A stretch of 64,000 bases of DNA, taken from Hydractinia symbiolongicarpus (lineage: Eukaryota; Cnidaria; Hydrozoa; Anthoathecata; Hydractiniidae). The translations under genes were made by a program, and so were the position numbers. Positions 1 through 64,000 of this stretch are shown in pieces. Position 1 is the stretch's first letter. Every line of letters starts with the position of its first letter. Where the stretch lies: positions 25,048,501 to 25,112,500 of the forward strand of contig NC_079880.1 in NCBI RefSeq assembly GCF_029227915.1, written 5' to 3'. The notes beneath the pieces were generated by a model that was not told the origin of the DNA, searched no databases, and was given only the letters and a program-made list of their open reading frames with translations.

Positions 1-548
1 AACTACGCCTAAAATCTCTATGAAATCCTTATAATGGGGAAAATATAATAACTCCTGTTAGGATTATCCTTAGAACTTAAAACTTGCAACACAACTTGGT
101 TACATCGAGAAGAATCATTTTGAATAATTTTGACACGTGACTAATCCGATTTCCCGATTTTGTCGGTTTTTACCCGAAAATCGGAAAAAAACGAATTTTA
201 GGGCAATTTTTGGCAATTTTTAACCGATCCATGTAAAAACCGGAAGATATGTTAAAAATTTTTTATTTAACTTTCAGAAACTTCAAACAGACTGTAAAAA
301 TTCGCTCTAGAACAAAAGTAATTATATTTTAAGCAGATAGTGGCATTTTTAACAATTTTCAAGCCTCTGATGACGTCACAGAAAATGTGCAAGCAAAAAT
401 TTATTGCCGCCATTTTGTTCCCTTTATGACGTACTATAAGTGTGCCAATTTTGATTCAATTTGAACAATCCTATGAAAATTTATTGATGGAGGGCGGAAT
501 CCTCCCCCCCGGTCATAGTATGTTCGAAAAACCCCGGACCGAATAGGG
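1..548. repeat. piggyBac-type MITE, cut by the window start
   Basis: This stretch matches 29389-29843 closely, and both copies end in the same terminus, CCCCGGACCGAATAGGG. The full copy at 29204-29843 has matching inverted ends and TTAA-like flanks, so this is the 3' part of a second copy; here the flank reads TGAC instead of TTGA. There is no coding capacity. It contains one perfect TGACGTCA palindrome at 371-378, also present in the other copy. Classification as piggyBac-type rests on the CCC...GGG ends and the TTAA-like site, which are typical of that superfamily. Confidence 0.8.
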
Positions 549-2671
549 TGACACTTGAGACAAGACACTTGTGAAAACAAACGCTGAACATGTTAGAGGT
601 GCTGTCTTTTAGCTAACCAACACTCTATAATGAATTGTGATAAGTTAGAGACAGAAAAAGCAATAAGGAAAAACTTCAATATGTAAAACAAAGTAACGGA
701 AATAGTTGAAACTGTGGATTTTATCGTGTAATTGTAGAAATACAAACTCTATAGTTCCGAGTATAAGGATAACAATAAAAACAAATTGAGACTTTAATGT
801 CGATTTGTCGATTTAAACAAGTCATAAAAGCTTATCATGTTTATAAATAAAATAACCAGAAGCTTAATCATTGTGAAAATCAGAGGAATGTAAAACGATT
901 TTCTTTAAAAACTATATATTCGTCTACACATTCCAGTAGACATCATCAGAGTGTATATTTCTTAAAATTAAAATCTTATATCTTGATTTTAAGCTGGCAT
1001 GAAATCAGGATATTGAAAAAAAAACTTATTGCTTCGGAAGAAGACTCATTTCTACAATCTAGGAGTCATTACTGAGTTTTTAGACGATTTGCTTCTGACT
1101 GCTTAAACGATCTAATGACAAAATGAGCGCATTGCAGGGGCAAAATGAATTAAACGTCTTGTTATATTCATTTTCTATCTTTATTGTCTTTATTGTTGCA
1201 AAAAAGTTATTTTATAAATCATAATTCAACCGACGTGTGACGTAAACTATAACTTTACTTAGCGCTCCAGCCGAATAGGGTCAGTTTACCTGTACTTCAA
1301 CGCTCAGCCTGGAGTTTAACTTCAAATAACACAGTTATGTTTATCTTTGATCACTGGTGGCTTAACCTGGCATGTCGACAACCTGTCGATAACACAAATA
1401 TTTTTTCAAACATTTGTTTTCCTGTTGCCTCTTGCGTAGAATTTGAAATACTGAATGAAAAAATGTATAGGATCGTTTCCTTTTGTCGAACAGATGAGAA
1501 GAAAAAACAATTTTTCTGTAGTCAGCAAAGACCCACCAATAAACGATTTTTTTATCTTAAAAAATTCCGCAAGCCGTTGCTGCTTTTGTGCACAGCTTCG
1601 AAAGCTGATCAAGAAAATGCATTGGATTTGCTTGTGAAAATTTATAGGATCTGGATGTGCTTTTCACGTACGCTGGATTTGGAACAACAACCTTTAACGG
1701 CAAGAAATAACTACTTTTTTAGAAAATAAATGCGACATTAAACATCAATTTTGCAAATGTCACAACAGACAGACGGAAAAACGAACGAAATTGGCCTTTC
1801 TCAAACATTTGTTTCTTTAAATGTTTTTACGTATTAAGCATCTTAAAGCCCGCTATCTAGCTAGCCTTATTTGTAGCTGTCTTTTAGGTTTTTATTTATT
1901 TTAATATGAGAGCTTTTTATCGACATTATTTCTTTTTCTGTTATGTACACCCAATTCTCAATTTTGCTAAGATGCAATGGTACCTAGCTGTTAGCTAATT
2001 ACCATCTAGCTGCTGACTAAAAAGTGAAAGTAAAAAAAAAAATATTTAAGTATTTTTTCTTATGCCAAATGTAATTGTATAGCTACACCTTCTGCTGTAA
2101 CATGAACTTAAAGTCAGAAGTTTGACTAACGGATTTTATTTTTTAACCGCATTTAATTTTATAACGACAGGCAATTTTGCTAATTTCACGAAAATTTTTT
2201 TCCGCAAAAAAAAATTGCGAAGAGATTGTACTAGACGCACGGGTCTACAAGTTGCGTGTATTTTTGTGTGAACCGAAGTTGCATAATAAAAAGCACTGAT
2301 ATAAGCACTCTCTATGTGCACCATGGTTATCTGTAATAAGTACTAACTAGGTGTCACTCGTGGTTAATTTTGAATTTTTTGCTGACCGTTTTTGCTATAA
2401 CGGAATAACAATAGGCTATACATTTTTATTTCAACTAAAGTTATGCAAAAGTCTACCGGAAATTAAGGGCTCAGTCTGGCGTCCAATTCTGGATTACCCG
2501 GTGGCTCATCCCTGCTAGACATTGAATATTCTTTATTGACCAAAATGGGAAAACTTTCGAATAGAAAATAAATGGAGTGATTGTTGGAACAATATTCGTA
2601 AAATTATTTTTCCAAGAAAACGCAATAATATTTATTATTCGTTATAACAATACATCAATAAAGTTGCAATG
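549..2671. other. Non-coding stretch with decayed Helitron-like sequence
   Basis: No gene is supported. From about 1250 to 2500 the sequence resembles the non-autonomous Helitron at 11893-13313: shared TAGCTAGC clusters, a shared run around 'aaaaagtgaaagt' and 'aaccgaagttgca', and near 1350-1395 a degraded version of that element's 3' hairpin. An open frame of 130 codons at 1337-1729 lies inside this material, has no recognisable domain and overlaps other frames, so I do not call it a gene. Confidence 0.5.
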
Positions 2672-2932
2672 CTACAAAAGATGATATCCACAGATGCGAA
2701 CATAATAAGGGTATCGATAAGAATGTCCGCCAATTTTATACATTCTCCATATTCTTACGTAACGACAATGGTATCGCACATCCCGTGGGTGGACTGGGTT
2801 GGTTGATCTCCGTTGGGATCAGTCGTGTAGGCGATTATGTCTTCTGTGTTTTCCATCTATGAAATTGTTGTTGATTTCACAAACAAGAAGAAGTAGAAGT
2901 AGCATCAAGCACAAATAAATCAATTTTTTCAT
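2672..2932 (-). pseudogene. Secreted cationic peptide P1, one nonsense codon
   Basis: Reading from the ATG at 2932 gives the family layout in one frame to a TAG at 2672-2674: a leucine-rich signal peptide ending near the family signature EINN, a basic stretch, then a Cys-x24-Cys block (codons 56-81) with Tyr at +3, Trp at +7, Ile-Gly at +12/+13, Pro at +20 and Val at +23. The frame is broken only by a TGA at 2819-2821 (codon 38), between signal peptide and Cys block. There are no indels. The stop would leave just the signal peptide and a short tail, so it is a recent pseudogene, a null allele or an assembly error. A YAG acceptor lies upstream at 2971-2973. Confidence 0.8.
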
Positions 2933-4151
2933 TTCGATTGAGATACAACGAAAGTGTGATTTGATTATATCTATAATAGGATAAAACAGTAGATAATTAC
3001 GGGTGATTAAACATTCTGAATTCTTTTTTTTTAAAAAAATATGTTTTAATATCAGGCAAAGCAGATTGAATATTTCTTACATTTTGACACGAATAGTAAA
3101 ACTTAACAAATGTGTGGTGTTGTTGTATAATTACAAATTCTCGTTTAAATGTAAAGCCCTAGTTCATTTTTAACTTACAAACAAGCAGCATATAGGAAAA
3201 GGGATTTTTTAAGAATTCGTTGTTTCGTAAACATTTGTGGTCATTCTCAAAAAAATACAACATTCTCAAGGCGCTAAAAAATTGGTTTGTGCTACTATTG
3301 GCTAAAAAAGGGTGATACTTGCTATTTATATATTTGAACGCTTCATTCTTATCAATACAAAGTCGATTGCAAAAATGAATGTGCATCTAAATTTATAACA
3401 ACCGCACAGGTAGACAGATACACATTGTAACTGAAATGATTTCTAATTATGGCAAAAATATTTCAATTTCGACGGATCGTGCAATACCTGTCAAAAGTAT
3501 TGTTTCAGCTTTGACTACCTCTTCAAAAAAATACAAACGAAAAAAGATTCTTTAAAAATGAGTCTTTATCTTTTTTAGCCAGAAATAGCCTTCTTGTTTT
3601 TTCAGGTTACGCTTTTTACTCAAGCAATATTTTCACTCGAAAAACAATTTTGTTTGTTTTCGTTAGATGAAATTTCCTCGAACAAATTTTTTTTTCTAGG
3701 CAAAATTGTATATAAACTTACCTCCTCACTCGTGGACCTTCAGAGACTATAGTTAATAAACTTTCAAAACATAATCATATATAATTGATTCACATCACAC
3801 ACAAATATTTAGAAATCATTTAGTTTAACGACAGGATAATGCAACGGGCAATCGGACAAGATACGATAAGATAAAAAAGAAATTTATGTCACGAAAGTAA
3901 CTTGATGGCTTTGCTTATCGGCACGAAAAAACTAAAAAACAACTTATGATACCATCCTTTGTAAATCTATAGACACTCTTTTCATAGAAATCGATAATGC
4001 ACCTCACACGTAAACCGAAAAGTAACCAAAGTCAATGATACCAGATGTATATGTACATATGTAAACATAAAATAATCATGAAAAAAATTATACTAGTTTT
4101 TGACATCTTCTTCATAACATAATCAATATTTTGTATATCTATGAAAGAACT
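2933..4151. other. Intergenic, no gene seen
   Basis: It holds the 38-base presumed leader and the pyrimidine-rich acceptor of P1 (antisense to the + strand, 2971-2992). About 3950-4060 resembles 13770-13860 (shared runs around 'cacgtaaaccg' and 'ccagat'), so similar DNA lies on both sides of the Helitron block. An open frame at 3159-3386 has no support. Confidence 0.5.
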
Positions 4152-4730
4152 TCTCTATTATAATAGCCGTATTTTGTCTGTCTCTGCGCAACATGGCGGA
4201 GCAAGTAGCGAGAGACACACGGAAAATCCCCCCGGCCCTCCAGCTTCATTTCGGTTCAACGGCAGACCCCGTTTTTACCGGCTTCGTTTTCGCGCGCTCT
4301 GTTAAATTGGGCAGCTGTCAATTTTTATAAAAATAATAACCAATCAGCTAGCGCCATAAAATTAATTCTATTGTTATTATATTTGCCGCGATTATTATCG
4401 GATTGGCACTTTCGAAATTCTGTTAGCCTCCGTTTTAATGAAAATGCATCGGTATCTTGAATAGGATCCGGAGCAAGACGATTGTTGTGAAGGAAAGTTT
4501 CGTAACTATATTTCTTGCTTTTTATACCTACTTCTTAGAATAGAAGGCCTTTTTGATACACAGTCTTTTTTAAAACTATTACTACTGTTTTGTTTCTTTA
4601 CATTTCTTTGTAGTTTCCTTAATATTACCTAGCTAGCTAGCTAATCATACAAAAATACATCACTATTTTCTAAAGTGTTGTACCTAGCTAGCTATAACTT
4701 TTTTTATTTCATACTGCCTACTAGGGAAAC

Positions 4731-7700
4731 ATGAATCTCAACGACTTTCATTTGTTGGAGCATGACTATGCTAATGCATCCCCACAAAATCCTATATTTA
4801 ATATGAACCTCAACAATCATGTCCCTGTTCTTCATTTGTTTGAGCATAACTATGCTAATGCACCACCTCAAAATGCTAATTTAAATGCGGATCTCAATAA
4901 TATTGCCCATCGACTTCCTCGATTGCAAAATGATGTTGATGTTGCTGGTGCACAAAGGAGGGCTGAGCATGCTTTACGTGAAAGGGCAAGGGTGGCCAAT
5001 TTAACTTATGAACAAGCTCAACAACGTAGGGAGCAAGATGCAGTATGGCACAACCAAAGACGTGCTAATGAAAATGTTCATGAAGCTAATGCTCGCCAAC
5101 ATGTAGATGCACAACGTCATCGTGCGAATAGAGAAAATGAATTACCGGAGCAAGCAGCAGTAAGGCGTAGGGCAGAATTATTGCGTCATCGAGCTAGGGT
5201 TCCACGTTTCTTAAATTTAACCAGAATTAACAATGTCTTACCTCCTACACATTCTGCAGGTGAGTTTAATATTGTATGTGAGCATTGTGGAGCTATCAAA
5301 TTTAATAATGAAAATCATTTTAAGTGTTGTCACAATGGCAAAGTGGCCCTGCCTGCTATATTACAATTTCCTGCTGAAATACGTGAATTGTTAAGCAACG
5401 ACTCTGCCCAAGCTAAACAGTTTCGTAAGTATATCAGAGTATACAATAATGCATTTAGTTTTGCTTCTTTGTCAGCAAACATTCGACCACCACCAGGTCA
5501 TGGACCCCCCTGTTTTAGAATATGTGGTCAATTATTTCACAGGTATGGTGCTTTATTACCTGCTCAGAATGAAGTACCTAATTTTAGCCAATTGTATATT
5601 GTAGAGGCTGCAGCTGCCTTAAACATGCGTATTGAGAATCCGACACATGCTCATTGTAATCGTGAAACAATGCAGATAATTCAAGATGTTCTTAACAGGG
5701 ATTCTCCATATGCTGCAGCTTATAGAAATATGGCTGAAGTGGAACGTGAAGAAACAGCCAGAGCAGCAGCAGAAAACAGACAGCCTTCCGTTGTAAGTAT
5801 GGTAATGCGCGAGGGTAATGATCGCAGAAGGTATAATGCACCCTTGCATCAGGAAGTTGCCGCCATCTTTGTTGGTAATGATGGAGCACCTCCTGCTGCA
5901 AGAGATATTGTTGTTTATCCACGTAATCAACCTTTGCGGCAAATCCCTCATATATCATGCAATATCGATCCTATGATGTATCCCATTTTATTTCCACGTG
6001 GTGAGCCGGGTTGGGACCCAAATATGGCCCATGTCAGGGAGCATGCAACTGGAGTTAGAAATAGGCTAACCCAGTTGGAATATTATATTTACCGCATTGC
6101 TATTAGGCGAGAATTTTCTGCCCTTCATCTAGCAGGCAAATTGTTTCAGCAATTTTTAGTAGATGCATATGTTAAAGTTGAAGGCCAACGGCTTGCATTT
6201 ATTCGCCGAAATCAAAACCAGCTTCGAGCAGAGTCCTACCAAGGACTTCTGGATTACCTCCAAAATGCTGCAGATCAACGTAACTTACAAGCAGGTAATG
6301 TTGTTGTCTTGCCTTCCACCTTTTCTGGCTCACCCCGTAACATGCATCAGTTGTACCTTGATGCAATGGCATTGGTTTCAAAGAAGGGTAAGCCAGATTT
6401 GTTCTTGACTTTTACTTGCAATCCAAAATGGCCAGAAATTGTTACTAATATGTTACCTGGTCAATCTGCTTCTGATAGACCGGATTTGGTTGCAAGGGTT
6501 TTTAAATTAAAATTACTAGCTTTGAAAAAAGATTTAAAAGACGGTGTATTGGGTGTTCTGTGTGCACATGTAGATGTTATTGAATTTCAGAAAAGAGGTT
6601 TACCGCATGTTCATATGCTTTTACATCTATACAATGAGTTTAAATTACGAAATGCTGATGATATTGACTCATTAATTTGTGCACAGATTCCGGATCAAAA
6701 CCAAGATGCTGAATTGCATGATATAATAAAGTCATGTATGATCCATGGGCCATGTGGCCACCTTAATAATACATCTCCGTGCATGAAAGAGGGTGAGTGT
6801 ACTAAGCATTTTCCTAAGTAGTTTAATGACGGAACTGTTATAAATGTTGATGGTTATCCCATGTACCATCGCCCTGATAATGGAAGAACGGTAAGAATTC
6901 GAAACTTAGATGTTGATAATAGGTGGGTTGTGCCTTATAACCCTTTCCTATGTAAAAAATATATGGCACATATAAACTTGGAAGCGTGTGTGTCAATTAA
7001 AAGTGTTAAGTATTTGTATAAATATATTTACAAAGGTTATGATACTGCACACATAGAAATCAATGAGCGGATCGATCATGATGAAGTAACAACATTCTTA
7101 GATGCCAGATATGTGTCTGCACCTGAAGCAACTTGGCGTCTCTGTGAATTTCCTATGCATACTCAGAGTCATTCCATCATAAGACTTCCTGTTCACCTTC
7201 CAAATCACCAACAAGTGTTTTTTAGGGAAGGCAACGAGGCTGTTGCTGCTGACAGGGCTGAAAATTCTAAGACGATGTTAACAGCCTGGTTTCAATTAAA
7301 TCAGTAGGACCAGCATGCGCAACGACTTTTTTACACTGAAATACCTTACCACTTTGTTTTTCGGAATACACAACAACAAAAACGGTGGGTAGTTAGGCAA
7401 CGCGGTGCTGAAAAGATAGTAAGTAGAATGTATAATGCCAGTATCCGCGAAGGTGAAAGGTATTTTTTGCGCGTCCTTCTATTGCATGTCCCTGGTGCTA
7501 CGTCTTTTGACGACTTAAGACATTTCGAAGAAATTATTTATGCTTCTTTTAGGGATGCATGCTTAGCACGAGGATTGTTAGCTGATGATAATCTTTGGAT
7601 TCGCACCATGAACGAGTTAGTGGAATATGCTTCTCCATCTAAAATGAGAAAAGCGTTTTCTTTTATATTGATTCACGGTGAACCGAATAACCCACATGAA

Positions 7701-9308
7701 TTGTGGGAAACCTTTCGTGCTGCTATGATGGAGGATTACTTACGTCACCACCCTGAAGTACAGGCAGAACAAATGGTGCTAGGTAAAATTAAAGGGGTTA
7801 TTCAGCAATTTGGTAAGCGTCTTACTGATTTTGGTCTTCCTGCTTTACAGGAAGCTTTGCTTGATGATTTGCCAAATGCTGAAGAAATGAGGCAGGAGGC
7901 TGTAAATATCAGGCCTTTGTTAAATGCTGAGCAGGTTCATGTAGCTGATTCTATTATAAATGCCGTCACCAATAGTAACATTAATGTTGCCAATATTTTC
8001 TTCCTAGATGGGCCAGGTGGCACAGGTAAAACTTTTACATATAATTATATTATTAAGGAAGTTATTGCGAGAAATCTGTGTGTTGCTACTTGTGCCTGGA
8101 CAGGTATTGCTGCCACATTATTGCAGAATGGTAAGACTGTCCACTCTCTTTTCAAGTTACCAGTCCCTGTTTTAGACGGCTGTACATGTAATATCAAACC
8201 CAATAGTGATCATGCAGCATTTTTAAGAAGACAGGTCATCATTATATTTGATGAAGCCAGCATGATACCTAAATATGCTTTGGAAGCTATTGACAGAATG
8301 TTTAGGGATATATGTAATAGTGAAATTCCCTTTGCAGGTAAAGTTATTCTTCTGGGAGGAGATTTCCGTCAAGTACTCCCTGTTGTCAGAAGAGCCGGAC
8401 CTGCACAAATTGTAGAAGTTTGTTTGAAAAGCTCAGAACTCTGGCACTTGACTCGAATTTTCCACCTCCACACGAACATGAGAGCTGGAGAAGGAGAGCA
8501 AGTCTTTGCTGAATTTCTTTTAAACCTTGGTAGTGGTCGGGTGCCACAAAAACCAGATGATCCAAATCAAGGTTGTATTGAAATTCCCCATGAATGTGTT
8601 CTGCAACCTAATGAAAATATCGTTACTTCTATCTTTAGTGAATTAGATGATGTGGAATTTTCACGTTGTGTCATCTTAACCCCAACAAACGAAGAAGCGT
8701 TGGAAATAAATGAACAAATTTTGAATCAAATTCCTGGTGATACCCGTACATATTACAGTATCGACTCTGTTGTTTCGGATGATCAAGAAGAAATTGATTT
8801 ATATCCCATGGAGTTTATTAATTCCTTAACTCCAAGTGGTATGCCACCACACCAATTAAATGTCAAAGTTGGATCTGTTGTAATGTTGTTGAGAAATCTG
8901 TCCCTTAAAGACGGTCTTTGTAATGGTACAAGGTTAATGGTTCGTAATCTGCGTGCAAATGTTATCGATTGTGAAATTCTTACCGGTATTCGTAGAGGTG
9001 ATCGTGTGTTAATTCCGAGAGTGTCCCTCTGTCCAAATGATACAAATCTACCCTTTCAAATTAAACGCACCCAGTTTCCTTTAAGATTGTCTTACGCATT
9101 GACTATAAATAAAAGTCAAGGCCAAACTTTTGAGAAAGTTGGTATATTTTTACGTAGACCTTGCTTTAGTCATGGCCAACTTTATGTTGCATTTTCACGT
9201 GCTCGGTCATTTCAAGCAGTTAAAGTACAGGTTGTTAATACTTTTAAGCAAGGTTATGTAGGAGATAGGTGTTTTACAAAAAATATTGTTTTTCCACAAG
9301 TATTATAA
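4731..9308 (+). pseudogene. Helitron Rep/helicase, two in-frame TAG codons
   Basis: A single frame of 1,526 codons runs from the ATG at 4731 to the TAA at 9306, broken only by TAG at 6819-6821 and TAG at 7305-7307; there is no frameshift. Order of parts: a basic N-terminus with arginine-rich coiled segments (about 60-150), the Helitron-like N domain, the nuclease block with FTCNPKWPE (about 560) and the HUH motif GLPHVHMLL (His626, His628), then the catalytic tyrosine segment YLYKYIYKG (from residue 761). The Pif1-type helicase follows, with Walker A GPGGTGKT (Lys about 1100), a Walker B-like FDEAS, GGDFRQ, and C-terminal motifs INKSQGQT and YVAFSRAR. All catalytic motifs are intact, so the only visible damage is the two amber codons. 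Length fits animal Helitron proteins. Confidence 0.92.
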
Positions 9309-10162
9309 TTTTTCATGTTTCGCTTTTATGCAACACTAAGATTTCAAGTATTGGTTAGTGTTATGTTGCCTGTAACATTAACCCTGCAATCACATAATTT
9401 TAATAAGCAACTTACAATTTTGATTTGGTGCTTATCAAAGTTGTGTATTGCCTACGTGACCATTATATGATGGGTTTCAGGTGTTCTCATGCCTTAATAG
9501 GTGTGTTGACAGTGTTAGCATGTTCTGTCTCTAGCTTTAATCGGAGATAGTTTCTCAACTTCAATGATTAAAGTGTGTGTTTACGCCTGAACAAGTGCAG
9601 CGTCTACTTGATCTTTGTGGCACACAGTTGTCGCACGCGGTGTTGCTAAACTAAATTGTATATCCTTTTAAAAGAACCTCTATCTCCTACACTGTAAAAT
9701 ATTGTTGTCCACTGCCTGTGAGAGTTTGCGTCATATTTTATTGTGCAAATGTATGTTTTTCTTCTCTCATAGGTGGGGTGCGAAATCCAATGGCTTACCT
9801 TCTCGAGGTGCACCCCGTTACGTCAATTTTAGCTGGATTTATAAACAAACAAATTTTACAGAATTTTAATTTCAGAAATTTACAAAATTGACTTGCAAAC
9901 ACAAAATAAAATTTTTGTAGCCCTTCCTAAGTTAAAAAACTTTTTACACTAATTGCTCTTTGTTGAAGTCCAATTAAAGTTCACAAACTGAAAGCCAGGG
10001 TTGCCTAATGGGCATTCTTTCTGAAAAAATTTTATATGGTCTGCTATTGTTAAGAAAATCACTATTTATGTAGCTGTACATGTATATTCAGTTGCACAAA
10101 TTCTGTCTCTCTTAATATTCATGCAACTTCATTTAAATAATTTATTCTTAGGCTACCTAAAA
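9309..10162 (+). other. Helitron spacer between its two genes
   Basis: No open frame of note. It carries several short hairpin-prone and T-rich runs. A possible splice acceptor ('ttattcttag') ends at 10151, just upstream of the second gene's ATG, so transcription into the second gene may involve an upstream exon here. Confidence 0.4.
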
Positions 10163-10705
10163 ATGTCAAGATATAACAGATTTAAAAATTCTGGAGCCCC
10201 AGCACCTCCACCAACGGCTACAATGCCTTTAAATTTAATACAAGCTGCAACACCAGCTGCAACTACAACGACAACTGCTGCCACAGCTGCAACAACAACA
10301 CCAGCTGCAGCAACAACAACAACAGCTGCTGCAGCAACAACAACAACAACAACAACTCAATCAGAGCAAGGAGGCCGCAACGATGTAAGCTCCACCTTCA
10401 TTACCATCCCTTATAACCTCTACTTCTCTCGCATATTGTCATCACCTAATTGCAGAAAAAGTTTTAATCTCAATATATTATTTTCTCTATTTTAGAATCT
10501 ATCCTACCGAGCATATCTGCGGTATCGCAGGAATAACCCAGGGCCCAGGTCCAGGGCGTCATACTTGGTGTGGCGTCGCCTCGGGGGCAGGGACCGTGAG
10601 GGCTTCCGCTGGCGGGAGCGGCCTGGACCCTCTACACGTGAAGAGGGGGCAAGGTCGATCCTGATAGAACAGGGGCAGTGCTCTATCAAAGTGGAATACC
10701 GTTAA
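10163..10705 (+). CDS. Helitron-borne small gene, two exons, Thr/Ala-rich then Arg-rich protein
   Basis: Predicted exons are 10163-10384 (74 codons) and 10496-10705 (69 codons plus TAA); the 111-base intron begins GTAAGC, ends in a pyrimidine-rich tract plus TTTTAG, and is phase 0. Exon 1 starts MSRYNR, then a low-complexity Ala/Thr tract encoded by ACA and GCA/GCT repeats. Exon 2 is much richer in G and C than everything around it and encodes a strongly basic segment with YRAYLRYRRN, VWRRLGGRDR and RWRERPGP, ending in KVEYR. I do not recognise the family. The position downstream of Rep/helicase and before the 3' hairpin suggests an accessory or captured gene. An alternative upstream ATG at 10121 is in frame; 10163 is preferred because a possible acceptor lies between them. 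The splice model is inference. Confidence 0.5.
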
Positions 10706-10860
10706 TTGGTAACCACTTTGATACATGAAATCTTTTAATTAAACTAATTTACTCCCCTGTTTGTCAGTGATCGATATCACTCACTTTTTAATGTTATTTA
10801 TAATTTATTATTCTAAAGTTCCATTATATTTCCAGTTTTATTATATAGTATGCATTGAAG

Positions 10861-11270
10861 TTCAGCTCTTTGTCAGTCTTCTCTGAAAGTTTGCTTGCTT
10901 TTTTTTATAGTTTGGCATTAAATACAGTTGTCTCAGTATCAGTTTTAGCCCATATTAATATACCACTGTTATTATTTTGCAGATAACGTAATAGTGTTTG
11001 TAGTCTTTTGCATAGTTAGTATCAGTATTTCTAATATTCATAGTTTATTTAAAAAACATACGGTACTTAAAAATCATTAGCTCTTTGTCAATCCTCTATA
11101 AAAGGGTTGCCTGCTTTTTCTAAGTTTCGCATTAAATTCAATTGCCTCAGTCTTCAGTTTTAGCCAATATCAATATTTTGTAGATGACATGTTTGCAGTC
11201 TCTATGCATAGTTAGTATCAATATTTCTAATATTCATAGTTTATGTCAAAAAATATCATACGTAAAAATA
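10861..11270. repeat. Two tandem copies of a roughly 216-bp unit inside the Helitron
   Basis: The sequence from 'agctctttgtca' at about 10864 is repeated from 11079: both copies contain 'gtctcagt/gcctcagt', 'ttttagcc', 'catagttagtatca' and 'tttctaatattcatagttta' in the same order. The two copies differ by scattered changes and small deletions, so the duplication is not new. It is non-coding and subterminal in the element. Confidence 0.75.
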
Positions 11271-11859
11271 TTTTGTCAAAAATTAAAAAACTCAGTGCTG
11301 CCTATTAGCGTATCGTTGTTTCTATCTTTATGTTTAGTTCTTATTATAATATAGTTATTATAGTTCGCTTTGTTAATAATATAGACAGTTATTATATTCA
11401 ATGTTACTAAGTTCTACACAAAGCCATTGTATTATTTATCTTGCCCCTGTCATATGACTACCTCTGTATATGTTTGCACATAGCTACATTTAACCATTAA
11501 ATTAGTTCATAATTATCATTCTCTCTAAAATTTGAAGTTCTAATGTTAAACTCTTTATATTTTGGTTCAAAGCTGGCTACAATGAGGTTGAAGATTATCC
11601 AAAACTTTTTTCTTTGGATAACCTTCTGGCTAAACTGATACCCCTGTGAGAAGCAGCTAATACGGACATCATAAATGTTCGGGGGACCAGCAAGCCTGAA
11701 CCTATTAAATTTGTATCTATAGAGTGTTGATTTGTTCCCCTTTTTTGTAGAAAACATCACGCATGGGTTACTATTTGAGCAATCCCCTAGGAAAGTTTAT
11801 GCCTGTTAAGGTAAGTTTTTTTTATTCTACATACTTCCCTTCGTCATTGATTGCTTACC
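11271..11859. other. Helitron 3' subterminal region, no gene
   Basis: AT-rich with no supported gene; an antisense frame at 11497-11760 has no recognisable feature. It leads into the terminal hairpin. Confidence 0.5.
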
Positions 11860-11892
11860 CCCGGCGTATCGACGCCGGGTTTACCCGGCTAG
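11860..11892 (+). other. Helitron 3' terminus: hairpin plus CTAG
   Basis: A perfect 8-bp stem, CCCGGCGT / ACGCCGGG with loop ATCG (11860-11879), stands nine bases before CTAG (11889-11892). This is the termination signal arrangement of Helitrons. The same hairpin with one mismatch ends the next element at 13282-13313, which ties the two elements to one family. Confidence 0.9.
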
Positions 11893-13313
11893 TATAATAA
11901 TAATAGCCGTATTCCGTCTGTCTGTCTCTGCGCGGAACCCCCGCTGAGTTAGAAAATTATGTCACGGAAACACGAATATCAAATGCGATATATTTTTATT
12001 GACTTTGTTTTGACCGCTCGCGCGTGGAACACCATTCACAACGCCTGATTCTTTAAAAAAAACCCAAGATTTTCGCGACCAGAAAGAATCCAAGATCTTC
12101 GCGGAACGAAGGCCATTTTGATAATGGTCGTGTTTGTGGTCAGTGTGTGAGGTTTGTAGGCCTGTTTGACTTTTTTATCTTCTAAAAGCCTTATATATTT
12201 GTAATATTTGTTTTCTGTTTGTTTTCAATGTTAGGATAAATATATTGTCACGTTTTTTAGCCACGTACAGATCTTAAACGCACCAGTTTTAGGATGTTTG
12301 GCTAGGAACGAAGATTAGCTAGCTATAGCTACTAGCTAGCTAGAGCCTCACTTATTGCTATTCTGTATGGTATAAGAGCTTTTTATCCTAGCCAACATTT
12401 ATTTTTATGTTGAGGCTGTGGCTATTTAGCTAGCTCCTTAAAAAGTGAAAGTATAAAAATGCAGTTTGGCTACAACAATATTCTTAAGCAATATATAATT
12501 TTTATGCTAAATGCAGTTAGCTAGCTAGGTATAGCTACATATTTTATTATTTTTCTGCAAACTTTTTCTGCAAATGAAATGGCTGAGCAATTGTTTTGGC
12601 TGGACGAGTAACGACAGGCTGTTCCCTGTGTTTTTATTTAAACCGAAGTTGCAATGAACATTTTTGGAAAAGGGTAATACGCCTTATGCGCCTGTTCAAC
12701 TGTGTTTAACTGTACTAAGCGGTTAGCCCAGTGTAAAAAACAGACTGTTTTTTGTAAAAGGCTGTTACGCCTATGGGCATGTGCAACACCGTTTACCTGT
12801 ATATACTAAGGTCAGCCCACCACTGTGACAATTAATTTTTAAACTTTCTTGGGAATCACGCCTGGACTAACCGCTCAGCCCTGTGTCTGCGAGAAAGTTT
12901 TTTCAAAAGGGTATTATTACTATACGCTGTACAACACGGCTTAACTGTACTAAGCGCTCAGCCCAGTGTCACGATTAATTTTTTAACTTGCGCAAAAAGT
13001 TATTCTGCAAAATGAAATAAAATTGACGATTGTTTTTGCTATGATGGAGTAACAACACTTTGTAAACTCTGTTTTTATATCAGTTATCGTTGCGGGAAAG
13101 TTATTTTTTGAAAAATATGTTACAGTCGCACACTATAATGGTGTATGCGCTTCAAAAGATTAACGACATACTGTATACCTGTACTAAAGCGCTCCACCTG
13201 ATCGTGTGGGACAGTTTACGGCTCTTATTAAGCGCTCCACAGAGTGTTCAATGCCGGATCACACCTTTACTTGTGGCTTAACCCGGCGTTTCGACGCCGA
13301 GTTTCCCGGCTAG
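11893..13313 (+). mobile_element. Non-autonomous Helitron relative, directly abutting the first
   Basis: It begins at the base after the first element's CTAG with TATAATAATAATAGCCG..., sharing the first element's 5' block (from 4157) up to 'gtctgtctctgcgc' but without the leading TCTC. It ends with hairpin 13282-13301 and CTAG 13310-13313. There is no transposase. The interior has TAGCTAGC clusters (12315-12345, 12425, 12511-12525) and several degraded copies of a unit around 'actaagcgctcagccca' (about 12700, 12805, 12940, 13185). The missing TCTC suggests that the two elements are nested or that the 5' tip was lost when they joined. Confidence 0.75.
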
Positions 13314-15186
13314 TACAATATATTGCTTTTAAATACTACAAACATATATAATCAGTGACCGTAAAATCTCTCACATGAGGCTTTTAAATTCATAATTACA
13401 AAATTAGAAAGTTAGAAATATAATAAAAAATATTCTCAACGAAGTGATTAAGTTATGAAACACAATCAACCAATACTAAAATTCAAACCACTGGGGTGTA
13501 GTGTTTTCAGAGTTTCTATTCAGTAATGTTCTTTCTTGGTAGGAAAAAATGGGTCAGATGTATCGACCAATTGGATACGACAATCAGGAATGAGGCCATG
13601 TGATCATCTCGTAAAAAGTGTTGATGCAAATAAAACTAGGTACACTCCTCCCCCATTGGCTGCATTTGTTTGGCACTTCTTATAACTGTTCCATCTTTCT
13701 AGGAACTCGTGCGTTGTTTTTCCTACTTATTGATTTTTGCAAACGGTACAAGCGAATAAATAAAATATTTATCAGTAGTCTATAATACGCCTCATATGTA
13801 AACCGGAAATTAACCACGCCAGATTCAATGACAACAGATGTTGCTAATTTTCTTCCTTTGCAAAAACAGATAAAATTATTGATTTACTTTGACTATTGAT
13901 GAGATAATTAGAACGTACTCTAAACAGTTTTCCTATGCAATGTTCCAGAAAAAAAGTTCTCTCAAAAAATACGCGTCCCATATGCTAGAAGCCTATAGAA
14001 AGGTAATTTTGTCATGATTATTTAAGTTACTTTAAAAAAAAATGTTACCACTTATCTGTTCAATGATTGTCATTGAATAATATAGATATTAGCATGTCAT
14101 GAACAACCGAGTTTATTCTAGGCTACGTTCCGACAGCTACAGCTATCGTCGAAGGGCAATGATCATAATTATTTTTGGCTATTTATTAGTTGAGAAGATG
14201 ATCTGGGGATCGAAACCAATTAATCAAACCACAGCAATTAAAGCAATTAAGTAAAATAATTTAAGGACCTAGATTGAGGCAATAGATTGATTAAAATGTT
14301 CCTTTTTCTAAAAATCCACTTGGTATCATGTTTCTCTTCGTAACAGTTCGCTTTTTGTTGTATTTATCTTGAACCATTTTGCATTTTTTTCTGATTATTC
14401 GCATTCCTTTGTTTTGTTTATCATGAATTTTTCAACTATAATGGTCAAATTTGTGTTACGTTCTGTAATATGTATTCGTCTCTTTTTTAATAGGTATATT
14501 TTTGTTAGGTGGTGGTATATCTATATAACAAATTAAAACTTTGCAAAGGGGACGTACCACACGAGATAAATAAAAGTTTTACCAACAGGTAAGACAATTT
14601 TTGGGACGTTTTGTGCACTAACGGTTACATATTCTACAATAGACTAAGAGTCCAGTCTTTAAATTTTGATCACGATTTTTATAGACACATATGGTCTTCA
14701 TAGTATCTGACCTTTGTAAACACTGGCTAACTTTATTCCGAATAATTACTCGCTGACTTTGTTCGGATATTTTTCTTTTCTGCCTTTTTTTCATTTAAAA
14801 AATCAGGCATATAAAAAAACACTTTAAAAATATATTTAATTTTGTAGAATTTTGTAGAAAAAATGTTGCACATGGTTTAAAAAATTTAAACTAAAATGGT
14901 ATCAAACAGATATTGTAGAAGTTGATGCTTCCTGTCAACTTTTTAGATGGCCGAAAAATTGTCATAGTCACAATAATTTGTTGAGAGCTGTACGTCATCC
15001 TATTGTTGTGTATTACATGGACTTACCATAGGGAATTCTTAAGGCTTAAGCTCTTGGAAGTATTTCCTAAGTTTGACCATGCTTGAATCAAGATCTGCAA
15101 TAACATTTTACAACTTATTAGTACCTATGGTGTAAGAACAATGCAATGATGATTGAATTAAAACGGCATGAAAAACAACATAGCGA
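13314..15186. other. Intergenic, no gene seen
   Basis: AT-rich sequence with no supported gene. 13770-13860 is similar to 3950-4060. No transposon ends were recognised. Confidence 0.5.
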
Positions 15187-15301
15187 AAATATATCAAGTT
15201 GCCAGGTCAGAATATATCAAGTTGCCAGGTCAGAATATATCAAGTTGCCAGGTCAAAAGATATCAAGTTGCCAGGTCAGAATATATCAAGTTGCCAGGTC
15301 A
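15187..15301. repeat. 23-bp tandem repeat, five copies
   Basis: Five consecutive copies of a 23-bp unit (core ATATCAAGTTGCCAGGTCA), 15187-15209, 15210-15232, 15233-15255, 15256-15278 and 15279-15301. Copy 4 differs at its start and copy 1 at its first base; otherwise they are identical. There are no spacers, so this is a minisatellite rather than an array of the CRISPR kind. Confidence 0.95.
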
Positions 15302-15959
15302 AGTATTTAGGGGTAGCGTAGTTAGTGATTTTCATTTGGGTACTTTGTTGTTCGAATTTCTCTTAATTTAAAACTAACCTAGCACAGCAACTATCTTGTT
15401 GTTTTTTATCAACACGAAATAATTGATTATCTATAGGATAATACAAAGTGGGAGTGTGGAAACACAAATTTTGGCAATATATAGTTAGGAATATCTTGTT
15501 GCGCGCGAGACTTGGTGTGAATCATGGCAAATTTTTTAACGTATTCACGACCCGGATCAACAACGACTGTTACTTATATTTTAAGACAAAAATCTTTTCT
15601 CTAAGTTAGTTATACTGAAGATATAACAGGGACTTATAAAAATATATTCTTTTACAGACTGACAAATTTGTAGGTGTACAACTGTAGCTATAGAAACTCG
15701 AACCTTGGTTACATAAAGGCGCGCGTAATTATATATATCCAAATGGCCCATGATGAATTTGAAATTTTTATTATTGAAACTGTCATCTCGATTAGAATAT
15801 TTAAACAGTTATTTTGCAGCGCTGAAAACTTTATTTAGGGATTATTCACAAATGATGTTAAACATGTTTTCAGGACTCTCCCCCTCCCCCTCCATCTACT
15901 CGCGTCAATTTTGGTTTACTTCTTCCCTCTGAGTTGACGTAATCTTTTGAAAAGATCCC
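15302..15959. other. Intergenic, no gene seen
   Basis: No supported gene or element. A 60-codon frame at 15750-15932 has no recognisable feature. Confidence 0.45.
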
Positions 15960-17255
15960 GCTGCTTAAGTTGAGATACACATTTGAACTCAAGAAAAATT
16001 TATTGGTTTCACGTGAGCAAAACTACAAAAATCCAAAATAAACAAAATGGAAGGATTTTCACAGGCTACCGATCACATTCATTATAAATATTTCCCTGAG
16101 AATCATTTACTTAAATTAGAGAAAAATTGTAAAGGCTGATGTCACAGTAATGTCACCTCCCACCCCTCTCCAGTCAACCAGAGTGAACTGTAGCATACCC
16201 TTCCTCACGCTCTTCTAATATTTGACGTCATGTGTGAACATATTTCCTAACTGTACACCGTTACGCTGTTTAAATAAAAACATCTGTTGTAGACACTCTC
16301 ACAAAACTTCATGTCGAACAATGTTAGAAGCTTCAACCGAAGACAACCATGTCTTTACAACAGAATGAACTGTGCATATTTATATTTACATGTCCTCTGA
16401 GGAGCCTGCTTATATCATTAAAATTACAACAAATCAGGAACTATATGGAAAAAACAATTTTTGTCAGAGAAATATTAAGAAACAAAAAAATATATAAAAC
16501 TAGAAGTGAGCCGTTGTTTAAGTAAGACCGCTTTGGCACGCAGAAAATCACAATTTCGTTCGGAGGTTTTATTTAACGTAAATGTAGTAGCTTTAGTCTC
16601 ACGGTTGCAAACATTGTTATGTGGCAGTCCTGTTAAAGCTCATATTTCAGATAATGAATATGATTTCTAAAATACAGGCAAATAACCAAGAAACGTCAGT
16701 CAATATCCTAAATTTTTATAAACTAAAAATGCGTGTGTTTGTCATCAACCATGTTGACATTTACGACCATAATACGGACGCACAAAATGATAATGGCCAA
16801 TTTTAATCCATCACCATCGTTTTATATAACGACAATTAGAAGGGATTGGTGGTGCCAAGTATTTTCGTCCATGATGTCCACGTTTATGTTTTCCACGTTC
16901 TCCGTCTGCAAATTGATTGTTTATTTCACAAAGCAAAAGAACCAATAAGAGCACACATATTAATTTCCTCATTCTGATTGGAGAAGAATTTATTATATCT
17001 TGTATATCTAAGAATGAATATATAAAATAATTGAATTAAGCCGAGGTACGTTCAACTACTGAAGATCTAATTAAAGAGCTATTTAACCATTGCGGTAAAA
17101 AACTTAAATTAGGGGAACACCTATATTTGCAACCCAAAACTAGCGTTAGAGACTGGAGAAAATTCAACAATAGATAGACAAATTTCCTTACAGAGATACA
17201 CAGCAAAGTTTTATTTCTAGAATATTCCAAATTATTATGCCGCTCTGAAAAAAAT
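15960..17255. repeat. Segment D: inverted duplicate of about 38.99-40.2 kb
   Basis: Read on the minus strand this segment follows 38990-40200 in order: 'agagcggcataataa' and 'tctagaaataaaact' at the outer end, the P2/P7 peptide gene, a block around 'acattgttatgtggc', and 'tcacgtgagcaaaactac' near 16010. The two copies differ by many substitutions and small indels, so this duplication is older than the B/C inverted pair. It carries pseudogene P2, whose partner P7 is open. Confidence 0.75.
16745..16972 (-). pseudogene. Secreted cationic peptide P2, one nonsense codon
   Basis: From the ATG at 16972 the frame gives a signal peptide (MRKLICVLL... to CEINNQFADG), a Lys/Arg/His/Gly-rich linker, the APPIPSN stretch shared with P7, and a Cys-x24-Cys block (codons 47-72), ending at the TGA 16745-16747. 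A TGA at 16811-16813 (codon 54) interrupts it one codon after the conserved Trp; P7 has ATA at that codon. It also replaces the conserved Val at +23 with Gly. P7 at 39245 is its closest relative in sequence and flanks. The acceptor is at 17008-17010, giving a 35-base leader, the same length as in P7. Confidence 0.82.
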
Positions 17256-17586
17256 TCTACGTGTAATACGAAACGGTAAATGCAACAAAAGAACTACTTT
17301 CAAAAAACACTTTCAATACACTAACATAGCCTTTACATCTACACTGCTCCTTGTATCATTATACATTGTCAGTTTATTACATTAGCTCCACTCTGTTATT
17401 TACAAAACCTACCTCTTGATTTGACAACTTTCGAACCAAACTGATCACGGATAGGAGACTGCCATGTCAATTTATAAGATGAACATAGTCTCTTATCCCA
17501 CAGGATGTTTAGCAAAATTCATCAGTGACCCATGCCTCAACACGGCCAGAAGATCTATGTGTTTTGAAAGGGGCATGTTTGTCAGC

Positions 17587-18360
17587 CACTGTTTTAACAT
17601 TCTAAATAATTTCATCAAGGTCATCATAATTATTAAAATATGACCATTCTAAAATCCTGAAGTCCTTCAAAAAAGCCTCTTTACTGAAGTTCTTGTAGTT
17701 ACGAACCTTGATAATTTTAGGTTCAAATTTTGGCCTTTTGAATTTTCTGATCACATAAACTAAATTGTCATCACTGATGCCTAAATCCATGACACCAGTT
17801 TTAGAAATACAAGAACTGTTAGAAAGTATCAAGTCTATAAGAGTGCTACTATTTTCAGTAACACGAGTTGGTTCCGAAATATGTTGTTTCAGGAAAATAG
17901 TGGAGCATAATTCTTTTATTTTGGAGGTAAAAACATATTTTGAAAGCATGTTACAGTTAAAATCTCCCATGATAAAAACTTCTTTTTCCTTTGGGAGTTT
18001 ATTAAAACACTGTTTAGAATTTCCGTACTCTGGAACGCACTACCTCCAGGTGGCCTGTAAACTTAGTTTTTCTCAGGCACAATTTCACCCATAGTGATTC
18101 AGTATTTTCGAAGTATAGATGTTTTAAAAGGTGGCTATCAAAATTTTCATTAAAAAAATCAGAACACCCCCACCTCGTCTATTACGATCATTCCTATAAC
18201 AAACATAATCATCAGTTTTAACGTCATTGTCAGTGATGGCGTCATCAATTTTGTTTTCACAGATGGAGAATACATCAATTTTTGTTTCATTAACAGAAGT
18301 TTGAGATAGTCTAGTTTGGATGACAGACCATTAATGTTGGGATTGTCCATTCTTAAACCC
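17587..18360 (-). pseudogene. LINE endonuclease-domain remnant (CR1/L2-like)
   Basis: Translated on the minus strand in more than one frame, the stretch contains successive hallmarks of the apurinic endonuclease domain of non-LTR retrotransposons: NINGLSSKLDYLKLLL (about 18345-18295), YRPPGG (about 18060) and GDFNCN (about 17965), followed by an ISEPTR...LIDLILSN segment (to about 17800). Frames shift between these blocks, and neither reverse transcriptase nor a 3' tail is present. The clade assignment is by resemblance only. It lies just outside segment D. Confidence 0.7.
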
Positions 18361-20845
18361 TTTCCATTTCAGATTGCCTCAAAATCAACGTTTTCATCAA
18401 TAGTAATATTGATGTTGTCCTGAATTTCGTCACCAAATGACTCCTCATTAGCAAAGTACAAGAAAGACAGGGACGGCAGAAAAAACTGTTGACACTAACT
18501 AGTAGGGCAGACATAACAAATAAACCAACCCTGTTAGAGAGTCAGCCGCCTGACCCTTTTTCACAAATTTCTTTGCATTTGATGAAAAATCTGACTGGTG
18601 CAGAAGATAGTCACATAAAGAAGACATAAGCGAGTCGACAAATAAAATTTATTTAACAAAAGCCATTTTACGTTACTTTTTCTATAGATTACGTGTTATA
18701 TGCTAACAACTTTGTATTATGATTGAATATGGCTGAAGTTATCGCCGAAATTTTTCGTTTAATAGTTTTTTAATTTATTGAGTAAAAACATATACAGTAA
18801 TCAAAAAAATATTCAGTTTTGTTACTAAACCGCTGTCAATGCATTTCGCTTTACAAGTAAATAGTGTGTATGCCCTCCTGGGAAAAAAAGTTTAATACGA
18901 GCCAAGCCAAGAGAGCCAAAGCTGCACTTGTCCTTTAAAATTTGTGTGCGTTTTCAGAACTTTTTTTTTGCACTTCAGAGTTTTCTCATAATATTAGGGA
19001 AATTACATCACAGTTTCTTGACCACTGCCCACGTGTTTAAACATATGAAAAGTTTGTTATTTTAAAATTCTGCAAAATTATATGTAAAAATGTCCATTTT
19101 ATTTAATATCAGCCATTTTTTATCCTTTTTTTATCCAACGTGCTATTCTATGATGAAAAATGTCTTTCAGCATAGTTTTTAAAATTGTCTGATTGCAAAA
19201 TACGCTTGAACTGGTTTGCCTTACCAAGGAAGTGAATTAAGTCCCAGGATGAAGTTGAGGACATGTATTATTTTTGTATTTGTGTTAGTCTTATGGAGCT
19301 TTTAAAATTTTGTGTTGCACCTTAATTCAAGGATTATGCAAAACATGTATAATTTCCCCTACCTCATTGCATGAATGTTGGTTGGAAAAATAACATATTA
19401 TATAATATAAGTACATTTCTCTACATGTGTTTTTGTGTCTAGTACTAGAATCTGTGATTTAATATCTCTTGCACTTTCGTCATTCAAATCCTTTAATAAA
19501 AACACTTTTAGAATGATTTGACCAAATTTAGAAACCAAATTTAGAAACTGTTAGCACCTTTTGTTGGTATGATACATTTAAAGATTAGTAAAATTGCATT
19601 ATTTTTTTATTTTTTACTAATTGATGGACTGAGCAACCCTTTATTTGGCGCCTTGGTGACTCTAAGATCAGATATTTGTCATGTTCACCTGGCTAAAAGA
19701 AAAGAAAACTGATTTGATTGTTAATTTTTCAACTGGCTAAAAAAGCCATAAGTATGGAGCAATATTAGGCAACCTTTTACATACAATTTGTACTTTCCAA
19801 ATGAAAAACAGTGCTTTCAATTCTTTTTTCTTAACCACAAAAAGTAGTGATCTTTATTTTATGTGGTTAGCCTCATTAATTCCAATAAATTTACCTGTCA
19901 ATTTTTTTCCAGGAGGGACAACATAGACAGTTCTACAGTGTTGAAAAGCTTCCATTTGAGCTACAGAAACCTTTTAAATTTCTGTTTCATAAGCAACAAC
20001 TGTTATGTGGGATTGAACGCATATGAATAAGAAGTGAAGCTCTTCCGACTGAACTACGCATCACTTTATTAATTATATCAAGCATATCGTATCTAGTAAA
20101 CACTTTTTGAGCACTCTGTCCCAAAAAATGATATATATTTGCAGTTTAGAAATTTAGCTCAAAATATCGTCCCTCAAAGGCACTGGATTTTAATGTATTT
20201 AGAGGCTTTACTAATATAATATAATATACTATATAAAAATGTTTTCTGTTTCTTTTTAGATTGCGTACAATGAGAACGAGAGATGTAATTTTCCAAACGT
20301 GAGATAAAAAGAAGAAAGTGAAACCTCATACCGCGCTGTTATTGTTTTTCTGTCAAAAATTTGAAGCTGTTTTATAAACCTTGATAAAGTTAATACATTG
20401 TTTTCGTTTCTGTACATTGATTGTTTTTGTTTATTGTTTCCCGTCAGTTTTCGAAATTCATTGGAGCAGCTTCCGTGGCTTAAAGAAATTGGTTTTTATA
20501 ACTAGTGCCGTTATTTTTACGTAAATACCCCCCCACAAGCTGCTTCGTTCGCCTTCTCATCTCCGAAATCGTTATCGCGAAAGTCTTTATTATCTGCATT
20601 CCGAATATTATTTTCCGGTTGAAAGAGTGTACCTTATGACGCGCATCCCCTTAACTCGTGACATTTTCGCACACTACGGATTGTACAACTCAATGTATTG
20701 CATTTCTTTCAGAATAAGGGTTTTAACTTTATAAAAGTATAACTTTGCATGAATTATTGACACTAAAAGCTTCATCAATGTTGTATTTACGTCGGCCAAC
20801 ACTAACAATATTGTAATTAACATCAATATTTAATTTTATAATTCT
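18361..20845. other. Intergenic, no gene seen
   Basis: About 2.5 kb of AT-rich sequence with no open frame over 60 codons and no repeat ends that I could match elsewhere in the window. Confidence 0.5.
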
Positions 20846-21637
20846 GTGGAAAGAGGTTTTACGAAAATTCTCAGCAATCATTTTTGTTTAGTTTCATGCG
20901 ATCTAAATTTCTCGCACCTTCTGAAAAGAAATTTTCCGCATATATATATTGTATCTTTGCCAGAAAATCACTACTTTTGCGCAACGAGCTGTTGTTGTTC
21001 CGCAATGAGTTTATTTAACAACCTCGTCCCCAGGGTTTTCTACGTCTATGATATTCATTTTTTCACAAGATATCAGCTGCAGTAGTTACCACCTCGCCGT
21101 ACTATGTCATAGATAAACAAAAAGCACTAGGGACAACTATTGGCTAGTTTCAATTTTGCTTGCAACTTACGTAATGCTTTGCAACCTTTTTTTAATTTCT
21201 AGTTTAAAACAAATAATTCCGATATATATGACAAACAAACATCGGTATAAGTTACGAAAAATAGCAAATCACGGTGTTTCTTGTTACGTGGTGTCATTTG
21301 TGAAGAGTATGCAAATGGCACAAATTTCTGTACATCGCACTTTGTTTCCACATGCAAAAGAATGTGCACAAAATGTGGTACTTTGTTTCCAAAAGGTGAC
21401 AACTCCAACGTTGTTTTATGTTGTTCAACATTTAGGATTAAACTATCATTTATTAGTTCTATTAAGTAAAACGTTTTTGCTGTAGCTTAGCTAAAGTAAC
21501 TATGAAAGGACAAAGCTGAGGTTTGTAGCTGTGTTGGAAGTCAAAACTTAACAGGGATTCATCTTTTTTTTACGGCTCCTTGCCTTGTAACTAACACCAG
21601 CGGTAAATTTGCATTGTTCATCTTTATAAAAACTTTC

Positions 21638-21806
21638 ATCGTAAATTTTTTATGGGGATTATTTTCGCATAATTTAATATATTACTAAATATTATTATAA
21701 CAACAACAACAGCAACAACAACAACAACAACAACAACAACAGCAACAACAACAACGACTTAAAACTTTCATCGTAAATTTTTTTATGGGGATTATTTTCG
21801 CATAAT
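21638..21806. repeat. Duplicated 45-bp block flanking an AAC microsatellite
   Basis: 'actttcatcgtaaattttt' through 'attattttcgcataattt' occurs at about 21628-21674 and again at 21764-21809, with an (AAC)n run interrupted by AGC at about 21699-21756 between them. In C (about 50460-50515) the block occurs once without the microsatellite, so the duplication and the microsatellite arose in A. Confidence 0.7.
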
Positions 21807-22229
21807 TTGATATTAAAAATTTTAGCGAGATAAACTTTTTTGTTATTTCCGGATTTATAATTACTCAAATTTGACGCTACGAAAATGTTTAGGTGTAAAA
21901 CCAGTGTCCCACGGAGGGTGGAAAGTTTTCTTTGTTACCCTAAAGTAGCAATGGGCCATGCCACAACATTTTTGCTGGAAAATAAAAGCATGTGTATAGA
22001 AAAAAAAGTGCATCCATGCTGCTGATATCTGCATATTTTAGCCGTGGAGTGCCATTATCGCTACATATAGAAAAATTAGCTCCAATTCTGCAGCTATTAC
22101 AACAAGCGGTAATATTTTTCTAAATCTTCCATCTTTCTGGCAAAACACAGAAAAGAATGTGTCGCATCGTGTTCGGAAAACAAGTATGGGAGCTTCTTCC
22201 TCATTTTACTCATATTTTTGCTCATCTGT

Positions 22230-22505
22230 TTATATAGTCAGGGGAGATCTCGTTTCTCAGAGGCCGGATCCCGGTAGGTGGAATGAACATTTTCTCATAT
22301 AAACAGCAACAAAGCGGGCTAGCCCACCTAGGCGAGATCTTTGTTATGAAAAAGTATTTATTTTATTCTACATTATTTGATGTTTTCATTGTTCAGAGTC
22401 AGACCGCCTAACCGAAGTATTTTTTTTCTTCATATGAACACAAGTTAAAAATCAGACCGGTAAGTGAGCCAGTCCGTTTGCCAAGCCAGCCCGCCTCCAT
22501 ATAAG
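22230..22505. repeat. GC-richer patch with short inverted motifs, possible MITE or SINE
   Basis: A short patch less AT-rich than its surroundings, with AGATCTCG/CGAGATCT inverted at about 22244 and 22334, and 'cccgcctccatataa' near its end. No target duplication was found and no second copy lies in the window, so the class is undecided. Confidence 0.3.
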
Positions 22506-22607
22506 CAGCTACTTAACATTTTTTGTATTTTGTGTTAAAGTTGGTATGACAATATTTACTAATGAAACAATAAACGCGTGAGTAGGTGATAATGTTTTTT
22601 AAATCGT

Positions 22608-22859
22608 TTACAAACATAATTTTACAGAAATATATTTTCGTATGTGGAATATTCTTCCACGCACACGAATACGAACAATTTTTCTTCTTGGTACGTAGTG
22701 GCAACGTTGCGGCTGTGCTCTACCGGGTGCTTCAGGAGTTGTCGTTGTTGTCGGTATCGGCGGAGAAGTTATAATAATTTTGCATGGATTCGCTCGAAGC
22801 ACATTATGATTCGTATTAAGTATGACAAAAAGGAACAAAAAACAGGGAAAACTTCTCAT
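22608..22859 (-). CDS. Secreted cationic peptide P3, divergent subfamily, open
   Basis: 83 codons. A hydrophobic signal peptide (MRSFPCFLFLFV...) is followed by a Pro/Thr linker with five consecutive Thr (37-41) and a strongly basic C-terminus between Cys53 and Cys82 (x28, four longer than in the other copies). In the block, Tyr is at +3, a run RRKIVRIRVRGR takes the place of the Trp region, and it closes with VKLC. The Cys-to-Cys architecture, signal peptide and location mark it as a relative of P1, P2, P4, P5, P7 and P8. Leader: acceptor TTTCAG (CT at 22871-22872 on the + strand), only 11 bases before the ATG, with the ACA/GTT microsatellite beyond. P6 at 35526 is its dead paralogue. Role unknown; a cationic single-disulfide hairpin would fit an antimicrobial peptide. 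Confidence 0.7.
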   Translation of the reverse strand: MRSFPCFLFLFVILNTNHNVLRANPCKIIITSPPIPTTTTTPEAPGRAQPQRCHYVPRRKIVRIRVRGRIFHIRKYISVKLCL

Positions 22860-22903
22860 TTTGAAGAAGTCTGAAATGCAAATATATTACTAAATATTAT
22901 TAT

Positions 22904-22905
<2 letters not shown>

Positions 22906-22979
<74 letters not shown>

Positions 22980-23078
22980 ACAACAGCAACAGCAACAACA
23001 ACAACAACAACAACAACAATAACAACAACAGCAACAACAACAACAACAACAAAAACAACAACAACAACAACAACAACT
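22906..23078. repeat. (ACA)n microsatellite upstream of P3
   Basis: About 170 bases of ACA repeats with a few GAC, AGC and AAA interruptions, reading GTT in the sense direction of P3. The orthologous spot upstream of P6 in B (32879-33005, GTT) and in C (52928-52982, ACA) has the same repeat at different lengths, so the array predates the three-way duplication. Poly-valine frames through it are not genes. Confidence 0.95.
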
Positions 23079-25040
23079 ACAAACTTAATCAACTTACTTT
23101 AGCGCAAACCTGCTTGGTATAGTTAACGAACATTAAACTTTGTTACTATTTAAATGTTTTCTTAACCACTTAATTTACCACAATAATGAATACAACTTTA
23201 ATTTAAGTTTCTGTAAAAAAAGTTCCGCTTTAAAACACTTTTAAATTTCGGACACCAGATTAATCGTTTTTTTTCTTAATTTCAACCTTCATGAATCATC
23301 CAGAGTGTTTCAAAGATAACGGAGCAAGTGGCACACGAACCAAAATCTTCTGCTGCCACGCAATATTTCTACCTTCCGTGCTACCCATCTGATGTTATAA
23401 TGCGGTACATGAAGCAAGAATACGTTTTCTTTGCGGTGTAACATGAACTCAGGACACTCAAGGCCCTTATACTTTGATATACGTGTTCCGCCTGATCCTG
23501 GAGATAACGATGATGCAACCGTTGTCCTAGGCTACGACCTATAATTTAGTTCTACTCTCTATACACTAAAACTATCTTATGCATTATCAAAACAGCGCGA
23601 ATGCCACTATATTAGTAGAGTATGGAAATAATTCAAATTTCAAAAACTGTCTCAACACATTTGGCAACGATTGTAGATGCCTAGCCTAGAGGGTCAGCTG
23701 TTTATATAATTCTATCTCTTTTTGAAGGCGATTTTAATAAAACAGCAATTGTTGGAAATCAATATGGAATACGTTCTTACATCATTGTAAATTATTCTAC
23801 TGAAGTAAATCTTACGACGTAATGGTTTGTAACACAGCGTACCACATCTTCTCCTAATTTACCACCTAGTATAATTTTATAGCGTTTTATCAGCTAATAA
23901 ATTCACAAATACTAGATTTTAGTTAATGTATTGTCCCGTGACAAGAAGAGAAAATTTATAAATATTAAAAATTTAATCAGCAATATTGTAAGTTTCCATT
24001 GCATCACCTCTTAGCATATGCTTACAGGACTATTTTTTCGAATATGGGATTTTCCTTCACGCCAAAACATAATGTTTTTCTTGTTAACAGTGTATCAGGA
24101 AAAATAAATAAAAGTATATACAAAGATTATTGCAAACAACCATTTTTCAAAATAGCGGAAAAGAAACCCACTGTGAAAACTTCGCAGCCGATAAGTTGCG
24201 ATAGCTTTAATATTTTAGTGTTGTCAGGGAAAAACGTTTACAATGCCCAATTACAAACCAATCTGCGCAATCTACAAGTTTCAAAAAATCGGTAAAGCGC
24301 TTGCTTCAGCAAAATTTGTTTAATTTAAATATCTAGCTAAATAACCTAACTTAAAATTCTGTTTGTGAACTGTGACAGTTGAGCTGTAACAAATTCATTG
24401 TGTGTGTGTTTTTTTATATATAAAACAGTGTTTATAATTGCTACTGGGACGAACTGTAGTCTTTTTTTTAAAATATCCTGCGTAACTGCAAAAAATATGT
24501 TAACAACTTGTTTGATCTTATAGTGAAAAAAATTAGCATTTTAAAACGACGCTATAGTATACGTTGGCTATTGGCATGAATACGTTTATTTACGTTGTAT
24601 TGGTTGAGAATGCGTAAGCTGTACTTTTTACTACGAATTACTTCGTTTTATGTTCTATTTTTAAGCTGTCATCGCCATTGTCCCAAGGCTTGTCTAGAAA
24701 ATACTTAAAAAATGTACTTTTCTGAATGAGAAAGTTTATCAGCGTTTGCTTGTGTCGTTGTTGAGTTTTAACAACTAATAGTTTTAACCAAAAGAGACAT
24801 AAGAATTGATAGATTTTCGTGTAACGCTTTTGCTGACACAATTTGTGAAATTATACTTAAACCTATATCATTCAACATAATTCAGCTAGTCCGATGTCTA
24901 CAGACGAAGTAATTGGTTGTTGTCTTCATACTACGCTATTAGAGACTGATGTCTAAATGTATTTTTTTATCGTGTTTATAAACTCATTATGCGTTACAGA
25001 TGTGCTGGTGAAAAGTTAGTTCAATAAACATTGTTCTTTC
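23079..25040. other. Segment A interior, no gene seen
   Basis: 23090-23580 and 24430-24850 match C (52983-53470 and 53770-54085) and inverted B. 23600-24420 is not matched there; instead B and C carry a stretch beginning with a Helitron-like 5' motif (B 32086; C about 53765, reverse). A 98-codon frame at 23999-24295 has no recognisable feature. Confidence 0.5.
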
Positions 25041-25294
25041 TCATCGTTTACCATGAACGCAGACAAGAACACGATATGGATGCGTAAAGTGGTAGTACCC
25101 AATTTGAACTTTCCTCCATCGTGTTTCATAGTAACAGTGATTAGCTCCTGCACGTGTTTGTGGGCCTGTTGATTTCCGTCTACGCCGGTCGAGGCGAATA
25201 CGTCCTTTGTGTTTTTTCCTTCTATGCAGTGGTTGTTCATTTCACAAAGAAGAAGAAGCAGTAGTATCATCGACACACAGATCAATTTCTTCAT
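25041..25294 (-). pseudogene. Secreted cationic peptide P4, one-base frameshift in an A run
   Basis: From the ATG at 25294: signal peptide MKKLICVSM...CEMNNHCIEG, then GGA followed by six A (T6 at 25212-25217 on the + strand). P5 has seven A at the same site. After that run the frame of the signal peptide loses the family pattern, while the next frame carries a basic RRRR stretch and a complete Cys-x24-Cys block (HCYYE, Trp at +7, IG at +12/13, HF, Pro at +20, VLVC) to TGA 25041-25043. So one A has been lost, by mutation or sequencing or assembly error. Slippage decoding cannot be excluded. The signal-peptide frame itself stays open to 25016. Acceptor at 25325-25327, leader 30 bases. Confidence 0.82.
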
Positions 25295-25345
25295 TTTGAT
25301 TACTCTGTGTTATTTTATGTAAATCTAGAATAAGTAGGAAAATAC

Positions 25346-28300
25346 ATAACATGATGTGATGGCAGGGAGCACCGTATGTTAAGCGCTTAGTACAGTAAAC
25401 TGCCTTCAAGTTTGTAGGACTAGCGGTGTTATTCCGACATTATACAAGACGAGGAACTTAGCAAAGATGTTGTGCATCGAGACTTTCTTAAGAATATTTT
25501 TTTCGCAACTGGAAATGAAAGAGAAACAACTGCAGCCTGCAATTGTATATTATGATGATATTATTTAACAGTAGTTAAAACAGGCACTCTGTATTTTGTC
25601 CAAACTTTTGTTCTAGCTGGGGTATAGTCCAGAAATTTTTATGACTCTTATTTTATCCTATTATGAGAAAATTTTATTCCCGTTTTGTTTCCTTTAAATT
25701 TTCCAGCAAAATTCATTCCAGGACATATTTTTCCATAGTATGTCTTCCCGTGGAGAGAAATTCATATTTACGTGCTTAAATTCCAAGCTATTACACAGAT
25801 CTTCGCCAAATCTCAAACTTAATGTATACTTGTATCCACAGGGCAGTTCATGACAGAGGCGATTACTTTTTTATTTTTTATTATTTTATTTTTTCTAAAA
25901 GACGGCCCTTAAGCATGGGCGGTGGTTTGTCGAGAGAAAGAGTACTAGAGTCGAACATTTACATAATTCAAAGCTGAGTGCATAAATATAAATATTAAAG
26001 CAAAACCAGAACCAGCAATGAACGTATGTTTCTATTGTATATTTTACTGGTATTTTCTACCTACCTTATTAATCGACGCCTCTAATAACAAATCTCAGTG
26101 TCACGATGCAACATTCTTTAGATGACGAGACTCCGTTGAGGATGGAGGTTTATTAGTGGTGACAACACAGTAAAAATGACAGTAAAAAGCATGGATAGGA
26201 TAGAGAATTAGGGAAAATTTTACCTTTTCATATGGAATTGGATATTAAAGACAGATAGCATGCGTTTAAACAAAAGCAACAATTTTTAAAATATTGAACT
26301 TGTCTGTAATTTCAATTTTCGATCTCTAATTTAAAAGGATATGATCATAAAATACTGACCGAGTATATTTTACCCTTTGTTGCATATTCTCACACATGTG
26401 TTTTATTCAATTTAATAATGCACAAAAAATTTCAGTTACACAATCTAAAAGTTACACACATCACACAATACATTATAAGGAAAAGAACGAAGAATTTTAT
26501 GACCTACTTTTTTAGTTGACTACTTCCCAGAACACAAAATATTCAGGTAATGATGACACTTATAAGGTCTGGACTGCCTACGTTTCACAAATTAGTATAG
26601 ACATAATTTTAATTATTGCAGAATAAAATCGAAGGGGAGGGGATTAGCGGTTCCTACAATAACTTGTCTGACACAAAAACAAAAATGACAACAGTCATTT
26701 TTATAGTAAATTACGGGCCTGTAGCAACATAGAGCATAGTTGGCTATCTATGACAAAATACAACTTTTGTTGTCTAGGCAAAGCCAAATCATAGGGAGAA
26801 ACCTTTATTAATACACCTACTAAATAATTAACGTCGATAAGGAAGAGGTTTGATAAACAGCAACAAGAGATGATAAATGCTGCAAAGATGATATTGCTAT
26901 ATCTGACCTTCCGAGTTGTAATGTATGTTGCTACTGTCAAATGATGATAATATACCGGGTTTGTAATGTTTAACTATATTAAGATTTACACATTTTAAAC
27001 TTGGCAATGTTTACAGCACAGTTTGGTCCTTTTTTTCTACATATAACCTTCCAAGTGTTAATGTATACCGCCACTGTAAAATTATGGTGATTCACAGGAC
27101 TGGAAAAGTTTTTCGAGATGAGGATAAAACATGTAATATGCCCCAAAGTACCTAGAATTCAGCTGGAATAAAACAAACAGGGAAATATAATATGTTAAAA
27201 AATGCTGGCCAGGAACTAACAGTAACTGATGTTCCGTCTTAGAAATTAATTCAAAAACTTCTAAAGAAAAGACTAATTTTTGCTGGATTTTTTTATAGTG
27301 CATATAGGAAATGGCAATTAAAACAAAAAATTAGATGGTTACTATCTGCATTGTCACGAGTCCGTAAACATCTGAAAGATTTAATATGTATATTACATGT
27401 ATTTGAAAAAGGCTAAAATTAACATTGGGTGGATTTCTAACAGCTGCAATTGTTGACAAAAAAAGATCGGCGCATGACCGTGTTTCAGCTATTTTTATAT
27501 TTAGGTATATACAATTTGAACTTCTCAATGCTCACAAGAAACTTTGTAATTAAGTCATTTGGTTAAATCTGATTTTTTAAAGTATGCCAAGTGTTGCTGA
27601 TGTCAGCATGTCTTTTTTCTCGATATTATTGCACCACGCAGGACCTGATATTTGAGTTTGTTTAATAACACAACGAGCGCATTCCAGATGCTGCCTAACA
27701 AACCTGCGCATATGCAAAAGTTGAATTTCGTTAGACTCCAAACTGCAGAATGTTGGCAAGTTGATAAGTCTGGCCAACTCTTAAAAACTGCCCTTGCATG
27801 AAATTTTTCGCATTGATTGTAGCTACCCTCACACAAACGTAATGAAAGATAAAGTATATAGTAATATAGATATTCGGCCAATACAAAATATTGAAAAGCA
27901 GGAGAAATGGTAAAAGCCAAGGTGAAGTTTCATTATGCTGTTTTTAGGGTTTTTTTATTTCTTTTAAATAAAAATCATGGTAACTCATAAAATACATGTC
28001 GGTATAACTGCTGAAAATATCTAATCAAAACACGATGCTCTCAATGCTATGTTTTAAAGAGACCTAAAATGGCCAAGACTGTGTTTTATGTATAACACTA
28101 ATTATGAAATAATATAAACTGTGTATATCTATTAACGAGTTCTTACTTATTCACATAAAAGCACGAAAGTGACATTTTATATATCTGCTGGGTCGTTTTT
28201 TGTAGTTGGCCCAAAAATACGACCTTTATAAAGAATTCTGCTTTTTGGGAATACTGCTCAGTCAATTATAGATCATTTGAAATATCGACCAATCAAATAT

Positions 28301-29203
28301 GGCTTAGTAGATTTTCATAAAGCTTTGTTGTAAAAGATGGCGTTGACAAAGTTTAATGTCTTTGTCACTTTACGAAAACAAAAAAGTAGTCCCTTTTCTA
28401 AATTAAAGGCTTATTTCTAAAGCCTTGCATAGCTTTTATAGAGGCTCGATTCATGCCTTTTGGCACTATTACCTTTTTACCATTTTATTTGCCATCCAAT
28501 ATGCATTTCATGCTTGGACTAGCTAGACATTGGCGCAAATGCATAAATTATATTTTTCACATAATTAGTACATGCATATATGTGACAATTGGTTAAATAA
28601 CTCTGCTGTACCCGGACCTTGTACGCGTTGCATCATCATACAAAAAACAAATATGTAACGCTACATGTTCTGGCTTGAGAAATAGGCTTTTATTTTTACC
28701 CAAAAGCATAAAAGTTCCAAAAGCATAAAAATTTCGTTTGATAAAAAAACATTAATAACCTCTGTAAGCTTTACACTTTCATTGCAAACGGAAACGTATT
28801 TGCAATATATCTATGTATAACAAGGAAGTAAACCTTCCGCCATACCATGATCGATATCACTCCAAATACATACTTTTTAAAACATAAATCTGTTCAGTGA
28901 CTTAAACCCTACCATTATTCTTTACATCTAAATATTTTCTCCCAAGAACTGCTTTATGATGCATGAAAAAAGTTTCCTCTCAGTAATATAGCATTACACA
29001 GCCATATGTTTTTTAGAATTTATTTATGTTAAGAATAGAGTCAATTGTGTAAATTTTGACAATGATCATCATTGTGGATTGTTAGACGTAATACTACGTT
29101 TGTCCATTTGGTTTACGCTTCTACAGGTTAAAGTTTTCGCAACGTGCTACTTGTACAGTATTGACCAGCTGGTTGTTCCACAATTTATTTCTTCAGTGGT
29201 TAA
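25346..29203. other. Segment A interior, no gene seen
   Basis: Several antisense frames of 60-105 codons (26701-26940, 27082-27303, 27577-27920) lie here. The DNA at 27577-27920 matches C at about 55189-55500, but the frames do not stay open in the same register, so I do not call them genes. The stretch 28080-29090 is absent from C. Confidence 0.45.
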
Positions 29204-29843
29204 CCCTATTCGGTCCGGGGGGGGCGCGGATTTCGCCCCTCCTGACGGTTTTTTTTAATAACTCCTGATTGCTTTCTTATATGGCTATGATACTTACTGA
29301 GTTTTAACATCTATCTATTAGACACCTGCATGCTAAATTTTTAGGTCCCATATCTTTCAGAGGCTTTGATATTGGCCATTACTCAAAACTACCCCTAAAA
29401 TGTCTATGAAATCCTTATAATGGGGAAAATATAATAACTCCAGTTAGGAATATCCTTAGAACTTGAAACTTGCAACACAACTTTGTTTCATCAAGAAGAA
29501 TCATTTTGAATAATTTTGACACGTGACTAATCCGATTTCCCGACTTTGTCGGATTTTACCTGAAAATCGGAAAAACGGATTTTCGGGCATTTTTTGGCAA
29601 TTTTTTATCCGATCCATATAAAAACCGGAAGATACGTTAAAAAAATTTTATTTAGCTTTCAGAAACTTCAAACAGAATGTAAAAATTTGCTCTAGAACAA
29701 AAGTAATTATATTTTAAGCAGATAGTGGCATTTTTAACAATTTTCAAGCTTCTGATGACGTCACAGAAAATGGAATGCGGAATCCGCTCCCCCCCCCCCC
29801 CCCCCGGTCATAGTATGTTCGAAAACCCCCGGACCGAATAGGG
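29204..29843. mobile_element. piggyBac-type MITE, full length (640 bp)
   Basis: The ends are inverted repeats: CCCTATTCGGTCCGGGG at 29204 and CCCCGGACCGAATAGGG ending at 29843. Left flank TTAA (29200-29203), right flank TTGA (29844-29847), one change from a TTAA duplication. It has no coding capacity, so it would need a piggyBac transposase from elsewhere. C has the matching unoccupied site at about 55945. A poly-C tract (about 29789-29805) near the right end and a TGACGTCA at 29756-29763 are shared with the copy at 1-548. Confidence 0.87.
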
Positions 29844-30086
29844 TTGATAGTATAAATAATTACCAACAGTATTGGTAAAAGACATAGAAATTAAAACGCT
29901 ATTTTTTAATAATGCGTACTCTAAATTTATTTTATAAATTGACAGTTGGACTTCAAAATCATATTTATTTTTGCAACAAAATTAAATATCAAGCTACTCA
30001 AATTTGTGTTTACAACATAAGGGTATAACACTTATAACACACTATACCACAGTGCGAACATATTTCTAATATAGTGTCTTATGTAG

Positions 30087-30314
30087 TTAGACGCAAACAC
30101 GAACGTGTCTGGGACTTCGAAAATGGTAATGGCCATATGAAATCACCTCCCACTGTATCTCATAGTAACAATGTAGCGGTGTTTGGGCAACTCTAAGTCT
30201 CCTTTGATGGCGTCGACGCTTGGGTTTGATCTGTTTTTTTCCCTCTGCGCAATGGTTGTTCATTTCACAAAGAAGAAGACAGATCAACAGCAAAACACAT
30301 ATCGACTTCTTCAT
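30087..30314 (-). CDS. Secreted cationic peptide P5, open
   Basis: 75 codons from the ATG at 30314 (MKKSICVLL); an in-frame ATG 11 codons upstream is ignored because it would mask the signal peptide and is not shared by the other subfamily members. Signal peptide to about residue 24 (CEMNNHCAEG), then a Lys/Arg-rich tract (26-41), then Cys49-x24-Cys74 with CYYE, Trp at +7, YG at +12/13, HYHF, Pro at +20 and VRVC. Seven A at the linker start keep the frame that P4 has lost. P8 at 56189 is its near-identical counterpart in C, differing mostly in the basic tract. Likely secreted; target and activity unknown. Confidence 0.85.
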   Translation of the reverse strand: MKKSICVLLLICLLLCEMNNHCAEGKKQIKPKRRRHQRRLRVAQTPLHCYYEIQWEVISYGHYHFRSPRHVRVCV

Positions 30315-30353
30315 TTTGATAGACCTATATGGTTCAGATTGTGTCATGTAAAT

Positions 30354-30373
30354 CTAAAATGAAAAGTAAAAAC
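30354..30373 (-). promoter_or_regulatory. Conserved splice acceptor before P5
   Basis: On the minus strand the tract reads GTTTTTACTTTTCATTTTAG, a clean polypyrimidine tract plus TAG, 39 bases before the ATG. Equivalent tracts precede P1 (2971), P2 (17008), P3 (22871), P4 (25325), P6 (about 33025), P7 (39183-39209) and P8 (56450). Conservation across copies whose coding parts have drifted apart suggests a functional 3' splice site, either of a 5' UTR intron or for a trans-spliced leader. Confidence 0.6.
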
Positions 30374-31799
30374 GTCTCTACTAATAAGAAACGTCGTGGA
30401 GATAGCTAGTATCGGATGTTTGTTGATTATGCAATAATACCCTTAGTAATAGGATAAGAATACGAATATGATAGTAATGAAAATAGTATGCTGGCACTCG
30501 ATTGAGTAAGACACCAACTTTTTACAACTAACTATTTTCTATTTAGCGATATTTAATACACATAAGGCGTAAGTAGTTTAAACAATAAGAAAAAATTTGG
30601 CGCCATATCCGCTCAACTTTTCTTCATACTGTTAAGTTGAAAAGTAGTTCGACAATGAACATCGTTATTTAACAACATTCACGAAGAAGTTTATACTTGC
30701 CTACCTTTGCGGTTGTTGACTTTTACATCATACCTGAACTAACAGACAATGCCAAACTTTATAGGATTTTTATGTTAACATCCCACGGAAGTATTATACG
30801 GTTAAGCTAATTTTAAATGCAGGTTACCATAAGACAAAATCCCCTAAGAGTAAAACTGAAGGATATGGGATTTACACTTAGCAAAAACTTTTATTGTTTT
30901 CTAATTATTTGAGAAAATATGTCAATGTCTATTTTATAAATTCATTACCCTTGTACGTGGTGTATTATTGGTTACCGATGTCAACATAAGACTTTATTTG
31001 AAACTACAAAACAATACACTTCCTTCGTGTTATGTTTTTAGTTATTGTGAATATAGAGGTTGATAAGGAAGTGGATAAATAAACAGCAACAACTAAAAAA
31101 CGACCTTTTTTGTCTGTGAGCATAAGATGATAGCTGAGGGTAGTGATGGGTGAAAATTCCATAAAGATATACCATGTCAAATTTTGAGAGGAATTCTTAT
31201 CTGCACCATAGTCAGCCATCCGTACAGACTGTGGACCACCGGAAATACTCGATTAAGCCTTCTCCTTCTAACAAGTCTACTTAAGCCTAAGTCAGCTACC
31301 CTTTGGTAGTCGTATTTATTCCAATTCATTTGTTATATTATTTGTATTTAGGGTTGTGGCTATGTAGCCACCGTTTTAACTACCTGTGACTATAACGTGA
31401 AAGTAACCAAATACAGTTTGGTTACAACAAAATTCTTAATAATTGTTGTGCTACATGCAGCACCACTTATTTCTGTTACGAAAACTTATTCCGCAAAATA
31501 AAATTGCTGAGTAATTTTTCTTTTAGCATTTTCATTGAATGTCCTACAACAAAAGCAACAACACCGACAACCGTTACATAAAGATATTGTAATGGAACCT
31601 CTAACACATTTTGCAGCCACTATACAGAGAAAATATACATCACTCCGAGAAATAGTAGTGAGTTTTACTTAAAACCAACTTTGAATTACTCTCAAATCTC
31701 TCAAGAGTGATAAACTTTGCACCGTACAGGTGGAGATGCATAAATGGTGCGCGTAGCCGCGAAAGCTTCTACTTTATGTCATTTCATAATACCTGACAA
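30374..31799. other. Upstream of P5; no gene seen
   Basis: 30374-31220 matches C 56470-57370 in order. 31320-31520 carries a stretch resembling the non-autonomous Helitron interior (around 'cagtttggttacaacaaaattctta'). Short antisense frames at 31004-31219 and 57128-57370 share a tail ending RRKCIVL/RRRCIVL, but their beginnings differ, so I do not annotate them. Confidence 0.45.
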
Positions 31800-32085
31800 G
31801 CATATCCATTTTAATATTGTCAAAACAAGCCTTGTGACAATGGCGTGGATAGCTTGAAAATAAATCACACAGAAAAATACAGCCTACGCCTTTTCAACCA
31901 TTGCAGCGTAAACAACATGTTCATGCCAATAGCCAGTGTGTACTATAGACTCCTTCTAAAATGATAATCGATCAAACAAGTTTTTAAACTTGTTTTGTAC
32001 AGCTCCAATTCTAGACGTAGAATATTGTTAAAAAGGACCATATTTATAAGTTTGTCCCAGCAATTATATCAATTATAAGCACTGT

Positions 32086-32460
32086 CTCTTTAATAATAAG
32101 CGTCGTCTGTCTGTGTGTCCGCGAACGCAGCGTCCCGGAAACACAAAATTTTTGAAATTGCGCACGAATCTCAAATGCGATGTATTTTTATCCATTTTGT
32201 TGCGACGGGTAAATTCAAAGAGTGCAACAAAGTGAGGTTGTGGTAAACTTTTGGTGCTTTTGTCGTTTAATTTTTATAAACGAAAGTTCTTCGGTAGCAA
32301 ACAATTTTGTACCGTTTTACTGAGTTGTTGACAACCGCCTTCATTAATCATACGGCCACAAAAACTGCTAATATGGTGACGTTCGCGCTGTTTTTGTATT
32401 GAAGAGGATTATTTTAGTGTATAGAGAACAGAAATAAACTATAGGCTGTAGACTACGTTG
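32086..32460 (+). repeat. Helitron-like 5' end stretch in B, no coding
   Basis: TCTCTTTAATAATAAGCGTCG at 32086 fits the TC-start motif of the other Helitron-family elements here, followed by 'gtctgtctgtgtgtccgcg'. The same stretch lies inverted in C (53765 downward). A matching 3' hairpin was not found, so this may be a 5' fragment. It is absent from A. Confidence 0.5.
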
Positions 32461-32878
32461 CATCATTGTTATCTCCAGGCTCAGGTGGAACACGTACATC
32501 AAAATATAAGGGCCTTGAGTATCTCGTGTTCATGTTATGCCGCAAAAAAAGTATTCCTGTTTAACGTACATCATATAACATCAGATGGGTAGCACGAAGG
32601 TAAACATACGCGTTGCAAGCAAAAGATTTTGGTACATGTGTCACTTGTTCCATCATCTTTGTAACACTCTGGATGATTTATAAAGGTTGAAATTCGGGAA
32701 AAATTGATAAATCTGGTGTCGGAAAATTAAAAGAGGAACTTTTTGTGCAGAAAGTTAAATTAAAGTTGTATTCATTATTGTGTTAAATTAAGCGGTTAAG
32801 ACAACATTTAAATAGTAACAAAGTTCAATGTTTGTTAACTATACCAAGCAGTTTTGCCCTAAAGTAAGTTGATTAAGT

Positions 32879-33005
<127 letters not shown>

Positions 33006-33035
33006 ATAACATATTTGTATTTTAGACTCCTTTAA

Positions 33036-35520
33036 CCTTTCGATAACGACGGGGCTTCAGGGTCCCATAATGTTTTTATAAGTCCCCAGTCCACTGTTTT
33101 AAAAATTAGCAGCTACAGCTGTCGGGACTCCGTAGTCACTTTATTCTTAAATGTACTGAAATGATAAACATTAGTAGCCTATATGAAAATTCGAATTTTA
33201 AGCGCATTTATTATGAAATGATTGTTGCTGGCAGGCATGTTGAATACATGCCATTTTTATTCAACATTGTGTTTTTCCTGCAAATATGTGGGGCTTCAGA
33301 ATTTTTCTGGAGATTCAGGTACCTATATTGTGGCTTTTGGTAGTTGTTTGATGTAGCTTCTCAGAAACATTTGCACTGATATTAGCAAAAGTTTACAAGG
33401 CCCTTCAGGTTCCCACATGACATTTAGGTTCATTTTTTTCTATTAAATGTTTTTTTTATTTATGTAGCAAAACGACTGCTAATCTAATATTGTTAAATAC
33501 CACTATATTCTCTATTTACATCCTTTGATGATTGAATTTTTTTAGTGAATAAGTATTATAAAAAAATGCCTTTTGCAAAGAAAGCATGTACTGCTAGTCC
33601 CATTGACAATGCCTTTGATGCTGATGAAGAATCAGAAATAGAGGAAAGTGATGTTTCTTTCTAAGTTGAAAACACTGTGAATACAGCTGCGTTAGAAAAG
33701 AGTACTGATTAAGAACTTATTGAAGAAGAATCTTCATCAGAATACGAAATCGAATGATAATCGCAAAACGAATCAGATCGATCTAATGACTTGGACAACA
33801 GTAATCAAGAAGTAGATGAAAGCAGCACATCTCAGTTGATTGATTCTCAAGGTATTCAGCAACATCAACCAGTACCATTCAATGTAAATCAAGATAGATC
33901 ATGTATATTGTGGACACTACTTCCAACCTTCCCTATTGCAGACCGTTATGCTGATTGTTTGAATGAAGGGGATGGTTTTCTGCAAATTATCGATTCTGAA
34001 ATAAGAGAATATATTAATTACTAAACAAACTTGTTTATCACTCCAAGACATCGTAGAATTTCACCTGTTACTAAGCAAGAGCTAGTTTTATTTCTTGGAA
34101 TAAACATTTTGATGGGCCACCACAGTTTACTTTTCAAAAATTTATACCGAAACAACAGTCATGATGTGAATATTCCCATTGTATATAGCTAAATGCCTAG
34201 AAACCGATTCTTCCAAATACTATCCAATCTTCACGTGAATGATAACACAACCATACCAGAAGACAACAAGGATAAAGTGTTTAAAATTAAACTATTTGTT
34301 GATGGTTTGAATAAAACTTTTGCAAAACTTTACAACGTGAATAAAACCATAAGTATTGACGAGAGCATGATACTGTTCCAGGGTCAGTCAAGCCTATAAC
34401 AATACAACCCAATGAAACCTACTAAACGTGGGTATAAGTTATGGGCTAGAGCTGATAATGGTGGTTACATATCTAAGTTTAGCATTTACCAATGCAAAAT
34501 TTGTGAAACTGATGATGTAGATGCTCCAGATTTTTTTCGCTTAGGTGAAAAAATCGTACTTTACTTAACTAGTGACTTATCAAAGAAAAATCACAAAATA
34601 TGTATTGATAACTATTACACATCAGTACCCCTTTTTGAGCATTTGTTGCTTCATGGTATTTCTTGTTGTAGTACTATTCGTACCAACGGTAAATACTTAC
34701 CAACGGATCTCAAATCAGATAAACAACTTGAGCGAGGAGATACTGACTACCGTGTATCAAGACAAAGCATTGTTTTTTACAAGTGGAAAAATGATAAATC
34801 CATTCACATGGTTTCCAATTTCCATGGAACCGAACTAGGTACTCAAAAAGACGGAACCAGAATCTTCACATGTTCATAATTAATAGTCTGCTACAACGAA
34901 AATATGGGTGGTGTTGAGAAAGCCGAATTTTACTGTGCACTCTATGGAATTGACCGGAAAAGTGTCGAGTGGTGGTATCGAACTTTCTTTGTCCTTATTG
35001 ACAGAACAATAACCAATGTGTACATTGCATTTTCAAAAGTCGCAGGTGTAAAAGAAGCAAGCTTGCTTTTTCGACGCAATGTGATACTTGCTCTTCTTAC
35101 ATTAGGAAAACTAACGCAGTTTGGGGGTCCTTGTCTGCAAATTCACCACCCCTCCTTTCAAGGAAAAGGAGAAAAAATGTTTTCAACACCTCACACTGTT
35201 AGGAAGCAAAATTTAGGAGTTCACTGACCAGAGTTTAGAGACAAAAGAGCAAGGTGCGAGGTTTGTTCCTGCAACAAATTTGAAGCAAGGCCTTATAGCT
35301 TTTGTAGCTGTTGTAAAGTATACCTATGCATTCAAAGAAACAAAAACTGTTTTGCAAAAGCTTTTTTTCCATCCTGAAAATTCTGTCTCAACCTGAGAGA
35401 CCAACTATTGTTTCCATGACAACAATAAATTCTTGTAAAAAATATTTAGACCTATTTTGTTGTATTTGTCCTAACGATAACGAATAGAAAGAAGTATGCA
35501 TGATTTTTTACTTTAAAAGG
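33036..35520 (+). mobile_element. piggyBac element, full length but dead (2.49 kb)
   Basis: It is flanked by TTAA on both sides (33032-33035 and 35521-35524), with short inverted termini CCTTT.../...AAAGG. It encodes one transposase frame (33566-35377). The insertion lies between the splice acceptor of P6 ('tattttag', about 33027) and its ATG (35526); A preserves the unoccupied site as TCAA at about 22860-22863. The right arm C holds the 5' part of the same insertion, so it predates the B/C duplication. Confidence 0.9.
33566..35377 (+). pseudogene. piggyBac transposase, nine in-frame stops, no frameshift
   Basis: One register of 604 codons runs from MPFAKKA to a TGA at 35375. Seven TAA and two TGA codons interrupt it (including 34022, 34190, 34397, 34877, 35225), yet no frameshift is needed anywhere. 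Visible family parts: an acidic N-terminus (ADEESEIEESD), MPRNRFFQILSNLHVND, SIDESMI followed by KPTKRGYKLWARAD, ICIDNYYTS, YNENMGGVEKAE, and a C-terminal Cys-rich zinc-binding region (CEVCSC...CSCCKVYLC). Length is normal for piggyBac. The right-arm copy has the same stops before MPRNRF and after QGQSSL, so inactivation came before duplication. Confidence 0.88.
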
Positions 35521-35525
35521 TTAAA

Positions 35526-35760
35526 ATGAGAAGCTTTTCCTGTTTTATGTTTCTATTTGTGATATTTATTGCAAATCATATTTTACTTTAGGGAAAACCA
35601 ACCAACTTTGTTCTAACTTCTCTGCCGATACAGACAACAACAAAAACTCCTGAAGCAGCCGGTAGAGCACTACGTAAAAAGAAGAAAAATCGTTCGTATT
35701 CGTGTACTTGAAAGAATGTTTCACATTCGAAAATATATTCCTGTAAAAGTATGTTTGTGA
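35526..35760 (+). pseudogene. Secreted cationic peptide P6 (P3 paralogue), broken and cut off by piggyBac
   Basis: The ATG at 35526 lies immediately after the piggyBac 3' TTAA. It begins MRSFSCFMFLFV, as in P3, but meets TAG at about codon 23. Compared with P3 it lacks about 17 bases around the first cysteine codon, which also changes the frame; the end (RRKIVRIRV, FHIRKYI, VKVCL) is intact in the second frame to TGA 35758-35760. Its original acceptor and microsatellite are now 2.5 kb upstream. At least three separate lesions make it clearly dead. Confidence 0.85.
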
Positions 35761-35806
35761 ACTATTTAATAAAACATTATCACCTATTCACGCGTTTGTT
35801 CATCCA

Positions 35807-36554
35807 TCTCTATAATAATACGCCAGTTCCGTGTCTCTGTGACAGGCAACGTGGATATGTTTATTTTCCTTTGATCTTACCGAAATTTTCTTTGAAGTAA
35901 CCGAAAAATGCATGTATATTATGTTAAATTTTCTGACGTTACGGCGCGATGTGAATAACACTACTTTAAGGTCAATATCCTATACTAAATTAATGAAGCC
36001 GTTACAGTGCACTTAAAACTTTGAGGCCAAATAACTTGGAAACGAGGTGCTGACGTCAATGATTTTTCACCGCGTGGGTAACTAGGGACCACCTGGGAAA
36101 AATTTGGGTAATTTTCCAAACCTGGGTCCCCAAATCCGTTTCGGAATGAACGGGTTAATGACGTCATAAAAAACCTTTAAACCACAATATTTCCGTAACC
36201 GTTGGTCAAAAGTACATGATTCTATACATTTTCTTGATCAGCGTTTCAAGAACTATAACATGAAGGCAACGGGTATACAAATTTCGAAAAAATAATTTTC
36301 TGTACTTTTATTAGGGACTTTGCTGACGTCAGCAAAATTTTTAAACCCGTAAATCTCATTAACCATTCATTAAAAGCACGTAATTACATACATTTTCTTG
36401 ATCAGCGCTTTAAGGTCTACACAATAAAGGTAACGTAAAAACAAGGTTCTATTTTTTTGGCAGATGGGTTGCTGACGTCATCAAAATTCATATGACGCTT
36501 ATTTTTCAATTTTATCCCGCTTCAGTGGATTTTTCCACGGGCTTTATCGACTAT
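35807..36554 (+). mobile_element. Non-autonomous Helitron, unit 1 of a tandem trio
   Basis: It starts TCTCTATAATAATACGCC and ends in a hairpin GTGGATTTTTCCAC followed by 'gggctttatcgacta'; the final CTAG is mutated or overlaps unit 2 (CTAT at 36551). There is no coding. The interior has repeats of about 160 bp, each opening with TGACGTCA (36051, 36159, 36324, 36473) and containing 'tacattttcttgatcagcg'. Confidence 0.8.
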
Positions 36555-37286
36555 CTTTGTAATAATACGCCAGTTCCGTGTCTCTGTGACAGGCAAAGTG
36601 GATGTCTTAATTTTCCTTTGATCTAGCCGAAATTTTCTTTGAGGTAACCGAAAAATTCATGTCTAATATGGTAAATTTTCTGGTGTACGGCGCGACGTTA
36701 ATAATACACTACTTTAACGTCAATATCCTATATTAAATTAATGAAGCCGTTATAGTGCACTTAAAACTTTGAGGCCAAATAACTTGAAAACGAGGTGGTG
36801 ACGTCAATGATATTTTACCGCGTGGGTAAAATTTGGGTAAGTTTCCCTAACCTGGGTCACCGAATCCGTTTCAGAATGGACGGGTTGATGACGTCATCAA
36901 AAAGCCTTTAAACCTTATTATCTCTGCAACCGTTTGTCAGAAGTACCTGATGTCATACATTTTCCTGCTCAGCGTTCCAAGATCTATACAATAAAGGCAA
37001 CGGGTATGCAAATTTCCAAAAAAAATAATTTTTGTCTTTTCGCAGGTCTTCGCTGACGTCCAGCAAAATTTTAAACACTTCATATCTCCTTAATCGTTCA
37101 TCAAAATGATTTTATACATTATTTGACCAGCATTTCAACCTCTACATACTACAGGCAACGAATGAACTAATTTTTACCAAATTTTTTTGTATCTCTAATG
37201 CTGACGTCAGTAAAAAAGTCTAAAACAACCTACTTTTCCATTGTTTTTTTGCCTAAGTGAATTTTTCCACGGGCTTTATCGACTAG
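36554..37286 (+). mobile_element. Non-autonomous Helitron, unit 2
   Basis: It starts TCTTTGTAATAATACGCC at 36554, directly at the end of unit 1, and ends with hairpin plus CTAG at 37283-37286. It shares unit 1's order of subrepeats, with TGACGTCA at 36799, 36889 and 37202; the sites at the other subrepeat starts have decayed (for instance TGACGTCC at about 37054). Confidence 0.82.
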
Positions 37287-37351
37287 TTAGTAAATATTGC
37301 CCTACTTCCTCTAACAAAATACAAAAATTATAGTGAACATTTCAACAAAAA

Positions 37352-38076
37352 TCTCTTGCAATAATACAGAGACTGTGTCCGTTTGTAATAGGCAAAGTGG
37401 ATATGCTTATTTTCCTTTGATATAGCCGAAAAAGTTATGTCTCAAATGTTAAAATTTCTGACGTTACGGCGCAACGTCAATAACACGACTTTAACGTCAA
37501 TATCTTATACTAAATTAAGGAAACCATTATAAGTGCACCTAAAATTTCGAAGCCAAATAACTTGGAAACAAGGTGGTAGCGTCAATGACTTTTCACTGCA
37601 TGGGTAACTATGGACCACTTGGGACAAATTTGGATAAGTTTCCCAAACCTGGGTCCCCGAATCCGTTTCGGAATGGACGGGTTGATTACGTCATCGAAAA
37701 ACCTTTAAACCCTAATATCTCTGCAACCGTTTGTCAAAAGTACAGAATCCTATACATTTTCTTGATCAGCGTTTCAAAATCTATACGATGAAGGCAAAGT
37801 GTATGCAAATTTCTGAAAAAACTTTTTACGGTTTTGACGGGCCATTGCGGACGTCAGGAAAAATCTTAAACCCTTATACCTCATTAACCGCTCATCACAC
37901 GATCAAATACATTTTCTTGATCAGCAGTGTAAGCTCTACACAATGGAGGGAATATGAAAAAAAGTTTCTTAATTTATTGATTTTGTATTTGCACGTTGTC
38001 AAAAAAACCTCTTAAACAACCTATTTTCCGTTGTCCTTCTGTCTAAGTGGATTTCTCCACGGACCTTATCGACTAG
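37352..38076 (+). mobile_element. Non-autonomous Helitron, unit 3
   Basis: It starts TCTCTTGCAATAATACAG at 37352, 65 bases after unit 2, and ends with hairpin GTGGATTTCTCCAC, then 'ggaccttatcgactag' (CTAG 38073-38076). It is the most diverged of the three; all TGACGTCA sites are lost. Two open frames of 72 and 94 codons inside it are repeat sequence, not genes. Confidence 0.8.
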
Positions 38077-39182
38077 TATACAATAATTCAGTTTGCCCCT
38101 GCAATGCGCTCCATTATCGTTTCTGTCATGAGATCGTTTAAGCAGTCAGAAGCAACTCGTCTAAAAACTCAGTAATGACACCTATGTTGAAATACTATGA
38201 TTTGACTTCGGCAGCAATAAGTTCTTTTCAATAGCCTTGATTCAATGCCAGCTTTGTTATTGTTGTTATTTTACGTTTTGTTGAAGGTTTTATAATTTGC
38301 GCTGTAATGAAAAAAAAACATCGCAAGCAAGCCTGAATTATTTCGAAACGATGATTTAGAATGTATACACTTTACAATATTTCGTTTGCGAAATCGTGCA
38401 CAAAATGGCATTATGTTGTTTCTAGCTTTGATAAAGGGTTAAATAAACTATACGGTTTGACGTATGCTGGCTTGCTCGTTGTCCGAATATGATTTTTAAA
38501 CCTTTTATTCCATACAGTAATACGCTTTGAGCCGTTGATTGATGTGTCCTTTTTTTCACTTCCTTATCAACGTTAATCCATAAAATCAATAAAATATCTA
38601 CCAGTTACACAGGACGTTTTCTTTTGTTTTTCTATACCATGCTACCCACGCAACAAAAATTTTGCTTTGACTACAGAAGATTAATCCATCTTCTTTAGTT
38701 TTATTGTCTGAACATTTGTTTTTTTGTCAGTGTGACGTTTAGGTACTTCCCTATCAATCTTGTCGAATGAGAAACTACGGTTTTCTAATAAATTGGATTG
38801 CAGTCTCCAATCCGTGATCAGTTTGATTTGAAAGTTTTCAAATCGAGAGGTAGGTAGAATAACAGAGTGGAACTTATGTAATAAGCTGAGCAATGTGAAT
38901 TGATAAAAGGAGCAGTGCAGGTCATGAAGGCTATATAAGTGTATTGAAAGTGTCTTTTGAAACTAATTCTTTTGTTATATTTACCCTTTCCTACAAGTAG
39001 AATTTTTTAATTATTTTTAGAGCGGCATAATAAGCTAGAATTTTCTAGAAATAAAACTGTGCAGTATGTAACACTAGTCTTGGCTTGCAAATATAGGTAT
39101 TCCCCGAATTTTAGTTTTCTAACGCATCGGTTAAAGAGCTCTTTGATTAGATCTTTATAATTTGAGCGATACTTGGCTTAAT
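38077..39182. other. Intergenic upstream of P7, no gene seen
   Basis: No supported gene; a 70-codon antisense frame at 38681-38893 has no recognisable feature. From 38990 it matches segment D. Confidence 0.5.
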
Positions 39183-39209
39183 TCACTTATTTTATTTATC
39201 CATTCTTAG
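39183..39209 (+). promoter_or_regulatory. Conserved splice acceptor before P7
   Basis: A pyrimidine-rich tract ending CATTCTTAG at 39209, 35 bases before the ATG. The P2 copy keeps ATTCTTAG and exactly 35 bases to its ATG, despite many other differences in the flank. Confidence 0.6.
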
Positions 39210-39244
39210 ATATACAAAACATACTAAATTTTTCTCTAATTAGA

Positions 39245-39481
39245 ATGAAGAAATTAATATGCGTGCTCTTAGTGGTTTTTTTACTTTGTGAAATAAACAA
39301 TCAATTTGCATACGGAAAACGTGGATGGCATAATCGTCGACATCATGTTGCACACGGACGAAAATATTTGGCACCGCCAATCCCTTCTAATTGTCGTTAT
39401 GTAAAACGATGGATATGGATTAAAATTGGCCATCTTCATTTTTTGCGTCCGCATTATGTTCGTATCTGTCAACATGGTTAA
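39245..39481 (+). CDS. Secreted cationic peptide P7, open
   Basis: 78 codons to TAA at 39479-39481. Signal peptide MKKLICVLLVVFLLCEINN to about residue 24, a His/Arg-rich linker (RGWHNRRHH..HGRKY), an APPIPSN stretch, then Cys50-x24-Cys75 with CRYV, Trp at +7, IG at +12/13, HLHF, RP at +19/20, VRIC and a short tail QHG. Signal peptide and Cys block are shared with P2, P5 and P8. High positive charge plus one predicted disulfide suggest an antimicrobial or signalling peptide, but no known family was recognised. It lies in the 5.3 kb that segment C has lost, so it is single-copy apart from dead P2. Confidence 0.85.
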   Translation: MKKLICVLLVVFLLCEINNQFAYGKRGWHNRRHHVAHGRKYLAPPIPSNCRYVKRWIWIKIGHLHFLRPHYVRICQHG

Positions 39482-41445
39482 TGAAAAACACTTTCATTTT
39501 TTTTAGTTTATAAAAGTTTAGCATATTGACTGAAATTTCTTGGTTAATCGCCTGTATTATAGAAAAATGAGCTTTAAAGGGGCTGCACATAACAATGTTT
39601 GCAAGTGTGATCCTAAAAGCAACTAAGTCTACGTTAAAAAAACTTTAAAACGAAATCTTTATATTTTGTGTGTCAAAGGGGTCTTCTTAAACAACACCTC
39701 ACTTCTAGTCTTCTATATTTTGTTGTTTCTTAATTTTTCATCTGAGAAAAATTGGATTTTCTATATATTTCCTGGTTTAATGATATAAGCAAGCTTCTCA
39801 AATAATATAAATAAAACATATTAACAAATCATTGTGGAAACATGGTTGTCTTCAGTTGACGCTTCTAACAATGTTGGACATGTCGTTATGGGGGAGCATC
39901 TTTAAAATTTTTTATTTAAACAGCAGAACAGTGTGCAGTAAGGGATTGTTTACATATGACGTCAATATTACGAGAGAAACGAGGATATGCTAAAGTTGAC
40001 ATCAACCTTCACAATTTTTTCTAAGTAAGTAAATGTTTTTTCTGAAAATATTTAAACTAGATTTGATCAGTAGCGTGTAAAAAATCTATCATGATGCTTA
40101 TTTTGGATTTCCGTTTGGAAGCAGTTTTGCTCACGTGAAATCAGTATATATTTCTTGAGTTTGAATATGTATCAAATTTCGCAAAAAGAGTGCTCTTTCT
40201 AAAATCTGGCGTCATATTAGAGGGTGGGTTTAAACTAAAGTTGACGAAAGTTGGTAGAGGGGAAAGTGGGGAAATCCTGAAGAAATGGTCAATATCATAT
40301 TTGAACAATTCTTAAATTAAATGCACCTTTGCAGCTAACGATAAGTTAAATAAGCAAATTGATGGTGTGTCTATGGATGGTCCATTTTCAAGTTGTTTCA
40401 TAAAAAAAATTGAAAGAGATGCAGTTATTCCATTAAAACCAAAATTTTAAAAGAGACTTATGGAGGATACTTACACAAGAGGAAAGATAAATTCGCCAGA
40501 TGTAAACGTCTGAATTCCTATCATACAAACATAAATTTCGCTATTGAAGACAACTCTTCCAAATTCCTGAACATTAAAATTATTAGATGTAATGAGGTAT
40601 TACAATATGCGGTGGTACCAAAAGTTAAAAAATTACCATCTCATTGGAGTTCTTCAGTTCCAACGAAGTACAAAAGAATTAATACATACAGCTGGAAGAA
40701 TCAGCAGCAAAAATCTATTTTACTCTTCATATACGTGTTTTTTTTTTATTTTTCAGCAAAAATCTTGTTGCATAGCTCATTACGACTTTAGGGTAACAAA
40801 GAAAACGGTTTCACACCCAAAATTGTTCTCAGCGACAAAATAAAAAAATAATAATTTACAAAATCACAAAAGAGTTTATCTCTCTAAAATTTTTAATGTT
40901 AGATAATGCGAAAGTAATCCCCATAAAATCTTTCCGATGAGAGTTTTGAATAGGATGACCAGTGAAATTTCCCGCCGGTGTTCTGAAATATGTACAGCAA
41001 CAAGATAGCTATAGCAAAAACATTTTACTTAGTATAAATAATAAACTTTAGTTTAATCCGAAATGTTTAAGAACAACATCAACGAACGTCGAAGTTGTCC
41101 TCTTTTGGAAACGTTATAAGACACAATTTTGTGTACATTCTTCCGCATGTGCACGTGAAAAGGACACCGTAATTTGCTTGTAATTCGCCGATGTGTGTTT
41201 GTGACATATATCGGAACATATATAAAGTAATAATATAATAGTAGCTTCATGAGAGTTGAGAGATAAAGAGACCGCCACATAACAATGTTTGCTAGCGTGA
41301 TTCTAAAAGCTATTACACCTATGCTTAGTATAACTCCCAAACGAAATTTTTATTTTCTGTGTATTAAAGTGGTCTTACTTAATCAACGTCGCACTTTTAG
41401 TCTTACAAATCTTGTTGTTTCTTAATTTTTTTTTCTGAAAACAAT
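39482..41445. other. P7 downstream and B-arm flank, no gene seen
   Basis: 39570-39770, 41270-41430, 16440-16640 (reverse) and 49970-50130 (reverse) share one dispersed block containing 'acattgttatgtggc' or its close variants. 40600-41340 matches 50060-50720 inverted. Open frames at 40592-40843 and 41053-41340 have no recognisable feature. Confidence 0.5.
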
Positions 41446-41533
41446 TCCCCGTTCCCTCTATACGGCTAATTCGCAATGCATTATGGTAGTTGTATTCCGC
41501 GAAAACGTAAACAAACCATTCGTAGTAACAAAA

Positions 41534-43105
41534 ATGGCCGAACAAGTACACTTCATCCTTAATTCTACTCAAAACCAAAGCGATATACAAAATTCTAATC
41601 AAGACAACAGTTTTTTTCAAAACTTGGGCTCTCCTGCAAGCATTGGCTCAAACTTTTCATCAAGTTCAAGCTTTTTATTGCAAGCTAAAAGTAAAGGAGG
41701 AGGGATAACTTGCTGTGTACCTCTCTGTCAAAACAACTCAAAGAAGAATCCAGACTTATCTTTTTATGTCATTCCTAAAGACTCAGAGCTTCGAAAGAAA
41801 TGGCTTTTTATGATCAGTAGAAAGGATTTTGTACCTTCTACATCGCATAGAGTTTGCTCTGTTCATTTCACTGGTGGAAAGAAGACATATATGAACAATG
41901 TTCCCACAATAGTCCCAAAAACTATCAAACCAACAGCTAGCAAACCAAGAAAAACTCTCAACAGTACAAACTGTAAATTGCAACTATTTTCTCCTGTGAG
42001 GGCTACGACAAATGACATTGCTGCAGAATTATCTGTGGAGGAAGAGTTAAAACAAGAGTTGGAAAAATTGAGAGCCGAAATTAGTTGTATGAGAATTCAT
42101 GAAAAGGAACTTGATCAAACTATTGAAAAACAACAAGCCACTATAAGTGACATAGCATTTTCAATTGACCGGTTTAAACACAATGAAGCACACTTTAAGT
42201 TTTATACCGGATTCGAATCTTATAAATTATTCAAAGCAGTTTTAGAATATTTACAACCAGCTGCAAATAAACTAATATATTGGGGTTCAAATACTAACAC
42301 TGAAAATACAAAAAATATAAACTCTACAAAACGAGGCCGATCACGATCATTGAGCGCAGAAGAAGAATTCTTTATGATACTGGTTCGAATTCGATGTGGA
42401 CTTTTGTTAGAAGATATGGCTGTTCGATTTAATATGTCGACAAGTCACATAAGCAGAATATTGATTACATGGACAGATTTTTTACATTCACAATTCCGTA
42501 TGCTTCCAATATGGGCTTCAAAAGAAACAGTACAAAATAGAATGCCGAAATGTTTTCAAAAAAGTTACCCAAATACCCGTGTCATATTAGATTGTACAGA
42601 AGTATTTGTGGAAATGCCTACGTCATATCGCACACAGTCCAGTACCTTTTCAAATTACAAACACCATAATACAGCAAAAGGATTAGTCGGAATAGCTCCT
42701 GATGGATCAGTGACATTTGTCTCTGATTTGTATGGTGGACGCTTTTCGGATAAACGAATAACAAAAGATAGTGGTATATACGATTTGCTAGAGCCTGGGG
42801 ATTCTGTGATGGCTGATAGAGGATTTGAGCTCGAGGAAGATTTACCTGATGGAGTAACATTAAATATTCCACCATTTTTAGATGGAAAACCTCAGCTAAG
42901 TTTATTAGAGGAAAACGAAACTAGAAGAATAGCATCTGTACGTGTACATGTCGAACGAGCAATCGAACGTATAAAAAATTACCGAATTTTACAAACAGTT
43001 TTCAAACTATCAATGGCTGCTGAACTCAATAAGATATGGGTTATTTGTTGTTATTTAGTTAATTTTTTACCACAGTTGGTACCAGATGTAAATACGAATG
43101 ACTAA
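41534..43105 (+). CDS. THAP-domain DDE transposase of the ISL2EU-type element
   Basis: 523 residues from the ATG at 41534 (context AAAATGG); an in-frame ATG at 41483 lies inside the terminal repeat and is less likely. A THAP zinc-binding domain at about 57-125 (C60/C61, C65, C108, H111, with a VPTIVP motif after it) should bind the transposon ends. A coiled coil follows at about 170-205 (EEELKQELEKLRAEI), then a helix-turn-helix-like region (MAVRFNMSTSHISRIL, about 295-310), then the catalytic core of the DDE_4 type: D353 (VILDCTE), D428 (MADRGF), E474 (HVERAIERIK). All three acidic residues are present. It lies 90 bp from the convergent partner gene. Confidence 0.9.
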   Translation: MAEQVHFILNSTQNQSDIQNSNQDNSFFQNLGSPASIGSNFSSSSSFLLQAKSKGGGITCCVPLCQNNSKKNPDLSFYVIPKDSELRKKWLFMISRKDFVPSTSHRVCSVHFTGGKKTYMNNVPTIVPKTIKPTASKPRKTLNSTNCKLQLFSPVRATTNDIAAELSVEEELKQELEKLRAEISCMRIHEKELDQTIEKQQATISDIAFSIDRFKHNEAHFKFYTGFESYKLFKAVLEYLQPAANKLIYWGSNTNTENTKNINSTKRGRSRSLSAEEEFFMILVRIRCGLLLEDMAVRFNMSTSHISRILITWTDFLHSQFRMLPIWASKETVQNRMPKCFQKSYPNTRVILDCTEVFVEMPTSYRTQSSTFSNYKHHNTAKGLVGIAPDGSVTFVSDLYGGRFSDKRITKDSGIYDLLEPGDSVMADRGFELEEDLPDGVTLNIPPFLDGKPQLSLLEENETRRIASVRVHVERAIERIKNYRILQTVFKLSMAAELNKIWVICCYLVNFLPQLVPDVNTND

Positions 43106-43195
43106 AAATTATAAACTTTCGTACACTATATATATATATATATACTAGATCATGAAATATAAAGACAAAACAATATTGTGAGGAAACAATTTTAT

Positions 43196-44884
43196 TTACT
43201 CACACTGTTGTTCTGTAATGTTGCTGTGCATGAAAGTGAAATAAAAGTGTGTTAGCTCAGGCAAAGTAATTCTGTTCCATTTTTCCTTTTGAAAAACTAT
43301 TGTTTCCACATGTCGGTCAACTTTTGTATAAACAATAAAATCAATTTCATTGACTTGTGTTACTGCCATCACACCTTGACATTGGTGAAAATAATTATGT
43401 CTTTCTTTGAGTTTTGGCTTGCCATTCGATATTTGTAAAAAAAAATTTTTATCTTTGCATGCGTCAGAAATAGAGCAATCCTTTTTTGAATATGGGCACT
43501 TCACCTCAATCAATCGAGCATTCCCATTCAAAGTTGTTGCGCCATCAGGACTTGCACCTAACCACGGCCATTTTGGATTAATAACGAAACCACATTTTTC
43601 GACTTCAATATTTTTCTCGGTTTGATACCAGTTTAGAGCATTAACTTCATTTTCTAAGCCCCATTTGCAGGCCTCTGATGTAAAGTTTTTATTTTTATTT
43701 AGACATTTTTGTAATATGCTTTTTGGATGTATATTTTTTCTTCTATTTATAATAGATCCAAAATTGGATGATGTTATGCGTTTCTTTCTTTCTGTGTACC
43801 ACATATCACATTTATACTGAGTACATGTGGATTTTTCTTTGTCTCGAACTTGTTCGGCATTGACATGAATGAAATTGTTTACAAATGACTTTTGCTCATC
43901 TGATAACTCTGCTATTTCTGGTTCAAAGTCAAGAGCCTGCAAAAATAAATTAACTGTCGGACGTAATTCAACTGTTTCACTGTTTGTCTGTTCAAAATTA
44001 AATTCTTTTATAGATGTGTCATAAAATGATGATGGTTTATAGTCATTTCCTTGTAATAAATATGCCATTGAAGTTCCTTGCCCTATTTCAAATAAGTCTG
44101 TCGCTAATTTTTTGACTTTTTCGGTTGAGGGCTCATGTGCAAACAGTGGTGTAGAACAAAATTTTCTATTTCCTGTGACCAACAGTCTTTTGCGACTTTC
44201 ATTTGTGTCTTTCGTAAGGTCTGCTTTCTCGAATGCCATTGCAGAAAATTTTATTGGTGCAGAATTTGCACTTTCTCCAGGTACATGCCATTTTTGTAAC
44301 AAATCTGTGCATGTCTTGTCATCAGGGACAATTTTTAAGTCCAACTGTTTGTATTCAACCAATTGAAATAGAACTGCTGCGACATGCTTACAGCATCCTC
44401 CTGCTCCAGCTTTACATAAACATTTCGCATACAAAATATCACCACTTCTTTGACACAGGTGGACATAAACAGAATATTTTTCTCTTTTCATGGAAGCAGC
44501 TACAAAACATTTCACAAGAAAAGTTAATTTTTCAGCCATAACATTACTTTTAACTCTCACTTTCTTCACGTAGCTCTCCTTGAATAGTTGGTATCCAAGA
44601 ATTTTATGCTTTGTAGCACCCTTCGGCTTGCTATCACAGCTATTTCCAAGAACTAAATATTGGTGAATTTTCTCCTGGGTGATCGAAGGCATAGCTGCAA
44701 GATCAGTTGACCATTGACTTATATCTTCGTGTGTTCTTTCCTCCACTTCTTCGTCCCTCTCGGCATTTGTTAATTCTTTAAAAACAGGTCTTGGTACCAC
44801 ACAAGAGCTTTGAGAAAAGCTAGGCCCAAGATCTGTAGAGCTTAAAATTATATCTAAATCTGTATCCTTATTTATTACTTCCAT
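43196..44884 (-). CDS. SWIM zinc-finger / YqaJ-type nuclease protein of the ISL2EU-type element
   Basis: 562 residues from the first ATG at 44884 (the frame extends 13 codons further without an ATG). An acidic N-terminus is followed by a SWIM zinc finger CxCx7CxH (C155, C157, C165, H167; CLCKAGAGG...CKH) and a C-terminal lambda-exonuclease-like YqaJ domain with GLENE (E412), GASPDG (D447), IEVKCP (E460, K462) and YFHQCQG. The catalytic D-ExK set is intact. Lambda-type exonucleases resect DNA ends; in this element class the protein probably works on transposon DNA with the transposase, but its exact role is not known to me. The stop codon at 43196-43198 lies 90 bp from the transposase stop. 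Confidence 0.88.
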   Translation of the reverse strand: MEVINKDTDLDIILSSTDLGPSFSQSSCVVPRPVFKELTNAERDEEVEERTHEDISQWSTDLAAMPSITQEKIHQYLVLGNSCDSKPKGATKHKILGYQLFKESYVKKVRVKSNVMAEKLTFLVKCFVAASMKREKYSVYVHLCQRSGDILYAKCLCKAGAGGCCKHVAAVLFQLVEYKQLDLKIVPDDKTCTDLLQKWHVPGESANSAPIKFSAMAFEKADLTKDTNESRKRLLVTGNRKFCSTPLFAHEPSTEKVKKLATDLFEIGQGTSMAYLLQGNDYKPSSFYDTSIKEFNFEQTNSETVELRPTVNLFLQALDFEPEIAELSDEQKSFVNNFIHVNAEQVRDKEKSTCTQYKCDMWYTERKKRITSSNFGSIINRRKNIHPKSILQKCLNKNKNFTSEACKWGLENEVNALNWYQTEKNIEVEKCGFVINPKWPWLGASPDGATTLNGNARLIEVKCPYSKKDCSISDACKDKNFFLQISNGKPKLKERHNYFHQCQGVMAVTQVNEIDFIVYTKVDRHVETIVFQKEKWNRITLPELTHFYFTFMHSNITEQQCE

Positions 44885-45145
44885 TTCGACTTCTTTCACT
44901 CCTAAAACCTCACTAACTAACAATATTTAAATGTTTACATCAATAACACGGGTTTTGGATAAGGGAGATAATGATTTTCTTGAGGAGATTTGAAAATTAT
45001 CACAAACAATAACGGCTTTTTGTTATTATCGCCACAATAAAAAGAATGCTGTTATTTATTTACAAACTCTCGCTTCTGGGAGGGAAAACTGTAGAATACA
45101 ACTACCATAATGCATTGCGAATTAGCCGTATAGAGGGAACGGGGA

Positions 45146-45779
45146 ATTGCACTGATAAATTTAGAAGAGTCAAATTAAACTTAAAAAGATTTTTTTTACG
45201 GTGCCTATGGACCTTCTTTAGGGAGTCATGCGCATTAAAGGAGTCAAAATGAATGCTCAAATGACTCCTTTTAAGTTGTCATGATTAATGACTTCTTCTT
45301 GTCACTCATCTCGAACTATAATTGACTCTTTTAAAGGAGTTAATTTTTCTATGACTCTTTTAATGTACTCCCCACAGGCACCCCATCAATGAGTCCCTAA
45401 AGGGTTTCAATGAGTAATAATAGTTCCCGTTACGCGTCAATTGCGCAGAAAAAATGATCAGTGATAGAGATAGAGAAATGGGGATTCTGGTGCAATCGCG
45501 CACGCACATCATACATTAAATGAGCAACTGCACTAGAAATGATGTCACGCTTCATTGCACAATATAGGGAAATTCCCTAAATTCCCTTCAATCCCGAATT
45601 CCCCGAAACCGACAATTCCGGGAAATCCGATAAAATCCAACGCATGCGCAATAGCGACTAACGGGAATAATGCTGACATCAACAAAAATAGAGATTGCGC
45701 AATTGAGTAGTGGAAAGTCCCATACTCAAGACTGCACCAGAAAAAATGCTATTTGAGCTCTAAAATCTATATAATAAAT
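45146..45779 (+). other. 5' flank of the polymerase element (B copy)
   Basis: Non-coding; repeated inverted at 49324-49960. It holds several inverted runs of 'gactcctttaa' type (45230-45380) and palindrome-rich 'aattccc/gggaaa' motifs (45570-45640). Copy 3 has a related stretch at about 59050-59500 ('agatagaaaaatg', 'gcgcacgcgca'), so this is part of the element's own 5' end. No clean terminal repeat was found. Confidence 0.5.
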
Positions 45780-47337
45780 ATGAATGTTCATACCTTGAAA
45801 CAATTACGCGATGAGGCAAAGGCCCGCGGACTCAGGGGATATTACAAGCTACGCAAAGCCGACCTTGTTGCTTTATTGGATCAACCTCCAGCACCAACTC
45901 TCCCAGAGGATGTACCTCACAGACCAACCAGGAGGGCCGGGCGACGAAACCCAGTCATGCAAGTGACTATTCCACCAACGCCAGAGGCCATGGACATCTT
46001 CGAGCTCCAAGAGATGGTGACGACTCGTTCAGTGGTAAAGAGTAAACCGCGTGATGGTACAACTGGCTAGTGGACGCTGTTCCCGAGTCTATAAAGAAGG
46101 GTTTCAATAGCGCATATAACACGTTCAAGAACAATGTGATGAACCTCTACAACAGGATCACGGGCGCGACGCTTCATGACGAGGTTGAAGAAGAGGCAAG
46201 GGCGGATCATGCCAAAGACGAGCAGCAGCCGCACCAAGATTTCACGCCTCAAGAACATCAACATGCTCACCATAAAACCTTCCGAAGCTTCCGCATCCCT
46301 GGCATAGACGGTACGGATGTTGATGGGTACTTGAACATGATGAGATCAGACGTGAGAACCCTGATCGAGAACCAGGTTAAAGACATGGAGTCTGCAAAGA
46401 CGCAATTCTACCTCTGAATCCAGTGGAAAAAGCCGGTGGATGATACCAGCACGTTCATCGAGGTGGATGGTACCAGCGAGTTCATCGAGGTGGATAAGGT
46501 ATTCCACAGCAACATGACGCCAATCTTCCAGGTTAGCGACGTGGACGAGGTGCTGGATACGATGTTTGCCCAGATCAAAACGTATGTGGAGAACCCAGCG
46601 CTCCCTAAGAGCGGCTTTACTAATAGCAAAATCATGCACCTCGACGTAGACTTCCACAAGCTCAAATTGACGAGAGGCTCCTCATACATTGAAGCACCAA
46701 AGTGGATATCCACTAAGAAGGCCATCATTAATCCACAGAACAACGATGAAGAGTGTTTCAAGTGGAGTATCATAGCAGCGCTACATCATAAGGAAATAAA
46801 ATATAATCCAGAACGCATAAGCAAGCTTCGACCATTTGCGGATGAGTATAATTGGCATGGCATAGAGTTTCCCACAAGCATCAAGGAGATCTCCAAGTTT
46901 GAAAAGAACAACTCCAACATCGCAGTAAACGTCTTATACGTAACGGATAAGAAGACGATCAATATCATACGTCGATCTAATCATAATATTAAGCGCGAAA
47001 AGCACGTTAATCTGCTCCTCCTCACAGACAATAAAAGACGCACTATGTAACTATCAAAGTCTCTCACGACTACTTGGTGGAGAGGTATCAAAAAATAAAA
47101 ACGCGATGCACTTCTGCACGAATTGCCTTCACGCGTTCCCCGCAATCGAGCCGCGTGACAAGCACTATGGTTACTGCAAAGACAATGAGGAAGTCAAGAT
47201 CGCGATGCCGAGCGAAAAGGAAAAGTGGCTATACTACAAGGATGGTCAGCAGCAATTCGAAGTACCCTTCGCCATCTATGCAGATTTCGAGAGCCTGTTG
47301 ATCCCAATGAAAGAGAATGCGAAGGAGACCAAGACGC
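45780..47337 (+). pseudogene. Family-B DNA polymerase (Polinton/adintovirus-like), 5' part, B copy
   Basis: It starts MNVHTLKQLRDEAKARG, a SAP-like small DNA-binding motif. A frameshift near 46051 and a TGA at 46415 break the frame; another stop follows at about 47048. After the N-terminal region come a C2H2-like finger (CTNCLHAFPA...H...YC, about 47115-47175) and the first exonuclease motif YADFES (about 47277-47292). The sequence then stops at the centre of the inverted structure, so the rest of the exonuclease and the palm are missing. Such polymerases replicate the element by protein priming. Up to 46768 it is nearly identical to the C copy and shares its frameshift and TGA. Confidence 0.85.
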
Positions 47338-48334
47338 TTTGGCATATCTGTACACAGCTTGGATTATACCTCCACGGATACCTCTTTTAAACATCAAGAG
47401 CATCTCGACATCCGTTAGGAGCTCCAGTTTGATCTCCGTGTACTTCAGTGCTGCCTTCCAGGCGAGACCAGGTGCGCTTTAGAAGTGGGTGGGGTCGAGC
47501 TTGTAGTTATCCAAGCACACTCCTCGAAAGCTCTCGAATACGTCTACTAATAGCAGACGTCTGTAGTGAGGTACATATCGTGGTAGTCGCCCATGGTAGT
47601 CTCGGAGTCCTTCGGAGTGATGAAATTCCAGCCTTTTATGCGTGTTCATAGTCGTTGTCGCTGATTCCCTTCATATTGAACTTGCTATAGAAAGCCTCCT
47701 TGGGAGGTAGCTCCGTCTCCTTGAATCGTCGCCAGCCATCCATGTACTCGTAGGGATAGACGTCTTTTCGAAGCATCAGTCTGAAGAAATCATCCCCGTC
47801 AATGAACCTTGCCATGTCTAGCTGCTTCGTGGTACTCGAACCGCAAGCCTTGCACCAAAAGCTTGCTATATACTCAGCGTCGATGCTCTGAAATTCCATA
47901 CATGTATCCGCGCAACACTGACATTTCATACCTACCGTGTTTGTACCGATGAGGTTGCTTGCCATTTTCTCCAGGCTTGATGGCATAAAGCGACAGCTGT
48001 CGATGAACCTGATCTCGATCTTCTTGTGCGTTTCACCATCATCGTGCCCCATGCCTGCAATGGCTACGGTGATATTTACGTTGAAGGAGATATACTTTTC
48101 GGTGTTTTAGGCAATACTACCAATATCCTGGGTGTCGTACTTCTCCCCCAGTTTTCGAATGAACAAGTAGGCGTCGAACCCTGAAAAATTGTGGAGAATC
48201 ACGGGTATGTGGCTAGGTATCTTATACTTGAAATTGCAGGTGTTGTGCACGGCACCTCTGTATAGACCAGTTTAGTGCCAGTGGTCTCTAACTTTGGGGT
48301 TCTCGGGGTCATCAAATGTTTTCATGAATATCTG
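46769..48334. other. Asymmetric spacer at the centre of the inverted duplication
   Basis: The arms stop matching at 46768 and 48335. Between them, 46769-47337 continues the polymerase on + (through YADFES), and 47338-48334 is a later part of the same gene on - (exonuclease II region through the RGIRGGI motif). The two pieces do not overlap in the protein. The junction is at about 47337, where the + frame ends (ENAKETKT) and the - frame begins its last motif (QAVYRYAKA). Confidence 0.8.
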
Positions 48335-49323
48335 ACTCCACTTGAAACACTCTTCATCGTTGTTCTGTGGATTAATGATGGCCTTCTTAGTGGATATCCA
48401 CTTTGGTGCTTCAATGTATGAGGAGCCTCTCGTCAATTTGAGCTTGTGGAAGTCTACGTCGAGGTGCATGATTTTGCTATTAGTAAAGCCGCTCTTAGGG
48501 AGCGCTGGGTTCTCCACATACGTTTTGATCTGGGCAAACATCGTATCCAGCACCTCGTCCACGTCGCTAACCTGGAAGATTGGCGTCATGTTGCTGTGGA
48601 ATACCTTATCCACCTCGATGAACTCGCTGGTACCATCCACCTCGATGAACGTGCTGGTATCATCCACCGGCTTTTTCCACTGGATTCAGAGGTAGAATTG
48701 CGTCTTTGCAGACTCCATGTCTTTAACCTGGTTCTCGATCAGGGTTCTCACGTCTGATCTCATCATGTTCAAGTACCCATCAACATCCGTACCGTCTATG
48801 CCAGGGATGCGGAAGCTTCGGAAGGTTTTATGGTGAGCATGTTGATGTTCTTGAGGCGTGAAATCTTGGTGCGGCTGCTGCTCGTCTTTGGCATGATCCG
48901 CCCTTGCCTCTTCTTCAACCTCGTCATGAAGCGTTGCGCCCGTGAACCTGTTGTAGAGGTTCATCACACTGTTCTTGAACGTGTTATATGCGCTATTGAC
49001 ACCCTTCTTTATAGACTCGGGAACAGCGTCCACTAGCCAGTTGTACCATCACGCGGTTTACTCTTTACCACTGAACGAGTCGTCACCATCTCTTGGAGCT
49101 CGAAGATGTCCATGGCCTCTGGCGTTGGTGGAATAGTCACTTGCATGACTGGGTTTCGTCACCCGGCCCTCCTGGTTGGTTTGTGAGGTACATCCTCTGG
49201 GAGAGTTGGTGCTGGAGGTTGATCCAATAAAGCAACAAGGTCGGCTTTGCGTAGCTTGTAATATCCCCTGAGTCCGCGGGCCTTTGCCTCATCGCGTAAT
49301 TGTTTCAAGGTATGAACATTCAT
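47338..49323 (-). pseudogene. Family-B DNA polymerase, C copy with internal deletion
   Basis: Starting at 49323 it repeats the SAP-like N-terminus and the same frameshift and TGA as the B copy, then at about 48335 jumps to a later part (QIFMKTFDDPENPK). It continues with the exonuclease region (HNFSGFDAYLF, RFIDSCRFMPSSLEKMA), a zinc-ribbon-like cysteine set (CQCCADTC...CKAC), VYPYEYMDGWRRF, KGISDNDYEHA, and after frame shifts the RGIRGGI segment at the centre. The polymerase palm is absent. Together with the B copy it covers different parts of the gene, but neither can be functional. Confidence 0.83.
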
Positions 49324-51355
49324 ATTTATTATATAGATTTTAGAGCTCAAATAGCATTTTTCTGGTGCAGTCTTGAGTATGGGACTTTCCACTACTCAAT
49401 TGCGCAATCTCTATTTTTGTTGATGTCAGCATTATTCCCGTTAGTCGCTATTGCGCATGCGTTGGATTTTATCGGATTTCCCGGAATTGTCGGATTCGGG
49501 GAATTTGGGATTTGAGGGAATTTAGGGAATTTCCCTATATTGTGCAATGAAGCGTGACATCATTTCTAGTGCAGTTGCTCATTTAATGTATGATGTGCGT
49601 GCGCGATTGCACCAGAATCCCCATTTCTCATCTCTATCACTGATCATTTTTTCTGCGCAATGAACGCGTAACGGGAACTATTATTACTCATTGAAACCCT
49701 TTAGGGACTCATTAATGGGGTGCCTGTGGGGAGTACATTAAAAGAGTCATAGAAAAATTAACTCCTTTAAAGGAGTCAATTATAGTTCGAGATGAGTGAC
49801 AAGAAGAAGTCATTAATCATGACAACTTAAAAGGAGTCATTTGAGCATTCATTTTGACTCCTTTAATGCGCATGACTCCCTAAAGAAGGTCCATAGGCAC
49901 CGTAAAAAAAATCTTTTTAAGTTTAATTTGACTCTTCTAAATTTATTAGTGCAATTGCTTTCAGAAAAAAAAATTAAGAAACAACAAGATATGTAAGACT
50001 AAAAGTGCGACGTTGATTAAGTAAGACCACTTTAATACACAGAAAATAAAAATTTCGTTTGGGAGTTATACTAAGCATAGGTGTAATAGCTTTTAGAATC
50101 ACGCTAGCAAACATTGTTATGTGGCGGTCTCTTTATCTCTCAACTCTCATGAAGCTACTATTATATTATTACTTTATATATGTTCCGATATATGTCACAA
50201 ACACACATCGGTATAAGTTAAGGCGAATTATAAGCAAATTACGGTGTCCTTTTCACGTGCACATGCGGAAGAATGTACACAAAATTGTGTCCTATAACGT
50301 TTCCAAAAGAGGACAACTTCGACGTTCGTTGATGTTGTTCTTAAACATTTCGGATTAAACTAAAGTTTATTATTTATACTAAGTAAAATGTTTTTGCTAT
50401 AGCTATCTTGTTGCTGTACATATTTCAGAACACCGACGGGAAATTTCACTGGTCATCTTATTTAAAACTCTCATCGGAAAGATTTTATCCCCATAACTTA
50501 CTTTCGCATTATCTAACATTAAAAATTTTAGCGAGATAACCTCTTTTGTGATTGTGTAATTTATAATTTTTTTAATTTGTCGCTGAGAAAATTTTTGGGT
50601 GTGAAACCAGTGTCCCACAGCGGGTGGAAAGTTTTTGTTACCCTAAAGTCGTAATGAGCTATGCAACAACATTTTTGCTAAAAAATAAAAAAAAAATACG
50701 TATATGAAGAGTAAATTAGATTTTTGCTGCTGATTCGTCCAGCTGTATGTAATATTTTTTTTGTATTTCGTTGGAACTGAAGAACTTCACTGAGATGGTA
50801 ATTTTGTAACTTTTGGTACCACCACATATTGTAATACCTCATTACATCTAATAATTTTAATGTTCAGGAATTTGGAAGAGTTGTCTTCAATAGCGAAATT
50901 TATGTTTGTATGATAGGAATTCAGACGTTTACATCTGGCGAATTTATCTTTCCTCTTGTGTAAGTATCCTCCATAAGTCTCTTTTAAAATTTTGGTTTTA
51001 ATGGAAAAACTGCATCTCTTTCAATTTTTTTTATGAAACAACTTGAAAATGGACCATCCATAGATACACCATCAATTTGCTTATTTAACTTATCGTTAGC
51101 TGCAAAGGTGCATTTAATTTAAGAATTGTTCAAATATGATATTGACCATTTCTTCAGGATTTCCCCATTTTCCCCTCTACCAACTTTCGTCAAATTTAGT
51201 TTAACCCACCCTCTAAGTTGACGCCAGATTTTAGAAAGAGCACTCTTTTTGCGAAGTTTGATACATATTCAAACTCAAGAAATATATACTGATTTCACGT
51301 GAGCAAAACTGCTCCCAAACGGAAATCCAAAATAAGCATCATGATAGACTTTTTA
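49324..51355. other. Right-arm flank, no gene seen
   Basis: Mirror of 45146-45779 and 40070-41445. Open frames at 50059-50358 and 50403-50618 mirror those of B and have no recognisable domain. Confidence 0.5.
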
Positions 51356-52882
51356 CACAATGCTTTGTCTTGATACACGGTAATCAGTATCTCAAGTTGT
51401 TTATCTGATTTGAGATCCGTTGGTAAATATTTATAGTTGGTACGAATAGTACCACAACAAGAAATACCATGAAGCAACAAATGCTCAAGAAGGGGTACTG
51501 ATGTGTAATAGTTGTCAATACATATTTTGTGATTTTTCTTTGATAAGTCACTAGTTAAGTAAAGTACTATTTTTTCACAATTTTTGCATTGGTAAATGCT
51601 AAACTTAGATATGTAACCACCATTATCAGCTCTAGCCCATAACTTATACCCACGTTTAATAGGTTTCATTGGGTTGTATTGTTATAGGCTTGACTGACCC
51701 TGGAACAGTATCATGCTCTCGTCAATACTTATGTTTTTATTCATGTTATAAAGTTTTGCAAAAGTTTTATTCAAACCATCAACAAATGGTTTAATTTTAA
51801 ACACTTTATCTTTATTGTCTTTTGGTATGGTTGTGTTATCATTCACGTGAAGATTGGATAGTATTTGGAAGAATCGGTTTCTAGGCATTTAGCTATATAC
51901 AATGGGAATATTCACATCATGACTGTTGTTTCAGTATAAATATATGGAAAGTGAACTGTGGTGAGCAATAGGGGAGGTTGGAAGTAGTGTCCACAATAGT
52001 TTTTTTTTTGATACACCATGATCTATCTTGATTTACATTGATTGGTACTGGTTGATGCTGCTGAATACCTTGATAATCAATCAACTGAGATGTGCTGCTT
52101 TCATCTACTTCTTGATTGCTGTTGTCCAAGTCATTAGATTGATCTGATTCGTTTTGCGATTATCATTCGCTGTCTTATTGTGATGAAGATTCTTCTTCGA
52201 TAAGTTCTTAATCAGAACTCTTTTCTAACGCAGCTGTATTCACAGTGTTTTCAACTTAGAAGGAAACATCACTTTCCTCTATTTCTGATTCTTCATCAGC
52301 ATCAAAGGCATTGTCAATGGGCTGAGCAGTACATGCTTTCTTTGCAAAAGGCATTTTTTTATAATACTTATTCACTAAAAAAATTCAATCATCAAAGGAT
52401 GTAAATAGAGAATATAGTGGTATGCAACAATATTAGATTAGCAGTCGTTTTGCTACGTAAATAAAAAACATTTAATAGAAAAAAATGAACCTAAATGTCA
52501 TGTGGGAACCTGAAGGGCCTTGTAAACTTTTGCTAATATCAGTGCAAATGTTTCTGAGAAGCTACATCAAACAACTACCAAAAGCCACAATATAGGTACC
52601 TGAATCTCCAAAAAAATTCTCAAGCTCCACATATTTGCAGAAAAAACACAGTTTTAAATAAAAGTGGCATGTATTCAACATGCCTGCCAGCAACAATCAT
52701 TTCATAATAAATGCGCTTAAAATTCGAATTTTCATAATGGCTACTAATGTTTATCATTTCAGTGCATTTAAGAATAAAGTGAGTACGGAGTCCCGTCAGT
52801 TCTAGCTGCTAATTTTTAAAACAGTGGACTGGGAACATATAAAAACATTATGGGACCCTGAAGCCACGTCGGTATCGAAAGT
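51356..52882 (-). pseudogene. piggyBac transposase fragment, right arm (5' part only)
   Basis: The reverse counterpart of 33036 to about 34770: acidic N-terminus, MPRNRFFQILSNLHVND, SIDESMI, KPTKRGYKLWARAD and ICIDNYYTS are present, followed by a break at the deletion junction (about 51360). It shares the TAA codons before MPRNRF and before QYNP with the left copy, and has further lesions of its own (about 20 codons missing after the Cys in IYQCKNC; a deletion near the N-terminus at about 51970). The flanking TTTAA is at 52882-52886. Confidence 0.85.
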
Positions 52883-52927
52883 TTAAAGGAGTCTAAAATG
52901 CATATATGTTACTAACTTGAATTATTG

Positions 52928-52939
52928 TAACAACAACAA

Positions 52940-52981
<42 letters not shown>

Positions 52982-52982
52982 A
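52928..52982. repeat. (ACA)n microsatellite, right arm
   Basis: The shortest of the three orthologous arrays (compare 22906-23078 and 32879-33005). It is followed by the same 'acttactttagcgcaaacctg' context as in A. Confidence 0.93.
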
Positions 52983-54085
52983 CTTAATTAACTTACTTTA
53001 GCGCAAACCTGCTTGGTATAGTTAACGAGCATTAAACTTTGTTACTATTTAAATGTTTTCTTAACCGCTTAATTTACCACAATAATGAATACAACTTTAA
53101 TTTAACTTTCTGCACAAAAAGTTCCTCTTTTAATTTTCCGACACCAGATTTATCAACTTTTCCCGAATTTCAACCTTTATAAATCATCCAGAGTGTTACA
53201 AAGATGATGGAACAAGTGACACATGAACCAAAATCTTTTGCTTGCAACGCGTATGTTTACCTTCGTGCTACCCATCTGATGTTATATGATGTACATTAAA
53301 CAGGAATTATTTTTTTTGCGGCATAACATGAACACGATATACTCAACGCCCTTATACTTTGATGTAGGTGTTCCACCTGAGCCTGGATATAACAATGATG
53401 CAACGTAGTCTACAGCCTATAGTTTATTTCTGTTCTCTACACGCTAAAACAATCCCCTTTAATACAAAAACAGCGCGAACGTCACCATATTAGCAGCTTT
53501 TGTGGCCCTATGAGTAATGAAGGCGGTTGTCAACAACTCAGTATAACTGTACAAAATTGTTTGCTACCGAAGAACTTTCATTTATAAAAATTATATGACA
53601 AAAGCACCAAAAGTTTACCACAACCTCACTTTGTTGCCACTTTAAATTTACCCGTCGCAACAAAATGGATAAGAATACATCGCATTTGATATTCCTGCGC
53701 ACTTTCATAAATTTTGTGTTTCCGTTACGTGACGCTGCTTTCGCAGTCACATAGACAGACGACGGCTATTATTAAAGAGCAGTGTTTATAATTGCTATAA
53801 TTGCTGGGACTAACTTAGAATTTTGTCCTTTTTAACAATATTCTACATCTAGAATTGGAGCTGTACAAAACAAGTTTAAAAACTTGTTTGATCGACTATA
53901 ATTTTAGAAGGAGTCTATAGTACACACTGTCTATTTGCATGAACATGTTGTTTACGTTGCAATGGTTGAAAAGGCGTAGGCTGTATTTTTATTATAAAAT
54001 ACTTCGTTTTGTGTGTTTTATTTTCAAGCTATCCACGCCATTATCCCAAGGCTTGTTTTGACAATGTTTAAAAAAGATATGCTTT

Positions 54086-56188
54086 TCTGTTTTAACATTC
54101 TATCTGTTAGTCTAGTAGCGTTTGTTTGCGTTAAATAGTAACATCTAACTATTTTTCAATCAAAAGAGACATTAGAATTCATAGAATAATCAATGGTAGT
54201 TACCAAGAAGTAGGAGAAGATAACAACATGTAATAGTCATCGAACCTCGTGTAATGCTGTCACGGTTACACTATTGTGAAACTATACTTTTCTATATTAA
54301 TAATAGCTGTATTCTCTCTGCCCACAAGAAAAAACGTCTTGCTAACGAAGTACGAAAAGCGATATATAAATTACGGGCGGCCCTATGGATATTTCCACCG
54401 TGTACCAGTATTCCTATATTATTCAACACAACTTCAGTGAGTGCAATGTTTACCAACAAATTAACTGTTTTTTCTTTATCAGCAAGGTATAAAAAATTAA
54501 TTCTGAGAATTTAATCAGCTAAATCTGGCTCACAGTGTTTTTCCGCCACAAGCCTTCTTTCTATACTGAGCATCCTCTACAAAAATTTAGGAAGCCTTGG
54601 CTCCCACCCTAGACTTGCGCGAACTTGATTTTGGCGGAAAGTTGTTCCAGATGAGATTTATGAGGTCTGGAATGTCTTACTTTTCACAGAAATGGTATAG
54701 ATATAATTTAAATTAATGTGGAAAAAGTATGAAGTATGAGTAGGGAATAAGCGGGCTTTTAACAGTCCATTTTTATTTATAAAAAAATCTTTAAAATTTT
54801 TATTAAGTCACAGAAAACAAAAATGACAACGTTCTATTTTTATAGTAAATTACAGTCTTGTCGCAAGGTAGAGGAAAATTGGTTACTTATGACAAAATAT
54901 AGCTTTTGTTGTCTTGGCAACGCGAGAGCATAACGAAAAACCTTTATTAATACACCTTCTACACATTACATGCTTATTATGTTCAATCTTAACGTCGATA
55001 AGGAAGAGGTTTGATAAACAGCAACAAGAGATGACAAACGATGTGAGGACTGCATTTCTTCATATAACCTTCCCAGTGTTAATGTATACCGCCATTGTCA
55101 AATTTATGATAATTTACAAGGCTTGTAATATTTATCTATATTAGGATATACACAATTTGAACTTGGCAATGTTTACAGCACACTTTGGTCATTTAGTTGT
55201 ATCTGTGCCAATTGTTGCTGAAATTGCCACGACTCTTTCCCAAATATTATTGCACGACTTTACGTGGATTATTTCGCAAATTTGTTTTTTTCGAATGTTC
55301 AAATAGCACGTTCTAGGCACTACTGAGTATGCCGACGTATAAGCGAAAGTTTCTTTTAGGCATTTCAAGCTCCGCGGTATTAGTGAGTTAAAAGGTCTTG
55401 CCAACTTTAAAAAATACCTCAAAAACCGCCATTGGGCCGAATTATTCGCACTGATTGTAGCTACACCCACATAGACATAAAGAAACATAAATGACGTTAT
55501 GGTTTTATGGATATTTGGAAAACAGAAGATATTGGTAAGCCAGAGAAATGGTAAAATAAAGAGCCAAGGTGATATTTATTGCGCTGTTTGTAAGAATTTT
55601 TTTTTTCATTTCTTTTAAATAAAAGTCCTGGTAACTCACAAAACATATGTAGGCATAATTTTTAGAAATATCCCATCAGAAAGCCGTTGTTTTCGATGCT
55701 ATGTTTTAAAGAGACCTGGGGTTACCACTGTGTAATATGAATAAAACAAACCATGAAATACAAACATAAACTTTTTTGTAATATATCTATCTACAAGAAA
55801 GAGCTAGACCTTGCGTCATACAATGACGAAAGACGCAATACCACATTTGTGCAACAGATCTACGCTTCTGCAAAGTTACAGTTTTCGCAGCCCGCTGCTT
55901 GTGAAGTGTTGACCAGTCGGTTGTTCAACACTTTATTTCCACTGTTTGTTACATAATGCATGTCTTAATCTTGGACTCCATATTGGTAAAAGACGTAGAA
56001 AATACTCTACATTTGTGTACTCTACATTTATTTTGTAAATTGCTAGTTTGACTTCAAAGTTATATTTACTTTTGTAACGAAATAAAATATAAAGCTATTA
56101 TTTCTTTAAAATTTAAAATTAGAAGTGTGTTTACAACATAACGCTATAACATTTACAGTGCCAACTTTTTATACAGTGTCTCTTGTAA
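54086..56188. other. Segment C outer part, no gene seen
   Basis: 54650-55710 and 55840-56188 match A directly. It contains the unoccupied MITE site (about 55945) and no copy of P4. Frames at 54254-54514, 54914-55144 and 55189-55488 have no recognisable domain. Confidence 0.5.
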
Positions 56189-56410
56189 TTAGATACAAAC
56201 TCGAACATGTTTGGGACGTCGAAAATGGTAATGACCATAAGAAATCACCTCCCACCGTATCTCATAGTAACAATGTAGCGGTGTGTGGGAAGCTCTACGT
56301 CTACTTCGACGTTGTCGACGCATAGTCTGATTTTTTCCCTCTGTGCAATGGTTGTTGATTTCACAGAGAAGAAGACAGATCAACAGCAAAACACATATCG
56401 ACTTCTTCAT
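56189..56410 (-). CDS. Secreted cationic peptide P8, open
   Basis: 73 codons from the ATG at 56410; the in-frame ATG 11 codons upstream is not used, for the same reason as in P5. Signal peptide MKKSICVLLLICLLLCEINN, cleavage probably near residue 25, then an Arg-rich tract (MRRQRRSRRR, 30-39), then Cys47-x24-Cys72: CYYE, Trp at +7, YG at +12/13, HYHF, RP at +19/20, VRVC. Compared with P5 the signal peptide and Cys block hardly change, while the basic tract is rearranged by substitutions and small indels in multiples of three. Acceptor at 56450-56452, 39-base leader identical in length to P5. Confidence 0.85.
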   Translation of the reverse strand: MKKSICVLLLICLLLCEINNHCTEGKNQTMRRQRRSRRRASHTPLHCYYEIRWEVISYGHYHFRRPKHVRVCI

Positions 56411-56449
56411 TCTGATAGACCTATATGGTTCAGATTGTGTCATGTAAAT

Positions 56450-56469
56450 CTAAAATGAAAAGTAAAAAC
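56450..56469 (-). promoter_or_regulatory. Conserved splice acceptor before P8
   Basis: On the minus strand GTTTTTACTTTTCATTTTAG, the same as before P5. The upstream flank is also close to identical to P5 for at least 150 bases, so P5 and P8 probably share regulation. Confidence 0.6.
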
Positions 56470-57793
56470 GTCTCTACTAATAAGAAACGTCGTGGAGATA
56501 GCTAGTATAGGATGTTTGTTGATTATGCAATAATAACCTTAGTAATAGGGTAAGAATACGAATATGATAGCAATGAAAAGAATTTTAACCCAGCACTTTT
56601 TTGAGTAAAACGTCAACTTTAAACAACTGCTTATGTCACATTTAGCGTTATCTAACTGTTAAAAGAATTATACATAACGAGTAGTTTAAACAATAAGAAA
56701 CAATTTCGTGTCATCTCCGCTGAAACTTTCTTCCTGCTGTTAAGTTACCCTATTTCGACAAAAGAAATCGTTATTTAACAACATTCACGAAGAACTTTAT
56801 ATTAGTCTACCTCTTGGGTTTGCGACTTTTACGTCATACCGAACTAATAGAGAATGCCGAAATTTATAGGGTCTCAAAGTTTAACATCCCACAAAAGTAT
56901 GATACGGTTGAGGTAATTTTATGGTATTTAGCTAATTGCTAAATACTATAAAACAAAATGCCCTAAGAATATAATTGAAGTGTATGGGATTTACACTTAG
57001 AGGTCATTTTTATTATTTTCTTATTACTTGAGAAACTATGTGAATGTCTATTTTAAAAAGCGATTAAATCACCCTCGTAGGTGGTGTATTATTGATTACC
57101 AATGCCAACGCATGACTTTGGCTGCATTTAAAACTGCAAAACAATACACCTCCTTCGTGGTTTGTATTTAGATATTCTAAATATCAAAGTTGATAAGGAA
57201 GTGGATAAACAAACAGCAACAGCTGAAAAACGGCCCTTTATTTGTCTGTGAGCATAAGATGATAGCCGAGGGTAGCATCGTGTGAGAACCCATAGCTTTG
57301 CCGATGAATGAATTTTTGTAATAAATATCGTTTCATATTTCATGAGAAAGTGAAGCTTTGCTAATTTCAACGCTTTCTATTTTATTAGTGTCTCTATTAA
57401 TTACAGTAAATCTTGCAACTTCACCTGTTTTATCTCGTATTGTAGTTTATAATTTTAAAAATCGCTTGGAGATCTTGGGTTTCACTAGAATTTTATTACC
57501 TTAAAAACCCCACAAAAAACCGAAATTCTAAATTTAATTGACACGTACGTGCAATGAATTCAATGCTGATGTATTAGATTATATTGGCATTGGAGTAGTG
57601 ACGAGGATAGGGCGGATAACTTTAAAATGCATCATATTAAATGAAAATGATGAACAACAAATTACATTGGCAATGTTATGTTGTTACTGAATATTTAAAT
57701 ATTTATTGCATTCGATTTTTGCAAATGTATTCTTAAATTGGTTATTTTTATTTGTTTCTATGTGACAGTGGTTTGGTTGTGCCCGTCCAGTTA
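56470..57793. other. Segment C end, no gene seen
   Basis: It matches A 30374-31220 to about 57370; beyond that the sequence is unmatched in the window and has no supported gene. Confidence 0.5.
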
Positions 57794-57943
57794 TCTATAT
57801 TGTAATGCCCGAATACGTCTGTCTGTGTGTATATCCGTCTGTCACGCAAAATGGTAGCTTAGCTGTGCAGGTAGCGAGACGCACACAATGCGGTATAAAA
57901 AGGACTGGGGAAACCGTGGATTTTTCCACGGGCTAACAACTAG
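57794..57943 (+). mobile_element. 150-bp mini-Helitron
   Basis: It starts TCTATATTGTAATGCCCG, runs through 'acgtctgtctgtgtgt' and ends with a 7-bp-stem hairpin CCGTGGA-TTTT-TCCACGG (57914-57931), nine bases and CTAG (57940-57943) followed by T. Both family ends are present with almost nothing between them. Confidence 0.75.
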
Positions 57944-59551
57944 TATGAATAAATGGCCAAGAAAATGATGAAGATTGATTACTTGCCATTGTGTCTATCA
58001 ATGATGGTCGAGTTGAGCATTGAGACTTTAAAAAAAATTATGGGTAAGATTAAATTTTCGCAGAACTTGATTTTGCTATTTTGGACCAGAAACGACTTTG
58101 TAGATCTCAGTACAAAAAAATATTCTACCAAATTACCAAGCAAATACACGATGTTGCAAGAATGTTGTATTCAAGTTGCTTTTTCATCGCGATGTTGCGC
58201 AACTTAATTCGAACATTGTAGCAATGTCACGTCTGCAACGTTGTTTAGGTTATATCGTAACAACGTTGTAGGAATGTTGTAAGATTCTTTGAGAAATATC
58301 GTAAAACTGCGGTCGTTGCAACAATGTTCTAACATCATCGTATAAGCGAATATAAGTAGTTTTATTTACCAACAAATAAAATTAATTTATATGAAAACTT
58401 TTACTAAGTAGTGAAAAAAAACGTCATTATAAATTATTAAACCTTTACTTTTGATCAACGATCTAATAAAAAAGACGTACAAAATTGCCACTTGGGCAAA
58501 AATATGGCACAGGGAACGAAAAAAAGAAGAATGGGATCTAATGGCGCGAAAAAGTAATCGCGCCATTAGATCCAATTCTTCTCATAAATTTAGTTGGATT
58601 TTGACTTTGTTATGGGGAGAGTTGCTTAAATTTTTTTATTTCTTTTTCACTTTTTATTTTTGATAGTTGATTTAAAATTAAAAGAGAAATATGGTTTAAA
58701 GACTTTAAATAGCTAGCTAACTAGCTAGATATCTGTCCAAGTAGATACTGTAGTTAACTATTTCTCATAGCTGGCTAGCTAGCTTTAGTTACAACAAGAT
58801 TAAGGTTAGGTTAGGGTGGTAGTGGCTGCTTGTTTATTTTTACTTACTACTTATTATTATCATTCGGTAAGAGTCCACAAAGTTTAACTAACTTATCAGA
58901 TTTTAGTGGATGTCCTTTACTGTCCATATTTCAGGGCAGAAAAAATATTTGCCGGCAAGGATTGCCACTTTAATCAGAGAAACTTTGAGAGAAACTTTTA
59001 ACATTTCACAAAACTTTTTCTCTCTTAAACTTTGTTCATTAATAAAAATTCCAGATCATAGAGATAGAAAAATGTATGTTCTAGCACAATGCACATCCCG
59101 CGCACGCGCACGCCCACAGTCCACCACAACAAATCCGGCACCATGCCATACTTAGCCATGGAACTCAAGTGTAAGTCCCTATCATGGGGTGATGAGCAGG
59201 GGAAATTCCCAAATGATCAAATGAGTCCAAACTTCTAGCACAGTCGCGTGCGCGCACACAAGTGACGTCACAACAAATCCAGCACCCTACAGTACCATAC
59301 CATATTGAGCTATGGAATTCAAGGACATATCACTAATATGCCGTGCAATGTAGTGACGTCCTCAAAGTGTGCAGAATAGGAGCTCCAAATTTTCTAGCAC
59401 AATTCCTAAAAATCAATGCTTATTAAGGGTAAGTCCCTATTATACAAAAATCAGTAGGGGAATTCCCTGATCGTAGCAAAGAGGGGAATAACTGTGTTAG
59501 TTTTGAGCAGAATGAAATCTTCCGACGACGTTAAAATCCATACAATAAAGA
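57944..59551. other. Intergenic, no gene seen
   Basis: 58130-58340 has several short 'gcaacgttg/caatgttgt' motifs in both orientations. 58700-58785 has TAGCTAGC clusters. From about 59050 the sequence resembles the 5' flank of the polymerase element (45450-45750). Confidence 0.45.
58525..58582. repeat. 24-bp inverted repeat with 10-base loop
   Basis: Arms 58525-58548 and 58559-58582 pair over 24 positions with one mismatch (58533/58574); the inner 15 pairs, GGATCTAATGGCGCG and its complement, are perfect. The loop is AAAAAGTAAT. It has no coding context, and the size resembles a small-RNA precursor or the tips of two abutting inverted repeats. Confidence 0.85.
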
Positions 59552-62500
59552 ATGAACACACATACCGTGAAACAATTACGTGATGAATCCAAAAGCCGTG
59601 GACTTACGGAGTACTATCAGCTACGCAAGGCTGAATTGGTTACACTATTGGAGAATTTAGCACAATACGCCCCGAGACCATCTAAAAGGCTTCCAGTTAA
59701 ACAAACGGAGTACTGCAATATGCTTGGAGGCCACCTAAAAGGCTTCCAGCTAAACTGATGGAGGACGTACCACAGAGACCATCTAGAATGGCTGGACAAT
59801 GAAAGCCGGTAAGGCGCGTAACTATACTACCAACGCCGTAGGCCATGGACGTCTTCGAGAAACAGGAACTCTCGGAAAATCAATCCGTTGTGATGGATGG
59901 AATTAAGTTATTTTATAATTGGCTTGTGAACTCTGTCCCCAAACTTATAAAAGAGGGGGTCAAGAATACATGTGCGATCTTTAAACGTACGGTGATGAAT
60001 CTCTATAAGAGTAAAACCAACACAAGGCCTACACTCCATGACGAGATAGAAAAAGAGGCCAGGGAAGACTATCCCTACGAGCAGCCGGGGCAAGATGTTA
60101 CCCCACCGGAACATAAGCATGCTCATAACAGGACATATCAAAGTTTCCGCATTTCGGCATAGGAGGGGCCGATGTTGGCGGGTATATGGGGATGGTGCGA
60201 CCAAACGTGAAAACCTTGGTTGGGGGCCATGTAAAAGATATGGGGTCGGCAAAGGTACAGATGTCACTAGGGATTATGTGGAAGAAGCTGTCAAATAAAG
60301 AGGGGCTGACGACATTGAGGCAGAGAAGGTCTTTCATAGTAATATGCCCTCGGTATTACAGGGTTACGACTTGGACGATGTGCTGGATAAGATGTTTTCC
60401 CAAATCTAAACAGGTGGGGAAAACCCACAACTACCCAAATGTGGTTTTACAATCAGTAGAAAACTACACTCTCGATATAGATTTTCACAAATTGAGGCTA
60501 ACAAGGGGTTCACCGTACAGTGAACTACCCAAATCAAAGAAAGCCGTCATTAACCCGATGAATGAAGGCGAGGAATGCTTCAAATGGGGCGTTATAGCAT
60601 CCTTACATCATGAGGAGATAGGGAGGAACCTAAATTGAATATCTCAGATGAAATCTTACGTAGAACTCTACAATTGGAAGGGTATAGAGTTCCCAACAAG
60701 TATCAAAAGTATATCTAAGTTAGAGGATAATAACCTAGGTATTGCGGCAAACGCATTGTACGTAATGGAGAAAAGGATCAACATCCAACGTCAATCCGAG
60801 TACAACATTAGGCGCAACAAGCAGGTTAATCTGTCGCTTATAGCAGTTAACAAAAAGAACCATTACACAGCCCTCAAATCCCTATCGCGACTCCTAGTTA
60901 GTGAGACCTCGAAAAATACGGCAAAAATGCACTTCTGTCTAAACTTCCTACAGTCCTTTCCCACTGTTGAATCGAGGAACAACCACTGTAGATATTGCAC
61001 CGATCACGAAGCTGTTAAAATTACGATGCCAAGTGAGGCTGAAAATGGCTATACTATAGGGATGGCCAACAGCAATTCAGGGTACCCTTTGCTATTTATG
61101 CCAACTTCGAGAGTCTACTCATCCCGGTAGAAGATGCCAGGATCAAAAGGACTAAAAAGCTAAGCAAGCATGTCTCGTCTGGCCGGTTACCTATAGCAAC
61201 TTTGCCTATGGGAATGTGCCAGATCCTCTAACAGTCTACAGGAGAGAGGAGGCAAAGTTAGGGACCATTGTCGGTACACGGGAAAGTATCGAGGCGCATC
61301 GCATAACAGCTTGAATTTGAAGCAAAAGATACCTAGCCACATACCTGTCATCTTCCACAATCTCAGCGGGTATGATGCGCACCAGTTCATACTGGAATTG
61401 GGTGAGAAATACGACACCCAGGACATCGGTTGTATTGCTGAGAATGCGGAGAAATATATCAGTTTCAATGTCAAAATCAAGGTACCACTTGGAGGTATGC
61501 GATATGGTGATGGTGAGAAGTACAAGACCGAGATTCGGTTCATAGATTCCTGCTGATTCATGCCCTCAAGCCTGAAACAAATTAGCAGGCAACCTCATTG
61601 GTACGGAAGGTGATGTAGTCACTGTGGGCGACTATCACCATATCAACCGGACAGTAGACGTACTGCTATTGGCCGACGTGTTTGAAATGTTTTGAGACGT
61701 CTGCTTGGACAACTACATCCTTAATCCCGCCTATTTCTACTACGCACCCGGGCTGGCATGAAAGGCAGCACTCAAATTTAATGGAATCAAGCTAGAGCCC
61801 CTTACAGACCCAGACATGCTCTTGATGCCCTCCTACCTCCAGTACCTTGATGCAAACAGCCTATACGGATGGGCGATGCGTCAAGATCTGGGCAAAGATG
61901 GCTTTAAATGGATGTCAAACGTCGAGGAATTCACGGAAAGGCGGATCGGGAAACTCGTTGCGGATAACAAGCATGGGTATATCCTGGAGGTAGATATTGA
62001 CTACCCCAAGAGCCTACATGATAAACATAATGACCTACCATTTTTACCCAGCGCACGACGGCCAACAAGGTTGATAAATTAGTACCAAATTTAGAGGACA
62101 AACGTAGGTATGTGGTACATATAAGGGCATTAAATGAGACTATAAAAATTGGATTGGGCTAAAGAAAGTACGCAGGGTCATCTGATTTAACCTGAAATCA
62201 TGGCTGAAGGGCTATATGGACCACAACACGAGGCTGAGAACAGATGCCAAAAAACAGTTCGAGAAAGACTTCTACAAACTCATGAATTTAAGCGTGTTCG
62301 GCACAACCATGGAAAATATCCGGAACCACCACAAAATTCAGCTGGGGACCAACGAGGACAAATACACAAAGCTTGTGATGAAATCTAATTTCAAGGCCGG
62401 GAGCAGGTTGAGCAAAAACCTCGTAGGCGTTGAAATGGGCAAGACAGAGGTCAAGATGAATAACCCGGCGTATATAGGCCAGGCTATGTTGGACATGTCA

Positions 62501-62557
62501 AAGTTAGTCATGTTCGACTTCCATTACAATTACATGCAACCCAAATGCCACCTATAA
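59552..62557 (+). pseudogene. Family-B DNA polymerase element, copy 3, heavily broken
   Basis: The SAP-like start MNTHTVKQLRDESKSRG lies at 59552. Then, in changing frames with many stops: NWLVNSVPKLIKEG (about 59920), EFPTSIKSISKLE (about 60690), a C2H2-like finger (about 60930-61000), IPVIFHNLSGYDAH (about 61340-61385), RFIDSC (about 61535), a palm motif YLDANSLYGWAM (about 61850-61885), and MENIRNHHKIQLGTNEDKY (about 62310). After 62557 the motif-C part (usually Tyr-x-Asp-Thr-Asp) is missing and the sequence resumes with a C-terminal region (KRCVTKKCIIFDDYQ, about 62600-62645). It is much more diverged than the B and C copies, hence an independent, older insertion. Confidence 0.82.
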
Positions 62558-62749
62558 GAGCCTTACCAAAAAAAGCGGTGATCGCAAATCGAAGGGTGTA
62601 AAACGATGTGTCACGAAAAAATGCATCATCTTCGATGACTATCAGCGGGGTCTGAAAGAGGGCGTTGACGCTTACAAGAGCCAGATCTTGGCCCTCGACA
62701 GGGCAAATGACAAACAAACCTTACCGCCTAGCGTCTACTGGGGAATAAA

Positions 62750-63244
62750 ATGGAGGCATGCTTACTAATCATTATACTCCTGCCGTATGCCATGATCGTG
62801 TTTTGCTTCTTTCGAGATAGACGTATAATAAAGATGTCGTCCGATATTGCACAAGTCTTTGACAATGCCTCTGCACAATAAGAAGATCTTGAGACACCAA
62901 TCGATAAGCGTAAGGCTTTGAAGGAGGTCCTATACAAAAGAAAGGGTCATCTCCTACCGAAGAAGTGAACAGAGGGCTCTATTGACAAAGTCCCTGATGA
63001 GGTCATCGACGAGATCCATAACAAGTGTCTTCAACGTGAGTTTCAGGAGAAAGAAGAGAAGACGACAAAAGCACTGTCTACCAATGTTATTAGCCTGTAT
63101 GCCAATATGATTGGGAACTTTGCGGACATCGACAGTGTCGAGGAACTGCGAAAGGATATCGAGGAGGACCCGATAATCCGAGACTGTATGAAAGATTTTG
63201 GAATACTAGTATACTGCACCAGCCGTTTAGCCTCACTGCTTTAA
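62750..63244 (+). pseudogene. Polymerase-element accessory gene with N-terminal membrane segment, two stops
   Basis: One register of 165 codons from MEACLLIIILLPYAMIVFCF (a predicted membrane helix followed by FRDRR) to TAA 63242-63244, broken by TAA at 62879-62881 and TGA at about 62966. An alternative start is MSSDIAQ at 62834. The middle is charged and probably helical (ETPIDKRKALKEVLYKRK; REFQEKEEKTTKAL), and the end is SLYANMIGNFADIDS...DCMKDFGILVYCTSRLASLL. I do not recognise the family. It follows the polymerase directly and precedes the next gene by 21 bases, so it probably belongs to the same element. Confidence 0.55.
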
Positions 63245-63265
63245 ACAGGCCATACGGGTTGGCAT

Positions 63266-63580
63266 ATGAGCAAAAAGAAGGATGCAGGAAGGAGGTTGGG
63301 GAGGCGGAGACGGTGCTATAATAAAATAAGTGAAAAGGAACAAAAACAAGAGAAGAGGGTTATACAAAAACCACCGACGAACGAGGGTCGTGCTGGCAGC
63401 TGGCGAGATGCCTATGCCATGACAGGTAAAAAGTTCCTGGACTTAACGTGGCCCTCTACCAAGATGGATACAAACGATGTCCTTAAGATGGTGGCCTATT
63501 TTGCAGCAGGCCTGGCGAGCCGCGAGATGGCCGTGAAGAAAGGGTGGTTACCCGCAAGCATAGTTCCAAACCCGAAATAA
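63266..63580 (+). CDS. Polymerase-element small basic protein, open
   Basis: 104 codons. A strongly basic N-terminus (KKKDAGRRLGRRRRCY) and a charged stretch to about 45 (EKEQKQEKR) are followed by GSWRDAYAMTGKKFLDLTWPSTKMD and a helical segment with small residues (VLKMVAYFAAGLASREMAVKKGW), ending PNPK. No family was recognised. It is the only intact frame of this element copy, although a frame this short can stay open by chance. The GC content is clearly higher than in the host flanks, as in the rest of the element. A strong hairpin starts 15 bases after its stop. Confidence 0.55.
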   Translation: MSKKKDAGRRLGRRRRCYNKISEKEQKQEKRVIQKPPTNEGRAGSWRDAYAMTGKKFLDLTWPSTKMDTNDVLKMVAYFAAGLASREMAVKKGWLPASIVPNPK

Positions 63581-63594
63581 GTGTCCATTAAAAA

Positions 63595-63625
63595 ACTCGT
63601 GTTTGTCCCAAGGACAAACACGAGT
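63595..63625 (+). terminator. Perfect 14-bp hairpin after the last element gene
   Basis: ACTCGTGTTTGTCC (63595-63608), loop CAA, then the exact complement (63612-63625), 15 bases after the stop codon of the preceding gene and before a stretch with no + frame. Transcript-end hairpins of this kind are known in some large DNA viruses and their relatives; its function here is inference. Confidence 0.6.
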
Positions 63626-64000
63626 CAATATGGAAAATGCCAAAAAATATTACATATATTTAAAATCTCTCCCCTTAAACCAATTCAAGATCGGGGTCAA
63701 TGGTCAACTTGATCTTAAGAGGCTGTGAAAGGGTCGCCACAGACATCGTATATATATGCAACCCTTACATGAGTTAATAATAATAGTACAGGGCCATATA
63801 AAGGCCCAGTTTTTTGAAGGACACACATGGGAAAACGTTGAGTTGCATGTACATCACAAAACACCCTTCAGATATCAGAAAACGTGGAAGTCTCCTACTC
63901 TTGCCGATGGCATTACAGAGAACGCTTGTCGCAATATTAAATGGGGAGCAAACATTGTAGAGCATGCAGGAAAGTTCTTGCATCGGACAAGTTTAAAATC
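63626..64000. other. Window end, no supported gene
   Basis: It has a short inverted run GGGCCATATAAAGGCCC at about 63791-63807 and two minus-strand frames (24 codons at 63675-63746 beginning MSVATLSQP; 69 codons at 63774-63983). A late gene of the polymerase element on the minus strand is possible but cannot be shown from this window. Confidence 0.35.

Follow-up and report, generated by a model that had tools for sequence, protein, structure and literature searches.

Eight short loci in the window (the whole 64-kb stretch of DNA that was analyzed) had been taken for one family of secreted, cationic two-cysteine peptides, and the question arises whether they constitute a real gene family, whether selection maintains it and what its products may do. 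The loci and the duplicated units in which some of them lie are listed below by position in the window.

2672–2932, minus strand: P1, canonical copy with a disabling stop codon in the linker (motif block 2690–2767)
15830–17506: duplicated unit with P2, 73% alike, inverted, to the P7 unit
16745–16972, minus strand: P2, canonical copy with a disabling stop codon in the Cys block, Val replaced by Gly (motif block 16757–16834)
22608–22859, minus strand: P3, open, 83 amino acids, member of the second subfamily, with 28 residues separating its block cysteines
25041–25294, minus strand: P4, canonical, disabled by a frameshift between signal part and block (motif block 25059–25136)
29870–31143: duplicated unit with P5, 79% alike to the P8 unit
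30087–30314, minus strand: P5, open canonical copy, 75 amino acids (motif block 30093–30170)
35526–35760, plus strand: P6, disabled P3-type copy with a stop, a frame change and the first Cys lost
38757–40320: duplicated unit with P7, partner of the P2 unit
39245–39481, plus strand: P7, open canonical copy, 78 amino acids (motif block 39392–39469)
55981–57275: duplicated unit with P8, partner of the P5 unit
56189–56410, minus strand: P8, open canonical copy, 73 amino acids, pairing with P5 (motif block 56195–56272)

The count of four open loci (P3, P5, P7 and P8) and four disabled ones (P1, P2, P4 and P6) given in the original prediction is thus correct for the window, in which no Rfam match was found. 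The pattern C.Y...W....[IY]G......P..[VG]..C is matched by six loci, P1, P2, P4, P5, P7 and P8, with zero mismatches. The predicted spacing of 24 residues between the two cysteines is exact in all six, with the exceptions being those already named, P3 and P6, and the Val to Gly replacement in P2 was seen as described. A tblastn search with P5 alone as a query recovered the other five canonical loci of the window at E values of 1e-38 to 2e-11, while a profile built from all six recovered five of them over the whole length (E 1e-35 to 3e-37), with P4 coming up as two pieces (E 5e-17 and 1e-13). As judged by these similarities, the canonical loci are related far beyond chance, and the claim of a real gene family is borne out for them.

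The inclusion of all eight loci in one family stood only in part. P3 and P6 form a second subfamily, with the same block design but 30 residues from Cys to Cys, a Pro/Thr-rich linker instead of the very basic, Arg/His/Lys-rich linker of canonical copies and, in P3, a third cysteine at residue 26, on the N-terminal side of the linker. The profile made from the six canonical loci missed both, leaving a 2.8-bit trace at the right place (E 6.2), and hhalign comparison of the P3 type with the canonical form returned a probability of 2.7% (P 0.017). We therefore dropped the view that the two are sequence homologues of canonical copies; it is locus and layout that link them to the others, common descent not being shown by sequence.

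The cluster sits on one chromosome of Hydractinia symbiolongicarpus and exceeds the window, with 13 copies within approximately 111 kb (positions 25,044,285–25,154,897 of that chromosome). Beyond the window there are four further canonical copies, two of them open (O1 and O2), and one further P3-type copy, also open (Q3), which brings the total to ten canonical and three P3-type copies, seven open and six disabled. It is the single cluster in the 480.9-Mb assembly, elsewhere in which only weak matches were obtained. A scan of 212.5 kb for open reading frames by layout only, with thresholds picked with the copies in view, returned exactly the seven open copies and nothing besides; eight first-order Markov control sequences gave 0, 1, 0, 1, 0, 2, 0 and 1 matches.

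No match to the canonical profile was found at E up to 10 among 5.77 billion proteins, some of them from Hydra vulgaris. Since annotated proteins of H. symbiolongicarpus are included in this database, the lack of a match among them suggests low expression or short genes missed by annotation. Searches of Pfam with the six open precursors other than Q3 (73–83 amino acids) revealed no family over the cut-off, and rows under it were obtained with P8 alone (DUF2840, E 0.02; NLBH, E 0.11). Solved structures searched by sequence gave six rows for O1, the best being a nuclear-receptor DNA-binding domain at E 0.044, three rows for the canonical profile (best E 1.8) and none for P3 or its block; none of these rows is significant. 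Searched by fold, the O1 model gave 51 rows up to E 10 (best E 2.9) and the P3 model 205 rows (best E 1.1), a lone hairpin being too small for such values to be informative. The impression that no named family has this pattern thus held for the canonical form across Pfam, the protein database and solved structures. A profile search for homologues with the same spacing, suggested alongside it and confined here to the protein database, yielded none outside the cluster, an outcome that the original prediction had listed as speaking against it.

Structure prediction for O1 gave antiparallel strands 56–67 and 70–81, with cysteines 56 and 81 in register at the ends; mean pLDDT is 94 for residues 61–70 and 92 for residues 71–80, and the closing ends are less sure (73 for residues 51–60 and 78 for residues 81–82; pTM 0.29). 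The P3 model has strands 53–66 and 69–82 (mean pLDDT 78–84), cysteines 53 and 82 in register and Arg-Gly at the hairpin center, and its hairpin is longer than the canonical one by two residues per strand. The Cys block is thus predicted to be a symmetric two-strand β-hairpin with one cysteine per end, as originally proposed, and because of this predicted shape the fixed cysteine spacing can be read as the register of the hairpin. The hydrophobicity of the two faces did not differ beyond chance in any of eight blocks on either of two scales (P 0.07–0.98), and facial amphipathicity was dropped from consideration.

A signal peptide at the N-terminus is predicted from hydropathy and layout only, and cleavage probably occurs after an invariant Gly, the pattern [AT]xG followed across the cut by K being present in four of the five open canonical copies. 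After the presumed cleavage, two cysteines are left in the five open canonical copies and three in P3, and net charge is +11 to +19 in the six open copies tested. The block itself carries +1 to +8 in the five canonical copies, P5 and P8 having only +1 and +3, and reaches +10 in P3 and +9 in Q3; Arg outnumbers Lys in all seven open-copy blocks. One can suppose that such short, apparently secreted peptides, encoded by clustered genes of a cnidarian, are nematocyst (venom) components of the hydroid. The venom peptides known from cnidarians tend to contain more cysteines, whereas the mature canonical peptide would have one cysteine pair only, and neither Pfam nor the protein database provided a family match; we consider a venom role highly improbable.

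Codon maximum likelihood analysis of the five open canonical copies gave ω of 0.16 for the signal part, 0.82 for the linker and 0.31 for the Cys block. For the block, ω = 1 is rejected (2ΔlnL 24.0, P about 1e-6), while for the linker it is not (0.66). Coding constraint therefore acts on the signal part and the Cys block, and the linker tolerates change; the claim that the block is under selection is upheld. The comparison of P5 with P8, put forward earlier as a check, agrees with this: there are 5 changes at 16 synonymous sites of the block and 3 at 62 nonsynonymous sites (Fisher P 0.008). The P3/Q3 pair has 8 changes at 58 synonymous and 7 at 191 nonsynonymous sites over the whole gene (P 0.009); the block by itself, with 2 synonymous and 3 nonsynonymous changes, is too small to judge.

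These results bear on the possibility that a cluster which worked until not long ago has fallen silent or is in decay. Of the 13 copies, six are disabled, no annotated protein matched the canonical profile, and the young pair P7/O2 is without visible constraint (0.95 overall; 6 nonsynonymous and 0 synonymous changes in the block, sites too few for positive selection to be claimed); in addition, an acceptor-like TAG before the ATG is kept in nine of the ten canonical copies, the exception being O2. This acceptor-like site lies 30–40 nt ahead of the ATG in P5, P7, P8 and O1, and one is found about 11 nt ahead of it in P3 and Q3. However, seven copies are still open, the block is constrained among the five open canonical copies and in P5/P8, and P3/Q3 is constrained over the whole gene, which makes decay of the cluster quite unlikely.

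A single, specific binding partner would explain the constraint on the block equally well. The peptides would then be cytokine- or hormone-like secreted ligands, the hairpin binding one host receptor and the linker serving as a processed or disordered pro-segment. Besides cysteines, Tyr3, Trp7, Gly13, Phe17, Pro20, Val23 and Arg24 of the block are invariant in the five open canonical copies, and seven such residues together with purifying selection would suit a specific contact; five of the seven were assigned to the cysteine-side face, a clustering that is not significant (Fisher P 0.11 with the cysteines included). Conversely, several paralogues, fast-changing, strongly cationic linkers and many dead copies fit effector families better, and the layout of a repeated-peptide precursor was not seen in open copies. 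Signaling is an unlikely explanation on this balance.

A role in host defense or signaling can only be inferred, and we favor, at about an even chance of being right, tandemly expanded, lineage-restricted host-defense peptides of H. symbiolongicarpus, secreted, cationic and predicted to be β-hairpins. Each open canonical gene would encode a signal peptide, a basic linker and a C-terminal block of 26 residues, which would fold into one antiparallel β-hairpin with its ends closed by a presumed disulfide between the two cysteines. Once presumably expressed and processed, the peptide would likely work at epithelial surfaces, where its charge would attract it to the anionic surfaces of microbes, for the hairpin to insert or bind there with a putative antimicrobial effect. 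Counting against host defense are the lack of a match to the canonical profile among annotated proteins of the species, the dead copies (6/13), the low charge of the P5 and P8 blocks, the two hairpin faces that do not differ significantly in hydrophobicity, the less sure closing ends of the O1 model, the unconstrained P7/O2 pair and the basic pro-segment, many antimicrobial precursors having an acidic one.

β-Hairpin antimicrobial peptides (arenicins, thanatin, tachyplesins and capitellacin) are likewise cationic, richer in Arg than in Lys and located C-terminally in a longer precursor, and they consist of a single pair of antiparallel strands whose cysteines are positioned for closure, an arrangement that is here predicted. 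Arenicin has Arg-Gly at the hairpin center, like P3. In a 2026 review (PMC13001179), in whose searched text the words cnidaria, hydra and jellyfish are absent, the class is defined by an antiparallel strand pair, at least one intramolecular disulfide, net charge of +1 to +8 and enrichment in Arg, with 11–25 residues for all members. The O1 and P3 models have the single strand pair, and five canonical blocks, but not those of P3 and Q3, fall within the charge range, although the mature peptide may have other ends than the block; the Cys-to-Cys block of 26 or 30 residues is longer than the class allows. There is no sequence match between these peptides and the Hydractinia family, and the BRICHOS domain, to which arenicin and capitellacin are related, was not found by Pfam in the six open precursors other than Q3.

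Hydra arminins, periculins, hydramacins and HyCWR are also hydrozoan, short and secreted, and are likewise built as clustered, lineage-restricted paralogues, according to PMC10945409; the same paper reports that Hydractinia and Clytia lack homologues of these Hydra families, and that hydramacin and HyCWR have six cysteines, versus one pair in canonical copies. For arminins, periculins and macins, the searches of Pfam and of the 5.77 billion proteins gave no sign of homology; defensins are set apart by their six cysteines and three disulfides, versus two (canonical) or three (P3) cysteines after the presumed cleavage. Crustacean anti-lipopolysaccharide factors bind through a basic hairpin with two Cys, which lies inside a larger fold of approximately 100 residues; the Pfam and PDB searches gave no significant match.

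A more specific version of the host-defense reading is possible but doubtful: single-disulfide β-hairpin effectors may have arisen within the hydroid lineage and may still be turning over, with ring size changing only in register (from 24 to 28, two residues per strand) and the linker drifting freely, so that the locus would be an antimicrobial one with hairpins above 11–25 residues. Stem cells and self/non-self recognition are studied in Hydractinia as a model, and, if true, a home-grown clustered family would give insight into the origin and diversification of such effectors. Since the hairpin is simple and can be synthesized and the animal is tractable, direct tests are possible.

A separate observation concerns the assembly. 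COX1 is present in it only as two tandem copies on contig C2, the protein of the one copy compared being identical to COX1 of Artemia franciscana, and the order and strands of mitochondrial genes are arthropod-like, as judged against the arthropod ground pattern. A search for arthropod cuticle domains was negative, with controls that were equally silent, and a negative search for the GFP family carries no weight. An arthropod host was rejected despite this COX1, the host being H. symbiolongicarpus; the arthropod mitochondrial DNA appears to be carry-over that became joined to a chromosome contig, its most likely source being brine shrimp given as food.

The sequence defined as the full motif of the family, C.Y...W....[IY]G......P..[VG]..C, matched exactly at six places in the window, each inside the range from which the family of eight loci had been proposed, and with 24 residues between the cysteines in all six matches, as first noted. 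A profile built from these six canonical copies (P1, P2, P4, P5, P7 and P8) recovered five of them at full length and P4 as two pieces, its match being split by the frameshift; beyond these six, nothing in the window rose above noise (next rows at E 1.3 and 0.97). The remaining two loci, P3 and P6, are related to each other and form a second, P3-type subfamily that the canonical profile did not recover, the trace at P3 amounting to only 2.8 bits (E 6.2). The division of the eight loci into four open (P3, P5, P7 and P8) and four disabled by a stop or frameshift (P1, P2, P4 and P6) was borne out. The GC content of the window is 35.86%; the text examined for assembly HSymV2.0 of Hydractinia symbiolongicarpus gives 35.85% for a total of 482.9 Mb (PMC10411563).

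We searched 480.9 Mb of the genome (76 contigs), scoring only the best candidates. With P5 as the query and E up to 0.001, ten canonical copies were retrieved, each in a single row, and all of them lie on the contig of the window between positions 25,044,288 and 25,151,725. With O1 as the query and E up to 10, nine of these ten copies were returned in ten rows, together with one row on another contig, C12 (E 1.4). The P3 query retrieved three P3-type copies in the same cluster, at 25,071,111, 25,084,026 (in two pieces) and 25,154,649, and outside the cluster two weak rows with internal stops (E 0.036 and 0.049). The cluster thus comprises 13 copies, seven of them open. The P3-type loci and the copies outside the window are as follows:

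P3: window 22608-22859, P3-type, open
P6: window 35526-35760, P3-type, disabled
O1: outside the window, canonical, open
O2: outside the window, canonical, open
O3: outside the window, canonical, frameshift
O4: outside the window, canonical, stop
Q3: outside the window, P3-type, open

The duplicated units holding P2 and P7 are 73% alike, and those holding P5 and P8 are 79% alike.

We scanned 212.5 kb, using layout as the sole criterion, for open reading frames of 55-130 codons with a hydrophobic signal-like start and a basic C-terminal block containing exactly two cysteines 18-34 apart. Exactly seven were found, the seven open copies, compared to 0, 1, 0, 1, 0, 2, 0 and 1 in eight first-order Markov sequences of equal length. 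Since the thresholds were chosen with the copies in view, it is this control, and not the recovery of the copies, that constitutes the evidence. A TAG acceptor-like site, which we infer to be a splice site, lies 30-40 nt upstream of the ATG in nine of the ten canonical copies, O2 being the one without it.

A codon model of the five open canonical copies (P5, P7, P8, O1 and O2) gave omega values of 0.161 for the signal, 0.818 for the basic linker and 0.310 for the Cys-to-Cys block; these come from our own implementation applied to five short sequences with branches of up to 2.25 and an uncertain linker alignment. A single omega for all regions was rejected (2dlnL 41.7, 2 df), as were block = 1 (24.0, P 1e-6) and linker = block (17.7); linker = 1 was not rejected (0.66). 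When the disabled P1 and P2 were added, the values became 0.147, 0.850 and 0.430, respectively, and block = 1 was still rejected (17.3). In pairwise comparisons, P5 against P8 gave 0.12 for the block and 0.51 for the linker, and P7 against P2, a pair that includes a disabled copy, gave 0.82. Other pairs with a disabled copy gave 0.69 (P2/O2) and 0.75 (O1/P1), and between the subfamilies the block gave 0.28-0.63 in the six pairs with a value. For P3/Q3, dN was 0.04 and dS 0.15 overall, with three nonsynonymous and two synonymous changes in the block alone. Thus, the open canonical copies taken together, the P5/P8 pair and the P3/Q3 gene as a whole are clearly under constraint; none is visible in the P7/O2 comparison (0.95 overall, all six changes in the block being nonsynonymous).

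The claim that the peptides match no known family held for the canonical form: when a profile of the five open canonical copies was searched against 5.77 billion proteins, none of 254 candidates reached E 10, in a search where matches need exact five-residue words and gene models exceeding 1.75 times the length are skipped. The same database returned Hydractinia symbiolongicarpus, Hydra, Rhopilema, Dendronephthya and Exaiptasia proteins for a THAP-DDE transposase query (41534-43102). Since it holds proteins of this species, the annotated set for H. symbiolongicarpus apparently lacks the canonical peptides, for which no annotated relative was detected in the other four genera either. No such family came up among the listed papers on antimicrobial, hairpin or secreted peptides of Hydractinia, Cnidaria or Hydrozoa. 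For Podocoryna, the genome paper counts 162 machine-predicted antimicrobial genes, whose families are undescribed in the text examined, and the word antimicrobial is absent from the text examined of the Hydractinia genome paper.

An AlphaFold2 model of O1, computed from the five open canonical sequences in alignment, shows two strands, 56-67 and 70-81, preceded by a helix that covers the signal part and continues through the linker, where confidence is low (residues 32-51, pLDDT under 50). Mean pLDDT was 94 for residues 61-70, 92 for 71-80, 73 for 51-60 and 78 for 81-82. In the model, the strand limits imply that 56 lies opposite 81, with twelve residues, a two-residue turn (Gly68-Arg69) and twelve residues. 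P3 folded alone gave strands 53-66 and 69-82 with Arg-Gly at the turn (mean pLDDT 78-84). On this reading, the spacings of 24 and 28 would represent one symmetric hairpin design, with each strand two residues longer in P3. Overall pTM was low (0.29 and 0.31), and no solved structure matched significantly by sequence or by fold.

The most likely reading is that the peptides are host antimicrobials, since they are apparently secreted, cationic (net charge +11 to +19 after presumed cleavage in six open copies), clustered and lineage-restricted, with a predicted closed hairpin; the text examined on hydrozoan antimicrobial families describes the same profile (PMC10945409). The likeness to β-hairpin antimicrobial peptides lies in the shape of the predicted hairpin. 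However, such peptides span 11-25 residues in the part examined of a 2026 review, versus 26 or 30 for the block here, which is therefore too long for the features listed there, and we do not file the family in that class, although its members would act as β-hairpin peptides do. Several observations count against an antimicrobial role: no amphipathic face beyond chance was found on the hairpin, block charge is low in P5 and P8, the pro-segment is basic, the peptides have no annotation and model confidence is lower at the closing ends of the hairpin. The less likely alternatives are that the peptides serve as a signalling ligand or a venom component, or that the cluster was recently silenced.

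Helitron, THAP-DDE, YqaJ and DDE_Tnp_1_7 frames, the last of which we take to be piggyBac-type, are interspersed among the peptide copies. Further frames between them are read as Polinton-like; the one scanned (46418-47050) matched no Pfam family. The Helitron at 4725-9308 carries Helitron_like_N and PIF1 helicase frames in a single reading frame with two in-frame stops, and an open THAP-DDE_Tnp_4 transposase (41534-43102) adjoins an open YqaJ/alkaline-exonuclease-like frame on the opposite strand (43199-44926). A large inverted duplication pairs 31795-34773 with 51357-54087 and 40075-41446 with 49953-51358, the pieces being 89-94% alike. One arm is ca. 5.3 kb longer and its surplus holds P6 and P7; thus, peptide genes were either lost from one arm or gained by the other. 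A 99% inverted repeat of 1.6 kb (45145-46768 and 48335-49956), read as the repeated part of a Polinton-like element, resembles 59532-61827 at a more diverged level (64-74%). Immediately after P6, a unit of ca. 750 bases occurs three times in tandem (35806-38077), and P3 is preceded by a long TTG repeat (22905-23076) that ends ca. 45 bases before its ATG and ca. 34 bases before its acceptor-like AG.

Elsewhere in the assembly, the only COX1 matches are Artemia-type and lie near the start of C2, a Hydractinia chromosome contig of 39.96 Mb (loci L026 and L027). They belong to a tandem Artemia-type mitochondrial genome ca. 9-27 kb from the contig start, with a period of 15.84 kb and a COX1 protein 100% identical to that of A. 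franciscana, which is probably food contamination joined to the chromosome contig in assembly.
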